From Bradyrhizobium guangzhouense (GTDB taxonomy: Bacteria > Pseudomonadota > Alphaproteobacteria > Rhizobiales > Xanthobacteraceae): 64,000 bases of DNA. This document shows, piece by piece, positions 1-64,000 of this stretch. Position 1 is the stretch's first letter, and each line of letters opens with the position of its first letter. A program made the position numbers and the translations under genes. The notes below the pieces were generated by a model. That model made no database searches, was not told the origin of the DNA, and worked only from the letters and a program-made list of their open reading frames with translations. The stretch is taken from the NCBI RefSeq assembly GCF_004114955.1, contig NZ_CP030053.1, forward strand, positions 2,108,001 to 2,172,000, read 5' to 3'.

Positions 1-533
1 TCTCCTTCGCCGGCCTGATCTTCGGCTGGTTCTTCCATTCCGAGTACGGCGTCGTCAATGATGTGCTCAACCGGATCGGCCTGCCCAGCGTGATCTGGTT
101 CAATTCGCCGCGGCTCGCCTTCGCAGCGATCTGCCTTGCCATCATCTGGAAGGCCTCGTCCTTCATGGCGATGATCATTCTCGCGGGCCTGCAGACCATT
201 CCGCGTTCGCTCTACGAGGCCGCGGACGTCGATGGCGCCGGGCGCGTGCGGCAGTTCTTGGAGATCACGCTGCCGCTGCTGAAGCCCACGATCGTGGTCG
301 CGCTGATCTTCCGCACCATCACCGCGCTGCAGACTTTCGACATTCCCTACATGATGACCGGCGGAGGGCCGGGCACCGAAACCACCACGCTGGCCATGTA
401 CATTCACCAGAACACCGTGTCGTTCCTCGACCTCGGCTACGGATCGGCGCTCGCGGTGGTGATGTTCGGCCTGTCGATGCTGGTCACCGCGCTTTACCTG
501 CGCATGATCCGCGGCAATGAGGCTGCGTCATGA
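1..533 (+). CDS. Sugar ABC transporter permease, MalF/UgpA type (5' end outside window)
   Basis: This is an inner-membrane permease subunit of a carbohydrate ABC importer (binding-protein-dependent transport family 1). The frame is open to the left edge of the window (first full codon at base 3), so only about the last 176 residues are visible; a GTG at 63 is internal. The cytoplasmic EAA loop that contacts the ATPase is clear (IPRSLYEAADVDGAG, followed by a PLLKP turn), with hydrophobic segments on both sides. The stop overlaps the next permease start by four bases (ATGA), so the two form a translationally coupled heterodimer. The sulfoquinovosidase that follows suggests this is the SmoG-like half of a sulfoquinovose or sulfoquinovosyl-glycerol importer. 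That substrate is inferred from context only, and another sugar is possible. Confidence 0.9.
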   Translation, partial: SFAGLIFGWFFHSEYGVVNDVLNRIGLPSVIWFNSPRLAFAAICLAIIWKASSFMAMIILAGLQTIPRSLYEAADVDGAGRVRQFLEITLPLLKPTIVVALIFRTITALQTFDIPYMMTGGGPGTETTTLAMYIHQNTVSFLDLGYGSALAVVMFGLSMLVTALYLRMIRGNEAAS

Positions 534-1384
534 GCACGGCTGTCGCCTCCACGTTCGACCAGGCTCTGTCGGGCAAGCCGCTGCGGGCCATCGCCGCGTT
601 CATTCTCATCGTCAACGGCCTGTTCCCGGCCTTGTGGATCCTGTTGACCTCATTCAAGACCGAGGCGGAGCTGACGCAAAAGCCGATCACCTGGCTGCCG
701 CACGCAGCGACGCTGCGGAATTACATCCAGGCGTTCTCAGATCAGCCGCTGCTCACCTTCCTGTTCAACAGCTTCATGGTCGCGTTGCTCTCGACCGCGC
801 TCACGCTGCTGGTCTCGGTGCTCGCGGCCTATGCGCTCGCGCGCCTGAACTTGCGGTTCAGGGGACTGATCATGTCCGTGATCATCGCAGTTTCGACCTT
901 TCCGCTGGTGACGCTGCTGGTGCCGCTGTTCGAAACCATGCGCGCGCTCAACCTCCTCAACTCGTGGACCGCGCTGGTCCTGCCCTACACCGTGCTGAGC
1001 CTGCCCGTGTGCACGTTGGTGCTGACGTCCTTCTTCGAAGGCATTCCGCGCGATCTGGAGAATGCCGCCATGATCGACGGTTGCACCCGGTTTGGCGCGC
1101 TGTTCAGGGTGGTCGTGCCGCTGTCGGCGCCCGGCGTCTTCACCGCCGGTATCCTCGCCTTCGTCAATGCCTGGGACGAATTCCTGCTGGCCTTGTCGTT
1201 CAACTCCAATCCGGGATTGCGGACGCTGCCGGTCGGAATCCAGCTTTATCAGGGCGAGTTCGCATTTCCCTGGCCGGTGATCTCGGCCGCGCTCGTCGTC
1301 GGCATCGTGCCCGTCGCGATCCTGATCGTGATCTTCCAGGAGCGCGTCGTCTCGGGATTGACCACAGGCGGCGTCAAGGGCTGA
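530..1384 (+). CDS. Sugar ABC transporter permease, MalG/UgpE type
   Basis: This 284-residue permease is the second membrane half of the importer. It has about six hydrophobic segments, starting near residue 20. The EAA loop lies near residue 180 (IPRDLENAAMIDGCTRFGA, followed by PLSAPG), in the position expected for MalG-like proteins. The ATG overlaps the TGA of the upstream permease, which fixes the start. The glycosidase begins 50 bases downstream on the same strand, so the three genes are very likely one transcript. By position it would be the SmoH-like subunit of a sulfoquinovose transporter. The ATPase and binding protein are not in the window and presumably lie to the left. Confidence 0.92.
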   Translation: MSTAVASTFDQALSGKPLRAIAAFILIVNGLFPALWILLTSFKTEAELTQKPITWLPHAATLRNYIQAFSDQPLLTFLFNSFMVALLSTALTLLVSVLAAYALARLNLRFRGLIMSVIIAVSTFPLVTLLVPLFETMRALNLLNSWTALVLPYTVLSLPVCTLVLTSFFEGIPRDLENAAMIDGCTRFGALFRVVVPLSAPGVFTAGILAFVNAWDEFLLALSFNSNPGLRTLPVGIQLYQGEFAFPWPVISAALVVGIVPVAILIVIFQERVVSGLTTGGVKG

Positions 1385-1385
1385 C

Positions 1386-1422
1386 GGAAAGGCCAAGGAA
1401 GGGTCAGGGAAAGGCCAAGGAA
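1386..1422 (+). repeat. 15-bp direct repeat before the GH31 gene
   Basis: The bases GGAAAGGCCAAGGAA occur at 1386-1400 and again at 1408-1422, a 22-base period filling almost all of the 50-base gap between the permease and the glycosidase. The second copy runs into the AAGAGGA ribosome-binding site of the glycosidase. It may be a local duplication that spaces the two cistrons. Confidence 0.6.
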
Positions 1423-1434
1423 AGATCAAGAGGA

Positions 1435-3432
1435 ATGGACCTGAAACTCGACACGACCCCGTCCGGCTTTGCGCTCTCCATCGCGGGCCGCCGGATACTT
1501 GCCCACAGCGCCGCGGCGCCATGTTTTTTCGTCGGCCGGGGCAACGACAGCATCGAAATGCACCGCGGCCGCTTCACCATCGAGGATCGCCTGGCCGAAC
1601 GCTGCCCGCTCGCGTATGCCGAGATCGACGGCGCCTCGATCATGCTGTCCGCGGCCAAGGGGCAGCGTCCGCGCCTCGCCGTGACGCTTGAGGGCCATGC
1701 ATTGAAGCTGCGGTCGCTCGATCCCTCCGTGAACCGGTTTTGGCTGCGCGTCGTGGCCGACCGTGACGAGCATGTCTGGGGCGGCGGCGAGCAATTCTCC
1801 TATTTCGATCTGCGCGGACGGCGGTTTCCGTTGTGGAGTTCGGAGCCGGGCGTCGGGCGCGACAAGACCACCGAGATCACCTTCAAGGCCGACGTCGCGG
1901 GCCAAGCCGGCGGCGACTACTATCACACCAACTATCCGCAACCGACCTACGTCTCCTCGGCGCGCTATGCTCTTCATGTCGAGACGTCAGCCTATAGCGT
2001 GTTTGACTTTCGCGAGGATGAGTTTCACGAGATCGAGGCCTGGTCCGTTCCTGAAAGCATCGAGCTGTTCGCCGCGCCGTCGTTCGTTGCGCTGGTGGAG
2101 ACGTTGTCGGCGCGATTCGGCCGCCAGCCTCCGCTTCCGGAGTGGATTTACAACGGCGCGATCGTCGGCCTCAAGGATGGCGCGAACTCGTTCGCTCGCC
2201 TTGCGGCAATGCGCGCGGCCGGCGTCAAGGTTTCCGGACTCTGGTGCGAGGATTGGGTCGGGATTCGGCCGACGGCGTTTGGCGCACGGCTGTTCTGGGA
2301 CTGGAAGGCCAACGAGACGCGTTATCCTGGCCTTCGGCAGCGCATCGCCGAATTGAACGACCAGGGCATCCGATTTCTCGGTTACGTGAACCCGTATCTC
2401 TGCAACGACGGCGTCCTGTTCGAGGAGGCCCAGAATGCCGGTTACTTCGTGAGGGATGCCTCGGGACGAACGGCCCTGATCGATTTCGGTGAGTTCCACT
2501 GCGGCACCGTCGATTTCACCAATCCGGACGCCGCGGCCTGGTTCTCCGAGCAAATCATCGGCAAGAACATGCTCGATTATGGCCTGTCCGGCTGGATGGC
2601 CGATTTCGGCGAGTATCTGCCGGTCGAGGTGCGTCTCGCCAGCGGCCTCGATGCAAGGCTCGCGCACAACCTTTGGCCCGTGCTGTGGGCCGAGGTGAAC
2701 GCGAAGGCTGTATCGAGCCGTGGGCGCACCGGCGAAGCCGTGTTCTTCATGCGGTCCGGCTTCACGGGCGTGCAGAAGTTCTGCCCGTGGCTCTGGGCCG
2801 GCGATCAATCGGTCGACTTTTCCAGGCATGACGGGCTGGTCACGGTGATCTGCGCCGCCCTGTCGTCGGGATTGCTCGGCAACGCGTATCACCACTCCGA
2901 CATCGGCGGCTACACCAGCCTGTTCGGCAATCTGCGTACGCCCGAGTTGTTGATGCGCTGGAGCGAGATGGCGGCCTTCACGCCTGTCATGCGCAGCCAC
3001 GAAGGCAACAGGCCTCGTGACAATCTGCAACTCGATGGAGATCCCGCGGTTCTCGCGCATTTCGCCAGGATGACGGCGATCTACGTTCACCTCTCGCCTT
3101 ATCTGCGGACGTTGTCGCTGGAGGCTGCGCGCCGGGGCCTTCCGGTCCAACGCCCGCTGTTTCTTCATCACGAGGACGACCGGCGAACCTACGACATTCA
3201 GGATTGCTATCTCTATGGTCGCGACCTGCTCGTCGCGCCCGTCTGGCAGGCAGGCCAGGATGAGCGGGGCCTCTACCTCCCGGCAGGGATCGATTGGATT
3301 CATGTCTGGACCGGACAATCATTTGCCGGCGGACAGGAGATATCGGTCGCCGCCCCGTTGGGGCGGCCGCCCGCGTTCTATCGGGTGGATAGCGAATTCG
3401 ACGCGCTCTTTGCGGGATTGCGGGAGCTGTAG
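1435..3432 (+). CDS. smoI: GH31 sulfoquinovosidase (SmoI/YihQ type)
   Basis: This is a 665-residue family GH31 glycosidase predicted to release sulfoquinovose from sulfoquinovosyl glycerides, the breakdown products of plant sulfolipid. The ATG at 1435 follows AAGAGGA; the frame is open further upstream but there runs over the permease gene. The GEQFSYFDLRGRRFPLW block (from residue 118) and WMADFGEYLP (387-396) are typical of sulfoquinovosidases. D390 is the predicted nucleophile and D457, in WAGDQ, the predicted acid/base. The sulfonate-binding set called KERWY, known from the Agrobacterium enzyme, is complete: K247, E272, R285, W288 and Y493. No signal peptide is seen, so it should act in the cytoplasm after uptake, which fits the adjacent permeases. 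An ordinary alpha-glucosidase is unlikely given these residues. Confidence 0.88.
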   Translation: MDLKLDTTPSGFALSIAGRRILAHSAAAPCFFVGRGNDSIEMHRGRFTIEDRLAERCPLAYAEIDGASIMLSAAKGQRPRLAVTLEGHALKLRSLDPSVNRFWLRVVADRDEHVWGGGEQFSYFDLRGRRFPLWSSEPGVGRDKTTEITFKADVAGQAGGDYYHTNYPQPTYVSSARYALHVETSAYSVFDFREDEFHEIEAWSVPESIELFAAPSFVALVETLSARFGRQPPLPEWIYNGAIVGLKDGANSFARLAAMRAAGVKVSGLWCEDWVGIRPTAFGARLFWDWKANETRYPGLRQRIAELNDQGIRFLGYVNPYLCNDGVLFEEAQNAGYFVRDASGRTALIDFGEFHCGTVDFTNPDAAAWFSEQIIGKNMLDYGLSGWMADFGEYLPVEVRLASGLDARLAHNLWPVLWAEVNAKAVSSRGRTGEAVFFMRSGFTGVQKFCPWLWAGDQSVDFSRHDGLVTVICAALSSGLLGNAYHHSDIGGYTSLFGNLRTPELLMRWSEMAAFTPVMRSHEGNRPRDNLQLDGDPAVLAHFARMTAIYVHLSPYLRTLSLEAARRGLPVQRPLFLHHEDDRRTYDIQDCYLYGRDLLVAPVWQAGQDERGLYLPAGIDWIHVWTGQSFAGGQEISVAAPLGRPPAFYRVDSEFDALFAGLREL

Positions 3433-3499
3433 GGCTGGCTGAGCTCGACCGGATCTCGTGATTTGCAAAGGCTTCGAGGGCACTTCGACAGGTCGGTGC

Positions 3500-3901
3500 C
3501 TAAGCGGCGGGATGGTCTTCTCGACCTGAGGCGAGCTCATCGCCGCGGTCCGACTGCCACGGCCAGCGACCTTCGATTTCAAGGGTCAGGGTCCAGCCCA
3601 GGAACGTGCGAACCAGAACCAGGCCGGCAAGTAGGCCGAGGCTCACGAAGGTCAGTTCGATCGCGATCGTCTTCACGATATCTGCGGCAACCAGCACCTC
3701 GAGGCCAAGCAACAGCGATCGCCCGATGCTGATCTTGTAATTGTCGTAGCGAGACGCGACGTTCCGTCCAAGAACGTACCGGATCGACCAGACGATCCCC
3801 AGGACGATGACGAAGACGCCATAGATCTCGATGCTGACGCCAACCAGGTGAATCCAGTGGCTGGCGGCCGTCTCGATCGACTGGGAGGGATCGGCGATCA
3901 T
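3500..3901 (-). CDS. DUF1622 family membrane protein
   Basis: This 133-residue protein has about three hydrophobic segments, roughly residues 18-40, 63-85 and 85-108. It matches what I know of DUF1622: the charged block YDNYKISIGRSLLLGLE followed by a membrane stretch ending in TLEIEGRWPW. Its function is not known. It is transcribed away from the DUF2254 gene. The FixK-like box at 3996-4009 lies between the two, with its centre about 100 bases from this start, so it could control both. The C-terminal tail after WPW is polar and variable. Confidence 0.8.
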   Translation of the reverse strand: MIADPSQSIETAASHWIHLVGVSIEIYGVFVIVLGIVWSIRYVLGRNVASRYDNYKISIGRSLLLGLEVLVAADIVKTIAIELTFVSLGLLAGLVLVRTFLGWTLTLEIEGRWPWQSDRGDELASGREDHPAA

Positions 3902-3995
3902 CTTCCTGGTTTCGTTGCGTGCGCGGGTCCGACGCCATGGATGCCGGGAGCATCCCGGGTGAGGTCACATCAGCTCACGATCGCATGGACGCGCC

Positions 3996-4009
3996 TTGAT
4001 CAAGATCAA
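3996..4009. promoter_or_regulatory. FNR/FixK-type box
   Basis: The sequence TTGATCAAGATCAA fits TTGA-N6-TCAA exactly. It lies between the divergent DUF1622 (3901) and DUF2254 (4071) genes. If the activator binds 41.5 bases upstream of the start, as in class II FNR promoters, transcription to the right would begin near 4044, a sensible leader length for the ATG at 4071. Confidence 0.8.
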
Positions 4010-4070
4010 CGAAACAGCGGCTCGTCGCGAAGATGCTGGTGTCCATCGATGATATCAAAAAGGCAGTGGC

Positions 4071-5363
4071 ATGCAGCTCTGGCTGATACCCACGCTCTAC
4101 GCCGCTGCAAGTGTCGCGGCGGGCTTTCTGGTGCCGCGCCTGGAATCCAAATTCCTGGCCGTCAGTCTCAATCTGTCGACGTCTTCGGCCCAGGCTTACC
4201 TGTCGGCAGTTGCCTCGGGCATGATGGCGCTGACCGGCATCGTGTTCTCGATCGCCTTCGTGCTCGTTCAGTTCAATGCCGTCGTCTATTCACCTCGGCT
4301 CGTCGTCTGGTTTGCGCGCGACCGTCTCTTGTTCCATTCCCTCGGCATGTTCGTCGCGACCTTCATGTATAGCCTTGCGACGCTGGCGTGGGTCGATCGT
4401 CCGGGTGCTCAAGGCGTACCTTTTCTGTCTGCGGCGATCGTTGCGGCCATGCTGGTCGCCAGCGTCTTGATGCTTGCGCAGCTCGTCCAGCGTTTGAACA
4501 ATCTTCAGATCATGCGGGTGCTGCAGGCGCTGGGGGATACGGGCCGGCAGGTCATCAGCAGCACCTATCAGTCCAGCCCGTGGCAGGCCCCGGGCAAAGC
4601 GGCGCGAGCGCAAGAGCAGTTGTGTTCGGCCAGGCTGACCGTCAAATATGTCGGCAATCCGCAGTCGGTGACATCGATCGATATCGACAGGTTGGTCGGC
4701 CATGCCCGGAGAATGAACGGGCTCATCATGATGGAATGCGGCGTCGGCGACACGCTGCTCGAAGATAGTGTGATCTTGCACGCTCAATGTGCGACGACCT
4801 TCGTACCCGAGGAGGAGTTGAGCGCATGCGTACATCTCGACGAGCAGCGAACGTTCGAGCAGGATCCGAAATATGCAATTCGGCTGCTCGTCGACGTCGC
4901 GATCAAGGCGCTGTCTCCAGCCATCAACGATCCAACGACCGCCGTCCAGGCCATCGACCAGATCGAGGACCTGCTGCGGCGGCTGGCCAAATGCGACCTG
5001 GAAGCGTGCCGCGCCTTCGACGAGGACGGCGTTCTGAGGGTGGTTCATCGTATGCCGACCTGGGAGGATTATCTTGGGTTGGCTTTCGATGAAATCCGGC
5101 AGTTCGGGTCGACGTCCATCCAGGTGATGCGCCGGCTCCGCGCCGCGCTCGCCGGCCTCGCCGAGTGCGTCGGCGAGGGGCGCGCGGAACTCGTTCACGC
5201 CTACCTCAATCATCTCGATTATGGAATCGAGCGCTCGAGCTTCGATCCGCAGGACCGCGCCGCGGCTCGTATCGAGGACAGGCAGGGCCTTGGCTTGTCG
5301 CACCACGTGGAAGCAGGGGTGGCCAGTCCGGCCGCGGACGGGAAGGGGCGGCCGGTGTCGTGA
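4071..5363 (+). CDS. DUF2254 family membrane protein
   Basis: This is a 430-residue inner-membrane protein of the DUF2254 family, whose function is not established. The N-terminal half holds about four membrane segments (roughly residues 3-22, 45-70, 85-105 and 118-138). A soluble C-terminal half of about 290 residues follows, including the conserved stretch AIKALSPAINDPTTAVQAIDQI near residue 275. The FixK-like box centred 68 bases upstream suggests induction at low oxygen. The stop overlaps the GTG start of the next gene by four bases, so the two are probably made together. Confidence 0.85.
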   Translation: MQLWLIPTLYAAASVAAGFLVPRLESKFLAVSLNLSTSSAQAYLSAVASGMMALTGIVFSIAFVLVQFNAVVYSPRLVVWFARDRLLFHSLGMFVATFMYSLATLAWVDRPGAQGVPFLSAAIVAAMLVASVLMLAQLVQRLNNLQIMRVLQALGDTGRQVISSTYQSSPWQAPGKAARAQEQLCSARLTVKYVGNPQSVTSIDIDRLVGHARRMNGLIMMECGVGDTLLEDSVILHAQCATTFVPEEELSACVHLDEQRTFEQDPKYAIRLLVDVAIKALSPAINDPTTAVQAIDQIEDLLRRLAKCDLEACRAFDEDGVLRVVHRMPTWEDYLGLAFDEIRQFGSTSIQVMRRLRAALAGLAECVGEGRAELVHAYLNHLDYGIERSSFDPQDRAAARIEDRQGLGLSHHVEAGVASPAADGKGRPVS

Positions 5364-6025
5364 TCACGCAAGCGACTGGATTGACGCGAGCCAGGTTGCG
5401 GGCCCCACGCGTTGCGGCCGCGGCCGGTGTCCTGTTCTCAGTGCTGCTTCTCGCAGTATTCTGGTTGATGCGGCGATCCGTGCCGGCCGACCCGCTCGAG
5501 CCGGGCGCATGGCTGCATGGAGGCACCAGCAATGTCGCTTTGGCCTTGAACCTCGTGCCCTTCGCGGGTGTGGCCTTCCTGTGGTTTGTCGGCTTTTTGC
5601 GTGACCAGCTCGGCGCGCGCGAGGACCGGTTCTTTGCAACGATCTTTTTCGGCAGCGCTGTCCTGCTGCTCGCGATGCTGTTCGCCGCCGCCGCCGTCAT
5701 CGGCGCGGTCATTCTGGCCTTCCATGCCGCGCCGAACGTGCTGATCAACTCCGCGACCTTTCATTTCGGCCGCGGCCTTGCCTACGGAATGGTCAACATC
5801 TATCTCGTCAAGACCGCCTCCGTGTTCATGATCACGACGTCGACGATTGCCCTCTACACGGGGCTCACGCCGCGTTGGCTTGCCTATGGCGGTTACGCCG
5901 TTGCCGCCACCCTTCTCATCGGAAGCTACTTCATCGACTGGAGCCTCGTCGTCTTTCCGTTCTGGGTGCTTCTCGTCAGCATCAACATCTGGCTCAAGAA
6001 AGACGAGCCCGAGGCGCGACCGTAA
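5360..6025 (+). CDS. Unknown membrane protein with five predicted membrane segments
   Basis: I do not recognise this 221-residue protein. I start it at the GTG at 5360, which overlaps the DUF2254 stop (GTGA). A longer frame from 5165 would lie entirely within the DUF2254 gene. Predicted membrane segments fall at about residues 13-33, 55-75, 85-120, 140-160 and 170-210, and the protein ends in a charged tail (LKKDEPEARP). Coupling to a DUF2254 gene behind a FixK-like box suggests a membrane role at low oxygen. Nothing in the sequence points to a substrate or cofactor. Confidence 0.75.
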   Translation: MITQATGLTRARLRAPRVAAAAGVLFSVLLLAVFWLMRRSVPADPLEPGAWLHGGTSNVALALNLVPFAGVAFLWFVGFLRDQLGAREDRFFATIFFGSAVLLLAMLFAAAAVIGAVILAFHAAPNVLINSATFHFGRGLAYGMVNIYLVKTASVFMITTSTIALYTGLTPRWLAYGGYAVAATLLIGSYFIDWSLVVFPFWVLLVSINIWLKKDEPEARP

Positions 6026-6102
6026 AGACGCCAAGCCGGCCTGTATGGGGAGTTGATCCGGCCTGTCATCCGTTCTGGTCCGACCGGCGATCCATCCGAT
6101 CG

Positions 6103-6116
6103 TTGACCTAAGTCAA
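6103..6116. promoter_or_regulatory. FNR/FixK-type box upstream of the DUF3141-pta-ackA-fabI operon
   Basis: TTGACCTAAGTCAA matches TTGA-N6-TCAA. The expected class II start is near 6151, with the -10 hexamer TATGAA at 6141-6146 in the right place. This puts the ATG at 6142 inside the promoter and favours the start at 6172 for the downstream gene. Confidence 0.85.
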
Positions 6117-6171
6117 CGTATCCAGCCGTCTGGGGCTCTCTATGAAAGGGGCGGGCAAGAGAGGTCGGAAC

Positions 6172-8391
6172 ATGGCGATGGAAATATCAAATCTCCCCGG
6201 TGGCCCCATGTCCGGGCTGGTTGCTTCGGCCGTCGAATATATGGTCGACGCAGGGCAGCGCAGTGTGCTGTTCCTTGACATCATGCGTCGGCGCGGCGAC
6301 CAATATCGTGAGCATGTGGCGCAAACGGCGCCACACGTCCTGCAGTATGCCGCCGAATTGATCATTGACGGCCGCCAGCTCGACGACCCCGTCAACTACG
6401 CGCTGGTGCGCATCATTCCGCCGAAGGGCGTCGAGATAAACCTCGAGCGACGGCCGTTCATCGTGGTCGATCCGCGCGCCGGGCACGGCCCGGGCATTGG
6501 CGGGTTCAAAGCCGACAGCGAGATCGGTGTTGCGATGAAAGCGGGCCATCCCTGCTATTTCATCGGCTTTCTGCCGGAGCCGATGCCGGGACAGACGATC
6601 GAGCGCATCGCGCGGGCTGAGGCTCTTTTCATCGAGAAAGTCATCAGCCTGCATCCAAAAGCCGACGGCAAGCCCTGCGTCATCGGCAATTGCCAGGCCG
6701 GCTGGGCCGTCATGATTCTGGCCTCGTTGCGGCCGGAACTGTTCGGGCCGATCATCATTGCCGGCGCGCCGCTGGCCTATTGGGCCGGCGTGCATGGCAA
6801 ATATCCGATGCGCTATTCGGGCGGGCTGCTGGGCGGAAGCTGGCTGACGGCGCTCGCCAGCGATCTCGGCGCAGGCAAGTTCGACGGCGCCTGGCTGGTG
6901 CAGAATTTCGAGAACCAGAATCCGTCGAACACGCTGTGGACCAAGCAGTACAATGTCTATTCGAAGGTCGACACCGAGGCGGACCGTTACCTCGAATTCG
7001 AACGCTGGTGGGGCGGACACGTCAATCTGAACGCAGAAGAGATCCAGTTCATCGTCGACGAGCTGTTCATCGGCAACAATCTGGCCGCCGGCAACATCGA
7101 GATGTCCGACGGCAGCAAGGTCGACCTGCGCAACATCCGATCGCCCATTGTCGTGTTTTGTTCCGAGGGGGACAACGTCACCCCGCCTCAGCAAGCGCTC
7201 GACTGGATCCTCGATTGTTACGCCGATGTCGATGAGATCAGAGCCTACGGACAGACGATCGTCTATACGGTCCACGAGAGTGTCGGCCATCTCGGCATCT
7301 TCGTCTCGGGAGGTGTCGCAAAGAAGGAACACGCCGAGTTTTCGAGCAACATCGATCTGATCGACGTGCTGCCGCCCGGCCTCTATGAAGCCACCTTCGA
7401 GGCCAAGGGCGAAGAGACCGCAAGCTCGGACCTGGTCGTCGGCCAATGGGTCATGCGTTGTGAAGCGCGAACCCTCGACGATATCAGGGCCATGGGAGGC
7501 AACTCGCCCGAGGACGAACGGCGTTTCGCCGCCGCAAAGCGCGCATCCGAGATCAATCTCGCGGCCTACCGGAAGTTCGTCCAGCCGTGGATCAAGAGCG
7601 TCGTGACCCCGCGATTGGCGGAGACGATGCGCACTTTCCACCCGTTGCGGCTGCAATATGAGGCATTCAGCAGCAAGAATCCGCTCATGGCGACGGTCAA
7701 GTCGGCAGCGGAGGAGATCGAGGACAATCGCAAGCCGGTGTCGAAGGATAATCCTTTCCTGGCATTGCAGGAACGGATGTCGAAGCAGATCGTCCGCGCG
7801 CTCGATAGCTGGCGCGACGCGGCGGAAGCGCTGAGCGAAACGATTTTCCTCAACGTCTATGGCTCGCCGGCCGTGCAGGCGGCCCTTGGCGTCGATCCCA
7901 AGTCGGAGCCCTCGCGCCGCCGCGAGATGTCCGCCGAGCACCAGGCGATGCTGGCGGCGCGGATTGCCGAATTGAAATCCAGGATCGGTGAAGGCGGTCC
8001 GCGGGAGGCCGCCATTCGCAGCCTGCTCTACATTGGCTCGGCGCGCGGCATGGTCGACGAACGCAGCATCGAGGCCTTGCGCCGGGTGCGGCGGGATTAC
8101 GGCGGGGCGCGCATGCCGCTCCCCGAGTTCAAGACGCTGGTTCGAGAGCAGTTCTTCATGCTGCTGCTGGATCAGGAGGGTGCGCTCGCAGCCATTCCGC
8201 GGCTGTTGCCAGACGACATCAATCAGCGCCGGACTTTGATTGCAGCCATGCGGGAGGTGCTGTCCGCCAGTGGAGAGATCACGGGAGAGCGCGCAAGCCG
8301 CCTCCAACGGGTGGCCACGCTGCTTGGCGTCGGCACGGAGGAGGGAAGCGTGACCAACGTTGCCCCTTTCGACCAGGCGAAAGCATCGTAG
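6172..8391 (+). CDS. DUF3141 alpha/beta-hydrolase, PHA synthase-like
   Basis: This 739-residue protein belongs to the DUF3141 family, often annotated as polyhydroxyalkanoate synthetase-like. Its first half has an alpha/beta-hydrolase fold. The nucleophile elbow reads GNCQAGW with cysteine at residue 174, like the Cys lipase box of PHA synthases rather than a serine hydrolase. The expected Asp and His come later (CSEGDNVTPP; HESVGHLG). The helical C-terminal half is of unknown role. I use the ATG at 6172, preceded by AGAGGTCGG, because the upstream ATG at 6142 falls in the predicted -10 element. It leads an operon with phosphotransacetylase, acetate kinase and FabI, so an acyl-CoA or hydroxyacyl substrate is likely. 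Polymer synthesis, hydrolysis or acyl transfer cannot be told apart. Confidence 0.85.
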   Translation: MAMEISNLPGGPMSGLVASAVEYMVDAGQRSVLFLDIMRRRGDQYREHVAQTAPHVLQYAAELIIDGRQLDDPVNYALVRIIPPKGVEINLERRPFIVVDPRAGHGPGIGGFKADSEIGVAMKAGHPCYFIGFLPEPMPGQTIERIARAEALFIEKVISLHPKADGKPCVIGNCQAGWAVMILASLRPELFGPIIIAGAPLAYWAGVHGKYPMRYSGGLLGGSWLTALASDLGAGKFDGAWLVQNFENQNPSNTLWTKQYNVYSKVDTEADRYLEFERWWGGHVNLNAEEIQFIVDELFIGNNLAAGNIEMSDGSKVDLRNIRSPIVVFCSEGDNVTPPQQALDWILDCYADVDEIRAYGQTIVYTVHESVGHLGIFVSGGVAKKEHAEFSSNIDLIDVLPPGLYEATFEAKGEETASSDLVVGQWVMRCEARTLDDIRAMGGNSPEDERRFAAAKRASEINLAAYRKFVQPWIKSVVTPRLAETMRTFHPLRLQYEAFSSKNPLMATVKSAAEEIEDNRKPVSKDNPFLALQERMSKQIVRALDSWRDAAEALSETIFLNVYGSPAVQAALGVDPKSEPSRRREMSAEHQAMLAARIAELKSRIGEGGPREAAIRSLLYIGSARGMVDERSIEALRRVRRDYGGARMPLPEFKTLVREQFFMLLLDQEGALAAIPRLLPDDINQRRTLIAAMREVLSASGEITGERASRLQRVATLLGVGTEEGSVTNVAPFDQAKAS

Positions 8392-8420
8392 CGGCCGTCC
8401 AGACCATCGGGAGCAACACC

Positions 8421-9383
8421 ATGTCGACCGATACCGGGCAATCACAATCCCCGAGCAAGTATGACCGGCTGATCACGGCGGCCAAGGCCGCCACTCCGGT
8501 TTGGACCGTCGTCGTGCATCCCTGCGACGAGACGTCGTTGCGGGGGGCCGTCGACAGCGCGCAGGCCGGCATCATCCGGCCTATTCTGGTCGGGCCCGAA
8601 GGAAAGGTCAGAGATACCGCCAGAAAGTTCGGTCTCGACATCGCCGGCTTCGAGATCGTCGACGCCGCGCACAGTGAGGACGCCGCCGCCAAAGGGGTCG
8701 AGCTGATCCACGCTGCGCGAGGCGAGATGCTGATGAAGGGCAGCCTTCACACCGACGAGCTGATGCGCTCGGTGACGGCGAAGGTAGGAGGGCTGCGCAC
8801 GGACCGCCGTATCAGTCACGTGTTTGTCATGGACGTACCGGCCTATTCCGAGACCCTGTTCGTGACGGATGCTGCGATCAACATCTTTCCCGACCTCGAT
8901 GCCAAGCGGGATATCATCCAGAACGCGATCGATCTCTACACCCAAGCCGGCTTCGGCAAGGCGCCTCGCGTTGCCATCCTGTCGGCGGTCGAGACCGTCA
9001 CCTCCAAGATTCCATCGACGATCGAGGCCGCCGCACTCTGCAAGATGGCCGATCGCGGCCAGATCACCGGCGGCGTACTCGACGGGCCGCTGGCTTTCGA
9101 CAATGCGATCGACCCCGAGGCGGCACGCATCAAGGGCATCAGGTCCGAGGTCGCCGGTCGGGCGCAGGTCCTGGTCGTTCCCGATCTCGAGGCCGGCAAC
9201 ATGCTGGCGAAGAATCTTGCCTACTTCGCCAAGGCCGATGGAGCCGGCATCGTGCTCGGTGCGCGCGTGCCCGTCGTCCTGACGTCTCGGGCCGATACGC
9301 CGCGCGCCCGGATGGCATCCTGCGCGATCGCGTCGCTCTACGCCAATGCGCGCCGACAGCAAGCCCCCACAATCGCAGCGTGA
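8421..9383 (+). CDS. pta: Phosphotransacetylase/phosphotransbutyrylase family enzyme
   Basis: This 320-residue cytoplasmic enzyme of the PTA_PTB family converts acyl-CoA plus phosphate into acyl phosphate plus CoA. It is a short form without the N-terminal DRTGG regulatory domain of long Pta and without the MaoC domain fused to some homologues. Family-like blocks are the opening around [11 protein letters not shown] (residues 54-64) and the late [33 protein letters not shown] stretch, split here as [10 protein letters not shown] and [13 protein letters not shown], which carry the CoA/phosphate site of the family. It lies between DUF3141 and acetate kinase with gaps of 29 and 4 bases, so the pair Pta-AckA can make ATP from acetyl-CoA or butyryl-CoA. 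The acyl preference cannot be read from sequence. Confidence 0.88.
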
Positions 9384-9387
9384 TGCC

Positions 9388-10602
9388 ATGGACAGCATTC
9401 TCGTCGTGAACGCCGGCTCCTCGAGCGTCAAGTTCCAGATCTTCTCGGTCGAAGGCGAAGGCAGGCTGCGGCGGCAAATCAAGGGACAGTTGGACGGCAT
9501 CGGCAGCCGTCCGCGGTTGAAGGCCGGCGGGGCGGCGGGCGATCCCCTGGCCGACCGGGCTTATCCGATCGAGGCGGTGCCGGACGTTACGACCGCAATG
9601 GGGGTCGCCGGCGAGTGGCTGCGCGAGGAGCTCCGCATTCACCCGATCGCTGTCGGGCACCGGGTGGTCCATGGCGGCCCGGACTATGACAAGCCGGTCT
9701 TGATTGACCACGGCGTGGTGGCCTCGCTGGAGCGCTTCATCAATCTCGCACCGTTACATCAGCCGCACAATCTGTCGCCGATCCGGTCGATCCTCGCGAA
9801 TTATCCGACCCTGCCGCAGGTCGCCTGCTTCGACACCGCATTTCATCGCACGCACGGTGTGTTGGCCGATCACTACGCTATACCGCATCCGCTTCATGCG
9901 GAGGGCGTGCGGCGCTATGGCTTTCACGGCCTGTCGTACGAATACATCGCGAGGACTTTGGCCGGCGTGGCCCCCGAAATCGCAAAGCGTCGGGTGATCG
10001 TCGCGCATCTCGGCAGCGGCGCCTCGATGTGCGCCATGAAGGACGGGCGGAGTGTCGAGAGCACCATGGGATTCACCGCGCTGGATGGTCTTCCCATGGG
10101 AACGCGGCCTGGACAGCTCGATCCCGGCGTCGTGCTCTACCTCATCTCCGAGAAGGGCATGCCGGCTGCGAAAGTGCAGGATTTTCTTTATCGCGAATGC
10201 GGCCTGAAGGGCCTTTCCGGTGTCAGCAACGACATGCGCGCATTGGAGCAAAGCGACGATCCCAAGGCCAGGCTTGCGATCGACTATTTCGCCTATCGGA
10301 TCGGCCTTAACGCCGGCATGCTGGCCGCGGCCTTGCAGGGCCTGGACGCCTTCGTCTTCACGGCCGGTATCGGGGAGAATTCTGCAACCATTCGCGCCCG
10401 CGTGGTCGAGCAGCTCGGCTGGCTCGGTGCCACACTCGACCCCATCCAAAACTCCCGCCACGCGCGCCTGATCTCGCAACCCGGCAGCCTCATTCCGGTC
10501 TATGTGGTCCCGACCGATGAAGAGCTGATGATTGCGCAGCATACGCTGTCGTTGCTGATGAACGCGCCATCGACCAACCCCAAGCAAGAGAGGGTGTCAT
10601 GA
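9388..10602 (+). CDS. ackA: Acetate/propionate family kinase
   Basis: This 404-residue kinase interconverts acyl phosphate plus ADP and carboxylate plus ATP. The ATG at 9388, four bases after the pta stop, gives the classic N-terminus [14 protein letters not shown]. The frame is open further upstream but overlaps pta. Other acetate kinase signatures are visible: [10 protein letters not shown] (near 90), CFDTAFH (near 148), [22 protein letters not shown] and [12 protein letters not shown] close to the end with the catalytic Glu. It overlaps fabI by four bases (ATGA). Under oxygen limitation, Pta plus this kinase would give ATP and excrete acetate. The length suits AckA, BukA being shorter. Confidence 0.92.
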
Positions 10603-11387
10603 TTCCCGTATATCCGGATACCAAAGTGGCCCTCAAGGGCAAGAAGGGGCTCGTCGTCGGTATCGCCAATGATCAATCGATCGCTTGGGGCTGCGCCAGG
10701 GCGTTCCGTGCGCTCGGGGCCGACCTCGCGGTCACCTATCTGAATGACCGCGCGAAGAAGCATGTCGAGCCACTCGCCCAGGCGCTCGAGGCGCCGATCT
10801 TCATGCCGCTCGATGTCATGGCCGAGGGCCAGACCGAGCAGGTTTTCGAACGAATCGCGAAGGAGTGGGGGCAGCTCGACTTCCTGCTGCACTCGATCGC
10901 TTTCTCGCCCAAGGAAGCGCTACACGGCCGTGTCGTCGACGTCGGCCGTGAGGGCTTTCTGAAGACCATGGACGTGTCGTGCTGGTCGTTCCTGCGGATG
11001 GCGCATCTGGCCGAGCCGCTGATGAAGAACGGCGGCACCATGTTCACCATGACCTACTATGGCAGTCAGATGGTGGTCGAGAACTACAATATCATGGGCG
11101 TCGCGAAGGCGGCGCTGGAATCGGCGGTTCGTTATGCGGCGGCCGAGCTGGGCCCGAAGGGCATCCGTGTGCACGCGATCTCACCGGGACCGCTGGCGAC
11201 GCGCGCCGCTTCGGGCATCCCCGAGTTCGACGAACTGATGGACAAGGCGCAGTCGAAGGCTCCGTCGCGCAGCCTGGTGAGCATCGATGACGTCGGCAAT
11301 GCAACGGCATTTCTGGCGCTCGACGGCGCCAAGCTGATCACCGGCGGCGTGCTCTATATCGACGGCGGCTATCACATCATCGACTGA
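10599..11387 (+). CDS. fabI: Enoyl-ACP reductase (NADH), FabI
   Basis: This 262-residue short-chain dehydrogenase family enzyme reduces trans-2-enoyl-ACP with NAD(P)H in fatty acid elongation. The divergent nucleotide motif of FabI is present ([17 protein letters not shown], residues 12-28). The catalytic Tyr-x6-Lys pair sits in NYNIMGVAK, with the [13 protein letters not shown] substrate loop after it. The start overlaps the ackA stop (ATGA). Placement in a fermentative operon is unusual for a housekeeping enzyme, so this is probably a second FabI copy. It may adjust membrane lipids or use enoyl groups as an electron sink at low oxygen; that role is inference. Confidence 0.92.
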
Positions 11388-11418
11388 CGGGCGAGAGCGT
11401 TGCTTTCGTCTTTTTGGC

Positions 11419-11877
11419 TCAGCGATAGTGCAGGGCGATCAGCTCGGCGATGCAGGCCGGTTTCTTGCCGCCTTCGATCTCGATCACGAGATGGTAGTTC
11501 ACCCGTAGTCCGTCGGGCGGGACGTCCTCGGCTTCCGCGATGGTGACGCGGCCGCGCAGTCGCGATCCTGCTGGCACCGGCGCCAGGTAGCGGATCCGGT
11601 CGGCGCCATAGTTCAGCGTATTGCGCAAGCCTTTCAGGCCGATCACCGATCGAATGAACAGCGGCGCGAGCGCGAGCGACAACAGGCCATGGGCAATGGT
11701 CTTGCCGCCAGGCATCTCCTTGCTGGCGCGCTCCTGATCGACGTGAATCCACTGCTCGTCGCAGGTCGCTTCGGCAAACTGATCGATGCGTTGCTGTGAC
11801 ACCTCGACCCAGTCGCTCACTCCGATCTCGGTGCCGATGGCGGATTTGATCTCGTTGAAGTCGCCGAAGATGCGCAT
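11419..11877 (-). CDS. MaoC-like enoyl-CoA hydratase
   Basis: This 152-residue single hot-dog-fold hydratase probably makes (R)-3-hydroxyacyl-CoA from enoyl-CoA, as PhaJ does. The hydratase 2 motif is clear: the catalytic Asp in FAEATCDEQWIHVD and the following His of GGKTIAHGLLSLAL. I start at the ATG at 11877 (MRIFGDFNEIKS); the open frame further upstream overlaps the CoA-transferase gene. It is the last gene of a leftward operon with both CoA-transferase subunits, and it converges on fabI with 31 bases between. A role linking fatty acid oxidation to polyhydroxyalkanoate precursors fits the phasin and hydrolase genes nearby. Confidence 0.87.
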   Translation of the reverse strand: MRIFGDFNEIKSAIGTEIGVSDWVEVSQQRIDQFAEATCDEQWIHVDQERASKEMPGGKTIAHGLLSLALAPLFIRSVIGLKGLRNTLNYGADRIRYLAPVPAGSRLRGRVTIAEAEDVPPDGLRVNYHLVIEIEGGKKPACIAELIALHYR

Positions 11878-11888
11878 GACCGTGCCCC

Positions 11889-12539
11889 TCAGAGTTTCAT
11901 TTCCGGGACATTGTCGGGCACAAAGAGCTCGGCCTCCGTGACCGCCATGACCTCGCCGACGCTGACGCCGGGCGCGGTTTCGAGCAGCGTGGCCCTTCCT
12001 GCCGGGAATCCGATCACCGCCATGTCCGTGACGACAAGGTTTACCGGCCGCGCCGAGGTCAAAGGCAGGGTGCATTTGGCGACGATCTTGGACTTGCCCT
12101 TGGCGGCGTGCTGCATGGCGACGATGACGCGCCTGGCGCCACTGACGAGGTCCATCGCGCCGCCCATGCCTGGCACCATCTTGCCGGGGATCATCCAGTT
12201 GGCGAGCAAGCCGTGTGCGTCGACCTGGAGACCGCCGAGCACGGTGATGTCGACATGACCACCGCGGATCAGCCCGAACGACATCGCGCTGTCGAAGGTC
12301 GCCGCACCCGGCAGTGCGCTGATCGGCCGGCCGCCGGCGTCGGTGAGCAGGGGATGGGCCATGCCTTGCTCCGGAATCGGGCCAGTGCCGATCAGGCCGT
12401 TCTCTGACTGGAAGAACACCTTGAGGTCGGCCGGAACGTAGTTGGCAACCAGGGTCGGAATGCCGATGCCGAGATTGACCAGGTTGCCGCTCTGGAGCTC
12501 TTTGGCGACGCGGCGGGCGATGATGATCTGCGGGTCCAT
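11889..12539 (-). CDS. 3-oxoacid CoA-transferase subunit B
   Basis: This 216-residue beta subunit of a family I CoA-transferase (ScoB/AtoA type) would move CoA between succinyl-CoA or acetyl-CoA and a 3-oxo or short-chain acid. It has the active-site glutamate motif SENGLIGTGP (residues 44-53), LVNLGIGIPT near residue 20, and GMGGAMDLVSGARRVIV in the middle. The ATG at 12539 (MDPQIIIARR) is chosen over a longer frame because it sits four bases after the subunit A stop. Together with subunit A it would activate acetoacetate or acetate, or make acetate while regenerating succinyl-CoA. Confidence 0.9.
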   Translation of the reverse strand: MDPQIIIARRVAKELQSGNLVNLGIGIPTLVANYVPADLKVFFQSENGLIGTGPIPEQGMAHPLLTDAGGRPISALPGAATFDSAMSFGLIRGGHVDITVLGGLQVDAHGLLANWMIPGKMVPGMGGAMDLVSGARRVIVAMQHAAKGKSKIVAKCTLPLTSARPVNLVVTDMAVIGFPAGRATLLETAPGVSVGEVMAVTEAELFVPDNVPEMKL

Positions 12540-12543
12540 GATC

Positions 12544-13191
12544 TCACCCGTTCGCAATGAGGTAATCGACAAGCGGCGCCGGCGTCATGACATGGTCGGG
12601 GGCGATCACGCCGACCGGTACGATATGCTCGGCCGTGACGATGACCGTATCGGCCGCCATCGCCATGATGGGATTGAAATTGCGCGCGGTGAGCGCATAG
12701 GTGAGATTGCCGAGGTAATCGGCGAGAAAAGCATGGACCAGCGCGAATTGCGCGCGGATCGCCGTCTCCAGCAGGAACGGCTTGCCGTCGACCTCGATCT
12801 GCCGCTTGCCCTCGGCAACGAGCGTGCCGACCCCGGTCGGCGTCAGCACGCCGCCAAGGCCGCAACCGCCGGCCCGGATGCGTTCGACGAAGGTCCCCTG
12901 CGGCACCAGGTCGACATTGATCTGGTTGGCCAGCATCTGCCGCTGCGCCGTGGGATTGAGACCGATATGCGTCGCCGTCAGTTTTGCGACCAGCGTCGCA
13001 TCGAACAGTTTGCCGACGCCCTTGCCGACGAAGGCGGCATCGTTGGAGATCACGGTCAGGCCCGCCTTCTGTTGCCGCACCATTTCGTCGAGCACGCGCT
13101 CCGGCGTGCCCACGCCCATGAAGCCGCCGACCATGACGCTGGCGCCTGCGGGAATCATCGCAACGGCTTCTTCGACGGAAACGGCCTTCAT
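12544..13191 (-). CDS. 3-oxoacid CoA-transferase subunit A
   Basis: This 215-residue alpha subunit (ScoA/AtoD type) pairs with the next gene. It shows the glycine-rich signature MVGGFMGVGTPERV near residue 22 and the GCGLGGVLTPTGVGT block in the middle. The ATG at 13191 gives the usual AtoD-like N-terminus (MKAVSVEEAV); an in-frame ATG at 13212 would add seven residues. The FixK-like box at 13257-13270 predicts a transcript start near 13222, compatible with either. The operon is this gene, subunit B and the MaoC hydratase. Confidence 0.9.
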   Translation of the reverse strand: MKAVSVEEAVAMIPAGASVMVGGFMGVGTPERVLDEMVRQQKAGLTVISNDAAFVGKGVGKLFDATLVAKLTATHIGLNPTAQRQMLANQINVDLVPQGTFVERIRAGGCGLGGVLTPTGVGTLVAEGKRQIEVDGKPFLLETAIRAQFALVHAFLADYLGNLTYALTARNFNPIMAMAADTVIVTAEHIVPVGVIAPDHVMTPAPLVDYLIANG

Positions 13192-13256
13192 GATTGAAAC
13201 TCCGATCGGCACGACCAGGCAGCGGACCGATGTTGGCGACGCCCCCCTTGCGATCC

Positions 13257-13270
13257 TTGATCTGCGTCAA
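13257..13270. promoter_or_regulatory. FNR/FixK-type box upstream of the CoA-transferase operon
   Basis: TTGATCTGCGTCAA matches TTGA-N6-TCAA and lies in the short gap between subunit A and the unknown gene ending at 13281. Class II spacing leftwards predicts a start near 13222. The leftward transcript would cover subunit A, subunit B and the MaoC gene. Confidence 0.8.
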
Positions 13271-13280
13271 AGCCTGCGCA

Positions 13281-13877
13281 TCATTCGCGAATGTGGATGC
13301 CGAGGCTTGCCAGCATTTCGCGCCACAGTTTGCGCACCTCGCGATGCCGCCGCTCCAGCGCCGCGCTGACGGCATCGCGGTAGGGCAGCAGATCCGGCCC
13401 TTTCAGAAACAGGATTTGTGCCTGCAACAATCGTCCGCTTTCAAACTCGATCCGGCGCAGCGCGGCCACGAACGGATCATCCGCCCTTGCCTCCGTCGGA
13501 AGCAGGGCGGCCGGCCGTATTCCGGCGTGGACCGCATGCGCAAGCGTCGCGAGGTGGATGGCCTGCGCACGCGCGTCATCGGCGATGGCTTCCATCGGTT
13601 CAGGGAGCCAGGCCATCTCCCAGGAGACTGCCATGGGACCTAACGCCAGATCCGGGGTCCACGCGGTGGCGCGGGTGAGCAGCGAGACGATCTCGCTCTC
13701 GCGATAGAGCTGTGCATTCAGCTCGGTCTGCCAGGCGGCATCGAATCTAGCGGGTAACGCGAGTGCATATTGCCGTGCCAACGCGCCATGGGCGGAGACC
13801 AGGAACGCGGCGACCCGCGTCTGCTGGCTCGGCGGCAAACGACCATCGGCCTCCAGCGGTCCGAGGAACGCGCTCAT
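13281..13877 (-). CDS. Unknown protein coupled to an alpha/beta hydrolase
   Basis: I do not recognise this 198-residue protein. It is rich in alanine, leucine and charged residues and appears largely helical. There is no signal peptide, membrane segment or cysteine motif. Its start overlaps the stop of the preceding hydrolase by four bases, so the two are translationally coupled. It ends 11 bases before the FixK-like box that serves the CoA-transferase operon. The company it keeps (hydrolase, phasin, CoA-transferase) suggests a role in storage polymer or acyl metabolism, for instance as a granule-bound or activator subunit; this is guesswork. Confidence 0.7.
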   Translation of the reverse strand: MSAFLGPLEADGRLPPSQQTRVAAFLVSAHGALARQYALALPARFDAAWQTELNAQLYRESEIVSLLTRATAWTPDLALGPMAVSWEMAWLPEPMEAIADDARAQAIHLATLAHAVHAGIRPAALLPTEARADDPFVAALRRIEFESGRLLQAQILFLKGPDLLPYRDAVSAALERRHREVRKLWREMLASLGIHIRE

Positions 13878-14800
13878 GTCGCCGCCCTCTGCACCGGGAT
13901 CGCGCGCAGGTGGTCGTACCCAGCCGGAAACGCCGAAATCGCGCCGCCGGGCTCGTTTGGCGCGATCAAGACAGCCTTGTTGCCCTGCCAGCGTCCGGCC
14001 AGCACGTCCTCGGCGAAGCGTGCGAGCAGGTCGGCGGTGAGCGCACCCTTCTCGAGCGTGAAGGCGTGATAGGCCTCTGGAACGATCACCAGCGCACTGT
14101 CGGGAATTTCGACGCGCAGGGTCTCATGCAGCGCCCGTGGCGTCAGGAAGTCGAATTCGCCGTTCAGGATCATGGTCGGCGCAGCGATCGACGAGAGAAG
14201 CGGCGTCAGCGGCTTGAAGTCGAGAAAGGACTCCATCAGGTTCTGCAGGGCATAAATGTCGTTGACCAGCCAGCCCTGGCGCTTGACGCTGTCGAGCTTG
14301 TCCAGCAACGGCTTCAGCCATTGGTCGGACAGGTTCATCGGCAGCAGCAGGTCCTGGAGGTAGCCGGTGCCGCCGAGGATCAGTCCAGTGCGCAAGGCAT
14401 TGCCAATCAGCAGCAACTGCGGTGAAAGCTCGGCAAAGCAGCTCATCGGCACCAGGCCCGACAGCCGTGCGCCGTGTTCAATGGCATAGCGAAGCGCGAT
14501 CAAGCCGCCGAAGCTGATGCCGCTGAGAAAAATCGGCCCGTCGCCGAGCTCGCCGATCAGGCGATGCAGCACGGCAACGTGGTCGTCCTGGTTGATGAAA
14601 AGCGCAGGTTTGTCGGAGACGCCTTGGCCGAGCAGGTCGAAGGTCGCGACGCGGAAGCCGCGTGCGGTCAATGCGTCGCGATAGGCTCCCCATAGCTCCG
14701 AGTATTGGGTGAGGCCATTCACCAGCACATAGGCGGGCGCATCCGCAGGTCCGTCCAGCTCATAGCGGATCCGGTATGAGCCGTGACTGAGGAAGGGCAT
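13874..14800 (-). CDS. Alpha/beta hydrolase
   Basis: This 308-residue serine hydrolase has the alpha/beta fold. The oxyanion region is VLVNGLTQYSELWG near residue 25, the nucleophile elbow is GISFGG with Ser96, the acid is in LNGEFDFLTP, and the His is in EAYHAFTLEKGA. No signal peptide is present. It is divergent from the exported double hydrolase at 14934. The shared gap contains a FixK-like box centred 68 bases upstream of this start, so both may respond to low oxygen. Substrate unknown; candidates are short polyhydroxyalkanoate oligomers or other esters, given the phasin nearby. Confidence 0.85.
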   Translation of the reverse strand: MPFLSHGSYRIRYELDGPADAPAYVLVNGLTQYSELWGAYRDALTARGFRVATFDLLGQGVSDKPALFINQDDHVAVLHRLIGELGDGPIFLSGISFGGLIALRYAIEHGARLSGLVPMSCFAELSPQLLLIGNALRTGLILGGTGYLQDLLLPMNLSDQWLKPLLDKLDSVKRQGWLVNDIYALQNLMESFLDFKPLTPLLSSIAAPTMILNGEFDFLTPRALHETLRVEIPDSALVIVPEAYHAFTLEKGALTADLLARFAEDVLAGRWQGNKAVLIAPNEPGGAISAFPAGYDHLRAIPVQRAAT

Positions 14801-14861
14801 TGCTGGATCCGGCGGCAGGTTTCAACCGGAATGATCCTCACAACCCGCAAGGTTCAATCCA

Positions 14862-14875
14862 TTGAGTTAGATCAA
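14862..14875. promoter_or_regulatory. FNR/FixK-type box between divergent hydrolase genes
   Basis: TTGAGTTAGATCAA matches TTGA-N6-TCAA. To the right, class II spacing predicts a start near 14910, which excludes the ATG at 14892 and supports 14934. To the left it predicts a start near 14827, ahead of the hydrolase starting at 14800. It may act in both directions. Confidence 0.82.
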
Positions 14876-14933
14876 AGCTCGTCCGGCCGCCTTGCCTAGC
14901 GTCGCGTCAAAATGCGTCAGGGAGGACTTCGTG

Positions 14934-17441
14934 ATGGTCCGGAGAGAGATCGCAAAGCGCTGCTTCGTCAGCCTGATCCTGCTGCTGGTCGGCACTGCGC
15001 TTGCAGTCGCCCAGCCCTTCACGCGTCGCTCGTCGCAGATGCAGCATGACGGCTTGAAGAAAACCTACGAGATCGCCAACTTCAAGATCGGCGGCAAGTA
15101 TGATCTATCCGATCCCTCGAAGTGGGAATTTGGTGGCGAGGGCGGTGTCACGCTGGAATCTCTCGGTGCGGGCAAGCTGCGCACCGCCTACATCACGATC
15201 GGCACCGCGCGGCGCAATGAGGCGGGCGAAATCACCAACGCCGTCGTCATCAACTCCTATTACTCCGGTGACTCCACCGACATGTATGAGCAGTGGGTCA
15301 AGGGTGCGCCACTCTCGGGCGGCGTGCCGATCATCGGCCCGGGCCGGCCGATCGATACCGACCGCTATTACGTCATCATGGTCGATCCGCTCGGCACTTG
15401 GGGCGCCAGCAAGCCATCGGACGGCCTCGGCATCAAGTTTCCGCAGTACAGCTACTACGACATGGTGCAGGCGAACTATCGTCTCTTGCGCGACGAGCTG
15501 AAGGTCGCGCGCGTCGCACTCGTGACTGGCGTCTCCATGGGGGGCACGCAGACCTATGTCTGGGGCGTGATGCATCCGGAGTATGTCAGCGCGATCATGC
15601 CAATCGGCGGCACGACGCAGTCCGATGGTGACGATCCCGTCGGCAACTGGACGTTCCAGATGATGACGGCCGCGATCGAATCCGATCCGGTCTGGCAGGC
15701 CACCAAGGGCGACTATTACAAGCTGCCCAAGGAGAAACATCCGGTGCCGGGCGTCGCGTTCGGCTGGTCGATCCTGGGAATGACCGGGTACGACTTCGCC
15801 TTTCGCACGACCCAGAACTGGAAGGCGGTGCAGCCTGAGATCTTCTACTGGGATCCGCCGAACGAGAAGGCAGGCCTGAACGTCACCAACCGCGCCAAGC
15901 TCTATGACGCGGTCGACCTCGTCTGGCGCAATCGCGTCGGCGAGACCCACAACATCAACCCGTATCTCGGCCGCATCCGGGCGCGCACGCTGGTGATGCA
16001 TATCACCAACGACCTCTGGCTGAATTTCAAGTTGGCGCAGCAGGCCGTCGATCGTGTGCCGGGCGCGGACCTGATCGCCCAGGAAAGCCCGGTCGCCCAC
16101 TACGGCGTCTTCCCGATCATTAACCAGCGCAAGAACGATCCAAAATTCGTCGCCTTCATGGACGACGTGGCGGCGCTCGATCGTGCGCAGTTGTTTGTCG
16201 ACAAAAACTATCGTGTTCCGCGCGTCGCGGAGAAGATCGATCCAAGCAAATCCTTCTGGAAGGACTTCGTCACCTATCCCTATCCGGTCAAATACGCCAA
16301 CGCCAAGGACAAGATCGGTAACACCTGGCAAATCGGTTACATGGACGAGTATGCCGGCACCGACAAGGATCCCAAGGTCCTCGTCATCATTCACGGCAAG
16401 GGAGCGTTCGGCGGGCACTACGGCAACATCATGCAATACGCGCTGCGGAGCGGCCTGCGCGTGATCGTGCCGGACTTGCCGGGCTACGGCATGTCCGGGC
16501 CGGGCAATCTCGACAAGAGCCCGGCGCGCACCATGCAGGACATGCGCGAGACCATCTACGATCTCGTCGTCAACCAACTCGGCGTCAAGAAAGCCTATTA
16601 TCTCGGCCACTCGCTCGGCGGCCAGTTCGTCATGGGCTATGCGCTGACCTGGCCGGATGCGGTGCAGGGACTTGCACTCGAAGCGCCGTCAGGTCTCGAG
16701 GAATACCCGCGAGACATCACGATTGCGAAGGACAAGAAAGCACCCTTGTTCCAGCAGGGTCTTGGCCGCGATTTCGACAAGTGGAGGCAGATCTGGGATC
16801 AGACCGGCATCCTTGCGGCGGAAAAGGCCCGCGACGAGCAGAGCATCCGCGACTTTTTCTACTTCAAGAAGCGTGATCCCGACACCGGCGTCGTGTCGGC
16901 GGCCAAGAGCGGCTACTTCTTCAGCGACAGCGAGTATGCCCGCTTCCACACCGAGCAGCGCGTCGGGCTGACAAGGGGTAACCCGAAGGAGCTCGAACAA
17001 TGGTGCAACGTCTTCATCTTCGACATCTACACGATCGGATCCGAGCTCCAGCAGGATGATCCGAAGAACCTCTACGAGCGCGTCACGGAGATCAAGGCGC
17101 CGATCTTCCTCGCGTTCGGCGACAAGGAGCCGTTCATCCCGACGCCGGCGTTCAACGGACTGACCGATCTCGGACGGGACGTAATCACGCCGTTCATGAC
17201 GCGGATGACCAATGCCGGTAACCGGCCGATGCTCAAGATCTATCCGGAGACCGGACACTTCATCCACACCGACAACCCGGTGGAATATTCCGCCGATGTC
17301 GTCGACTTCGTGACCAAGGGACGGGTCGACGCCTCATCGCCACTCGGCACGGACCGCATGATCAAGGGCGCGGTGGCGTCGGCCATTCCGGTAGCACCGA
17401 CGCCGCCCGGCGCGGCGCCGACGGCAGGGCTGAACAAATAG
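14934..17441 (+). CDS. Exported protein with two alpha/beta-hydrolase domains
   Basis: This 835-residue protein carries a signal peptide (residues 1-27, ending ALAVAQ), so it should act in the periplasm or outside. Two hydrolase folds lie in tandem. The first (about residues 75-430) resembles the homoserine O-acetyltransferase/MetX group, with nucleophile Ser201 in GVSMGGTQTY. The second (about 470-810) resembles epoxide-hydrolase-like enzymes, with HGKGAFGGHYG, nucleophile Ser560 in GHSLGGQF and a late GHFIHTD histidine. The start at 14934 follows GGAGGA and fits the predicted FixK-dependent transcript. It leads a run with another hydrolase, a phasin and a small protein. The function of such fusions is unknown to me; depolymerisation or ester cleavage is possible. 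Confidence 0.82.
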   Translation: MVRREIAKRCFVSLILLLVGTALAVAQPFTRRSSQMQHDGLKKTYEIANFKIGGKYDLSDPSKWEFGGEGGVTLESLGAGKLRTAYITIGTARRNEAGEITNAVVINSYYSGDSTDMYEQWVKGAPLSGGVPIIGPGRPIDTDRYYVIMVDPLGTWGASKPSDGLGIKFPQYSYYDMVQANYRLLRDELKVARVALVTGVSMGGTQTYVWGVMHPEYVSAIMPIGGTTQSDGDDPVGNWTFQMMTAAIESDPVWQATKGDYYKLPKEKHPVPGVAFGWSILGMTGYDFAFRTTQNWKAVQPEIFYWDPPNEKAGLNVTNRAKLYDAVDLVWRNRVGETHNINPYLGRIRARTLVMHITNDLWLNFKLAQQAVDRVPGADLIAQESPVAHYGVFPIINQRKNDPKFVAFMDDVAALDRAQLFVDKNYRVPRVAEKIDPSKSFWKDFVTYPYPVKYANAKDKIGNTWQIGYMDEYAGTDKDPKVLVIIHGKGAFGGHYGNIMQYALRSGLRVIVPDLPGYGMSGPGNLDKSPARTMQDMRETIYDLVVNQLGVKKAYYLGHSLGGQFVMGYALTWPDAVQGLALEAPSGLEEYPRDITIAKDKKAPLFQQGLGRDFDKWRQIWDQTGILAAEKARDEQSIRDFFYFKKRDPDTGVVSAAKSGYFFSDSEYARFHTEQRVGLTRGNPKELEQWCNVFIFDIYTIGSELQQDDPKNLYERVTEIKAPIFLAFGDKEPFIPTPAFNGLTDLGRDVITPFMTRMTNAGNRPMLKIYPETGHFIHTDNPVEYSADVVDFVTKGRVDASSPLGTDRMIKGAVASAIPVAPTPPGAAPTAGLNK

Positions 17442-17450
17442 GATGGTTCG

Positions 17451-18314
17451 ATGCCGCGGGTGCAGGCAGGTGAGGTCCAGCTCGGCTGGCGGGAGTGGGG
17501 ACAGGGCGATGTCACGGTCGTGTTCATCCACGGCAATCTCGCCAGCAAGGATTGGATCGAGCTTGCCGCGCCCATGTTTCCCACCGGGCTGCGCGTGATC
17601 GCGATTGATTGGCGTGGGTGCGGCGACAGCGACCGGCCGAAGCCGACTGCGGACTACTCCAACTACTCGATGCAGCAGCATGCGCAGGATCTGCTGGCGG
17701 CTCTCGATGCGCTTGATATTCTCTTCTGCCACCTCGCCACCCACTCCACGGGCGGAATCATCGCGGCACGGATGCTGCTGATGCAGCCCGAACGGTTCGG
17801 GCGGGTGTTCGCGCTCGATCCGGTCACGCCGCTCGGCCTGGCCTTCAATGCCGACCAGATCGGCGTCTTCCGCGCGATGATGGCAAGCAAGGACGTGACG
17901 CGAGCGGTGATGGCGACTGCTGCGTCTTCCTTGTTCGTTCCTGACAGCCTTGCGCCGACGTCCATGCCGAGGTTTCGGGAGGGGCTTGGCGACGTCCAAG
18001 CCTTGTTTGAGCGAATTCTCGAACAAACCTTCGGCGTGTCCGAGGGAATATGGCTCGGCACCCCCTTCAATCTCAACCGCGAGTGGGAGAGCAAGCAGCT
18101 CGGGCTTCGGATGGCCGAAATCCGGCATCCGCACCTGGTGCTATGGGGCGAGCGGGATGGGTGGATCCCGCCGGCGGATCTGAGAGCAATGGCGGTGGCG
18201 ATGCCTGACTGCCGCTTGGTGATCGTGCCCGGTGTCGGCCATTCGATGAATCTTGAAGTCCCGGCGCTCTATGCTGGCTATTTCGGCGCCTGGTTCGGAG
18301 GCCTTTCGCGATAA
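17451..18314 (+). CDS. Alpha/beta hydrolase
   Basis: This 287-residue cytoplasmic hydrolase begins nine bases after the exported double hydrolase. The fold signatures are clear: HGNLASKDW for the oxyanion hole, DWRGCGDSDRP, the nucleophile elbow THSTGG with Ser99, the acid region in LDPVTPLG or GERDGWIPP, and the histidine in GVGHSMNLE. It fits the haloalkane dehalogenase/epoxide hydrolase-like superfamily by layout, but the nucleophile is Ser, so esterase or lactonase activity is more likely. It is followed by a phasin gene, and an intracellular hydroxyalkanoate ester is a plausible substrate. Confidence 0.86.
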   Translation: MPRVQAGEVQLGWREWGQGDVTVVFIHGNLASKDWIELAAPMFPTGLRVIAIDWRGCGDSDRPKPTADYSNYSMQQHAQDLLAALDALDILFCHLATHSTGGIIAARMLLMQPERFGRVFALDPVTPLGLAFNADQIGVFRAMMASKDVTRAVMATAASSLFVPDSLAPTSMPRFREGLGDVQALFERILEQTFGVSEGIWLGTPFNLNREWESKQLGLRMAEIRHPHLVLWGERDGWIPPADLRAMAVAMPDCRLVIVPGVGHSMNLEVPALYAGYFGAWFGGLSR

Positions 18315-18342
18315 CCCGTTTTCCACCCAAGGGAGCCATGCC

Positions 18343-18693
18343 ATGGCAAATATCAATCCTTCCGCCGACAACGTCCGGGCGATGCTGACAGAATCGCTCG
18401 GCCGCGTTCGACAGGCCAGCACCGAGTATTTCGACCTTCTCGAAAAAAATCTCGGCGCCTCGCCGCTGCCGATCGCCGATCAAGCCAAGCAGTTTTGCAA
18501 CTATCTGCAGCGCAACGTTGTGGCGACTTTCGACCTCGGCGACAAGCTCATCCAGGCCAAGGACGTTCAGGATGCGCTCAAGGTACAGTCGGAATTTTTC
18601 CAGGCCCAGATGCGGGCGCTGACGGACCAGGCCAAGGACATGGGCGAGTCGGCGATGAAGGCTGCAAGCGGCATGTTTCAACCGAAGAGCTGA
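18343..18693 (+). CDS. Phasin family protein
   Basis: This is a 116-residue helical protein of the phasin family, which coats polyhydroxyalkanoate granules and controls their number and size. The ATG at 18343 follows AAGGGAG. The features are typical: no Cys, an amphipathic heptad pattern from about residue 10 to 105, and the stretch VQDALKVQSEFFQAQMRALTDQ (first part VQDALKVQSEFFQ). It sits 28 bases after a hydrolase gene in the FixK-box cluster. Storage granules would serve as a reductant and carbon sink at low oxygen. No PHA synthase of the PhaC type is in the window. Confidence 0.85.
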   Translation: MANINPSADNVRAMLTESLGRVRQASTEYFDLLEKNLGASPLPIADQAKQFCNYLQRNVVATFDLGDKLIQAKDVQDALKVQSEFFQAQMRALTDQAKDMGESAMKAASGMFQPKS

Positions 18694-18754
18694 AGTACTG
18701 CCGCGAAGAAGGTTTCCTGCTCGCAGACACCTGCCATCGAGAGGAGTTAGCCAA

Positions 18755-18931
18755 ATGGCGGATACCACCAAGATCTCGGTCGAGAAGGCGCTCGAGAAGA
18801 TCAGAGAGGGCGATCAGCTCAAGTCGAAAGATCAGCGCCGCGATGAGCAAACCGAGAAGCTCAATGAAGACATCAAGCGCATGAGAGCGCAGAGATCACG
18901 TCTCGACCGGACCTCTCGTCCGCGCGATTGA
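18755..18931 (+). CDS. Small highly charged helical protein (58 residues)
   Basis: This short gene begins with ATG at 18755, eight bases after GAGAGGAG. The product (MADTTKISVEKALEKIREG at the start) is strongly charged, with 35-40% Lys, Arg, Glu and Asp, and has a coiled-coil-like pattern over residues 8-45, ending in an arginine-rich tail. It lies 61 bases after the phasin gene and probably shares its transcript. The family is not known to me. Good ribosome-binding site, codon use and position make it a real gene. Confidence 0.7.
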   Translation: MADTTKISVEKALEKIREGDQLKSKDQRRDEQTEKLNEDIKRMRAQRSRLDRTSRPRD

Positions 18932-18943
18932 AGCGCGGGGTCC

Positions 18944-19189
18944 TTGCGAGGTCATCGGCGCGCCTATTGCGGCGCGGCAGTCCGGGATACAATGGCTGAT
19001 GATGGCATTATGCCGGTGTTTTGCCCGACGGAGCAAGTGGTTTTGCAGACGCAAATGGCGGCGATGAAAAAATCCAATGATTCCATGCGCGGTTCTACTG
19101 TGCATGGGGTTGTTTTCACGCTGCCGGAAATCTTGGGCTCGAAAGAGGTGGTGGCCCCTTCAATGCTTCGAGAGGAGCTTCTGGGCTGA
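18944..19189 (+). CDS. Doubtful small open frame
   Basis: An 81-codon frame runs between the charged small protein and the CBS gene. A second possible start is the ATG at 18992 (MADDGIMPVF). I see no clear ribosome-binding site, no recognisable domain and no membrane segment. Codon use is less biased than in the neighbours. It may be non-coding tail of the phasin transcript. Confidence 0.25.
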   Translation: MRGHRRAYCGAAVRDTMADDGIMPVFCPTEQVVLQTQMAAMKKSNDSMRGSTVHGVVFTLPEILGSKEVVAPSMLREELLG

Positions 19190-19204
19190 ACCTGCGGCTG
19201 GTGC

Positions 19205-19927
19205 CTAGCCGGCCGCTTTCAAGTCCTCCGGCGATTCCAAATAATAGCCGGAGTAAGAGTCGACGAGGCCGAGGTGGTCATGGACTTCCTTGACGCCGCT
19301 GGTGTTTTCGGCAGCGATCATCGACGCTCGCCGGGCCTCGTCGGTCGTGATGAGACCGTGCAGATGGACGATGCCGTTGCGGACATCCGCTCTGAAACCG
19401 ATCGGGCGCCAGTCGGCTTTATTGATCGCCCGCGTGATGCGGTCGCAGATGTGCTCGTCATCGGCGGTTGGGTCCGGGATTTCGTGTGCGAGGCTGGCCA
19501 TGGCTTGCAGCAAGTTGCTCCTCGTCACGATTCCGATCGTTGCCTTGCCCCGCATCACCGGGATGCGTTTGATGTCGTGCTTTTCCATCAGATCAACGAG
19601 GTCGGCCAGGGAGGTTTCCTCCTGCGCGGAGACGACCTGCCGCGTCATGACATCCTCCACCTTTCGGCCACTTTCGTGAACGAACTCGGCCGCGGCCCGC
19701 CCGGGTCCCATGAAGAATTTCAACCAAGCGGCGTGCCTACGACCGGTGCCAATCTCGCTGCGGCGAAGGAAGTCGCTTTCCGAGACAATGCCGACAAGGT
19801 TGCCGGCGTCATCGATGACGGGCAGGCCGCTGATGTGCATCTGCAGCATGATCTTGGCGGCTTCTTCGATCGTCGTATGAGGCGTCACCGCGACAACGTC
19901 TCTGGTCATCACATGGATGGCGTGCAT
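19205..19927 (-). CDS. CBS domain pair plus BON domain protein
   Basis: This 240-residue cytoplasmic protein has two CBS motifs (about residues 7-62, opening with TRDVVAVTPHTTIEEAAKIM, and 92-148 with TRQVVSAQEETSLADL) and then a BON domain (about 155-225, containing WRPIGFRADVRNGIVHLHG). CBS pairs bind adenine nucleotides and sense energy charge; BON domains bind membranes or lipids. It lies 67 bases downstream of hsp20 on the same strand, so both probably come from the FixK-box promoter at 20587. CBS proteins of this type recur in hypoxia loci, but the partner it regulates is not known. Confidence 0.9.
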   Translation of the reverse strand: MHAIHVMTRDVVAVTPHTTIEEAAKIMLQMHISGLPVIDDAGNLVGIVSESDFLRRSEIGTGRRHAAWLKFFMGPGRAAAEFVHESGRKVEDVMTRQVVSAQEETSLADLVDLMEKHDIKRIPVMRGKATIGIVTRSNLLQAMASLAHEIPDPTADDEHICDRITRAINKADWRPIGFRADVRNGIVHLHGLITTDEARRASMIAAENTSGVKEVHDHLGLVDSYSGYYLESPEDLKAAG

Positions 19928-19994
19928 GATGCGCTCTCTGTCTCGAATTGCAGACCCTGGGGGAGGCCGCGATGCGGCCTCGCCCCGGCAGCCT

Positions 19995-20516
19995 TCAGGC
20001 CGCCTTCACGTTGATGGTCTTGGCGGGCTTCTGGGCGTCCTCGGTTTTCGGAAGCACGACCTTGAGCACGCCGTTCTTGAAGGTCGCCTCGATCTTGTCG
20101 GCGTTGACGCCCTCCGGCAGGGTGAAATAGCGCTCGAACGCGCCATAGCGTCGCTCGGAGACATAATAGTCCTTCTTCTTTTCCTCCGTCTCCTCGCGCT
20201 TCTCGCCCTTGATCGTAAGACCGCCATTGACGAGCTTGATATCGATGTTCTTCTCGTCGAGCCCCGGGAGCTCCGCCGTGATTTCATACGCCTTGTCGCC
20301 TTCGGCGACGTCGACGGCGGGCGCAGCAATCGACTTCGAGATGTCGCGCTCCAGCCGTGCGAGCGAACGGAACGGTCGGTTCCAGAAGCCGTTGCCGAAA
20401 TCGTCGAAGATCTGATCGATCTCGTTTCTCAAGGCCTGGAATGGGCGCCAGGTCTCGGCCGCGACGGCAGGCGCGGTAGAGGTTTTCGTAACGGGCAATT
20501 TGGTTTCGGTCGCCAT
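19995..20516 (-). CDS. Hsp20/alpha-crystallin small heat shock protein
   Basis: This 173-residue ATP-independent chaperone holds unfolding proteins. The N-terminal arm is hydrophobic (WRPFQALRNEIDQIFDDFG). The alpha-crystallin domain runs from about 65 to 165, with AELPGLDEKNIDIKL, GEKREETEEKKKDYY, FTLPEGVNADKIEATFKNGVL and a final LPKTEDAQKPAKTI. The start at 20516 has AAGGAG nine bases upstream. A FixK-like box at 20587-20600 predicts a transcript start near 20552 with a TATTCT -10 element, which rules out the longer frame from 20600. Regulation is therefore likely by oxygen; I did not see a CIRCE or ROSE element. Confidence 0.93.
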   Translation of the reverse strand: MATETKLPVTKTSTAPAVAAETWRPFQALRNEIDQIFDDFGNGFWNRPFRSLARLERDISKSIAAPAVDVAEGDKAYEITAELPGLDEKNIDIKLVNGGLTIKGEKREETEEKKKDYYVSERRYGAFERYFTLPEGVNADKIEATFKNGVLKVVLPKTEDAQKPAKTINVKAA

Positions 20517-20586
20517 GATCATTTCTCCTTCGAGGTTTGACCATCTCGGTCGCCGAAAAGAATAGTCGCTCGTGCAGGTTGGAAAG

Positions 20587-20600
20587 TTGATTTCGCTCAA
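20587..20600. promoter_or_regulatory. FNR/FixK-type box upstream of hsp20
   Basis: TTGATTTCGCTCAA matches TTGA-N6-TCAA. For leftward transcription the predicted start is near 20552, and TATTCT on the minus strand at 20564-20559 lies exactly at -10. This is one of the best-formed promoters in the window. Confidence 0.85.
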
Positions 20601-20683
20601 ACCCGCCGTTGGGCCGCTGAAATTTCTTCCTCGGCACGCCGCGCCAATGAGGACGCGCTGCTGGAGTTTCCTGGCCTGGCCAG

Positions 20684-22309
<1,626 letters not shown>

Positions 22310-22379
22310 TTCAATTCCTCGAGGTTTGTCGTCGTTGCTGTTATCGCGCGTCACTTTGTAACAGCGCGTCCGGCGCAGT

Positions 22380-22393
22380 TTGATCCTGGTCAA
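22380..22393. promoter_or_regulatory. FNR/FixK-type box, groEL side
   Basis: TTGATCCTGGTCAA matches TTGA-N6-TCAA. Class II spacing to the left predicts a start near 22345 for the groEL transcript, with a TACAAA-like -10 around 22354-22359. Confidence 0.82.
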
Positions 22394-22405
22394 CCCGAGG
22401 CGAGG

Positions 22406-22419
22406 TTGACCTGAATCAA
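22406..22419. promoter_or_regulatory. FNR/FixK-type box, ftsH side
   Basis: TTGACCTGAATCAA matches TTGA-N6-TCAA. To the right it predicts a start near 22454, with TAGCAT at 22441-22446 as -10, giving a short leader before the TTG at 22478. The two boxes are 26 bases apart centre to centre and give each divergent gene its own site. Confidence 0.82.
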
Positions 22420-22477
22420 GTTCACTTCTTTGGGCCAAATTAGCATTTCAAAGAATTGACCCGGACGGGAGGCGGAC

Positions 22478-24319
22478 TTGGATTCCAATCAGATCTCGCG
22501 AAAGCAGACGATAGCGATGGCCATCATCTTCGCGGGAAGCATGCTGCTCGTCGTCCTGCAATTCATTGCTACGACTTACAACTCAATCGAATCCATCCCC
22601 TACAGTCAGTTCGAGCAGTTGCTCGCCCAGGATAAGATCGTCGAAGTTTCGGTTGGCTCTGATACGATCCAGGGAAAACTGAAAGAGCCGCTTCCCGGTG
22701 GGAAATCGGCATTCGTGACGTCGCGGGTTGATATGGCCCTGGCCGAGCGGTTGGCGGCAAAGGGCGTCGTCGTAACTGGCGTTCCGGGAAGCGGTCTGCT
22801 TCAAGGTCTGCTGTCCTGGATATTCCCGGTCGCCGTCTTCCTCGTGATCTGGTATTGGGCCGGTCGCAGCATGAGCGGCCGCCAGGGGTTCGGCGGGTTG
22901 ATGGCGATCGGGAAGTCCCGTGCCAAAGTCTATGTCGAGAAGGACATCAAGATCACATTCGCCGACGTCGCCGGCGTGGACGAGGCCAAATTCGAGCTTC
23001 AGGAAGTCGTTTCGTTTCTGAGGGATCCCGCCAGTTACGGCCGATTGGGAGCGCACGTGCCCAAGGGGATATTGCTGGTCGGACCGCCGGGAACGGGAAA
23101 GACCCTGCTGGCGCGCGCCGTGGCCGGAGAGGCCGGTGTTCCCTTCTTCTCGATTTCGGGCTCTGAATTCGTCGAGATGTTCGTCGGGGTGGGCGCGGCC
23201 CGCGTCCGAGACCTCTTTGAGCAGGCCCGTAAGGCAGCTCCCTGCATTATTTTCGTAGACGAACTCGATGCGCTCGGACGCAGTCGCGGGCCGGTGTCTT
23301 TCGCGAGCCATGACGAGAAGGAGCAGACCCTCAATCAGCTGCTGTCGGAGCTCGACGGCTTCGACCCGAGCGCGGGCGTCATTCTGCTCGCGGCCACCAA
23401 CCGCCCGGAAATTCTGGATCCTGCGCTGCTGCGAGCGGGAAGGTTCGACCGACAAGTCCTCGTCGACCGGCCGGACAAGATCGGGCGCACGGCCATTCTC
23501 AAGGTGCATGTCCGCAAGATTCGCATGGGGGCGGGGGTCGATCTCGACAAGGTCGCCGGCCTTACGACCGGCTTCACAGGCGCTGATATCGCCAATCTCA
23601 TCAACGAGGCTGCCATCGCCGCAACCCGCCGTGGCGGAGAGGAAGTCTCGTTCGCTGATTTCGTCACTGCGATTGAGCGGATCGTTGCCGGGGTGGAGAA
23701 GAAGAGCAGGGTCCTCGGCAAGGATGAGCGGCGCAGGGTGGCCTATCACGAAATGGGGCATGCCCTGGTGGCCGCAAGTCTGCCCGGCGTCGATCCGGTG
23801 CAGAAGGTTTCGATCATACCGCGCGGGATCGGCGCGCTCGGGTACACCATCCAGCGCCCGACCGAAGACAGGTTCTTGCTGACGATCGAGGAGCTGAAGA
23901 ATCGCATTGCCGTGCTGATGGGCGGACGGGCATCGGAGCGCTTGATTTTTGACGGCGCGATCTCGACGGGAGCCGCCGACGATCTTCAGCGCGCGACGGA
24001 AGTCGCCGTCGAGATGGTCACCAAATACGGCATGGACGAGGTGGTCGGCCAGCGCACCTATGCGCCCAAGCCTCAAGCATTCCTCGCGGCCCAGGATGCG
24101 GTCGTCACCGCCGCGGAAGCCACCGGCCGCGAGATTGACCTCGCGGTCCGGAACCTGATCGAGGAGGGTGACCGCCGTGCCCGGGATATTCTGCAAAGGC
24201 GGCGTGCCGACCTTGACGCCGGTGTTGAGCTACTGATTGCAAATGAAACGGTGACCGCAGAGCAGTTTTCTCCGCTGCTCGCCAAGAGTGCGGAAAAGAA
24301 CCATCAGGTCGCCGCATAA
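22478..24319 (+). CDS. ftsH: FtsH-type ATP-dependent zinc metalloprotease
   Basis: This 613-residue inner-membrane AAA protease degrades unassembled or damaged membrane and regulatory proteins. There are two N-terminal membrane segments (about 11-31 and 105-127) flanking a periplasmic domain. Walker A is GPPGTGKT (202-209), Walker B is the later [11 protein letters not shown], the second region of homology is [20 protein letters not shown] (ending at the Arg finger), and the zinc site is HEMGH (424-428). The start is a TTG with CGGGAGG upstream; no better in-frame ATG is near. The D in IFVDELDA replaces the usual IDEIDA form only conservatively. This is likely a second FtsH, induced with the divergent chaperonin at low oxygen. 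Confidence 0.92.
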
Positions 24320-24389
24320 GCCAGTTGCGGCGGAGGTTGATGTCCATCGAGCGCCGTCGGTCACACGACGGGCCAACGGTCTGTCGTCC

Positions 24390-24728
24390 TCAGACCGAGC
24401 GTGGTCCGACCTTGTTTCGCAGGCGATGGCAGAAGTCATCGAGCAAAGTCTGAACATTCTCGAGATGGATCAAGTGGCGTTCCGCGTCTTGCCGTTGCGT
24501 CGTCCCTGCGGGGGCGGAGTCGCGGATCGATGCCGCTTGCGCGACCTGCTGCCTGCTGACTGCTACTTTGCTCTCGGCAAACTCGAGATGCTCGGCATCG
24601 TTGCTCAGCTTGTCCAGCTCGACGACGAGCAGCGAGATTGTGGTGCTCCGTTGCTGCATCGTCAGCCCGGCGTCTTTCAGAATACCTAGGTAGTGCTCGA
24701 CATTGGCCCGGGCGACATACCGGTGCAT
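24390..24728 (-). CDS. Unknown small helical protein
   Basis: This 112-residue protein converges on ftsH. It is predicted almost entirely helical, with heptad-like spacing from about residue 25 to 100 (ISLLVVELDKLSNDAEHLEF), no Cys and no signal peptide. The ATG at 24728 has GGGGAG eight bases upstream. I do not recognise the family. A palindrome at 24814-24831 lies about 90 bases upstream and may be its operator. Confidence 0.6.
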   Translation of the reverse strand: MHRYVARANVEHYLGILKDAGLTMQQRSTTISLLVVELDKLSNDAEHLEFAESKVAVSRQQVAQAASIRDSAPAGTTQRQDAERHLIHLENVQTLLDDFCHRLRNKVGPRSV

Positions 24729-24813
24729 GGCGCGCTCCCCGCTACGCGTTACTGTTCAATATTACCACTCCAAGGCCGGCGCGGCGATATTCGGTTCCGA
24801 CGTGCGCGGATTT

Positions 24814-24831
24814 GTGGTGTTAAAATACCAC
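24814..24831. promoter_or_regulatory. Palindromic operator-like site GTGGT-N8-ACCAC
   Basis: The sequence GTGGTGTTAAAATACCAC is a 5-bp inverted repeat around an AT-rich centre, between divergent small genes at 24728 and 24911. A related half (TACCACT) occurs again near 24764. The form resembles sites of GntR-family regulators, but the regulator is unknown. Confidence 0.4.
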
Positions 24832-24910
24832 TTCCGAACCGAGTACCTAAGGGATCTTCCCGAGTTGATCTGTCCAGGGGGAGAGAGCACGTGGACGGTA
24901 GGGAGATTTC

Positions 24911-25093
24911 ATGTCCAAGACCCTGTTCCGCTGTCCCAACACCGGTATGAATGTGCAGCACCATGTCGGCGAGGCATCCTCTGAAACGAAGGATGGCGCG
25001 GTCGTGGTGGTGAGTTGCCCGGCCTGTGCGAGAATTCATCTGGTGAATGTCGCTACGGGCAGATTGGTGAGCGATCCCCGGAGCCAATCGTAG
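24911..25093 (+). CDS. Small Cys-containing protein (60 residues)
   Basis: This short gene starts at the ATG at 24911 with GGGAG five bases ahead. The product opens with KTLFRCPNTGMNVQHHV and later has VVSCPACARIHLVN, so Cys8, Cys36, Cys39 and His43 could form one metal site like a degenerate zinc ribbon. I know similar short proteins (RCP-TGMNVQHW and CPAC-R-HLVN) from Bradyrhizobium, but none with a known function. It ends 11 bases before a FixK-like box. Confidence 0.68.
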   Translation: MSKTLFRCPNTGMNVQHHVGEASSETKDGAVVVVSCPACARIHLVNVATGRLVSDPRSQS

Positions 25094-25104
25094 TCGATCC
25101 AGAT

Positions 25105-25118
25105 TTGATCCTGATCAA
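25105..25118. promoter_or_regulatory. FNR/FixK-type box upstream of a short transcript
   Basis: TTGATCCTGATCAA matches TTGA-N6-TCAA and is an almost perfect palindrome. Class II spacing predicts a start at about 25153, and TAGATT at 25141-25146 fits the -10 position. Confidence 0.82.
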
Positions 25119-25152
25119 GCGGGGGCAATGCAAGCTGGCTTAGATTATTATT

Positions 25153-25236
25153 TGCGTAGCTAACCCACGGCTATGTCCCCCCAAGTTGCCGCCGAGGCGT
25201 CCCCCCAAGAGTCTCGGCGGCTTTTTCTTTTCTTTT
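25153..25236 (+). ncRNA. Candidate FixK-dependent small RNA or attenuated leader
   Basis: The predicted transcript starts about 41 bases after the FixK-like box and ends at a strong terminator 84 bases later, before the ATG at 25271. It carries the C-rich motif GTCCCCCCAAG twice, once in an unpaired stretch (about 25175-25185) and once in the terminator loop (about 25200-25210). C-rich unpaired loops that can pair with ribosome-binding sites are common in alphaproteobacterial small RNAs. No open frame fits in it. It could instead be a leader with an attenuator for the DUF6894 gene. Confidence 0.5.
25188..25236 (+). terminator. Rho-independent terminator
   Basis: The stem GCCGCCGAG (25188-25196) pairs perfectly with CTCGGCGGC (25213-25221) around a 16-base C-rich loop. 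It is followed directly by a T-rich run (25222-25236). It precedes the start at 25271 by only 35 bases. Confidence 0.85.
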
Positions 25237-25270
25237 TGGTTGATCGAACCGGGACCAGGATAGCCCGCGA

Positions 25271-25489
25271 ATGCGCACCTATTATTTCGACATGAAGGAC
25301 GGCGTTCCCACGCGGGACAAGGCAGGCGTGGAATTGGCGAGCGACGGCGCTGCGATTGCGCACAGCAAGCAGCTGGCAGACAAGGTGCGCTTGGAGAAAC
25401 CCGCGGGCCATCAGGATCTACGGATCGTCGTCATCGACGAAAGCGGTCGCGAAGTTCACCGCGAGCAGGTTTATCAACGCAAGATTTGA
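25271..25489 (+). CDS. DUF6894 family protein
   Basis: This 72-residue protein matches the DUF6894 pattern common in rhizobia: RTYYFDMKDGVPTRDKAGVELAS at the start, a helical middle, then LRIVVIDESGREVHREQVY. Such proteins are small, cytoplasmic and of unknown function, often in many copies per genome. It lies just after the terminator at 25236, so it either needs read-through from the FixK-like promoter at 25105 or a promoter in the 35-base gap. Confidence 0.85.
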   Translation: MRTYYFDMKDGVPTRDKAGVELASDGAAIAHSKQLADKVRLEKPAGHQDLRIVVIDESGREVHREQVYQRKI

Positions 25490-25639
25490 TCACCGTCTGG
25501 GCCTGGCCGCCGGTTGCCTTGCCGATGACCCGCTCCGTTATATCTTCCGGACAGCTCGACCACCGCGACGGTGGGCAGTACGCGCCTCTCGCTTGCAGTC
25601 TGCCCTGGACGTCGAATGGATGTGCGGCGCAGCGGTGAC

Positions 25640-26116
25640 TTAACGCTGTCCCGGGACCGAAAATATCTGATTTCCGGGCGGGCGTTGGTCGGTCGGTATG
25701 CCAATGGTGATGAAGCCCCGCTCCATCGAGGTGTGGCAAGCGTTGCAGCCGTCGGTCAGGCTGCGCATGGAAGCGGCAAACTTTTTGCTGTCGCCCGCCG
25801 TTATGGCGTCCGCGATAGACAGCAGCGGATCTTTCATCGTGGTGACGTTGCTGACCGGAATGCCAGGGTAGAAAATTGCGGCTTGGGCCAGGCTGTCGGT
25901 CAATTGTCGTAGCTCGAAATTGGCGAGGTCCCAATTTTTGGCCTTGCCAGCGTACCAGAGTTTCAGGTGCTGAAGTTGTGCGGCAGTCATGGTTTCGACC
26001 AGACGAGGCGCATACTTTGCATTGGGAGACGGCGGAAAGTCCGGCTGTGCAACGGCAACAGACGTCGCCGCTGTTGCGGACACCGCCAGGATCGCGCACC
26101 AATTTCGTAGCTCCAT
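25640..26116 (-). CDS. Exported monohaem cytochrome c
   Basis: This 158-residue protein has a signal peptide (about residues 1-23, ending AVA-QP) and one haem c site, CNACH at 124-128, near the C-terminus. This placement and the helical body are like the cytochrome c'/c556 group, although the residues after the site (TSMERGF) are not decisive. It should be periplasmic and carry electrons or bind small ligands. A near-match FixK-like box at 26171 predicts a start near 26136. No oxidase or reductase partner adjoins it. Confidence 0.8.
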   Translation of the reverse strand: MELRNWCAILAVSATAATSVAVAQPDFPPSPNAKYAPRLVETMTAAQLQHLKLWYAGKAKNWDLANFELRQLTDSLAQAAIFYPGIPVSNVTTMKDPLLSIADAITAGDSKKFAASMRSLTDGCNACHTSMERGFITIGIPTDQRPPGNQIFSVPGQR

Positions 26117-26170
26117 TTGATCAATCCTCGTTTGACGGATGAAAGCCTATCAGAGGGCCAAAGAGGCCTG

Positions 26171-26184
26171 TTGCTCTGAATCAA
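26171..26184. promoter_or_regulatory. Near-match FNR/FixK box
   Basis: TTGCTCTGAATCAA differs from TTGA-N6-TCAA at one position. Leftward class II spacing gives a start near 26136, 20 bases before the cytochrome ATG. It is weaker than the other boxes but well placed. Confidence 0.5.
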
Positions 26185-26263
26185 ACCAAGCGTCGTGCCG
26201 GGCCGGTCGTCCCGATCCTGGCCTTGTGCCAGCTGCTCACTCCTGTGCTCCGCGTCGTCGCTG

Positions 26264-27247
26264 TCATGGACACAGCACTGCGGCACCAAGCAGCTTGCCG
26301 TCGCGTAAACGGGCGAGCGCTTCGTTGGCTTCGGTGAGCGGGAATATCGTCGTGTGGGTGTGGATCTCAGTCTTCGCGGCCGCGGAGAGGAAATCGATGC
26401 CGTCTTGGCGCGTGAGATTTGCCACCGATATGACCTGCCGCTCGCCCCAAAGGATGTTGTAGGGAAACGTCGGAATATCGGACATGTGAATGCCGGCGCA
26501 AACGACGCGACCGCCCTTCCTCACTGCGCGCAGCGCAAGCGGCACCAACGCGCCGATCGGTGCATATATGATGGCTGCATCCAGTTCGGACGGTGGCTCA
26601 TCTTCGGACGCGCCGGCCCAAGCCGCGCCAAGCGAAAGCGCGAGGTGCTGTGCGTCTCGGTCACCGCCGCGGGTAAATGCGTAGATCGACCGGCCTTGGG
26701 CGCGGGCGACCTGCGCTATGATATGTCCGGCCGCTCCGAAGCCATATATGCCCAACGTTTTCCCTTCGCCGGCCATCACCAGGGATCGCCAGCCGATCAG
26801 GCCAGCGCAAAGCAGCGGCGCGATGGCAGCATCATCGCCATGCTCGCCGAGCGGAAAGCAATATCGGGCATCGGCGACCAGGTGGCTCGCAAAGCCGCCA
26901 TCGCGCGTGTAGCCGGTGAATTTGGGGTGGTCGCAGAGGTTCTCCTTGTCTGCGCGGCAGTAGAAGCACTCACCGCAGGTGTATCCGAGCCAGGGAACGC
27001 CGACGCGCATTCCTGGCACGAGATCCATAACGCCTTCCCCCACTGCATCGACACGGCCGACGACCTCGTGGCCCGGAATAATTGGATAGGGAACATCGGG
27101 AAGGTCGCCGTCGACGACGTGCAGATCAGTACGGCAAACGCCACAGGCGCCGACCTTGACGCGGACTTCACCCGGACCGGGTGTGGGGTCCGGTCGTTGT
27201 TGGAGCGTCAGCGGACCACCGCGCGTGGATAGGACCATTGCATACAT
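26264..27247 (-). CDS. Zinc-dependent alcohol dehydrogenase
   Basis: This 327-residue medium-chain dehydrogenase interconverts alcohols and aldehydes with NAD. The catalytic zinc ligands are visible in GVCRTDLHVVDG and PGHEVVGRVDAVG, the structural zinc set in CFYCRADKENLCD, and a GFGAAGH coenzyme motif near 170. I start at the ATG at 27247 (MYAMVLSTRGGP), with AGGA seven bases ahead; a longer frame adds 12 residues. It is divergent from the aldehyde dehydrogenase gene. Together they could turn over ethanol and acetaldehyde and link to the acetate kinase pathway; similar dehydrogenases occur in lxa-type low-oxygen loci. Confidence 0.9.
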   Translation of the reverse strand: MYAMVLSTRGGPLTLQQRPDPTPGPGEVRVKVGACGVCRTDLHVVDGDLPDVPYPIIPGHEVVGRVDAVGEGVMDLVPGMRVGVPWLGYTCGECFYCRADKENLCDHPKFTGYTRDGGFASHLVADARYCFPLGEHGDDAAIAPLLCAGLIGWRSLVMAGEGKTLGIYGFGAAGHIIAQVARAQGRSIYAFTRGGDRDAQHLALSLGAAWAGASEDEPPSELDAAIIYAPIGALVPLALRAVRKGGRVVCAGIHMSDIPTFPYNILWGERQVISVANLTRQDGIDFLSAAAKTEIHTHTTIFPLTEANEALARLRDGKLLGAAVLCP

Positions 27248-27329
27248 GTCGTCATCCTGGCCTCCCTCCGTGACCCGGGCCATCGATTTTCGCGTCGCGC
27301 CAAATCAAGTTTCTGCGTTCACGCCCGCC

Positions 27330-27577
27330 CTCGCCTCGTTCGCCGATTTGCCGGCCGAAGCTGCGGCGCGGGCTGCTGACGCAGGCGTCGATCCGGCGAT
27401 CTTTGTCGACATTCTGGCCAAGGGGGCGGTGCCGGCGTTGCGCTCCAGCGCATGGCGCACGCCCTGGTGACCGGCGATGTCGGCGCAGTTCCGTTCTCGA
27501 TCGGTAATGCGCTAAGGGATATCTCCTGCTACCAGACGATGGCAAGCCGGCAGCCCAGGCCAGGGAATGAGTGTTGA
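27330..27577 (+). pseudogene. Frameshifted remnant of a 3-hydroxyisobutyrate dehydrogenase-like gene
   Basis: Two adjoining frames together read like the C-terminal domain of beta-hydroxyacid dehydrogenases. One gives ARAADAGVDPAIFVDILAKGA up to a stop at 27470. The other, shifted, gives VTGDVGAVPFSIGNALRDI and CYQTMA up to a stop at 27577, like the usual F-x-NALKD-YY ending. The N-terminal coenzyme domain is missing. The remnant ends 11 bases inside the aldehyde dehydrogenase gene, as if the two were once an operon. The reading is by eye only. Confidence 0.4.
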
Positions 27578-29078
27578 GACAGGAAAGACCAAGCGAATGA
27601 CAAAGACCGATATCCGATTTCCCTTGGACGGCCGAACGCGCAAGATGTTCGTCGATGGCGTCTGGGTCGAGGCCCGCTCGGGCAAAGTCTTTGAGACGCG
27701 TAACCCTGCGACCGGCGAAGTGATCGGGCGTGTCCCGCGTGGCGATGCCGGCGACATCGACATCGCCGTCACTGCCGCCCGTCGGGCCTTCGTGGGACCG
27801 TGGAGCCGCTTCAAGCCGTTCGAGCGGCAGGCGCTGCTCCTGCGCATCGCCGATCTCTTTGACAAACATTGGGAGGAGATCAGCCAGTCCGACACGGCGG
27901 ACATGGGCATGCCGATCGTGAGGACGCGGGCGAACAAGCTTCGCGTGCTCGGGATGCTCAGATATTACGCCGGCATGGCGACCGCGATTCACGGGCAGAC
28001 GATCGACAATTCGCTTCCGGGCGACATCGTCTCGTTCACGCGGAAGGAGCCCGTCGGCGTCGTCGGCGCGATCATTCCCTGGAACGCGCCCACGGCTGCG
28101 TCTGTCTGGAAGATTGGACCTGCGCTGGCGACCGGCTGTACGATCCTGCTCAAGCCCTCGGAAGAGGCACCGCTGACGCCGCTCCTGATCGCAGATTTGA
28201 TGAACGAGGCAGGCGTGCCGCCCGGTGTCGTCAACGTCGTGACCGGGACCGGCTCCGAAGCTGGCGCGCCTTTGGCCGAACATCAGGGCGTCGATAAAAT
28301 CGTCTTCACCGGCTCCACGGCAACCGGGCAAGCGATCATCCGCGCCTCTGCCGGCAACCTGAAGCGGGTGTCTCTCGAGCTTGGCGGAAAGTCGCCTGTC
28401 ATCGTCTGCGCCGATGCGGACCTCGACAAGGCCGTGCCGATTGCCGCGATGGCAGCCTTCGCAAATTCAGGCCAGATCTGCATCGCGGGCTCCCGGCTGT
28501 TCGTCGAGCGGAAGATCCATGACGAATTGGTCGAACGGCTTGGCAAGTTTGCCTCGGCCCTCAAGATCGGCGACGGAGCCGATCCCACGACGGAGATCGG
28601 ACCTCTGGTTTCCGAGCGACAGCTCGACAAGGTCGAAGGTTTCCTGAACAGCGGACGCGACGAGGGTGCGAAGCTCGTGACCGGAGGGCGGCGACTGAGA
28701 GAGGGGAGTTTCGCGAAAGGCAACTTCGTCGAGCCGACCGTGTTCGCCGGCGTCTCCGACACCATGCAGATCGCGCGCGACGAGATCTTTGGTCCTGTTA
28801 TCTCCGCGCTGCCGTTCGACACTCTCGATGAGGCCGTGGAGCGGGCCAATGCGACGCCATACGGGCTGGCCGCGGGTGTCTTCACCCGCGATGTGAGCAA
28901 GGCCCACATCGTCTCGCGCAGCCTGCGCGCGGGCTCGGTCTGGGTGAACACTTATCACGCCATCGATCCTGCGTTGCCCTTTGGCGGCTACAAGATGAGC
29001 GGATATGGCCGCGAGGGCGGCACCGAACAGCTCGACGAGTATTTGAACACGAAGGGGGTCTGGATCAAGCTCGACTGA
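27567..29078 (+). CDS. Aldehyde dehydrogenase (NAD-dependent)
   Basis: This 503-residue cytoplasmic enzyme oxidises aldehydes to acids. Signatures: PWNAPTAASVWKIGPALATG, split as PWNAPTAASVWK and GPALATG (coenzyme entry), FTGSTATGQAI, the general base E271 in LELGGKSP, and the nucleophile C305 in NSGQICIAGSRL. The C-terminal PFGGYKMSGYGREGG is typical of the ALDH1/2 group, including betaine and acetaldehyde dehydrogenases. A second start at 27597 (MTKTDIRFPL) would drop ten residues. It is divergent from the alcohol dehydrogenase, and acetaldehyde is a plausible substrate. I found no FixK-like box directly upstream. Confidence 0.92.
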   Translation: MSVETGKTKRMTKTDIRFPLDGRTRKMFVDGVWVEARSGKVFETRNPATGEVIGRVPRGDAGDIDIAVTAARRAFVGPWSRFKPFERQALLLRIADLFDKHWEEISQSDTADMGMPIVRTRANKLRVLGMLRYYAGMATAIHGQTIDNSLPGDIVSFTRKEPVGVVGAIIPWNAPTAASVWKIGPALATGCTILLKPSEEAPLTPLLIADLMNEAGVPPGVVNVVTGTGSEAGAPLAEHQGVDKIVFTGSTATGQAIIRASAGNLKRVSLELGGKSPVIVCADADLDKAVPIAAMAAFANSGQICIAGSRLFVERKIHDELVERLGKFASALKIGDGADPTTEIGPLVSERQLDKVEGFLNSGRDEGAKLVTGGRRLREGSFAKGNFVEPTVFAGVSDTMQIARDEIFGPVISALPFDTLDEAVERANATPYGLAAGVFTRDVSKAHIVSRSLRAGSVWVNTYHAIDPALPFGGYKMSGYGREGGTEQLDEYLNTKGVWIKLD

Positions 29079-29113
29079 CCCGATCAATCCACAATATTGC
29101 ATGAGACCGCCCG

Positions 29114-29509
29114 ATGTTCTGGAAATCATCTCTTGTCGTGGGGACCGCCTTCTATATCGCCGCATTTTCTGCAAGCGCGCAGCAGAGTGCGGAGTTCGAT
29201 GCGTGCGTGGCCGAGGCCGACGGCGTGTCCTCAAAAATGTTGGATTGCGGCGAGGCCGAGATCAATAAGTGGGACGTGAGGCTGAATGCCGCCTATCAGA
29301 CCCTTCTGCACAGGTCCGTGGACAAGACTCGGGCGCAATTGCAGCAGGAGCAGAGGGCCTGGCTCAAACATCATTTGAGCGAGAGCCACCGTCTGGCTGC
29401 TGATCCCGACAACGGGTCCGTCGCATTTCTCGACTCCCAGTCTTTTGAATTGGATGATCTGGTCGCGCGGACGTTGCAGCTTGAAAAGCGCGTCGGCGGG
29501 AAGCCTTGA
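29114..29509 (+). CDS. Exported LprI/DUF1311 family protein
   Basis: This 131-residue protein has a signal peptide (about residues 1-22, ending FSASAQQ). The mature part is the DUF1311 domain: ACVAEA near the start, Cys before EAEINKWDVRLNAAYQTLL, then QQEQRAWLKHH. LprI of Mycobacterium inhibits lysozyme, but most family members are uncharacterised. The two cysteines in the mature N-terminal part could form a disulfide. It is 35 bases downstream of the aldehyde dehydrogenase and converges on the MFS gene. Confidence 0.85.
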   Translation: MFWKSSLVVGTAFYIAAFSASAQQSAEFDACVAEADGVSSKMLDCGEAEINKWDVRLNAAYQTLLHRSVDKTRAQLQQEQRAWLKHHLSESHRLAADPDNGSVAFLDSQSFELDDLVARTLQLEKRVGGKP

Positions 29510-29534
29510 TGGCGCAACTCCCGCGTCGTGAGCG

Positions 29535-30941
29535 TCACGCGTCCTGTGGCGCGGCTGCGACGGCGGCGCGTCGCCGTGCCGGCAGGAGACATCCCGCAAT
29601 CGCGCCAGCCAGCGAGAGCGTTGCCGCAAGGCGCATCGCCGCGGCAAATCCGCTGTCGAAATGTGCGGCCGAGTAGGCTCCGCCATGGGCCGAGAAGCTG
29701 GCCACCAGCGCGGCGATGCCGAACATGCCGCCCAGGAAGCGGCCCATGTTGAAGACGCCGGACGCCTTGCCCATCTCGGCCACCGCGACCGAGCTGAGAA
29801 TGGCGTTTTGCGCCGCCGGCATCGCCATCGAGACGCCGACGCCGGCCAGCACCAGCGGTGCCACCAGGGCGGAGTAGGCGACCGTGGGACTCGCGATCTC
29901 CGCGATCCAGCCGAGGCCAATCGCCTGCATGAGCAATCCCGTCACCACCAGCGGCCGCTCGCCGAACCTGTTGACGACCGCGCCGGCGATCGGTGCCGTG
30001 ACGAACAACGTCGCCGTCCAGGGCAACAGGCGAAGTCCGGCGCTGAAAGCGTCGAAGCCGAGCGCGGTCTGCAGAAACTGCGGCAACAGAAACAAGACGC
30101 CATACATAGCGGCGTAGAACAGCACGCTCGCCGACATGCCGGCGGCGAGGGCGCGCGATGCAAACAGCCGCATCGGTACCATCGGCGCGGCCGCGCGCAA
30201 TTCCCAGAGCACGAAGGCGGCCGTGAACACCAGGCCCGACAGCAGCGTGCCCACGACCTCGGCGCTCGTCCACCCCACCGCGTTGCCGCGCAACAGGCTC
30301 CAGACCAGTGCGAGCGCCGCTAGCGCCACGAGCGATAATCCAGGGATGTCGAGCGCGGCAGGAAGTCCAAAGCTTTCGCGCAACCGTGCCAACACCAGGG
30401 CGATCGCGATCAGGCCGATCGGCAGGTTGATCCAGAATACCCAGCGCCAACCGAAATGTTCGGTGATGAAGCCGCCGATGGCCGGGCCGATGATCAGCGC
30501 GCATCCGGTGAGGCTGCTGAAAATGCCGAGCGCGCGGGCGCGCTCCTCCCGGCCGAACGTGCCGCTGAGGATCGCCATCGCGAGCGGCATCACCAGCGCG
30601 GCGCCGGCGCCTTGCAGCGCGCGGGCAGCGATCAGTGCGGTGGCGTTGCCGGCTAGCGCACAGGCCGCCGATGCGACGACGAACAGGGCGATCCCGGTCG
30701 CGAACATGCGACGCCGACCGAAGCGATCGCCGAGCGCGGCGCCGGACAGGAGCAACACGGCGAAGGTCAGGTTGAAGGCGTTGACGGTCCATTGCAGCGT
30801 CTCGACCGGGCTGCCGAAATCGGCGCGGATGGCCGCGAACGCCGTCGTAATGATCATGGCGTCCAGCGCCATCATGAAAGATGCCAGCGCGGTGACGCCA
30901 AGTACCCAGTTCTTCTCGGCGCGATTGATCGAGGTCTGCAT
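29535..30941 (-). CDS. MFS transporter, DHA2 (EmrB/QacA) family
   Basis: This 468-residue proton-driven exporter of drugs or metabolites has 13-14 predicted membrane segments. The first is ALASFMMALDAMIITTAFAA (residues 14-33). MFS motif A is GDRFGRRRMFA near residue 75, and the DHA2-type glycine-proline-rich segment lies near GPAIGGFITEHFGWRWVFWI (about 145-164). I start at the ATG at 30941 (MQTSINRAEKN); the open frame further upstream has no family sequence. The gene upstream is divergent, and no regulator of the TetR or MarR type adjoins, so the inducer is unknown. Confidence 0.88.
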   Translation of the reverse strand: MQTSINRAEKNWVLGVTALASFMMALDAMIITTAFAAIRADFGSPVETLQWTVNAFNLTFAVLLLSGAALGDRFGRRRMFATGIALFVVASAACALAGNATALIAARALQGAGAALVMPLAMAILSGTFGREERARALGIFSSLTGCALIIGPAIGGFITEHFGWRWVFWINLPIGLIAIALVLARLRESFGLPAALDIPGLSLVALAALALVWSLLRGNAVGWTSAEVVGTLLSGLVFTAAFVLWELRAAAPMVPMRLFASRALAAGMSASVLFYAAMYGVLFLLPQFLQTALGFDAFSAGLRLLPWTATLFVTAPIAGAVVNRFGERPLVVTGLLMQAIGLGWIAEIASPTVAYSALVAPLVLAGVGVSMAMPAAQNAILSSVAVAEMGKASGVFNMGRFLGGMFGIAALVASFSAHGGAYSAAHFDSGFAAAMRLAATLSLAGAIAGCLLPARRRAAVAAAPQDA

Positions 30942-31164
30942 TGGCCACTCTCCATGTGCCGCGCCGCCCTGTCGCGGCGCGCTGTGCTGGCTAGACGGGG
31001 CCGACGCGGTAAAGGGTGCGCCCGGAAATAATCTTTTGCGGACCGAATCCTTTGGCAACAGGCAAACGTCCTCGGAGGTGATGCGGCATCGGCTTTCCCG
31101 GAAGGTTTTGCTAAACTGGACGATGGCGCGACGAGCAACCAGGTGAATAGCTGAGGAGCGCGTG

Positions 31165-31473
31165 ATGAGAAGAACGTTGATCAGGTACAAGTCCAAGCCG
31201 GAGCTGGCCGACAAGAACGCCGAGCTGGTTTCTGCCGTGTTTGCGGAATTGAAGGCAGCGGGGCCCGACGGCGTGCGCTATCTGACGCTGCGGCTGGAGG
31301 ACGACACCTTCATCCATCTTGTCGAGGCTGCAGCCGAGGACGGCTCGAGCACGATCCCGAAGCTCAAGGCGTTTCAGGTGTTCCAGGACGGCATCCGTGA
31401 CCGCTGCGTGGAGCCGCCGCTGGTTCGTGATGTGAGGATCGTCGGCAATTATCGTATGCTGGACGAGACCTGA
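31165..31473 (+). CDS. Small ABM-like protein, partner of the ECF sigma factor
   Basis: This 102-residue protein begins at the ATG at 31165, with GAGGAG upstream. The pattern of an N-terminal strand (TLIRYKSKPELADKNAEL), a helix with VFAELKAAGPDGVRYLTL, and IHLVEAA suggests a dimeric alpha-beta barrel, as in antibiotic biosynthesis monooxygenase proteins. No cofactor site is visible. It lies 20 bases upstream of the sigma factor and the two are surely co-transcribed. Confidence 0.72.
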   Translation: MRRTLIRYKSKPELADKNAELVSAVFAELKAAGPDGVRYLTLRLEDDTFIHLVEAAAEDGSSTIPKLKAFQVFQDGIRDRCVEPPLVRDVRIVGNYRMLDET

Positions 31474-31493
31474 CCAGGCGAGGCGGAGGAACA

Positions 31494-32384
31494 ATGGCGC
31501 CAGACCCGCTGGCTACCGTCGACATCGAGGCCCTGCTGGCGCGGATGCGGCCGAAGCTGCACCGCTACTGCGCCCGCATGGTCGGTTCGGTCATCGACGG
31601 CGAGGACGTGCTGCAGGATGCGCTGATCAAGGCGATGGCGGCGCTGCCATCGGTCTCGCCCGTCGCCAATCCGCAAGGCTGGCTGTTCCGCATTGCGCAC
31701 AACACCGCGCTGGATTTCCTGCGCCGGCGCAACCGGCAGGAGGCGCTGCATTCGGCCGAGGAGGTGGACATGATCGCCGGCCAGCTCGATGATGTGGAAA
31801 GCCGCCAGATCGCTGCGACCAGCCTGCGTACCTTCATGCGACTGCCGGTGGCGCAGCGCTCCAGCGTCATCCTGATGGACGTGCTCGGCTGCTCGCTTGC
31901 GGAGGCCTGCGACATCATGGATTTCAGCCTACCGGCGGTGAAGGCGGCGCTGCATCGCGGACGCACGCAGCTGCGCGACTTCGCTGCGGAGCCGGACGAT
32001 GCGCCGCAGCCGGGCCTGTCGGAAGCCGATCGGACGCGGCTCAACGCCTATGTCGGCCATTTCAACGCCCGTGACTTCGACGCGATCCGCGCGATGATCG
32101 CCGACGATGTCAGGCTCGAGCTCGTCAACCGCACCAAGTTGAAGGGCAAGGCCGAGGTGTCGCGCTATTTCGGCAATTATTCGAAGGTCAGCGACTGGCA
32201 CCTCGTGACGGGACAGGTTGAGGGACGTCCAGCGATCCTGGTGTTCGATCCGAATGAGCCGAACAAGCGGCCGAAATATTTCATGCTGCTGAATTGGTCC
32301 GCCGACAAGCTCGCCACCATCAGGGATTTTCGTCACGCGGCGTATGTTATCGATGCGGCCGAGTGGGTGGTGGATCGAGGGTAA
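31494..32384 (+). CDS. ECF RNA polymerase sigma factor with SnoaL-like C-terminal domain
   Basis: This 296-residue sigma factor has region 2 at about residues 12-80 (RMVGSVIDGEDVLQDALIKA and GWLFRIAHNTALDFLRRR) and region 4 at about 115-165 (LPVAQRSSVILMDVLGCSLAEACDIM). A C-terminal domain of about 110 residues (LNAYVGHFNARDFDAIRAMI onward) has the SnoaL/NTF2-like fold. Sigma factors of this layout, such as the SigJ/ECF41-type groups, use the extra domain in place of an anti-sigma factor. No anti-sigma gene is next to it, in line with that. The ATG at 31494 follows CGGAGGAAC. Target genes unknown. Confidence 0.9.
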   Translation: MAPDPLATVDIEALLARMRPKLHRYCARMVGSVIDGEDVLQDALIKAMAALPSVSPVANPQGWLFRIAHNTALDFLRRRNRQEALHSAEEVDMIAGQLDDVESRQIAATSLRTFMRLPVAQRSSVILMDVLGCSLAEACDIMDFSLPAVKAALHRGRTQLRDFAAEPDDAPQPGLSEADRTRLNAYVGHFNARDFDAIRAMIADDVRLELVNRTKLKGKAEVSRYFGNYSKVSDWHLVTGQVEGRPAILVFDPNEPNKRPKYFMLLNWSADKLATIRDFRHAAYVIDAAEWVVDRG

Positions 32385-32429
32385 GTGGATGAGCGTCTGC
32401 CGCTCGCGCCGCGCCCGACACGGCCTGGT

Positions 32430-33671
32430 CTAGCGAGCGAGAATCCGCCGGCAGGCATCGACGAACACCTGCGCGCCGGTGACGATGTCCGCGTCATCAG
32501 TGTTCTCGGTCCAATGATGGCTGATGCCGCCGATCGAGGGGACGAACAGCATGCCCGCCGGCATGACGGTCGCCAGCATCTGCGCATCGTGGCCGGCGCC
32601 GCTCGGCATGCGCAGCGATCGTCCCCCGGCAAGCGCCTTGCTCGCGGCCTCGATTGCATCCTGGAAGCCGGCGTTCATCATGGCGGGGGCGCCGGTACGA
32701 ATCTTCTCCACGATGACGGTGCAGGGTCCCCTGGCGCTGACCTCGTCCGCCATGGTGTCCAGCAGCTGCTCGAGCCGCGCGATGACGGAGGGATCGTCGT
32801 CGCGGATCTGGAACAGCATTTCCGCGCCGCCGGGAATGATGCTCGGTGCGCCCGGATCGAGCGTGATGCGGCCCGTGGTCCACACCGTGCGCGGCCCGCA
32901 TGCGGCCGGGAATTGCTCGTCGATCGCCACGCAGAACTTCGCCAGCGCCAGGCCTGCATCTTTGCGCACGGCCATGCGCGTGGTGCCGGCATGATTCTGC
33001 TCACCGGTGAAGGTGATGCGGTACTGCCAGATGCCGACGATGGAGGTCACGACGCCGATAGCAAGCTTGCCGCTTTCGAGCGTGTCGCCCTGTTCGATAT
33101 GCGCCTCGAGATAGCCGATATGCCGTCCCGGCTCGGACGCGATGCGCGGACGCCCGGCAAGCCCCATGTCAGCAAGGGCATCGCGCATGGCGCGGCCGTT
33201 GGTGCGATCGCGCGCGGTATCGATTTCGGCCTCGCCGACCTGTCCGACATAGGAGCGTGAGCCGAGGAAGCTCCCGAAATGACCTTCCTCGTCAACCCAC
33301 GCGGCCACCTCGACCGCGCCTTTCACGGAAGGATCGGCATTGAGCACGCGTGCGGCTTCGAGCGCATAGACGACGCCGAGCGGGCCATCGAGCCAGCCGG
33401 CATAGTTCTGGCTTTCCAGGTGCGATCCGGCGAGCAGCTTCGGCCCGGGCTTCGCGCTCTTGCCGACGATGTTGCCAATGCCGTCGATCGCGCCGGTAAG
33501 GCCGGCATCGGGGAGCTTCCGCACAAGCCAGTCGAGCGACTGTCTGTGCGGCTCGGAGAAAGTCGGCTTGTGCACGCCGGTCTTGTAGGCGCCGAGCGCG
33601 CGGAGCGCATGGAGATCGGCGAGGACGCGCTCGCCATTGGCGTGCGGTTTTGTGTCAGGCATGTTCGGCAA
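32430..33671 (-). CDS. M20 family Zn-dependent amidohydrolase (N-carbamoylase/allantoate amidohydrolase type)
   Basis: This 413-residue enzyme belongs to the M20 group that includes L-N-carbamoylase and allantoate amidohydrolase. Metal ligands are in GSHLESQNYAGWLDGPLGV, split as GSHLESQNY and DGPLGV (His, Asp), AWVDEEGHFG (Glu-Glu), YLEAHIEQGDTLE (His) and the late GISHHWTENTD (His). The start overlaps the ATPase gene by 17 bases. An ATG at 33662 is possible too. It ends the hut-side operon on this strand. HutF makes N-formylglutamate and no HutG is seen here, and some carbamoylases accept N-formyl amino acids, so this enzyme may complete the pathway; that is inference. Confidence 0.85.
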   Translation of the reverse strand: MPNMPDTKPHANGERVLADLHALRALGAYKTGVHKPTFSEPHRQSLDWLVRKLPDAGLTGAIDGIGNIVGKSAKPGPKLLAGSHLESQNYAGWLDGPLGVVYALEAARVLNADPSVKGAVEVAAWVDEEGHFGSFLGSRSYVGQVGEAEIDTARDRTNGRAMRDALADMGLAGRPRIASEPGRHIGYLEAHIEQGDTLESGKLAIGVVTSIVGIWQYRITFTGEQNHAGTTRMAVRKDAGLALAKFCVAIDEQFPAACGPRTVWTTGRITLDPGAPSIIPGGAEMLFQIRDDDPSVIARLEQLLDTMADEVSARGPCTVIVEKIRTGAPAMMNAGFQDAIEAASKALAGGRSLRMPSGAGHDAQMLATVMPAGMLFVPSIGGISHHWTENTDDADIVTGAQVFVDACRRILAR

Positions 33672-34440
33672 CCTTCAGCGCCTCGGTGCGGATTTCCTCG
33701 ACCAGCCGTTCCTTCAGCTGGACGAATTCCGGCGTGGTCTTGATCTTGTAGGAGCGCGGATGCGGCAGGTCCACGGCGATCTCGGCCTTGATGCGGCCGG
33801 GGCGGGCGCTCATGACGACGACGCGGCTGCCGAGGAAGATCGCTTCCTCGATGTCGTGGGTGACGAACAGCACCGTCTTCTGGTCGCGCTCCCAGATGCC
33901 GAGCAGCATCTCCTGCATCAGGGCGCGGGTTTGGTTATCGAGCGCGCCGAAGGGTTCGTCGAGCAGCAGGATTTTTGGATCATTGGCAAGCGCGCGCGCG
34001 ATCGCCGTGCGCTGCTGCATGCCGCCGGAGAGCTGCTTCGGCCAGTGGTTCTCGAAGCCGGCAAGCCCAACCTGACGGATGAAGGCGTCGGCGACCTTGT
34101 TGCGCTCGGTTTCCGGCACGCCGCGTTCGCGCAGGCCGAAGGCGATGTTTTCACGCACGGTGAGCCAGGGAAACAGAGTGTAGGACTGGAACACCATGCC
34201 GCGATCGGCGCCCGGTCCGGTGACCTCGCGACCGTCGAGCGTGACGCGTCCGCTGGTCGGACGGTCGAGGCCGGCAACGATGCGCAGCAGAGTGGACTTG
34301 CCGCAGCCGGAGGGGCCGAGGATGGTGACGAAGTCGTTGTTGCCGATGGTGAGGTTAGTCGGCTCCAGTGCGCGGGTGGGCGCATTGCCGTGGCGCGCAG
34401 GGAAGGTACGCGAGACTTGCTCGACCTTGAGCACCGTCAT
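33655..34440 (-). CDS. ABC transporter ATP-binding protein, NitT/TauT type
   Basis: This 261-residue ATPase energises the adjacent importer. Walker A is GPSGCGKST (about residue 43), the Q-loop follows in GMVFQSYTLFPWLTV, the signature is LSGGMQQR and Walker B is ILLLDEPFGALD, with H in VTHDIEEAI. This is the SsuB/TauB/nitrate-type subfamily by layout. The ATG at 34440 overlaps the permease TGA (ATGA), which fixes the start over an ORF beginning 12 bases upstream. Confidence 0.93.
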   Translation of the reverse strand: MTVLKVEQVSRTFPARHGNAPTRALEPTNLTIGNNDFVTILGPSGCGKSTLLRIVAGLDRPTSGRVTLDGREVTGPGADRGMVFQSYTLFPWLTVRENIAFGLRERGVPETERNKVADAFIRQVGLAGFENHWPKQLSGGMQQRTAIARALANDPKILLLDEPFGALDNQTRALMQEMLLGIWERDQKTVLFVTHDIEEAIFLGSRVVVMSARPGRIKAEIAVDLPHPRSYKIKTTPEFVQLKERLVEEIRTEALKVAEHA

Positions 34441-35210
34441 GCCAGCCTCCACGGAAACAGCCAGGCGTTGAATGCCTTGAACATGAAGTCCGAGAGCAGG
34501 CCGATCAGGCCGATCACGATGATGCCGAAGATGATCTGGCCGGTGTTGAGCAGTGCCTGGCTGTCGGTGATCATGTGGCCGATCCCCGAGGACGAGCCGA
34601 TCAGCTCGGCGACGATGACGTAGGTCCAGGCCCAGCCCAGCACCAGGCGCAGGATTTCCGCGATCTCGGGCGCAGAGGAGGGCAGCAGCACGCGGCGGAT
34701 GATGCCGCGGTCGCTTGCGCCAAGCGTATAGGCCGCCTCGACCAGATCACGCCGCGTCGCACCGACGGTCACCGCAACCATCAGGATGACCTGGAACACC
34801 GAGCCGATGAAGATCACGAGCAGCTTCTGCAATTCGCCGATGCCGGCCCACAGGATCAGCAGCGGAATAAAGGCGGAGGCGGGCAGATAGCGCGCAAAGG
34901 AGACGAACGGTTCGAGAAAGGCCTCGATCGGCTTATAGGCGCCCATCAGCACGCCGAGCGGCACGGCGATGATGGCGGCGAGCGCAAAGCCGCCGACGAC
35001 GCGCCAGATCGTCATGCCGATGTCGAACACAAAGCCCTGCTTGACCAGCAGATCGTAGCCTTCCTGCACCATGGTCAGCGGATTGGCGAGAAAGGTTTTC
35101 GACACATGGCCGCCGAAGGTCGCCCAGGACCAGAGGGCGACGAACAGCACAAAGAAGGCAAGGCCATAGGCCACGCGCTGCTTCGATGTCACGGAATCCA
35201 GGGGACGCAT
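34437..35210 (-). CDS. ABC transporter permease, NitT/TauT type
   Basis: This 257-residue permease has six predicted membrane segments and the EAA loop region DLVEAAYTLGASDRGIIRRVLLPSSAPEI, seen as LVEAAYTLGASDRG then VLLPSSAPEI. I start at the ATG at 35210 (MRPLDSVTSKQR); the open frame further upstream is arginine-serine rich and not protein-like for the family. It lies between the binding protein and the ATPase in a transporter that sits inside the hut cluster, so histidine, urocanate or a related imidazole is the likely cargo. Confidence 0.92.
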   Translation of the reverse strand: MRPLDSVTSKQRVAYGLAFFVLFVALWSWATFGGHVSKTFLANPLTMVQEGYDLLVKQGFVFDIGMTIWRVVGGFALAAIIAVPLGVLMGAYKPIEAFLEPFVSFARYLPASAFIPLLILWAGIGELQKLLVIFIGSVFQVILMVAVTVGATRRDLVEAAYTLGASDRGIIRRVLLPSSAPEIAEILRLVLGWAWTYVIVAELIGSSSGIGHMITDSQALLNTGQIIFGIIVIGLIGLLSDFMFKAFNAWLFPWRLA

Positions 35211-35274
35211 CGATCGTTGATCCGAATGGCCGAGCCGGTCCCACGTCTCCGCGGGACCGGCGATCGCGAGAATC

Positions 35275-36219
35275 TTACTTGATGAAACTGGCGTCGAAGA
35301 GGTCCTCGACCTTCGGCGTCGATTTGATGATGCCCATTTCGAGCAGCAGCTCGGCCGCATCCTTGTTGAAGGCGAGGAAGTCGCCGGTGAAGAATTTCTG
35401 GTTCGCGGCCTTGTCCTGCCAGCGCAGATACTTCGCCGAATTGCCGAACTGCTCGCCGGTCTGCTTCACGTCGGCGCCCATGATCTCGTAGGACTTGGCC
35501 TGGTCCTTGGCGATCATGTCGAGCGATTCGAAATAGCTGTCGGCCAGCGCCTGCGCCGCCTTCGGGTTCTCGCTCAGGAACTTCGGCGTGCAGCCGAACG
35601 TGTCCATCACGATCGGATAGTCCAACGTGGTCGCGATGATCTTGCCCTTGTCGGGCGCAGCGCGCACGGTCGACAGGTAAGGCTCATAGGTCATCGCGGC
35701 ATCGTTCTGGCCGGAGACGAAGGCCTGCGCGGCGGCGGCCGGCTCGAGGTTGACGACGGTGACGTCCTTCACCGTGAGGCCGTTCTTCTTCAGCATCCAG
35801 GCCAGCGCGAAATAGGGCGAGGTGCCGGGCGCGGAGGCGGCCACCGTCTTGCCCTTCAGATCCTTGATCGACGTGACGTCGTTGCGCACGGCCATGCCGT
35901 CGGCGCCGTAGCTCTTGTCGAGCTGGAAGATCTGCTTGGTAGCGACACCGTTGGCATTCCAGGAGATCCAGGTCTCGACCGTGGTCGCCGCGCACTGCAC
36001 GTCGCCGGAGGCGATGGCGAGGTGGCGGTCCTTCTGCGGGATCTTTTTGATCGTGACGTCGAGGCCGTGCTTCCTGAAGATGCCGGCTTCCTTTGCCAGC
36101 GTCAGCGGTGCAAAGCCGGTCCATCCGGAGATGCCGATGCCGACCTTGACGTCGTCGGCGAGCGCGGGAGTGGCGGCCGCGAGCGCAATGATTGTCGCAA
36201 AAACTGTCGAACTACGCAT
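35275..36219 (-). CDS. Periplasmic substrate-binding protein, NitT/TauT type
   Basis: This 314-residue protein has a cleavable signal peptide (residues 1-21, ending TPALADD). The mature part follows the SsuA/TauA/NMT1 fold: VGIGISGWTGFAPLTLAKEAG, split as VGIGISGWTGF and LTLAKEAG, then a hinge, QKDRHLAIASGDVQ, and the KGKTVAASAPGTSPYFAL segment. It supplies ligand to the permease 64 bases downstream. Family members bind sulfonates, nitrate or pyrimidines. Ligand here is unknown, and hut context points to histidine or urocanate. Confidence 0.9.
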   Translation of the reverse strand: MRSSTVFATIIALAAATPALADDVKVGIGISGWTGFAPLTLAKEAGIFRKHGLDVTIKKIPQKDRHLAIASGDVQCAATTVETWISWNANGVATKQIFQLDKSYGADGMAVRNDVTSIKDLKGKTVAASAPGTSPYFALAWMLKKNGLTVKDVTVVNLEPAAAAQAFVSGQNDAAMTYEPYLSTVRAAPDKGKIIATTLDYPIVMDTFGCTPKFLSENPKAAQALADSYFESLDMIAKDQAKSYEIMGADVKQTGEQFGNSAKYLRWQDKAANQKFFTGDFLAFNKDAAELLLEMGIIKSTPKVEDLFDASFIK

Positions 36220-36302
36220 GATTGTCGTCCTCTTGCCCAGATGGTTTGACGTCCTGTCGATCTCTGCGGAAACGTTGCACGATTTGTGCCGACATTGTTC
36301 GC

Positions 36303-37031
36303 TCAACCTCCCTTGAATCGCGCGACAAGGCGGTGAGAGTCGCCGGGATAGAGCAGGCGCACCGCGGTGATTGTGCGCGCGCTACGCCAGGTATAGCGGT
36401 CGATCACGAGACAGGGCGCGCCGACGGCGATGTCGAGCGCCTCAGCCGTGCGATCATCAGCAACGATGGCGCTGATCGTATGCTCGGCTTCCGTCCATGG
36501 AACGTGATGAAGCAGCCATGAGCCGGGCGGCTCGCGCGAGAAATCTGCGGTCGCCGCGGATGGCACGGATGACAGATCGATCAGCCGATCCTCGACGGCG
36601 AACGGCACGTTGTCGGCGCTGTGGCGGCAAGAGATTGCGACCACCTTGCCGGCTTTCTTGACGCCGAGACGCTCGCGGTCTGCAGCGGTTGCCGCGCGCA
36701 GTTTGCGGCTGATCAGCTCGTAACCATAATTGCGGCCGAGCGCGGTAATCTCAGCGCGCATGTCGGCGATCTTGAGCACTGCTGATTGATGCTGCGGCCG
36801 GCGCACGAACGAGCCGGCGCGGCGCCGCCGCTCGATCAGATCGGCCTGGGCGAGTTCCGACAGCGCCTTGTTCACCGTCATGCGCGAGCAGCCGTAGCGC
36901 GCGACCAGCTCGTGCTCGAACGGAATGCGATGGCCGGGCGGCCATTCGCCGGTCAGGATGCGTTTTTCGATGTCCGCGCGAATGCGCTTGTAGAGCGTCG
37001 GCTTGTCGGCGCTATCTGTGGCAAGGCTCAT
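36303..37031 (-). CDS. hutC: HutC, GntR-family repressor of histidine utilisation
   Basis: This 242-residue regulator has an N-terminal winged helix (about residues 12-78, with HRIPFEHELVARYGCSRMTV and NKALSELAQADLIERRRRAG) and a C-terminal UTRA effector domain (about 95-235). HutC proteins bind urocanate and release the hut operator. The stop of hutF overlaps its start by four bases. A perfect palindrome at 38425-38444 in the hutF-hutI gap is its likely operator, and autoregulation is expected since hutC is in the leftward operon. Confidence 0.92.
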   Translation of the reverse strand: MSLATDSADKPTLYKRIRADIEKRILTGEWPPGHRIPFEHELVARYGCSRMTVNKALSELAQADLIERRRRAGSFVRRPQHQSAVLKIADMRAEITALGRNYGYELISRKLRAATAADRERLGVKKAGKVVAISCRHSADNVPFAVEDRLIDLSSVPSAATADFSREPPGSWLLHHVPWTEAEHTISAIVADDRTAEALDIAVGAPCLVIDRYTWRSARTITAVRLLYPGDSHRLVARFKGG

Positions 37032-38386
37032 GCGACGAGCCTTCGCATCGCGGCGTTGAAGCGCTGACGCGCGGATTGGCGCGATTTGTGCCGGCCACCT
37101 TCAACAACCTTGTTGCCGCCGGCCCAGACGCAATCGATCGCGCCGCTTCCTGCCGCGAAGATCCAGCCGTCGATGACGGCGTCGCGCGTGCGTCCCGCCA
37201 GCGAGGGATGCGTGGCGTCGAGGGTGACGATGTCGGCGCGCGCGCCAGGGATGAGGCCGACTGTCGCTTGCGCCAGCGCCCGGGTGCCGCCTGCAAGGGC
37301 CGCGTCGAACAGCGCCCGACCGGTCGAACGGCCGGCTCCGCCCGAGAGCACGTTGCGCGCGCGATGCTTGAGCCGCTGGCCATATTCGAGTTGACGCAGC
37401 TCGTCCGCAGCGCCGACCAGCACGTTGGAATCGGTCCCGACGCCGAACGAACCGCCGGCGTCGAGAAATTCTCGTGCCGGAAAGATGCCATCGCCGAGGC
37501 TCGCTTCGGTCACAGGGCAGAGTCCCGCGACCGCGCCGGTGCTGGCGAATGCGCTGACTTCCCGGTCCGTCATGTGCGTCGCGTGAATGAGGCACCAGCG
37601 CTCGTCGACTGGCGCGTGCTCCAGCAGCCATTGGACTGGACGCTGGCCCGACCAGGCCAGGCAATCCTCGACCTCTTTCACCTGCTCCGCGGCGTGAATA
37701 TGCACGGGGCCGCCATTGGCGAGCGGAATGATCGCCGCGAGCTCGTCCGGCGCCACCGCGCGCAGGCTGTGCGGGGCGATGCCGATATTCGCGCCTGGCA
37801 GGTTTGCGATCGCCCTGCGCGAGGCCGCCATCAACTTGGCGAACTGATCGACAGAGCAGAGGAAGCGACGCTGGCCCCCATGCGGCGCAGCACCGCCAAA
37901 GGAGCCATGCGCATAAAAACTCGGCAGCAGCGTCAGGCCGATGCCGGAGGCGTCGGCAGCTTGGGCGATGCGCACCGCCATTTCGGCGGGGTCAGCGTAG
38001 TGCGAGCCGTCGCGATCATGATGCAGATAATGGAATTCGCCGACGCGGGTAAAACCCTGCTCCAGCATCTCGACATAGAGCAGTGTCGCGACGGCGGCGA
38101 CGTCGTCAGGCGTCATCGCCAGCGCGAAACGGTACATCGTCTCGCGCCAGGTCCAGAACGTGTCGGCGCTGTCGCCGCGCTGCTCCGCAAGTCCCGCCAT
38201 TCCGCGCTGAAACGCGTGGCTGTGCAGGCTCGCCAGTCCCGGAAGCGCGATGGCGTGGCGTTCATGGTCCGCCGCGGGCGCGACATCGGGCGTCACCTCT
38301 GCGATCGCGCCGGCGGTGATCACCACCTGCACGTCATTGGCCCAGCTCGAAGGCAGGAGCGCGGAGGCGAAATGCAGACGGGTCAT
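37028..38386 (-). CDS. hutF: HutF, formimidoylglutamate deiminase
   Basis: This 452-residue amidohydrolase converts N-formimino-L-glutamate to N-formyl-L-glutamate and ammonia. The metal motif is SLHSHAFQRGMAG near residue 52, followed by GEFHYLHHDRDG, HIHAAEQVKEVEDC, LIHATHMTD and GTDSNV, as expected for HutF and its relatives. It shows that this organism uses the five-step histidine route instead of HutG-type formiminoglutamase. It heads the leftward arm of the cluster and overlaps hutC. Confidence 0.93.
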   Translation of the reverse strand: MTRLHFASALLPSSWANDVQVVITAGAIAEVTPDVAPAADHERHAIALPGLASLHSHAFQRGMAGLAEQRGDSADTFWTWRETMYRFALAMTPDDVAAVATLLYVEMLEQGFTRVGEFHYLHHDRDGSHYADPAEMAVRIAQAADASGIGLTLLPSFYAHGSFGGAAPHGGQRRFLCSVDQFAKLMAASRRAIANLPGANIGIAPHSLRAVAPDELAAIIPLANGGPVHIHAAEQVKEVEDCLAWSGQRPVQWLLEHAPVDERWCLIHATHMTDREVSAFASTGAVAGLCPVTEASLGDGIFPAREFLDAGGSFGVGTDSNVLVGAADELRQLEYGQRLKHRARNVLSGGAGRSTGRALFDAALAGGTRALAQATVGLIPGARADIVTLDATHPSLAGRTRDAVIDGWIFAAGSGAIDCVWAGGNKVVEGGRHKSRQSARQRFNAAMRRLVA

Positions 38387-38424
38387 GATTGATTACACGC
38401 CGGCTGGACAGAACCGCGTTACGA

Positions 38425-38444
38425 TTATATGTCTAGACATATAA
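38425..38444. promoter_or_regulatory. Perfect palindrome, likely HutC operator
   Basis: TTATATGTCTAGACATATAA is a 20-base perfect inverted repeat in the 101-base gap between divergent hutF and hutI. The core TGTCTAGACA resembles GntR/HutC sites of the TGTA-N2-TACA type. It could repress both arms. Confidence 0.75.
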
Positions 38445-38487
38445 GTCAAGCATCCCAGGGCGCAGGGACTTCGCGGGAGGCAGTGGC

Positions 38488-39702
38488 ATGGCAGAGCGCT
38501 TCGACCGGATCTGGCATAACGCCCGGCTCGCCACCATGCGGGCCGACCGTCCCGATCTCGGCGAGATCGACCGCGGCGTGATTGCCACGCGCGGCGGCCA
38601 CATCGCTTATGCTGGCGCTGCGGCGGATTTTCCCGGCGATGCCGACGCCATCCAGTGGATCGATTGCGAGGGGCGCTGGATCACGCCGGGGCTCGTCGAT
38701 TGCCACACTCACCTCGTCTATGGCGGCAACCGCGCGCATGAGTTCGAGCTGCGCCTGAAGGGCGCAAGCTACGAGGAGATTGCGCGCGCCGGCGGCGGGA
38801 TCGTTTCCACTGTGGCCGCAACGCGCAAGGCGAGTGAGGCCGAACTGATCGCAAGTGCCTTGCCGCGGCTGGATGCGTTGATCGGCGAGGGCGCAACCAC
38901 GGTCGAGATCAAGTCCGGCTACGGTCTCGATACCGAGACCGAGATGCGGCAGCTTTCTGCTGCGCGTAGCCTTGGCCGTCAGCGGAAGGTTGCGATCCGC
39001 ACCTCCTTCCTCGGCGCGCATGCATTGCCGGTGGAAGCCGGTGGTGACAAGGATCGTTATATCGGCCTCGTCTGTGAGGAGATGCTGCCGGCTATCGCAA
39101 AGGCCGGGTTGGCCGATGCGGTCGACGCCTTCATGGAGGGCATCGCGTTTTCGGCCGAGCAGACGGCACGGGTGTTCGAGGCGGCGAGAGGGCTGGGTCT
39201 GCCGGTGAAGTTGCACGCCGATCAACTCTCGAATCTCGGCGGCGCCGCGCTCGCCGCGAAATTCTCCGCGCTGTCGGCCGACCATCTCGAGCACACGGAT
39301 GAGACCGGGGCCGCCGCAATGGCAAAAGCCGGAACGGTGGCGGTGTTGCTGCCTGGCGCGTTCTACTTCATTCGTGAAACGCAAAAGCCGCCGGTCGAGA
39401 CCTTCCGCAGGCACGGCGTTGCCATGGCGCTTGCGACCGACTGCAATCCCGGCAGCTCGCCTTTGACCTCGCTGCTGCTCGCCATGAACATGGGCGCGAC
39501 GCTGTTCCGGATGAACGTCGCCGAATGCCTCACCGGGACCACGCGCGAAGGCGCGCGGGCGCTTGGCGTCCTTGGTGAGACCGGCACGCTCGAAGCCGGA
39601 AAATGGTGTGACCTCGCGATCTGGGACATCGAGCGGCCCGCCGAGCTGGTCTACCGCATCGGCTTCAATCCGCTGCATCGACGGGTGTGGAGGGGCCAGT
39701 GA
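38488..39702 (+). CDS. hutI: HutI, imidazolonepropionase
   Basis: This 404-residue amidohydrolase opens imidazolonepropionate to N-formiminoglutamate. The metal motif is [14 protein letters not shown] (about residue 70). Later ligands are in [20 protein letters not shown] and [10 protein letters not shown]. Length and order match the family. The stop overlaps the hutH start (GTGA), so translation is coupled. The ATG at 38488 follows CGGGAGG. Confidence 0.95.
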
Positions 39703-41258
39703 CCGGGCAGGGCACAGCGATCGTCGTCAGGCCGGGATCGGTGAGCTTTGACGATCTCGCGCGCGTGCTTGCGGGTGCTGCTGCGGTGCTCGATCCATCG
39801 TTCTGGTCGCGCGTCGAGGCGGCCGCGGAGATCGTTGCAAAGGCGGCGCTCGGCGCCGCGCCCGTTTACGGGATCAACACCGGCTTCGGGAAGCTGGCCT
39901 CGAAACGCATTCCGCCTGACCAGACCGCATTGCTCCAACGCAACCTCATCGTCTCGCATTGCTGCGGCGTCGGGCCGGCCGCGCCCGAGCCGATCGTGCG
40001 GCTGATGATGGCCCTCAAGATCATCTCGCTCGGGCGCGGCGCGTCCGGCGTGCGCCGCGAGGTGATCGAGCAATTACAGGCCATGCTGGCCCACGGCATC
40101 TATCCGCTGGTGCCGCAGCAGGGCTCGGTCGGTGCCTCGGGCGACCTCGCGCCACTCGCGCATATGACCGCCGTGATGATCGGCGAGGGGCAGGCTATCG
40201 TCGACGGGAAGATCGTCTCCGGCAGCGAGGCGCTTGCTGCGGCCGACCTTGCGCCGCTGACCCTCGGTCCCAAGGAGGGGCTCGCGCTGATCAACGGCAC
40301 GCAGTTCTCGACGGCCTATGCCATCTCAGGCGTACTGCGCGCATTTCGACTCGCGCGCGCGGCATTGGTCTCCGGTGCGCTGTCGGTCGATGCCGCCATG
40401 GCTTCGACCGCGCCGTTCCGGCCCGAGATCCAGGCGCTGCGCGGTCTTCGCGGCCAGATCGCCGCGGCCGCAACGCTGACGGCACTGCTCGACGGCAGCG
40501 ATATCCGCCTGTCGCATCTCGAAGGCGACGAGCGCGTGCAGGATCCCTATTGCCTGCGCTGCCAGCCACAGGTCGCGGGCGCCGCGCTCGATCTCATCAC
40601 CCAGGCCGCGCGCACGCTGATCGTCGAGGCCAATGCCGTCACCGACAATCCGCTGGTCCTGGTCGAGACCGGCGAGATCGTCTCCGGCGGCAATTTCCAC
40701 GCCGAGCCGGTGGCCTTTGCCGCCGATACGATCGCGCTCGCCTTGTCGGAGATCGGCGCCATCAGCGAGCGGCGCATCGCGACGCTGGTCGATCCCGCGC
40801 TCAACTTTGGCCTGCCGCCGTTCCTCACGCCGGATCCCGGCATCAATTCCGGCTTCATGATCGCCGAGGTGACGGCGGCCGCGCTCTACGCCGAGAACAA
40901 GCAGCGCGCCGCGGCCTGCTCGATCGACTCGACGCCGACCAGCGCCAACCAGGAGGACCATGTCTCGATGGCCGCGCATGCCGCGCGGCGCCTGTCCGAC
41001 ATGGCCGACAATCTCGCGTCCATCCTGGGTATCGAGCTTCTGGTCGCGGCCCAAGGCATCACGCTGCGCGCGCCGCACGCGACCAGCGCGCCGCTCGTGG
41101 CGGTCATCGACAAGCTTCGCGAGCACGTGCCTGCACTCGGTGCCGACCGCTACATGGCCGGCGATCTCGCCAAGGCCGCCGCGCTGATCGAAGCCGACGC
41201 TCTGCCGGCCGTCGCGCTCACTGCGCTCGCATCTGATCCGTTTCCAAGGCTTGACTAA
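39699..41258 (+). CDS. hutH: HutH, histidine ammonia-lyase
   Basis: This 519-residue enzyme removes ammonia from L-histidine to give urocanate. The MIO cofactor triad Ala146-Ser147-Gly148 lies in [13 protein letters not shown]. Other family blocks are [27 protein letters not shown] and [14 protein letters not shown]. The GTG at 39699 overlaps the hutI TGA by two codon positions (GTGA). A GTG 12 bases upstream is also open but less natural. Confidence 0.95.
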
Positions 41259-41270
41259 GGGGTTTTGCTC

Positions 41271-42941
41271 ATGAACCGCCGATTGGACAATGACCGCACC
41301 ATCCGCGCGCCTCGTGGCAGCGAAATCAGCGCCAAGAGCTGGCTGACGGAAGCACCGCTGCGCATGCTCATGAACAATCTCGACCCCGATGTCGCCGAGC
41401 GGCCGAGCGAGCTCGTCGTCTATGGCGGCATCGGCCGCGCCGCGCGCGATTGGGAGAGCTTCGACCGGATCACGAATGCGTTGCGCAAGCTCGAGAGCGA
41501 CCAGACCCTGCTGGTGCAATCCGGCAAGCCGGTCGGCATCTTCCGCACCCATGCCGATGCACCGCGCGTGCTGATCGCGAACTCCAACATCGTGCCGCAT
41601 TGGGCGACGCTCGATCATTTCAACGAGCTCGATCGCCAGGGCCTGATGATGTACGGCCAGATGACCGCGGGCTCCTGGATCTATATCGGGAGCCAGGGCA
41701 TCGTGCAGGGCACCTACGAGACCTTCGTCGAGGTCGGCCGTCGCCACTATGGCGGCAGCCTGGCCGGCAAATGGATTCTCACCGCCGGCCTCGGCGGCAT
41801 GGGTGGCGCGCAGCCGCTGGCGGCGACCATGGCCGGCGCCTCGATGCTCGCTGTCGAATGCCAGCCGAGCCGCATCGAGATGCGGCTGCGCACCGGCTAT
41901 CTCGACCGCCAGGCGGCAACGCTCGACGAAGCGCTGGCGATCATGGCGGACGCGGCCAAGTCGAAGAGGGCCGTCTCGGTCGGCCTGCTCGGCAATGCCT
42001 CCGAGATTTTTCCGGAGCTGGTGCGCCGCGGCGTCAAACCCGACATCGTCACCGACCAGACCAGCGCGCATGATCCGATCAACGGCTATTTGCCGAAGGG
42101 CTGGACTCTCGCTGATTGGGAGGCCAAGCGCGCCTCCGATCCGAAGGCCGTTGAGCGCGCCTCCAAGACATCGATGGTCGAGCACGTCCAGGCCATGCTG
42201 GATTTCCATGCGCAGGGAATCCCGACGCTCGATTACGGCAACAACATCCGCCAGATGGCGCAGGACATGGGTCTGACAAACGCCTTCGATTTTCCCGGCT
42301 TCGTGCCGGCCTATATCCGCCCGCTGTTCTGCCGCGGCGTCGGGCCGTTCCGCTGGGCTGCGCTGTCGGGCGACCCTGAAGACATCTTCAAGACCGACGC
42401 CAGGGTCAAGGAGCTGATGCCCGACGACAAGCATCTGCACAACTGGCTCGATATGGCCAGGGAGCGCATCAAGTTCCAGGGCCTGCCGGCGCGGATCTGC
42501 TGGGTTGGCCTCGGCGATCGCCATCGCCTCGGCCTTGCCTTCAACGAGATGGTGGCGCGCGGCGAGCTGAAGGCGCCCATCGTGATCGGTCGCGATCATC
42601 TCGACTCTGGCTCGGTGGCGAGCCCCAACCGCGAGACCGAGGCGATGAAGGACGGATCGGACGCGGTGTCCGACTGGCCGCTGCTGAACGCGCTGCTCAA
42701 TTGCGCCAGCGGGGCGACCTGGGTGTCGCTGCATCATGGCGGCGGTGTCGGCATCGGCTATTCCCAGCACGCCGGCATGGTGATCGTTGCCGACGGCACG
42801 CCGGAAGCGGCGAGGCGCATCGAGCGTGTGCTGTGGAACGATCCCGCCTCTGGCGTCATGCGCCATGCGGATGCGGGCTACGACATCGCGATCGACTGCG
42901 CCCGCGACAAGGGGCTCGATTTGCCGAGCCTTTCGAAGTAG
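41271..42941 (+). CDS. hutU: HutU, urocanate hydratase
   Basis: This 556-residue NAD-dependent hydratase turns urocanate into imidazolonepropionate. The length is standard. The coenzyme loop is [12 protein letters not shown] (near residue 175), and the catalytic-region Cys in [11 protein letters not shown] (near 350-360) is present, as is the conserved [17 protein letters not shown] block near 490. It starts at the ATG at 41271, 12 bases after hutH, and closes the rightward arm. It converges with the GGDEF-EAL gene at 18 bases. Confidence 0.95.
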
Positions 42942-42959
42942 CCAGGCAACCAGTCCGGC

Positions 42960-44966
42960 TCAGGCCACGACCTTGGCTGCGCCGTGGTCAAGCCGTTCGC
43001 GCTCCCTGGCGAGGTAGTCCTCGATCGCCGCGCCCGGCATGGGCTTTGCGAAATAATAGCCCTGCACGAAGTCGCAGCCGAGGCGGCGCAGGCTGTCGAG
43101 CTGGGCGCGGGTTTCGACACCTTCGACCACGCAGGCGATCTCCATGTCGTCGCACAGGCCCGTCAACGACTTGATGATCTTGTGGCTCACAGGATTGTCG
43201 TTGATGTCGGCGACGAAGCTGCGGTCGATCTTGAGCTTGTCCAGCGGCAGCCGGTGCACGTGGCTCAGCGACGAATAGCCGGTGCCGAAGTCATCTAGCG
43301 AAATGCCGCAGCCCATGGCCTTCAGCGCCGCGATCGACTGCTGCGCGCGCGCGAAGTCGAAGGTCACGGCCGTCTCGGTGATCTCGAAGTCGAGCCGGCG
43401 CGGCGGCACGCCGCTGTTTTCGATGATGGCGATCAGCGGCAGGATGCCGTCGGGCGAGCAGATGTCGTGGGCCGAGAGGTTGAACGACAGGCGGGTATGG
43501 TCCGGCCAGGTCCTGGCCGCCGCGAGCGCGCGCACCAGCAGCGCCTGCGTCAGCGGACGGATCAGGCCGATGCGCTCGGCGGCCGGGATGAAGTCGGCCG
43601 GCGAGACCCAGCCGAGGCGGGGGCTTTGCCAGCGCGCCAGCGCCTCGAAGCCCGCGGTATGCTCGCTCATGGCATCGACGATCGGCTGGAACACCAGGTC
43701 CATCTCGGCGCTGAAATCGGCCGTGCGCAGCAGGGTTTCGATCACGCCGCGGCTACGAATCTCGGCCTCGTGCTCGCTCGAGAAGATCACGGTGCGGCCG
43801 CGCAGATGGCGTTTGGCGTGGTAGAGCGAATAGTCCGCGCATTCATAGAGCGCTTCTGCCGTCGACGCCGAGCGCGGGTACAGCGCAAAACCGATCGAGC
43901 ACGACAGGCCGGTGTGGGCGGTGTCGAGCTGGTAGGGTAGCTTGACCTGCTCGCCGATGCGTTCACCGAGCCGCTCGAGATCGGCATCTTCGGGGTCGCC
44001 GCAGACGACGAGACCGAACTCGTCGCCGCCGAGGCGCGCGAACTCCACACGCTGCGGGCCGAAGCCCTCGCAGACCTCGCGGATGCGGCGTCCAGCCTCG
44101 ATCAGGACTCGGTCGCCGACCGAATGGCCGTAATTGTCGTTGATTGGCTTGAAGCCGTCGAGATCGATGATGCCGACTGCGACGCGCACGTGCCTGCGCT
44201 CGGCATCGTTGAAGGCGCTCGACAGCTCGGCGAAGAAGCGGCGGCGGTTCGGCAGCTCGGTGAGGGAATCCAGATTGGCGAGACAGAAGTTTTCGTCCGA
44301 CAGCGCCTGCGTCGCCGCCTGCTGAACCAGCAGCGATTTGCGGCTGGCGACGAGATCGGCGAAGTCGCGGTAATAGATGAACAGCACCGTTACCATCGCG
44401 CCGGAGACCAGGAGGTTGTTGACCGCAATCGCCTTCAGCGTCGGTTCGCCCGTCGCCCAGAAGAACAGCACATAGGGCACGTCGACGATCAGCGTCACGA
44501 TCAGCGCAGCCGAACGCAGATGCATCAGTGAGAAGATGCAACCGATCACGGTCACGGCCATGTAGAACGCGACCTGACTCCTGGCGAAGGGATCGCCGTA
44601 CGGATAGAGCGCGAACGACCAGGCGGTGAAGCCGGCGGCGATCGGCAGCGTCATCCAGTTCGTGGCGCGCAGATTGCGCAGGATGTCGGCATCGCTGCGC
44701 ACGAAATGGCGCTGGCGCAGCCACCAGAAGGTCCGAAGCGCGGCGAGCACCGTGAGCACGCCCGGCACGATCATCGTCAGCCAGTCCGGTGCGACGTTGA
44801 CGTAGGTATAGGCCACCGCGATCGTGTTGCTGATCAGGATGAAGTAGAGCAGCGGAATCTGCTTGGAGAAGGCGTCGAACTGCGCGCGCGTCAGGTCCGG
44901 ATCGTCGGAGACGCGAAACAGCTGCATCGCAGCGGCGAGGTAGGCCTTCAAATTGACGGCAGGCAT
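42960..44966 (-). CDS. GGDEF-EAL c-di-GMP signalling protein with membrane sensor domain
   Basis: This 668-residue protein has about six membrane segments in the first 220 residues, a GGDEF domain (GGDEF at 313-317, intact) and an EAL domain (EAL at 441-443, with DDFGTGYSS and KIDRSFVADI further on). Both active sites look complete, so it may make and break cyclic di-GMP. I start at the ATG at 44966 (MPAVNLKAYL); an ATG at 44993 is also in frame. The sensor part is not a named domain I recognise. No neighbour shows a specific role. Confidence 0.9.
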   Translation of the reverse strand: MPAVNLKAYLAAAMQLFRVSDDPDLTRAQFDAFSKQIPLLYFILISNTIAVAYTYVNVAPDWLTMIVPGVLTVLAALRTFWWLRQRHFVRSDADILRNLRATNWMTLPIAAGFTAWSFALYPYGDPFARSQVAFYMAVTVIGCIFSLMHLRSAALIVTLIVDVPYVLFFWATGEPTLKAIAVNNLLVSGAMVTVLFIYYRDFADLVASRKSLLVQQAATQALSDENFCLANLDSLTELPNRRRFFAELSSAFNDAERRHVRVAVGIIDLDGFKPINDNYGHSVGDRVLIEAGRRIREVCEGFGPQRVEFARLGGDEFGLVVCGDPEDADLERLGERIGEQVKLPYQLDTAHTGLSCSIGFALYPRSASTAEALYECADYSLYHAKRHLRGRTVIFSSEHEAEIRSRGVIETLLRTADFSAEMDLVFQPIVDAMSEHTAGFEALARWQSPRLGWVSPADFIPAAERIGLIRPLTQALLVRALAAARTWPDHTRLSFNLSAHDICSPDGILPLIAIIENSGVPPRRLDFEITETAVTFDFARAQQSIAALKAMGCGISLDDFGTGYSSLSHVHRLPLDKLKIDRSFVADINDNPVSHKIIKSLTGLCDDMEIACVVEGVETRAQLDSLRRLGCDFVQGYYFAKPMPGAAIEDYLARERERLDHGAAKVVA

Positions 44967-45251
44967 GGCAATACGCGCCCCAAATCCCTTCAAAAACGAA
45001 GTCGATCTTGCACGGCGGGAGTAAAGAGGGCGTTAGATTGGTTCCTTCCGGAACTCTAGTTGCGGTTGCGCGCCGTCGCGGAACGGGCAGCTCGCGTGCA
45101 TTGGTGAGAGACTGTTAAGGATGCGCGGCTGGCGCGGATGCCGTCTCGCGCCGCAGATCGTTGCAAACGATCGCGGCCACGTTCCGCTAACCATACAGGA
45201 CCCGGCCAGACATCCCGTCGCGGCGCGACGCTTTATCGCAGCGGAAAAGGA

Positions 45252-46283
45252 TCAGGCGAGCGCGACCTGGCGTTCCCGCACGGGCTCACGGTTGCGATCG
45301 GCGCCGCGCGGTTCGGCGAGCCGGGTGAAGCTGCGCTGGCCGGCGTGCACGGGCGCCTCGACGATGACGCCCTCGCACACGACCTGTCCGCCGAGCATCC
45401 TGAATTCGAGCTTGTCGTAGCGCGGCATGGTCTCGCCCGGCTCCGGCGGCAGCAGCCCGATGCGGCCCTGGATGTTGAGCGCTGCATCGCCGGTGCCGTG
45501 CAGCCGCGGGTTCCACATCCTGATCCCGGTCTCGGCCCAGCGTTGCCGGATCAGCGCGGCGCGATCGGTTGGCTCGACGATCTTTGCGCGAGGCTTCTTC
45601 GGAGTGGCAGCCGGAGGAGCCTCAACCTGTGCAGCGACGACAGGAGCGTCGGCGACGTCGGCCACGGGATCGCTTGCGACGACCGGCTCGATCCCCATCA
45701 CGACATCAGGAGCCGCCTCGGTGTCGATCCTGACCTCGGCGACGACAGGCGCCGCGATGTCGGCATCGCAGTTGATGACGGGCTCTTGAGGTTCGGCCGC
45801 TTCGAGTTCGGCAGAAGCGACCGGCGCCTCTTCCACGAGTTCGGGGTCGGCGTTCGCCAGCAATTCTGCGGGGAGGCCGCTGATGACGACGGGCTCGGGA
45901 GCATCGATTGCTCCGACCTCGACGGACGGTGCCGGAGCCTCATCCACGTCATCAGGCTCGACATTCGCCAAGCGTTGCGCCGGCGGATCGCTGCTGATCA
46001 GTTCGGGCGCATCAACCGGCTCATGCGCGATCTCAACCGAACAGATTGAAATCTCCTCGACGACGCCGGGCGCAATTGCTGCCAACGTCTCCGGGGACGA
46101 ATCCTCGCCGGCGATTGTCTCGGCGGTCGGAGCGGCCTCTGCGATCGCGATGACGGCGGGCTGTTCATCCGCTGCGCTCGGCGTCAGCTCGATGCTGCCG
46201 CTGTGCGGCAGGGGCCGAAGCCGGTTGAACGCCCATTTCACCGCAGGAATGCGGCTCAGCAACGATATCAGTCTCGAAAGCAC
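45252..46283 (-). CDS. Unknown Ala/Glu/Pro-rich protein
   Basis: This 343-residue protein has three parts. A short amphipathic N-terminus (MLSRLISLLSRIPAVKWAF) comes first. A low-complexity middle, about residues 30-235, is rich in Ala, Glu, Pro and Val. A compact C-terminal domain of about 100 residues (ALIRQRWAETGIRMWNPRLHG to the end) resembles nothing I can name. The middle may be disordered. Gap 44967-45251 upstream of the GGDEF-EAL gene shows no feature. Confidence 0.72.
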   Translation of the reverse strand: MLSRLISLLSRIPAVKWAFNRLRPLPHSGSIELTPSAADEQPAVIAIAEAAPTAETIAGEDSSPETLAAIAPGVVEEISICSVEIAHEPVDAPELISSDPPAQRLANVEPDDVDEAPAPSVEVGAIDAPEPVVISGLPAELLANADPELVEEAPVASAELEAAEPQEPVINCDADIAAPVVAEVRIDTEAAPDVVMGIEPVVASDPVADVADAPVVAAQVEAPPAATPKKPRAKIVEPTDRAALIRQRWAETGIRMWNPRLHGTGDAALNIQGRIGLLPPEPGETMPRYDKLEFRMLGGQVVCEGVIVEAPVHAGQRSFTRLAEPRGADRNREPVRERQVALA

Positions 46284-46426
46284 TGGGAGTTGTCCAAGAG
46301 GTACTCGGGGCCGTGGGCTTCAGCTGATTCGCCAGCAATGTGAAAAACTGCCCCGGCCGTCACGCCCCTGTCAATTGAGGCGGGACCAATTGCAGAACAT
46401 CTGCACAGGCCGGCGGGCCACAGCGT

Positions 46427-46699
46427 TCATTCGAAATGCATCGATGCAAGCGGATCTTCGTCATGATCGGGCAGGCGCGACGACGAAAAAGGCATGACGG
46501 CGCGCTCTGCTTTGCGGCTGTTCGAACGCGCCGGCGCATGCTTGCGGACGAGCGCCATGGCGAGCGCTTCGCAGTCTGTGGTTTCGTTGCCCCAGGCGCA
46601 GTCGACGCTCGAGGACTGTCCAGGCCAGGCCTGCGCTGGACCCGCGATCGCAAGTGAGAGGATGATCCGCAAGGTGGCAATGATATTTGTCTTTGTCAT
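46427..46699 (-). CDS. Small exported protein
   Basis: This 90-residue product has a good signal peptide (residues 1-24, ending PAQAWP) and two Cys (DCAWGNETTDCEA) that could form a disulfide. The rest is polar. No clear ribosome-binding site is seen. No family recognised. It may be a real periplasmic protein, but the assignment rests on the signal peptide alone. Confidence 0.45.
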   Translation of the reverse strand: MTKTNIIATLRIILSLAIAGPAQAWPGQSSSVDCAWGNETTDCEALAMALVRKHAPARSNSRKAERAVMPFSSSRLPDHDEDPLASMHFE

Positions 46700-47008
46700 G
46701 GGACGCTCAAAGCTGTTGTATCCCTAGGGATCGGCCGGAACGTGCGAAATTCCGCGCCGCCACGTGATTGCAGGACTCATCACGTGAGGTTCAACAGCCG
46801 TGAGGCCGGCGTGAAGCAACCGCCGACACGGCGGCCAAGCATTCCGCCCTCATCGTCAGGGCCCGCCGGATGCAGAGTCTCGAAGGATGCGTCGCAGGAG
46901 GACCGCCCTATACGCGATAGCGCTCATGAGGCGCACACGCCCAATGTCGGGCTTTCCTGCGTCATCCTCTCCATCTAGTTTGAATCATCTGAGAGTGAGG
47001 ACGATATC
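46700..47008. other. 309-base intergenic region upstream of tupA
   Basis: No gene is seen. A 12-base palindrome ATCCCTAGGGAT lies at 46720-46731, and CACGTGA is repeated at about 46760 and 46782. I cannot assign either to a regulator, and no clear ModE-like site was seen. Confidence 0.4.
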
Positions 47009-47818
47009 ATGAAGAAGCTTGCCGCCATCGCAGCGGTTCTGGTCTGGTCGACATGCGCGATGGCGCAGGACCGCAGCATCACCGTGGCCTCGACGACGTC
47101 GACGGAGCAGTCCGGCCTGTTCGGCTATCTGCTGCCGCTGTTTACGAAGGCGGAAGGGATCGTGGTGAAGGTGGTCGCGGTCGGCACCGGCCAGGCGCTC
47201 GATATCGGGCGGCGCGGCGATGCCGACGTTGTGTTCGTCCATGACAGGCCGGCCGAAGACAAGTTCATGTCGGAAGGCCAGGGCGTGAAGCGCTTCGACG
47301 TGATGTACAACGACTTCGTCATCGTCGGCCCGAAGAGCGACCCCGCAAAGATCGCCGGCGACAAGGACGTCGTCGACGCCCTGCGCAAGATCTCGGCGGC
47401 CAAAGCGCTGTTCATCTCGCGCGGCGACAAGTCCGGCACGCATGCCGCCGAGCTGAGATTGTGGAAGGAGGCCGGTGTCGATCCCGCTGCCGGCAAGGAC
47501 GGCTGGTATCGCGAGATCGGCCAGGGCATGGGCCCCGCGCTGAACATGGCGTCGTCGTCGAATGCGTATCTGCTGTCAGACCGCGGCACCTGGCTGTCGT
47601 TCAAGAACAGAGGCGAGCTTGCGATCCTGACCGAAGGCGACAAGCGGTTGTTCAACCAATACGGCGTCATGCTGGTCAATCCGGACAAGCATCCGAACGT
47701 CAAGGCGAAGGACGGGCAGGCCTTCATCGACTGGCTGATCTCGGCGAAGGGGCAGGATGCGATCGCCGGCTACAAGGTCGGCGGCGATCAGCTATTTTTC
47801 CCCAACGCGTCCCACTAG
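47009..47818 (+). CDS. tupA: Tungstate ABC transporter substrate-binding protein
   Basis: This 269-residue periplasmic protein has a signal peptide (residues 1-19, ending AMAQD). The TupA signature VASTTSTEQSGLFGYLLP follows, with VGTGQALDIGRRGDADV and the later YNDFVIVGP, AKALFISRGDKSGTH and SDRGTWLSF. It binds tungstate (or molybdate) for molybdo- or tungsto-enzymes; the Mo hydroxylase in this window is one possible user. The last 27 bases overlap the opposite-strand permease gene. Confidence 0.9.
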   Translation: MKKLAAIAAVLVWSTCAMAQDRSITVASTTSTEQSGLFGYLLPLFTKAEGIVVKVVAVGTGQALDIGRRGDADVVFVHDRPAEDKFMSEGQGVKRFDVMYNDFVIVGPKSDPAKIAGDKDVVDALRKISAAKALFISRGDKSGTHAAELRLWKEAGVDPAAGKDGWYREIGQGMGPALNMASSSNAYLLSDRGTWLSFKNRGELAILTEGDKRLFNQYGVMLVNPDKHPNVKAKDGQAFIDWLISAKGQDAIAGYKVGGDQLFFPNASH

Positions 47819-48490
47819 CAGGAAGGCGACGGTCGAGACCGCGATGCTGAGCGCGAGCAGGATCAAACCGAGCCCGAGCGCCAGCGGCAGGTCGCCCTTG
47901 CTGGTCTCCAGCGCGATCGCCGTCGTCATCGTGCGGGTAAAGCCCCTGATATTGCCGCCGACGATGATGATGGCGCCGACCTCGGCGATGGCGCGCCCGA
48001 ACGCGGCGAGAAACGCCGTCAGCAGCGAGGTGCGGCCGAGCGCGAACAACAGGCCGATGCTGCGCAGCGTCGAGAGCCCGTCGATCCGCGCGAGGTCGCC
48101 ATATTCAGCCCATAGCAGGCTCGCCGGCCGATGCACCAGCGCGACCACGATCGGGGTTGCCAGCAGAGTCTGCGCGATCACCATCGCCGTCGGCGTGAAC
48201 AGCAGGCCGGCCGCGCCGAGCGGACCGGAGCGCGACAGCAGAAGATAAAGCGCGAGCCCGACAACGACTGGCGGCAGGCCGAGCAGCGCGTTGGTCAGCA
48301 CGATGATGACTTGGCGCCCACGAAAGCGCGTGATCGCCAGCAAGGCTCCGAACGGCGCGCCGATCAGCAGCGCGATCATGCTGGCCGTCAGGCTGACGCG
48401 CACCGACAGTGCGACGATGCCGAGCAGCTCGGGATCGGCCTCGCCGATCAGCGTGAATGCGGCAACGATGGATCGCGTGAAATCGTTCAT
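47792..48490 (-). CDS. tupB: Tungstate ABC transporter permease
   Basis: This 232-residue permease has five to six membrane segments. The family motif is LPPVVVGLALYLLLSRSGPLG near residue 95. The ATPase-facing loop is SLLTAFLAAFGRAIAEVGAII near 160. It is unusual in lying tail-to-tail with tupA on the opposite strand, with a 27-base overlap. No ATPase (TupC) is within the window. It probably works with tupA but needs an ATPase coded elsewhere. Confidence 0.88.
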   Translation of the reverse strand: MNDFTRSIVAAFTLIGEADPELLGIVALSVRVSLTASMIALLIGAPFGALLAITRFRGRQVIIVLTNALLGLPPVVVGLALYLLLSRSGPLGAAGLLFTPTAMVIAQTLLATPIVVALVHRPASLLWAEYGDLARIDGLSTLRSIGLLFALGRTSLLTAFLAAFGRAIAEVGAIIIVGGNIRGFTRTMTTAIALETSKGDLPLALGLGLILLALSIAVSTVAFLLVGRVGEK

Positions 48491-48844
48491 CCGGCGTGAT
48501 GTCTCGGCGCCAGGCCGAATGTCAAGGGATGGTCACTGCCGTGGCCGCGACCTCGCTTCAAAACTCGTCCCTGCCGTCGTGACGAGTGTCAGAGAATACA
48601 GGCACGGAGCGGCTTGGATACTCTCAGGGGGCGAAACCAGCCGCAAAACTCGGGCCGATCAGGCCGCGAGGTCGCCAAATCATGTCCTTTGCCTACGGAA
48701 AGGCGGCTTTATTCTCGCCACGGATGCGCTAAGGAAGAGCCTGGATGCGGTGCAGCACGCAAAGCGCGCCGCGGCTCGAAATTCAGGTCAAACCGGGCAC
48801 GCTGCCGCTCAAGGCCGGCCCGTCAACGAGAAGGACGTCATTCC
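48491..48844. other. 354-base intergenic region upstream of hbd
   Basis: No convincing gene is present. An open frame on the plus strand runs into hbd, but its composition is not protein-like. A short hairpin-like pair GCCTACGGAAAGGC lies around 48690. Otherwise I see nothing. Confidence 0.3.
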
Positions 48845-49696
48845 ATGATCAATACCGTTGGCATCATCGGAGCCGGGACCATGGGCAACGGCATCGCCCA
48901 AATCTGCGCCGCGGCCGGGCTGTCGGTCGTGATGGTCGACATTTCCGATGCGGCGGTGAACCGCGGCATCTCGACCGTCGGCGGCAGCCTTGAGCGCCTG
49001 GTCAAGAAGGAGAAGATCTCGGCGGCCAACCGCGAGGCGACGCTCAAGCGCATCACCGGCACCACTGATCGGGCGAAGCTTGCCGACTGCGATCTCGTCA
49101 TCGAGGCCGCGACCGAGAACGAGGAGCTCAAGGTCAAGATCCTGAAGGACCTCTGCGCCACGCTGTCGCCGCGCACGCTGGTTGCCACCAACACCTCGTC
49201 GATCTCGATCACCAAGCTTGCCGCGGCGACCGATCGTCCCGATCGCTTCATCGGCATGCACTTCTTCAACCCGGTTCCGGTGATGCAGCTGCTGGAACTC
49301 ATCCGCGGCTTGCAGACGTCCGACGACACCCACGCCACGGCGCTCGACTTCGCCCAGCGCGTCGGCAAGGTGGCGATCACGGCCAAGAACAGCCCTGGCT
49401 TCGCCGTCAACCGCATCCTGTGCCCGATGATCAACGAGGCGATCTTCGCGCTCCAGGAGGGCATCGCGACCGCGGAAGAAATCGACGCCGGCATGAAGCT
49501 CGGCTGCAACCATCCGATCGGGCCGCTGGCGCTGGCTGATCTGGTCGGCCTCGACACCATGCTGTCGGTGATGGAGGTCTTTTATAAAGGCTTCAACGAT
49601 CCTAAATACCGTCCAGCCCCCCTGCTCAAGGAAATGGTCGATGCCGGCCATCTCGGCCGCAAGACCGGGCAGGGCTTTTATAGCTACGGCGCGTGA
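48845..49696 (+). CDS. 3-hydroxybutyryl-CoA dehydrogenase
   Basis: This 283-residue enzyme interconverts acetoacetyl-CoA and 3-hydroxybutyryl-CoA with NAD(P). The coenzyme motif is [14 protein letters not shown] (residues 6-19). The catalytic His is in [11 protein letters not shown] (near 138), and [11 protein letters not shown] follows. Length and motifs suit Hbd/PaaH. The ATG at 48845 follows GAGAAGGA. It is a single gene here. It may feed fatty acid or polyhydroxybutyrate metabolism. Confidence 0.93.
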
Positions 49697-49722
49697 ACCT
49701 GTAATCGCTGCAAAGATGGCGC

Positions 49723-49837
49723 TGTAGGGTGGGTTAGCTTAGCGGCTGCGCGAAGCGCGGTTCGTTGAGTAACCCACCAACTTCGGTCGCATGCGCAGAA
49801 GCATGGTGGGTTACGGCTTCGCCCAACCCACCCTACA
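49723..49837. repeat. Intergenic palindromic repeat
   Basis: TGTAGGGTGGGTT (49723-49735) is the exact inverse of AACCCACCCTACA (49825-49837). Between lie internal repeats with GTAACCCACC and GGTGGGTTAC. I recall similar GTAGGGTGGGTTAGC elements as dispersed repeats in Bradyrhizobium genomes. It separates hbd and the haemoglobin gene and could act as a transcript end. Confidence 0.8.
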
Positions 49838-49981
49838 ATAATGCTCAAGGAGCATGCGCCGGGCTCGAATTTGCCCGCCGCCCAACCCGCAATTTGCGCC
49901 ACGACAAAGACGTCGCGCGCACTTGGCCCGACAATGTTGAATGGGCGGCTCGCGGGAACAACAAATCGGAAAACGAAGGAC

Positions 49982-50446
49982 ATGTCGGATCGACTGAAGG
50001 CCGAGCGCGAGGCGGCGGCCGCGCGGCGGAACCTGCTCACCCAGGATGCGATCGAGCGCACCGGGATCACCGAGGAGATGATCGGGGAACTCGTCACCCG
50101 CTTCTATGGACGGGTGCGTGAGGATGCACTGCTCGGGCCGGTCTTCGCGATCGTGCAGAATTGGGACGAGCATCTGGCCAAGCTCAAGGACTTCTGGTCC
50201 TCGGTGGCGCTGATGAGCGGCCGCTATCACGGCTCCCCGATGCGGGCGCATATGCCGCTCGGCTTGAAGGGCGATCATTTCGACCGCTGGCTCGACCTGT
50301 TCGAACAGACAGCGCGCGAGGTCTGCCCGCCGCCGGCGGCCGGCCTTTTCATCGACCGGGCCCGTCGCATCGCTGACAGTTTCGAGATGGCATCGGCCAC
50401 CATCGCCGGCCGCATCGCATCGCCGCGCCATGTGCTGCGGTCCTGA
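49982..50446 (+). CDS. Group 3 truncated haemoglobin
   Basis: This 154-residue protein is a group III truncated globin: FYGRVREDALLGPVF for helix B-C, LKDFWSSVALMSGRYHGSP, then MRAHMPLGLKGDHFDRWLDLF with the His of the HFDRWL block as probable haem ligand. The ATG at 49982 (MSDRLKAERE) is preceded by AACGAAGG; open frame further upstream overlaps the palindromic repeat. Group III globins handle NO or oxygen in aerotolerant bacteria. No FixK-like box is seen upstream. Confidence 0.88.
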   Translation: MSDRLKAEREAAAARRNLLTQDAIERTGITEEMIGELVTRFYGRVREDALLGPVFAIVQNWDEHLAKLKDFWSSVALMSGRYHGSPMRAHMPLGLKGDHFDRWLDLFEQTAREVCPPPAAGLFIDRARRIADSFEMASATIAGRIASPRHVLRS

Positions 50447-50709
50447 ACGCGCGAAGCTGCCATGAGACCTTGCGGTTGAATCGCTTAAAAGTTGCATCGT
50501 CTGGCCAACCGCGTGCCGCACCAATTCCTGGAGCATCGACCTGATCTGCAAAATCATCATGCCGATCGCGCGGCATGATGTGGAAACGGCAAAAACGCGT
50601 TTGAATGCGTGCAATCGTGTTCAATCAAAGCGAGTAAGGCCATATTGATGCACTGCGGCGCCAATTCTTCGCCTTCATTTCGGCAGAGTTCCAGCGCCTG
50701 CTAGCATGC

Positions 50710-51360
50710 ATGTCGAATGCATCATCCAACATCGCATCGTCATCCTCCGACAACATTGCGGAACCTGAAACCTGCGCCGAGCAAACGCGACGAGCGCTGC
50801 TGCTCGGTGCGCTCGCCACCACGGCCTGCCTGGCCAGGCCCGCGCCAGCAAGGGCTGACGATGATCAGCCGGGTGCTGACGAGCGGCCGCAGAAAGGCGA
50901 TCTGCTCGTGCTCTCCGAGGGCGACAACGAAGGTCAGCTCATCAAGCCGGACGACCTGAAGCTGGGCGGCCCTCCGGTTCGCGCCTGGCCGAAGGATCCA
51001 AAAACCTCTGTCGTTCGCAGCGGCTCACGCCTGAACGAGATTCTTGTCGTGAAGCTCGACGCAAACGAGCTCGATGAGACCACGCGCGCACGCGCAGCCG
51101 GCGGTATTGTTGCCTATTCGGCGGTCTGCGCTCATGCCGCCTGTCCGGTAACGGAATGGGTGAAGGCGGATCAGGGGGGCGACGTGACCGTCTTCAAGTG
51201 TCCCTGCCACAACTCCGAATATGATCCTCGCCAGGGCGCGCAGGTCGTGTTCGGGCCCGCCCCACGACGCCTCGCGGCACTGCCGCTGTCGTTAAGCGAC
51301 GGTTCGCTCAGCGTTGCGGGTGGCTTCATCGGAAAGGTAGGTGGCGCGCAGCAGGGATGA
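50710..51360 (+). CDS. Exported Rieske 2Fe-2S protein
   Basis: This 216-residue protein has a Tat-like signal (TRRALLLGALATTACLARP, residues 26-44) and a Rieske domain. The two cluster motifs are CAHAAC (first Cys, His, plus disulfide Cys) and CPCHNS. Both disulfide cysteines are present, as in high-potential bc1 and arsenite-oxidase Rieske proteins. A GPAPRRLAALPL tail closes the domain. It is 117 bases upstream of a PQQ dehydrogenase and probably is its electron acceptor or shares its regulation. There are no cytochrome b or c1 genes near it. Confidence 0.87.
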   Translation: MSNASSNIASSSSDNIAEPETCAEQTRRALLLGALATTACLARPAPARADDDQPGADERPQKGDLLVLSEGDNEGQLIKPDDLKLGGPPVRAWPKDPKTSVVRSGSRLNEILVVKLDANELDETTRARAAGGIVAYSAVCAHAACPVTEWVKADQGGDVTVFKCPCHNSEYDPRQGAQVVFGPAPRRLAALPLSLSDGSLSVAGGFIGKVGGAQQG

Positions 51361-51477
51361 TGGATCGTGCGGGATACGCCCGCCTCACGAGAGGCCGCAT
51401 CCGCCCAGCGGCGGATTTCGGGACGAACGACAAGAATTCAAAACAAGAATTCATTCGGATGAAAAGGGGAAACGTCC

Positions 51478-53214
51478 ATGAAAACGTACATGACCAGGAA
51501 GCAATGGTTATTGTCCGGCTTCGTCGCCTTCACATGTGTCGTCTCGACCGCCGTGATCGCCGGCCCGATCGAGAATTACGCGCCCGTCACCCAGCAGCGC
51601 CTGGAAAATCCGGAACCCGGCAACTGGATGCTTTATCGGCGCACCTATGACGGGCAGGGCTATAGCCCGCTCGACCAGATCAACACCTCGAACGTGAAGG
51701 ACCTCACGCCGGTCTGGACATTCGCCACCGGCGTCGTCGAAGGCCATGAGGCGCCGCCGATCGTCAACAACGGCGTGATGTTCGTGGCGACCCCGATGGG
51801 GCAGGTGATCGCGCTGAATGCGAAGACCGGCGACGAATATTGGCGCTACAAGCGGCAGCTCCCCGACGATCTGTTCCAGCTGCATCCGACCAGCCGCGGC
51901 GTCGGCCTGTGGGAGGACAAGCTCTATCTCGCCACCACCGACGACCACGTCGTCGCGCTCGATGCCAAGACCGGCAAGGTGATGTGGGACACCAAGGTGC
52001 AGGATTACAGGAAGGGTCAGTACATGACCCTGATGCCGCTGATCGTCGATGGCAAGGTCATCGTCGGCGGTTCTGGCGGCGAGTTCGGCGTGCGCGGCTA
52101 TGTCGCTGCCTACGATGCCAAGGACGGCAAGGAGCTGTGGCGCACCTTCACCATTCCTGGCGAGGGCGAGCCCGGCCACGACACCTGGCAGGGCGACGAC
52201 TGGAAGAACGGCGGCGGCTCGGCCTGGATGACCGGCACCTACGACAAGGACACCAAGACGATCTATTGGGGTGTCGGCAATGCCGCGCCGTGGCCCGGCG
52301 AGATGCATCCCGGTGACAATCTCTATACATCGTCGGTGCTCGCGCTCGATCCCGGCAACGGCAAGATCAAGACCTATCACCAGTACCACCAGAACGATTC
52401 CTGGGACTGGGACGAGGTCGATGCGCCGATGCTGGTCGATCTCCAGCGCGACGGCCGCAGCATCAAGAGCCTGATCCATCCCGGCCGCGATGCCATCTTC
52501 TGGGTGCTCGAGCGCACGCCGACCAAGATCAACTACGTCGCGGGCTGGCCGTTCGTCTCGACCGACGTCTGGAAGGGCATCGACGAGAACGGCAAGCCGA
52601 TCCTCGATCCCGATCACAAGCCGGTGGTGGGCAAACGCGTCGAGTTCTGTCCGTCATTGTGGGGCGGCAAGGACTGGCCGTCGGCGGCCTACAGCCGGAA
52701 GACCAGTCTCGTCTACGTGCCCGCGAACGAGAATTTCTGCGGCGGCTTCACCGGCGAGAAGATCCCGCTCAAGCCCGGCGAGCTCTGGCTCGGCACCAAG
52801 CCGGAGGACATCGGCCTGAAGACCAAGCCGGGCGCCGATCATTTCGGCGAGATCCAGGCCTGGGATCCCGCGACCGGCAAGAAGGTCTGGCAGCACAACT
52901 TCCCGAAGTCGCAGATGTTCGGATCGGTGACGGCCACCGCAGGCGATCTCGTCTTCGCCGGCGGCACCAACGACCGCAACTTCCGCGCCTTCAACGCCAA
53001 GACCGGCGAGCTGCTCTGGGAGCAGAAGACCAACTCAGGCATCATGGGCATGCCGATGTCCTATGAGATCGACGGCACGCAATATGTCGCGATCCAGTCG
53101 GGCTGGGGCGTGGACGCGCAGCGGATCCAGGACGCGCTCGCGACCAACAATATCGGCATCGAGTCCAACGTGCCGCAAGGCGGCGTGATCTGGGTGTTCG
53201 CGCTGAAGAAATGA
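51478..53214 (+). CDS. PQQ-dependent alcohol dehydrogenase, lanthanide type by motif
   Basis: This 578-residue exported enzyme has a signal peptide (about residues 1-28, ending TAVIAG) and an eight-bladed propeller fold with repeated W-docking sequences (such as ALDAKTGKVMW). It oxidises an alcohol or aldehyde in the periplasm using PQQ. The catalytic D310 is followed by D312 (DSWDWDEVD), the extra Asp that marks lanthanide-dependent members. It lacks the vicinal Cys-Cys pair that lies over PQQ in methanol dehydrogenases, the place reading QLHPTSRGVGLW. This may mean a different substrate class. The ATG at 51478 is taken; 51490 is also possible. Confidence 0.88.
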   Translation: MKTYMTRKQWLLSGFVAFTCVVSTAVIAGPIENYAPVTQQRLENPEPGNWMLYRRTYDGQGYSPLDQINTSNVKDLTPVWTFATGVVEGHEAPPIVNNGVMFVATPMGQVIALNAKTGDEYWRYKRQLPDDLFQLHPTSRGVGLWEDKLYLATTDDHVVALDAKTGKVMWDTKVQDYRKGQYMTLMPLIVDGKVIVGGSGGEFGVRGYVAAYDAKDGKELWRTFTIPGEGEPGHDTWQGDDWKNGGGSAWMTGTYDKDTKTIYWGVGNAAPWPGEMHPGDNLYTSSVLALDPGNGKIKTYHQYHQNDSWDWDEVDAPMLVDLQRDGRSIKSLIHPGRDAIFWVLERTPTKINYVAGWPFVSTDVWKGIDENGKPILDPDHKPVVGKRVEFCPSLWGGKDWPSAAYSRKTSLVYVPANENFCGGFTGEKIPLKPGELWLGTKPEDIGLKTKPGADHFGEIQAWDPATGKKVWQHNFPKSQMFGSVTATAGDLVFAGGTNDRNFRAFNAKTGELLWEQKTNSGIMGMPMSYEIDGTQYVAIQSGWGVDAQRIQDALATNNIGIESNVPQGGVIWVFALKK

Positions 53215-53300
53215 GCTCCGCAGGCGGATCGAGAGACGCGGAGCGACAGGGGGCAAATGCGGCGGACGGCAACGTCCGCCGCATTTTGCGTCCTTTCATT

Positions 53301-53453
53301 CCTTCTCCCCTTGTGGGAGAAGGTGGCGCGAAGCGCCGGATGAGGGGTTGCTTCAGCAGCTTCATAAGGCAGTTGGATTCGCGGAGACAACCCCTCATCC
53401 GAGGGAGTGCGCATCTCCCAGCGTCGCTGCCCCTCCCGCAAGGGGAGAGGGCA
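53301..53453. repeat. Intergenic repeat element
   Basis: Inverse pairs lie around CCTTCTCCCCTTGTGGGAGA, GGCGCGAAGCGCC and GGATGAGGGGTT, the last again as AACCCCTCATCC, ending with CCTCCCGCAAGGGGAGAGG. I recall elements of this form between many Bradyrhizobium genes. It closes the PQQ dehydrogenase operon and the small exported gene on the other strand. Confidence 0.75.
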
Positions 53454-53477
53454 CATTCATGCGGAGCCGTCAGGTCA

Positions 53478-53741
53478 CTATTTGCCCTGCCGATCGACCT
53501 TGTCTTTCTCGGCCTGATTCATCTCCCGAACCTTCGGATCGGTGCTGCTCTGACCTGTGGTCTGGGTGGTCGAGGCGGGTGGGGCGCTGGCGTTGGGAAG
53601 CGAGCTCTGGTCCGGCGCGGTGGGGCGCGTCGCCGTGGTCGGCGGCGTGGTGTTGCTGCTCTGGGCGAACGCGGCCGCCGTGGTCAAAAGAAAGGCGCTC
53701 GACAGCAGCGAGACTGCGAGCGCCCTGGGAATGTTGATCAT
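53478..53741 (-). CDS. Small exported Thr/Ser/Pro-rich protein
   Basis: This 87-residue protein has a signal peptide (residues 1-26, ending AAAFAQ). The mature part is low-complexity, rich in Thr, Ser, Pro and Asn, ending in a charged helix (KVREMNQAEKDKVDRQGK). No domain is known to me. It lies just downstream of the Mo hydroxylase operon on the same strand, 54 bases after, and may be its last cistron. Confidence 0.65.
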   Translation of the reverse strand: MINIPRALAVSLLSSAFLLTTAAAFAQSSNTTPPTTATRPTAPDQSSLPNASAPPASTTQTTGQSSTDPKVREMNQAEKDKVDRQGK

Positions 53742-53795
53742 CGATCTGCTCCTGTCAGATCGATGGGAAACGGCGCGACGCCGTTTGTGTTCCCG

Positions 53796-56108
53796 CTAAG
53801 CCTCAAGTTGCTTGCCGATCGGAAGCGCGCGGATGCGCTTGCCGGTCGCGGCGAAGATCGCGTTCATCAGCGCCGGTGCGAAAGGCGGCACGCCGGGCTC
53901 GCCGACGCCGCTCGGCGGCGTGTCGGATGCGGGCGGCACGATGTGGACGTTCGTCACCAGCGGAGCCTCGTCGATCCTGACGACCTGGAAGTCGTCGAAG
54001 TTCTTCTGCTCCACCTTGCCGTCCTTGAAGGTGACCGCGCCGTATTTGGCGAGGCTCAGGCCCATGATCGCGGCGCCTTCGATCTGGGAGGCGATGCGCT
54101 CGGGGTTGACATAGGTGCCGCAGTCGATTGCGGTGTCGACCCGTGGCACCGTCAGCTTGCCCTTTTCGTCGACGGCCACCTCGACGATGGTGGCGATATA
54201 GCTGACGAAGCTGCGGTGCACGGCGATGCCGAGCCCATGGCCCTTCGGCACCGTCCGTCCCCATTCGCCCTTCTCGGCGACCAGCTCGACCACCTTGCGC
54301 AGGCGCGCCGTGTCGATCGGGTAGCTGTCATAGGGCTCGCCGTAGTTCCAGAGGTCCTTGACGTTTGGCTTGACGATGCGCGGGCTGCCGATCAACGCGA
54401 GCAACGTCTCCTTCTGGTCGCGCCCGGTCGCATTCGCGATCTCGCCGACCATGGATTGCACCGCGAAGGCGCGCGGGATGTTCGAGACCGAGCGGAACCA
54501 GCCGATGCGGGTGAACGCCGCGGCTTCCGGGTTCTCGCAGGAGATGTTGGCGATCTCGAACGGCATGTCGACGAGCCCCATGCCGAGCTCGAACGACGCT
54601 GCATGCTTGGCCCCGGCCGCGAAGGTCGAGGCGATGGTCGGCGCCACGCTGCGATGACGCCAGGCGATCACCTTGCCGTCCTTGTCGAGCCCCGCCTCGA
54701 TCCGTTCCACCGAGACCGTGTGCAGGAAGTCGTGGTGGATGTCGTCCTCGCGCGTCCATTGCACCTTGACCGGCACGCCGAGCTCCTTCGAGAGCAGCGC
54801 TGCCTCGAGCGCATAGTCGCATTTCGATTTGCGGCCGAAACCGCCACCGAGCAGCGTGACGTTGACGGTGACATTGCCCTCGGGAATGCCGAGGGTCTTG
54901 GCGATGTCCTCGCGGGTCCCCCCGGGGCTTTGCACCGGCGCCCAGATCTCCGCCTTGTCGCCCTTGACGTCGGCGACCGCGACCGGCGGCTCCATGCTGA
55001 CATGGGCAAGATGCGGCAGGTAGTATTCGCCTGTTACGACCTTGTCGGCGGACTTCAGCGCGGCGTCCGCGTCGCCCTCTTGCCGCACGACCAGACCCGG
55101 CTTGCGCGAGGCCTCCTCGAGCTCCTTGCGGTAGGCGACGGAATCGTACTTGCCGTTGGCGCCGTCATCCCAGACCAGCTTCAGCGCGTCGCGGCCCTTG
55201 ATCGCAGCGCCGGTGTTGCGGGCGATGACGGCGACGCCGCCGAGCGGCTGGAATTTCGACGGCCACGGCCAGCCTTGAACCTTCATCACCTTCTCGACGC
55301 CGGGCACTTTCAGCGCCGCGTCCGGATCGAACGAGGTGAGCTTGCCGCCGGTCACCGGCGGGCGCGCGATCACGGCGTATTTCATGCCGGGAAGACGCAC
55401 GTCGGCGCCGTAGCGGGCCTTGCCGGTGGTGATGTCGTGGAGATCGACGATGCTGACTTGGCCCTTGCCGAGATAGCGGAAGTCTTTCGGATCCTTCAGC
55501 TTGAGGCCTTCGACAGCAGGCACCGATTCCTTGGCAGCATCGGCAGCCAGCTCGCCGAAGCCGAGCTTGCGTCCGCTGGCGCTGTGGACCACCTCGTGAT
55601 TGACCGCCTTCACCTCGGTCGCCGGCACATTCCAGCGCTTGGCCGCAGCCTGCTCCAGCATGGTGCGGGCGGAGGCGCCGATCTGGCGCATCGGGATCAG
55701 ATAGTGCCGCGTGCTGCGCGAACCATCGGTGTCCTGATTGCCGAACTTCACCTCGTCGCCAGGAGCCTGCTGCACCTTGACCTTGGACCAGTCGGCCTCC
55801 ATCTCCTCGGCCACGATCAGCGGCAGGCTGGTTCGCACGCCGGTGCCCATCTCGGAGCGGTGGGCGAGGATGGTGACGGTGCCGTCAGGCGCGACCGCAA
55901 CGAACACGCGCGGATCGACCACGACGCCATGCGGCATCTTGCCGGCGCCGGTCTCGTAGGCAAAGGCCTGCCGCGTCATCACGGGCGCGGCGAGCACGAA
56001 GCCGCCGGTGACGCCGAGCCCCTTGAGGATGCTGCGGCGGGAGATCTTCTCGACCTTGATGTTCTTCTCGAAGCCACGGAGCTTGCCGGGATTGTCGATG
56101 AAATTCAT
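53796..56108 (-). CDS. Mo hydroxylase large subunit, IorB type
   Basis: This 770-residue molybdopterin-binding subunit belongs to the xanthine dehydrogenase family, IorB group (isoquinoline 1-oxidoreductase or aldehyde oxidase). A Tat signal ([20 protein letters not shown] near residue 23) indicates export. The Mo-cofactor regions [18 protein letters not shown] and the final [18 protein letters not shown] are present, the latter with the catalytic Glu in GEPG. It begins one base after the 2Fe-2S subunit and works with it. Substrate unknown; an aldehyde or N-heterocycle is likely. No cytochrome partner adjoins. Confidence 0.9.
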
Positions 56109-56109
56109 G

Positions 56110-56562
56110 TCACACTCCCGTCGATGCGAGATGAACCGCGTTCTCGATGCGCTGATAGCAGCCGCAGCGACAGATGTTGCCGGACATCGCTTCGCGGATC
56201 TGGTCGTGCGATGGCTTGGGATTGTCCATCAGCAGCGCAGCCGCCTGCATGATCTGGCCGGCCTGGCAGAAGCCGCATTGGGGAACGTTGACCTGGCGCC
56301 AGGCTTTCTGGACAGGATGATCTCCGTCCGGATGCAGCCCCTCGATCGTGGTGACCTCGCGCCCGGCGACATCGTTGATCGAGGTAATGCAGGAGCGCAC
56401 CGCCTCCTTGTCGACGATGACGGTGCACGCGCCGCAAAGCGCCTGGCCGCAGCCGAACTTGGTACCGGTCAGGCCGGCTTCGTCGCGCAGGAACCAGAGT
56501 AGCGGCAGATCCGGGTCGCCGTCCCAGCTCTGTTCCTGGCCGTTGATCTTCACCTTGATCAT
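56110..56562 (-). CDS. Mo hydroxylase small subunit, 2Fe-2S protein (IorA type)
   Basis: This 150-residue subunit carries two 2Fe-2S clusters. The plant-ferredoxin-type N-terminus has [12 protein letters not shown] with Cys at about 38, 43 and 46, plus Cys58. The C-terminal helical domain has [12 protein letters not shown] and [10 protein letters not shown]. It passes electrons from the Mo centre to a periplasmic acceptor. It has no signal peptide, so export must be as a partner of the Tat-signal-bearing large subunit. Confidence 0.92.
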
Positions 56563-57177
56563 GATCGTCCCTCGCTCTTCATAAGCTTGCTGATTTCAAC
56601 ATTGCCGATTTCGGTCGGCGCAATGCCCGTAGTGTCGGTGTGATTGCATTCCAACTCGTCGTCCCACACGGGCAGGTCCCGGCGGGAAGCTGGAATGCGA
56701 ATCGTGATGTCCGGATGTGCTCGATACCTCCCGTTTTGTTCTTATTTGATTGAACTCGCGCGGCATCGTGATGGCGCGACCGTAGCAGGAAACGCGCCGC
56801 ACCGGCATTCACAGCCGGGTGTAGTCGACGTCGACAGGCTGCATCCGGGGTTTGTCAAAAGCAGGGCGCGACAAGGCGTCGTGCGTGGGGCGATCAGGAA
56901 ATCGAAGCTGCAGCGAAAAAGCTTCGTCCGCCAGAGGGACTGGGCGGACGAAGCAGTAGTCCTCAGTCGAGGGAGGGAGAATCGCTGGGCCGCGCCGACT
57001 TCAAGACGGAAGAGGGGCGGCTCTGCGCAGTCATTCAAAGACCAGGACTGAGGGAGCGGGACGCGCTCGCATACGCAAAGCGCTCAGGCGGCAGCATGGC
57101 CGCAATCGTTCGAGAGCCGCACCCATCACGCTCGCTGGCGAACCAGCGAGCGGACGGGGCATCGTCACGCGGCCTTG
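56563..57177. other. 615-base intergenic region with a minus-strand hairpin
   Basis: No convincing gene lies here. A 135-codon plus-strand frame (56644-57051) is arginine-rich and not family-like. The region contains the 12-base-stem terminator at 56916-56954 and, just ahead on the same strand, TCTCCCTCCCTC at 56980-56969. It may code for a small RNA. Confidence 0.5.
56916..56954 (-). terminator. Rho-independent terminator, minus strand
   Basis: The 12-base stem GCTTCGTCCGCC pairs perfectly with GGCGGACGAAGC (56921-56932 and 56943-56954) across a ten-base loop. On the minus strand it is followed by TTTTT (56920-56916). It ends either a long gfa transcript (gfa stops at 57178) or a separate small RNA. 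Confidence 0.78.
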
Positions 57178-57741
57178 TCAGGCAGCTTTGGCCTTCGCCA
57201 CGTGGGTCGCGATCGCATCCATCAGCGCCGGCGACAGGCAGTCATAGGGCTCGAGGCCGATTTCCTTCAACCGCGACCGGATGCCGGCCATCTGCTCGGG
57301 CTTGACGCCGGACTCGATCACCGAGGAGACGAAAGCGGCAAATTGCGGCGCCTGCGAGCCCTGCTCCTGGAACAGCTCCGGATGGATGAAATCGAGACCG
57401 TAGAACGGATGGTTCTTGTTCTCGATCCGACCGAACATGTGGGTGCCGCAGGCCTTGCAGGCATGCCGCTGGATCACCGCGGAGGCGTCGACGATCTGGA
57501 GCTTGTCGCCGTTCTCGAGCACGGTGAGGTTCTGGCGCGGGACGACGGCCACGACCGAGAAGGTCGCGCCCTGCGGCTTCCAGCACTTGGTGCAGCCGCA
57601 GGCGTGGTTGTGCGCCACGTCGCCCTTGATGCCGACCTTGACCTGATGGTCCTTGCATTTGCAGGCGAGCGTGCCACCGGCAAAGTGCCCGGTACCTTGT
57701 TTGAGGCCGTTATCGATCGATGGGTGGAGTGCAACAGTCAT
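57178..57741 (-). CDS. gfa: Gfa, S-(hydroxymethyl)glutathione synthase
   Basis: This 187-residue zinc protein speeds the joining of formaldehyde and glutathione to S-hydroxymethylglutathione. The cysteine motifs of Gfa are present: CKCKDHQ (near residue 27), [11 protein letters not shown] and [12 protein letters not shown]. The ATG at 57741 ([10 protein letters not shown]) gives the usual length; GGAGGA is upstream. It lies 31 bases after adhC, so formaldehyde made by XoxF goes to Gfa and then AdhC. Confidence 0.93.
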
Positions 57742-57772
57742 GGGTCGATCCTCCTTGGGGGTGACGCTTGGG

Positions 57773-58882
<1,110 letters not shown>

Positions 58883-58909
58883 CGGTAACTCCTCAAATTC
58901 TCGCAGGAT

Positions 58910-58929
58910 GCCGAGACGTAAGTCTCGGC
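58910..58929 (-). other. Intercistronic hairpin between xoxG and adhC
   Basis: GCCGAGAC (58910-58917) pairs with GTCTCGGC (58922-58929) over a four-base loop. No T-run follows, so it may protect or process the mRNA rather than end transcription. Confidence 0.55.
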
Positions 58930-58943
58930 CGGGCTGCAAACGT

Positions 58944-59462
58944 TCACTTCTTGCCCATGCACGAGTCTTCATTCTTGGTATAGGCGTCGTTCTTGTCCTC
59001 ATGCTTGGCCGGTCGGGCGCGACCCCAGGCGTCGTTGGAGCGGGCGCGCAGATAGATGTAGAGATCGTCCATGTAGCAGGCGACGTTCGGGTTATCGCCG
59101 AAGGCCGGCATCACGTTCTCTGCCGCGGTCGACACGTTCTTGCGACCAGACGCAACGGTGCTGAGAAAGTCGGCATAGCTCATCGTCTTGAGCGAATCCT
59201 TCAGCGCCGGCGCATAGGACGAGCCCATGCCGTCGGGGCCATGACATACATGGCAGTCGGAGTGATAGCGGCGATACCCGGAATAGGTATACCAGTCGAC
59301 GGAGTCGCCGTTGATCTTGTAGGTCGGATTCCCGTCCTTATCGAGCCATTCGCCAGTTTCGTTCTGTTTGACGGCGGTCGGATCGCCCGATCCGTCCGCA
59401 ACAGCAATTCCCCCGGACGCAACGAAGATCATCGCAGCAATGACAGAGCAGATTTTACGCAA
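58944..59462 (-). CDS. xoxG: XoxG-like exported cytochrome c, partner of XoxF
   Basis: This 172-residue cytochrome takes electrons from the methanol dehydrogenase. A signal peptide covers residues 1-22 (ending IAVADG). The one haem site is CHVCH (70-74), after [11 protein letters not shown] and before [13 protein letters not shown], as in XoxG and cytochrome cL. I start at TTG 59462, which follows GAGGAA. A second TTG at 59495 would add 11 residues but lies in a strong hairpin. It follows xoxF directly. Confidence 0.88.
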
Positions 59463-59496
59463 GAGATGTTCCTCGAAGGCATCAGGTGGAGACAAG

Positions 59497-59525
59497 CCGG
59501 CGCGTGGAGCTGATCCACGCGCCGG
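59497..59525 (-). other. Intercistronic hairpin between xoxF and xoxG
   Basis: CCGGCGCGTGGA (59497-59508) pairs with TCCACGCGCCGG (59514-59525), a perfect 12-base stem with a five-base loop. There is no T-run, so it likely stabilises the xoxF mRNA and lowers xoxG translation relative to xoxF. Confidence 0.65.
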
Positions 59526-59543
59526 AGCGATACCGAACAGAGA

Positions 59544-61346
59544 CTAGTTGGGCAGCGAGAACACGGTCAGCGTGCCGCCGAGCGCCGTGTAGTTGCTGAG
59601 AGCCGCGTAGCCACCGACCGCGCCGAGGCCTGCGGTCGGGTCAGTCAGACCTGCTGCCAGACCGATACCGGCCCAGCCGCCGACGCCCGAGAGCACTGCG
59701 ACATACTGCTTGCCGCCGTTCTCATAGGTGGTCACGTTGCCGATGATGCCGGAGGGAGTCTTGAACTTGTAGAGCTCCTTGCCGGTCTTGGCGTCGACCG
59801 CCTTCAGGTAGCCTTCGAGCGTGCCGTAGAATACCACGCCGCCTGCGGTTGCGAGTGCACCCGACCAGACCGAGAACTGCTCCTTGTTCGACCACACGAT
59901 CTTGCCGGTCTTGCCGTCCCAGGCGATGAAGTTACCCATGTTGGTATCGCCCTGCGGGGGATACATCGAGAGCGTCGCACCCACATAGGGCTGGCCCGCG
60001 GTGTAGCTCACCTTGAACGGTTCGTAGTCCATGCAGACGTGGTTGGTCGGAACGTAGAACAGCTGCGTGTCCGGCGAGTAGGCTGCCGGCTGCTCGTCCT
60101 TGGTGCCGAGCGCCGCCGGGCAGATGCCCTTCACGTTGTGATCTTCGCCCGCCTTGTCGGTCGAAGCTGCGTCGAGCACCTTCGGACGACCATAGGTCGG
60201 CGAGTTCTTGTCCATGTCGACGCCGGAGGTCCAGTTCACCTTCGGATCGTACTTCTCGGCGACCAGAAGCTCGCCGGTGGCGCGGTCGAGCGTATAGCCG
60301 AGGCCGTTACGATCGAAATGCGTCAGCAGCTTGCGGGCCTGGCCGTTGATCGACTGATCCGAGAGGATCATCTCGTTGACGCCGTCATAGTCCCATTCGT
60401 CATGGGGCGTCATCTGATAGACCCACTTGGCAACGCCGGTGTCCGGGTTACGTGCCCAGATCGTCATCGACCATTTGTTGTCGCCGGGACGCTGCTTCGG
60501 ATTCCAGGTCGAGGGGTTGCCCGATCCGTAGTAGATCAGGTTCAGCTCGGGATCGTAGGAAATCCAGCCCCAGGTGGCGCCGCCGCCGATCTTCCACTGA
60601 TCGCCTTGCCAGGTCTTGAGGCTCGAATCCTTGCCGATCGGCTTGCCGAGTGCGGTGGTGCTGTCGTTGACCAGGATCTGGTCATCCGGCCCTTCGGAAT
60701 AACCGCGCCAGGCCAGCTTGCCGGTCTTGATGTCGTAGGCGCTCATGTGGGCCTGAACGCCGAACTCGCCACCGGAGATGCCGATCAGCACCTTGTCCTT
60801 GACGACCATCGGTGCCGAGGTGCCGGTCTCGCCCTTGCTCGGATCGCCGTTCTTGGCGGTCCATGCGACCTGACCGGTCTTGGCGTCGAGCGCGACGAGA
60901 GTCGTGTCGGCCTGATGCAGGAAGATCTTGCCGTCGCCGAAAGCGAGGCCGCGGTTAACCGTGTCGCAGCACATCACCGGGATGACGTTCGGATCCTGCT
61001 TCGGCTCGTACTTCCAGACGATCTTGTTCTCGTTCGAAAGGTCAATGGCGTAGACCTTATTCGGGAACGGCGTATGGACGTACATCATGTTGCCGACGAT
61101 CAGCGGGCCGCCTTCGTGGCCGCGCAGCACGCCGGTCGAGAAGGTCCAGGCAACCTGGAGCTTGCCGACATTTTGTGCGTTGATCTGATTGAGCTTGGAG
61201 TAGCGGTTGTTGGCGTAGTCGCCGGTCGGCATCACCCAGTCTTTCGGGTTCTGCGACATCTTGATCAACTCGTCATTGGCCGACGCGGTCCCGACGGCGA
61301 GAGCCGCCGCGGAGCCGAGAAAGGTCGCCAGTAGCACCTTGCGCAT
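59544..61346 (-). CDS. xoxF: XoxF, lanthanide-dependent methanol dehydrogenase
   Basis: This 600-residue periplasmic PQQ enzyme oxidises methanol to formaldehyde (or formate). A signal peptide covers residues 1-23 (ending TASAND). The vicinal disulfide Cys126-Cys127 ([10 protein letters not shown]) lies over PQQ, the catalytic D319 is in DEWDYDGVN, and D321 two residues later is the lanthanide ligand that separates XoxF from MxaF. The ATG at 61346 is seven bases after GGAGGA. No mxaI gene is present, as expected. Bradyrhizobium XoxF stimulated by cerium has been described. It leads the operon xoxF-xoxG-adhC-gfa. Confidence 0.95.
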
Positions 61347-61439
61347 AGTCATTCCTCCGTTGGTCTCGTTTATTGTTTCCGAAGCATTGCTTAATCACCG
61401 GGCTTCTCGTCCGGCGTCTGCTCGTGCAGGGCGGTCACT

Positions 61440-61523
61440 TAGGGGACCAGAAACGATGCTGTGCTGTTTCCTCCTCCTGATGAGAGCTACGGGTCCACGT
61501 GCAGGAGCGGCCCGTTCTTTTTG
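61440..61523 (+). ncRNA. Candidate small RNA antisense to the xoxF leader
   Basis: A rho-independent terminator on the plus strand (ACGGGTC at 61489-61495 with GGCCCGT at 61509-61515, then TCTTTTTG) lies between divergent xoxF and the AraC gene, where neither needs one. Just ahead is TTTCCTCCTCCTGATG (61467-61482), a pyrimidine-rich stretch able to pair with ribosome-binding sites. The 5' end is not known; 61440 is a guess. It would be antisense to the xoxF 5' untranslated region. The remaining gap up to 61860 shows no other gene. Confidence 0.4.
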
Positions 61524-61860
61524 TTCCTGCCGCAATCCCTAACGACTTCGCCAACGGGAAACTTGCCCAAGAGTGAACCCGCTTTGCTCGACAGCGCACG
61601 AACGCAAAGTTTTTGATTTTGCGGTAGCGAATTCAGCGGCTTCGGTGCGGCGCGGCGCCACGCTCAACGCTCAGGTTCCCCTTGACGGCGGTGCAACTAA
61701 GGCGGAGGATTAACCGTCAAGGGTGGCAAGGGAACGATGGCGCTCGTTTCAAAAGACCGCCTAAATTTGAGGTAAACGTCACGCAATCATGGCTGAGGGC
61801 TCCAGCAGGCGCTGGCCGCGATTCGCGTCGAATCTCCGGGTATCACCAGTGGCTGGATTA

Positions 61861-62823
61861 ATGTCCGACACAATTCACACGCTCTCGACGACGGGACTGA
61901 CGCCCAAGCGACAGATCCAGAGCTGGGTCGACGGATTGACGAGCCTGTGTGGTCACTTCGATGTTGATCCGCTGGAGGCGTCCTCGCTCGAAGGGCGCAT
62001 CGACTACACCTCGGTCTCGCGGCTGAAGCTCTGTCAGATCGAAGTCAGCCAGCATCGCATCGCGCACACGCTCGCGCGCGCCAAGGCCAACGAGCACCCG
62101 TACATCAAGATTCATTTCCAGACCTATGGCGTGTCCTACTTCGAACAGGAAGGCCGCCACATCGAGCTGAATCCGGGCGACATCATCGCCTATGACGTCT
62201 CCTGTCCTCACTCGATCATCAGCCCTGCTTTCACACGCCATGACGTGGTGATCGTGCCGAAGGCCCTGCTGCGCGATCGTGGCTTCCCGTCACAGCGCAT
62301 GCCGGCCTGCAAGCTCTCGGCAAAGATCGGAACGGGGCGAATCGCCCACGACTTCGTCCATGCCACGTTCGACGAGGCGGCGAAGCTGTCGGCCAACAGC
62401 GCGGTCGGTGTTGCCGATTCGCTGATCGACCTGCTGCTGCTGCCGCTGCGCGAAGCCGACACGATGTTCGATCGGGTCGGGCCCGAGGCGATGTACGTGC
62501 GTGCCCAATTCTTCATCCGCGAACATTTGCGCGATCCGGATCTGTGCATCGACCAGATCTCCGCCGAGCTCGGCTGCTCCAAGCGTTATCTGCACATGCT
62601 GTTCTCGGAGCGCGGCACCACGGTGAGCGACTACATCTGGCAGGCACGCCTGCAGAATTGCCGGCAGGAACTTGAGGCTCACGGCGGCAAGACCATCACC
62701 GATGTCGCATTCTCCTGGGGCTTCTCCAGCTCATCGCATTTCAGCCGCGTATTCCGGAAATATTTCGGCGTGGTGCCGTCCTCGATCCACAAGGCACAGC
62801 AGGGCGCGGTGGACGAAACCTAG
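61861..62823 (+). CDS. AraC-family transcriptional regulator
   Basis: This 320-residue regulator has an AraC-binding-like N-terminal domain (about residues 30-190, with YFEQEGRHIELNPGDIIAYD) and a C-terminal pair of helix-turn-helix motifs (about 215-315). These read CIDQISAELGCSKRYLHMLF and ITDVAFSWGFSSSSHFSRVF. It is divergent from xoxF and is the best candidate for its regulator, but the effector is not known. The ATG at 61861 is chosen; a frame from 61789 would add 24 residues and neither start has a strong ribosome-binding site. Confidence 0.88.
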   Translation: MSDTIHTLSTTGLTPKRQIQSWVDGLTSLCGHFDVDPLEASSLEGRIDYTSVSRLKLCQIEVSQHRIAHTLARAKANEHPYIKIHFQTYGVSYFEQEGRHIELNPGDIIAYDVSCPHSIISPAFTRHDVVIVPKALLRDRGFPSQRMPACKLSAKIGTGRIAHDFVHATFDEAAKLSANSAVGVADSLIDLLLLPLREADTMFDRVGPEAMYVRAQFFIREHLRDPDLCIDQISAELGCSKRYLHMLFSERGTTVSDYIWQARLQNCRQELEAHGGKTITDVAFSWGFSSSSHFSRVFRKYFGVVPSSIHKAQQGAVDET

Positions 62824-62836
62824 GCGGGTCTGCTGC

Positions 62837-63262
62837 TTAACTCGAGGTAGCTACGTAGGGAATGCTGGTCACGAGCGCCGCGACCAGCGTTGCGTTGCAG
62901 AGCATGCCGCTCCAATGCAGTTGACGTAGTCGACGAACGGCATCGGGATCGCCGGCATCCCTGGCGCTGAGCTCGTCGTCCATCCGTCGCATGAACCAGC
63001 CGCGCCCCCGGATCGCGAGGGTCGCGATCAAGCCGATGCCCATGGCAAACAGCGGCCGACCAGCGACGAGGAAAGCCACGGTCGCAAGGACACCGGTCAC
63101 GGCAATCATTCGGAATTGGATGTTGAACATCCCGCGCAGCAACTGCGTGACGGGCGGAATGTCGAGCTTCACCAGCAGGAATGCGGGCGAGGCCAGCAGG
63201 AAATAGCCCATCGGAAAGAGCAGGATGACCAGGGCGGCGATGGCGACGGCATCGGGTTTCAT
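62837..63262 (-). CDS. Unknown small membrane protein
   Basis: This 141-residue protein has about four membrane segments (residues 5-30, 52-68, 70-85 and 118-137). The cytoplasmic loop DDELSARDAGDPDAVRRLRQ lies between the last two. I do not recognise it. It converges on the AraC gene, 13 bases from its stop. Confidence 0.7.
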   Translation of the reverse strand: MKPDAVAIAALVILLFPMGYFLLASPAFLLVKLDIPPVTQLLRGMFNIQFRMIAVTGVLATVAFLVAGRPLFAMGIGLIATLAIRGRGWFMRRMDDELSARDAGDPDAVRRLRQLHWSGMLCNATLVAALVTSIPYVATSS

Positions 63263-63415
63263 GCGCTCGGCCTTTCTTGCCCGGAGCAGAGAGGGGCGCC
63301 CGGCGACAGCGCGTGATCATAGCCGGCCAATGTGCTTGTGACACCAGGCTTTGTCGGATGCGCAGGGGCAAGCCGCCTGACTTCGGTGCGCGAGCTGACA
63401 TCTTGCCTCACTCAC

Positions 63416-63525
63416 GCTGTCATCGCCCGGCTTGACCGGGCGATCAGTACTCCGAGGCGGCAGGGATTGACCCGACAGGCCGCGGCGTACTGGATGCCCC
63501 GCCTACGCGGGGCATGACACGGGAG
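63416..63525. repeat. Dispersed-type repeat with two hairpins
   Basis: Two strong hairpins lie here: ATCGCCCGG/CCGGGCGAT (63422-63444) and ATGCCCCGC/GCGGGGCAT (63494-63515). I recall this form (TGTCATCGCCCGGCTTGACC) from Bradyrhizobium intergenic repeats. It fills most of the gap between the small membrane gene and the binding protein. Confidence 0.75.
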
Positions 63526-63558
63526 AGCGGCGCTGCATGGCGCCTCTGCATGACGTCC

Positions 63559-64000
63559 TCACCGCTGAATGATCTTCGTCCAGACATCGCCGAGGATCGC
63601 GGGCTCGCGCGGCGGCAGATAGGTGAGGCCGGCCTGCTTGCCGAATTCGGCGATCCTGCCCTCGGCGGCTAGATCCGTCAGCGCCGTGTTGACGCCCTCG
63701 ATCAAGGCGGGATCGCCGTCGAGCCCGACATAGCCGCGATTGGCGCCGATCGGATAATAATAGCCGGAGGCGGTGATGGCGGTGTCAGGATGCGCGGCGC
63801 GATGGGCGTCGTAGCGGGCAAGGTCGATCAGGGTCGCGTCATAATCGCCACGATTGAGCGCGCCCAGGAGGTCGTCGCGGCCGGGAACGAGATGGGTGAT
63901 ATTGTCGATCAGCTTTCCCTTGTCGAACGTCATGAGGATGGCGTCGCCGAGAGAGCCGCTTTCGATCGCGAGGCGAAGCCCGGCGAGATCGCCGATATCG
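63559..64000 (-). CDS. XoxJ-like periplasmic binding protein (5' end outside window)
   Basis: The frame is open past the right edge of the window; about 146 C-terminal residues are visible. They show the type 2 periplasmic-binding fold: DLAGLRLAIESGSLGD, YDATLIDLARYDAH, IGANRGYVGLDGDPALIEGVN and ALTDLAAEGRIAEFGKQAGL. Proteins of this kind (MxaJ/XoxJ) accompany methanol dehydrogenases and help their activation. Its place close to xoxF and xoxG supports XoxJ, but an amino-acid ABC binding protein is possible without the N-terminal half. Confidence 0.72.
   Translation of the reverse strand, partial: DIGDLAGLRLAIESGSLGDAILMTFDKGKLIDNITHLVPGRDDLLGALNRGDYDATLIDLARYDAHRAAHPDTAITASGYYYPIGANRGYVGLDGDPALIEGVNTALTDLAAEGRIAEFGKQAGLTYLPPREPAILGDVWTKIIQR

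Follow-up and report, generated by a model that had tools for sequence, protein, structure and literature searches.

Background

Among described systems, the nearest to the locus studied here is the FixK2 regulon of Bradyrhizobium diazoefficiens (bll4634 to blr4659 and bll6060 to blr6074), whose boxes follow the consensus TTGA/C-N6-T/GCAA (PMC9104804). In the parts of that report used here, groEL5, hspC2, the dnaJ unit, ppsA and phaC2 are given as FixK2-dependent, and deletion of fixK2 lowers groEL5 29-fold, hspC2 112-fold and blr4652 95-fold (PMC9104804, Table 2). A second low-oxygen island is the lxa locus of Burkholderia cenocepacia (BCAM0275-BCAM0323). On pSymA of Sinorhizobium meliloti, the four genes DUF3141-pta-ackA-fabI occur in the same order as here, in a stretch that also holds cbb3 oxidase, CBS, AdhP and phosphoketolase genes. 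At the level of RNA, the part of PMC8139620 used here describes FnrS, an enteric small RNA under an oxygen-responsive activator of the CRP/FNR family.

Here we analyse a stretch of 64,000 nucleotides from Bradyrhizobium guangzhouense (NZ_CP030053.1, positions 2,108,001 to 2,172,000), called the window below. A first-pass annotation had proposed that positions 3996..26184 form a FixK/FNR regulon island in an alphaproteobacterium, that they resemble lxa, and that they make up a coherent hypoxia survival module. As a whole this interpretation is partly supported. The regulon island itself is well borne out, and we put a probability of about 0.88 on the locus being a physical hub of the Bradyrhizobium FixLJ-FixK2 low-oxygen regulon; a hypoxia survival module would be its presumed function.

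The box and the regulator are common to this island and the B. diazoefficiens regulon, as are groEL5 (blr4635) near hspC2 (blr4637), phaC2 and CBS genes. Two upstream boxes agree letter for letter with the FixK2 boxes published for the blr4652-dnaJ unit and for ppsA. In a second hub, two boxes have the same sequence as the boxes of phaC2 and bsr6066, and the hsp20 box equals the hspC2 box in 13 of 14 letters. However, DUF3141-pta-ackA-fabI, CoA-transferase, hydrolases, ftsH and an RNA are here held in one hub; in USDA110, pta and ackA (blr3457 and blr3458) are distant, by locus number, from its hub. We scanned 40 proteins, a part of the open reading frames of the window and the preceding stretch, and found no counterpart of bll4644 (universal stress protein), bll4645 (host attachment) or blr4652 (nitroreductase) among them.

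The likeness to lxa is loose and weakly suggested. It consists of gene kinds that recur in the lxa gene table (the part of PMC6127331 used here), namely heat shock, BON, Pta, zinc alcohol dehydrogenase, small cytochrome c and phosphofructokinase; the words 'acetate kinase', 'phasin', 'Hsp20' and 'FNR' are absent from the main text of that paper. Homology between the island and lxa is very improbable, even with these shared kinds and with a DUF3141-pta-ackA-fabI cassette present in Burkholderiales. The lxa locus, which belongs to the Betaproteobacteria, has six universal stress proteins, whereas none of the 40 proteins scanned is one at E 0.001, nor did these 40 include phbB, nitroreductase or a metallo-beta-lactamase-fold protein of the lxa type. 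Furthermore, in a Burkholderia plasmid, a 40.9-kb stretch with DUF3141, pta, ackA and fabI contains no exact box, and FNR and FixK-type sites go unmentioned in the lxa literature searched. The phosphofructokinase of our island lies outside the window. In the second hub, one weak stretch resembles a universal stress protein (E 0.35).

Results

The box observation of the first-pass annotation is confirmed. All eight exact TTGA-N6-TCAA boxes are present, at 3996, 6103, 13257, 14862, 20587, 22380, 22406 and 25105, and the near match at 26171 reads TTGCTCTGAATCAA, in agreement with the FixK2 consensus. A ninth exact site, at 644, lies within coding sequence. The mean expectation for the window is 0.61 sites, and at least nine were seen in 0 of 100 shuffles. 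Across the whole genome (8.14 Mb) there are 155 sites against 33 of the reversed pattern; the subclass TTGAR-N4-YTCAA shows no genome enrichment (15 versus 16). When the 155 sites were scattered randomly, at least eight fell anywhere within 21.1 kb in 1 of 5000 simulations, and 13 sites within 46.7 kb in none of 5000, a count that takes in 644 and C1:2093428, both judged to be chance sites. In window and genome alike, the boxes far exceed chance.

Two details of the original description needed revision. The boxes had been called intergenic, which is true for five of the eight by the mechanical set of reading frames; those at 20587, 22380 and 22406 fall inside over-extended starts, and become intergenic once starts are set by the conserved start codons of relatives. 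The proposed extent of 22 kb does contain boxes but is too narrow, with four more exact sites upstream (C1:2086391-2093441), and the island begins about 22 kb before the window.

The boxes are conserved in relatives. Of 246 relatives, the best 80 were taken, and their loci (1.705 Mb together) contain TTGA-N6-TCAA 382 times, compared with 0-20 times for each of 11 other palindromes of the same letters. An exact box precedes DUF3141 in 78 of the 80 (the exceptions being L083 and L084) and CoA-transferase in 65 of 65, while the reversed-pattern control gave 0 before orthologs at all 14 genes tested. Around the same core in eight other genomes, hand-picked among DUF3141 matches, we count 5-20 boxes per 40-60 kb, for a total of 89 versus 2 reversed. 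The cassette promoter has no exact box in six other replicons. In S. meliloti pSymA it has no exact box, and a one-mismatch box can be made out by eye. Within the island, pta, ackA, fabI, the 198-aa and 287-aa genes, CBS-BON, hyp112 and alcohol dehydrogenase have no box of their own, and for the last three membership of a boxed operon could not be demonstrated. Directly before the alcohol dehydrogenase of the window there is neither an exact nor a relaxed box; one of the two relatives checked has a relaxed one.

Spacing was assessed in 253 promoter instances, the shared box of two divergent hydrolase genes being entered once per direction. Past the box, position +23 is A or T in 89% of them and position +27 in 91%; the corresponding figures for the opposite side are 56% and 60%. 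The earlier proposal of -10-like hexamers at class II spacing stands as far as this A/T richness goes, but only the 849-aa hydrolase (84%), hsp20 (67%) and ftsH (4 of 4) commonly show a strict TANNNT at +22. This motif is rare for DUF3141, CoA-transferase and groEL, and the six DUF2254 sequences do not conform.

The first boxed unit in the window is a DUF2254 membrane protein gene (4071..5363, + strand; PF10011, E 1.6e-81), with an exact box at 3996..4009 that is kept in 6 of 7 loci having DUF2254. The exact box at 6103..6116 precedes the DUF3141-pta-ackA-fabI operon. Its first product is a PHA-synthase-like alpha/beta hydrolase (6172..8391, +, with the start taken from the conserved start of relatives; PF11339, E 5.8e-292 for the longer reading frame), in which Cys174, Asp334 and His373 are invariant in an alignment of 21, the D and H having been picked by position at the analyst's choice. 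A Cys-Asp-His triad is given for the DUF3141 PHA synthase-like cluster in the part of PMC11878206 used here. The predicted structure has a mean pLDDT of 53.1. There follow, on the same strand, a phosphotransacylase (pta, 8421..9383; PRK11890, 515 bits, cut-off 413) that scores higher with the butyryl model TIGR02706 (303 bits) than with the acetyl model TIGR00651 (70 bits), an acetate/propionate kinase (ackA, 9346..10602; PF00871; TIGR00016, 343 bits, cut-off 293) and the enoyl-ACP reductase FabI (10599..11387; PRK07533, 445 bits, cut-off 337).

Two CoA-transferase subunits of the acetate/3-oxoacid type (11889..13212, -; PF01144, with TIGR02428 and TIGR02429 above cut-off) lie behind the exact box at 13257..13270. 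The exact box at 14862..14875 is shared by divergent hydrolase genes: on the - strand a 308-aa alpha/beta hydrolase together with a 198-aa protein that has no match in the Pfam scan (13281..14800), and on the + strand an 849-aa two-part and a 287-aa alpha/beta hydrolase (14892..18314; PF00561, the MetX-like and PHA-depolymerase-like parts below cut-off). It is kept in 37 of 44 loci on the 849-aa side and 40 of 46 on the 308-aa side. A phasin-like protein (18253..18693, +; PF09361, E 9e-12) and a CBS-BON protein (19205..19927, -; PF00571, PF04972; own box in 0 of 7 loci) come next.

The reading frame listed for Hsp20 (19995..20600, -; PF00011) starts too far upstream, a conserved ATG lying inside it; its exact box (20587..20600, seven-sequence alignment) is followed by TATTCT at +23, and relatives have TANNNT at +22 or +23. 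A GroEL paralog forming its own group (20684..22309, -; PRK12851, 892 bits, cut-off 464) is found at 86% or more in 20 of 98 genomes, other copies being at about 57%, and groES was not found among the scanned neighbouring genes. Between it and a divergent FtsH-family metalloprotease gene (22478..24319, +; TIGR01241, 728 bits, cut-off 600) are two exact boxes whose starts are 26 bp apart (22380..22419); a box is present at 14 of the 19 loci with groEL and at all four with ftsH. Finally, a cytochrome-c'-like protein (25640..26116, -) with a CxxCH motif (CNACH) and a weak PF01322 match below cut-off (E 0.011) is preceded by the relaxed box at 26171..26184, which reads TTGATTCAGAGCAA on the - strand. 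Counting this genome, a relaxed box lies 67-68 nt upstream of the gene at 8 of the 10 loci.

The genome has fixL, fixJ and fixK2 (523, 390 and 468 bits to solved structures), which lie near the only ccoN found. Because of the boxes, their conservation before orthologs, the -10 positions and the presence of fixL, fixJ, FixK2 and ccoN, we read the locus as a FixK2-type regulon island, which is a known kind; the published dependence of the matching B. diazoefficiens units agrees with this.

Discussion

How might such an island work? On a drop in oxygen, FixL would phosphorylate FixJ, which would raise fixK2. FixK2 dimers would bind the TTGA-N6-TCAA boxes, centred near -41.5, and there assist RNA polymerase in initiating a large number of short units simultaneously. 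One group of products (phosphotransacylase, acetate kinase and CoA-transferase) may turn acyl-CoA into ATP, alongside storage-polymer proteins (the PHA-synthase-like DUF3141 protein, phasin and hydrolases); a second (the GroEL paralog, Hsp20 and FtsH, with DnaJ upstream) may serve protein quality control; a third job may fall to the cytochrome-like protein, and one box would drive a C-rich structured RNA with its own terminator. We infer both FixK2 control in the present strain and these metabolic roles. The island illustrates a physical gathering of FixK2 units: a near-constant core of acyl-CoA-to-ATP and storage proteins, to which chaperone and sugar units are added strain by strain, with boxes throughout.

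Chance or base composition is a vanishingly improbable source of the clustering, as the shuffles, genome counts, simulations, palindrome controls and -10 spacing all oppose it and the conservation of boxes across species contradicts it. The boxes being real, their main regulator could still be another CRP/FNR-family protein. The genome encodes 19 proteins above the HTH_Crp_2 cut-off that could share the box, among which the candidates would be an FNR-like protein of the second hub, with an N-terminal cysteine cluster and matches to both FixK2 and FNR structures, or the FixK paralogs at C1:3714273 and C1:3947940 (289 and 219 bits to FixK2). We consider this unlikely, since the true FixK2 here shares 94% identity with that of B. 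diazoefficiens and the matching units of that species depend on FixK2 according to the part of PMC9104804 used. Similarly, the DUF3141-pta-ackA-fabI operon might answer mainly to the carbon storage state via PhaR, with the box as a minor input. In the part of PMC10888616 used here, the B. diazoefficiens operon blr3456-blr3459 is raised in a phaR mutant, with blr3456 up 7.2-fold, and is listed with PhaR motifs. However, loss of phaR also lifts fixK2 3-fold along with 41 of 51 putative FixK2 targets, and the exact box is kept before DUF3141 in nearly all loci; we would give PhaR as main controller rather poor odds.

A predicted structured RNA

The exact box at 25105..25118 appears, from sequence features, to drive a small structured RNA of 77 nt (25154..25230, +). 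This RNA is C-rich and has C runs and two hairpins, the second of which is a terminator (fold z -5.35), and a -10-like TTAGAT lies between box and RNA (25140-25145). Our model of it, in which the same sequence is included, matches here at 83.1 bits and in 33 of 265 genomes. Double changes occur at 13 of 17 pairs in 30 sequences, and an exact box precedes the RNA by 46-49 nt at 26 of the 30 loci. We presume that the RNA is made. To our knowledge it is the first candidate small RNA under FixK2. None is described in the Bradyrhizobium FixK2 and small-RNA literature consulted, which comprised mostly open papers and included passages of PMC4842269, PMC5082802, PMC7143759 and PMC9104804.

No Rfam family reaches its cut-off for this RNA. 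The 6C RNA (RF01066) consists of two hairpins with C runs, as does the present RNA, but was rejected as its identity at 17.9 bits against a gathering cut-off of 47; BjrC68 (RF02353), an sRNA of the Bradyrhizobiaceae, was rejected at 12.8 bits against 39. Both are absent from the listings for the relatives searched.

We tentatively propose, as a real possibility short of a probable one, that these RNAs are an undescribed C-rich sRNA family, switched by FixK2 at low oxygen and putatively acting in trans on G-rich ribosome-binding regions. It would be a rhizobial counterpart of FnrS by control logic and not by descent; we claim no kinship in sequence or structure. Alternatively, the RNA may be the leader of the gene for a small DUF6894 protein just past the terminator (25271..25489, +; PF21834), with the terminator opened by a signal. 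A DUF6894 match 27-78 nt downstream in 20 of 30 loci sits in the typical place for an attenuator. We find the leader possible but somewhat doubtful, given that for seven of the 26 boxed RNAs (L216, L219, L226, L229, L234, L236, L237) the fetched stretch shows no match to DUF6894 and that the predicted single folds are two hairpins only, with small extra pairs in 2 of 6. If the trans-acting family is real, it would give the FixLJ-FixK2 cascade a post-transcriptional arm. The box, the -10 and the terminator-ended fold of the RNA are conserved together.

A FixK-type island and its boxes

The first-pass annotation had proposed a FixK/FNR island marked by eight exact TTGA-N6-TCAA boxes (starts 3996, 6103, 13257, 14862, 20587, 22380, 22406 and 25105), and a pattern search of the window recovers all of them. 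A ninth match, at 644, lies inside a coding sequence and is taken as chance. In 100 shuffled windows the mean was 0.61 boxes, and none of them held nine. Past the 33-kb position, the rest of the window contains no exact box and two relaxed ones, that is, of the TTGA/C-N6-T/GCAA type. Genome-wide (8.14 Mb) the pattern has 155 sites and its reversed form 33. Sites in which TTGA is followed by a purine on both sides number 15 against 16, and this subclass is therefore counted as background. The sites are also clustered: when all 155 were placed at random, one trial in 5000 had at least eight anywhere within 21.1 kb and none of 5000 had 13 within 46.7 kb.

Four more exact sites lie upstream of the window, from C1:2086391 to 2093441 (C1 is the contig NZ_CP030053.1, on which the window spans 2108001-2172000), which puts the start of the island about 22 kb upstream of it. 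The genes beside these sites encode a family 1 glycosidase, a glucokinase, a PfkB-type kinase, PEP synthase, a DnaJ protein with a small MerR-like partner and a thiamine-pyrophosphate enzyme. One of the four, C1:2093428, is located within an ORF and is of the unenriched purine-flanked subclass.

The FixK-type island is real. It adds a new member to a known type of regulon, its content varies between strains, and the novelty rests in a predicted RNA family within it, not in the type of regulon. Of the proposed likeness to the Burkholderia lxa low-oxygen locus, we can say that the comparison adds little.

Conservation of boxes and promoter spacing

The conservation of the boxes was assessed for 14 genes, by asking for an exact box at most 250 nt before the gene in the loci of relatives (the best 80 of 246, mostly Bradyrhizobium). 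The box precedes DUF3141 in 78 of 80 loci and CoA-transferase A in all 65, the genes for the 308-aa and 849-aa hydrolases in 40/46 and 37/44, groEL in 14/19, DUF2254 in 6/7 and ftsH in 4/4. It was found before pta in just 4 of 77 loci and, within the same 250 nt, never before ackA (0/77), fabI (0/77), the 198-aa gene (0/46) or the 287-aa gene (0/45). The CBS-BON gene likewise has no box of its own (0/9 loci, and 0/7 in a later check), nor does the gene hyp112 (0/5). The hsp20 gene scored 0/9 because its ORF start was too long; when aligned with relatives, the box precedes a conserved ATG. The reversed pattern was found before none of the 14 genes. The 80 loci together hold 382 boxes, versus 0 to 20 for each of 11 other palindromes of the same letters.

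The near match at 26171 proves to be a real relaxed box; it precedes the gene of a cytochrome-like protein of 158 aa (hyp158) that carries a CNACH motif. Its TTGA-N6-GCAA form is kept 67-68 nt before the gene in 8 of 10 loci, our genome included; the two loci without a relaxed box are L213 and L221.

The class II promoter spacing that had been suggested for several boxes is seen across the boxed promoters, with exceptions. Among 253 promoter instances (the divergent hydrolase pair has one common box, counted in both directions), A or T is found at 23 nt after the box in 89% and at 27 nt in 91%, compared with 56% and 60% on the opposite side. These positions fit the second and sixth bases of a putative −10 element that begins at +22, as in class II promoters. 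In its strict form, TANNNT at +22 is frequent for the 849-aa gene (84%), hsp20 (67%) and ftsH (4/4), but rare for DUF3141, the CoA-transferase and groEL, where the consensus is TTGAAT, CAACAT and CAAACT, respectively. Six DUF2254 sequences show no fit to this spacing.

Regulator genes and published regulons

The DUF3141 protein of the window is 92% identical to a Bradyrhizobium protein. A single ccoN was found, at C1:5.27 Mb, and the nearby ORFs of 505, 205, 140 and 235 aa are in the order expected of fixL, fixJ, a receiver protein and fixK2. Boxes occur on each side, at the places of fixNOQP and fixGHIS (these neighbours, except ccoN, are named by place only), and once after fixJ. By our own count, the 235-aa protein differs from the solved FixK2 of B. 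diazoefficiens at 14 of 232 residues, one of which is the cysteine altered in the crystal. The FixL and FixJ matches reach 523 and 390 bits. A response regulator beside the CRP gene at C1:3714273 was tried as FixJ (141 bits) and is not the ortholog; the true fixLJ-fixK2 genes are those at C1:5.27 Mb. In all, the genome encodes 19 proteins that score above the HTH_Crp_2 cut-off.

Table 2 of PMC9104804 lists groEL5, hspC2, the blr4652-dnaJ unit, ppsA, phaC2, bsr6066 and others as FixK2-box units with lowered expression in a fixK2 deletion. Sites at C1:2091774, 2090271, 2320987 and 2330080 agree letter for letter with the boxes published there for the dnaJ unit, ppsA, phaC2 and bsr6066, and the hspC2 box differs from window box 20587 by one letter. 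In Table 2 of PMC6515984, dnaJ, ppsA, glucokinase and a PfkB-type kinase are up at 0.5% oxygen. The phaR mutant data of PMC10888616 show raised expression of pta (blr3457), ackA (blr3458) and the operon blr3456-blr3459, and of 41 of 51 putative direct FixK2 targets. From their positions, blr3456 would be DUF3141 and blr3459 fabI.

A predicted structured RNA after box 25105

A TTAGAT hexamer stands 22 nt after box 25105. Beyond it, at 25154-25230 on the forward strand, lies a predicted C-rich RNA of two hairpins, the second of which ends in a T-rich tract and resembles a terminator. The first hairpin ends with GTCCCCCCAAG, which recurs in the terminator loop. The fold has an energy of −32.1 kcal/mol (z −5.35), and for the RNAs of five relatives, folded singly, z lies between −5.0 and −7.8. 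Across eight homologs, trimmed by eye, 99.3% of cells are paired, with 5 of 17 pairs changed on both sides.

With a threshold of E 0.1, a covariance model built on the RNA alone, without box or promoter, has matches in 33 of the 265 genomes of the genus. From 35 matches 30 loci were taken, of which 26 carry an exact box 46-49 nt before the RNA (18 of 22 when the eight training sequences are set aside). The four without an exact box are L231, L232, L235 and L238, and in L235 and L238 the RNA match itself may have arisen by chance. Changes on both sides are seen for 13 of 17 pairs in the 30-row alignment, and none of 500 shuffles matches the observed values, although this alignment was fitted to the model and is biased toward the structure. 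The new element is thus a predicted RNA family that keeps its promoter box along with its fold; its members may act in trans or as leaders.

We claim this family for Bradyrhizobium only: among 296 genomes of the bacterial family the model has matches in 7, and the three outside the genus are weak (29-36 bits). No Rfam family reaches its cut-off for the RNA, and none reaches its gathering cut-off for the window. A plain scan for promoters and terminators gave fewer sites than the shuffles did on average, and the terminator of the RNA is absent from its list. An ftsH gene is found within about 1.5 kb upstream in 12 of the 30 loci, and a DUF6894 match 27-78 nt downstream in 20. ATG is present in 6 rows, GTG or TTG in 19 and a run of at least four C in 29.

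The DUF3141 cassette

DUF3141, pta, ackA and fabI (6172-11387) lie side by side in S. meliloti pSymA, a Pararhizobium plasmid and Burkholderiales plasmids, without fabI in Azospirillum, and in Cupriavidus in the same run as CoA-transferase genes. None of these six replicons carries an exact box in the 250 nt upstream of DUF3141 or of the gene that opens the run. In Eleftheria a relaxed box lies 65 nt upstream of the DUF3141 start (L154:12552), in Cupriavidus another lies about 0.3 kb before pta (L155:14679) and, by eye, a one-mismatch box stands before the pSymA cassette, all of which weigh against a sharp line. The cassette is thus widespread, and a conserved exact box has so far been seen in the Bradyrhizobium lineage. 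Exact boxes at L151:13604, 13794, 22288 and 22495 of pSymA are near the cassette and outside its promoter.

PhoB reportedly controls the cassette in S. meliloti, which was the reason for a Pho-box search. Before the cassette in ten sequences, the best sites matched a simple consensus at 9-10 of 14 positions and none at 11, with background counted for at least 11 of 14 only.

The phosphotransacylase scores 303 bits against the butyryl family versus 70 for the acetyl family. Together with acetate kinase and the acetate-type CoA-transferase, it could convert short acyl-CoA to ATP. In DUF3141 the nucleophile motif GNCQAG, Asp334 and His373 are all invariant, and PMC11878206 groups DUF3141 with PHA synthases bearing a Cys-Asp-His triad. 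An AlphaFold2 model from 21 aligned relatives is of low confidence (mean pLDDT 53, pTM 0.32). At low oxygen the core may gain its ATP from stored PHB or from a surplus of acyl-CoA. The nearby 849-aa protein (14892-17441) has a hydrophobic start and two alpha/beta-hydrolase parts, the first MetX-like.

Further hubs and strain variability

Among the sites listed, eight exact boxes form a second hub at C1:2320923-2334423, whose genes include phaC, CBS-BON, one for a lipid-transport permease and two of the CRP/FNR type. The surrounding stretch (C1:2316001-2336000) also encodes a CHAD protein, a 904-aa acyl-CoA-ligase/GNAT protein and lipid-transport proteins. A third group of sites is located at about C1:3.70-3.82 Mb (ten of its genes annotated); within C1:3.695-3.800 Mb (L143-L147) its boxes are near efflux genes and those of a FixK paralog, a decarboxylase of the Orn/Lys/Arg type and a DUF3300 protein.

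Eight other Bradyrhizobium genomes, picked from DUF3141 matches, have 5 to 20 boxes each in stretches of 40-60 kb, a total of 89 versus 2 reversed. The cassette, CoA-transferase, 198-aa protein and hydrolases are in all eight stretches, and the groEL-hsp20-CBS and sugar-kinase units in some only. DUF3141 is present in 55 of 97 genomes and GroEL of the window type in 20 of 98.

A 1262-aa ORF at L002:6860-10648, a fetched stretch, combines L-lysine epsilon-oxidase (LodA-like) and haem-oxygenase-like domains, and a sigma-70-family protein with a SnoaL-like domain is encoded at 31494-32384 of the window. The GroEL paralog (20684-22309) is 86-98% identical among its 20 genomes and about 57% identical to other copies; no groES is seen alongside, and its tail is EQEMAMP in place of a glycine-methionine repeat.
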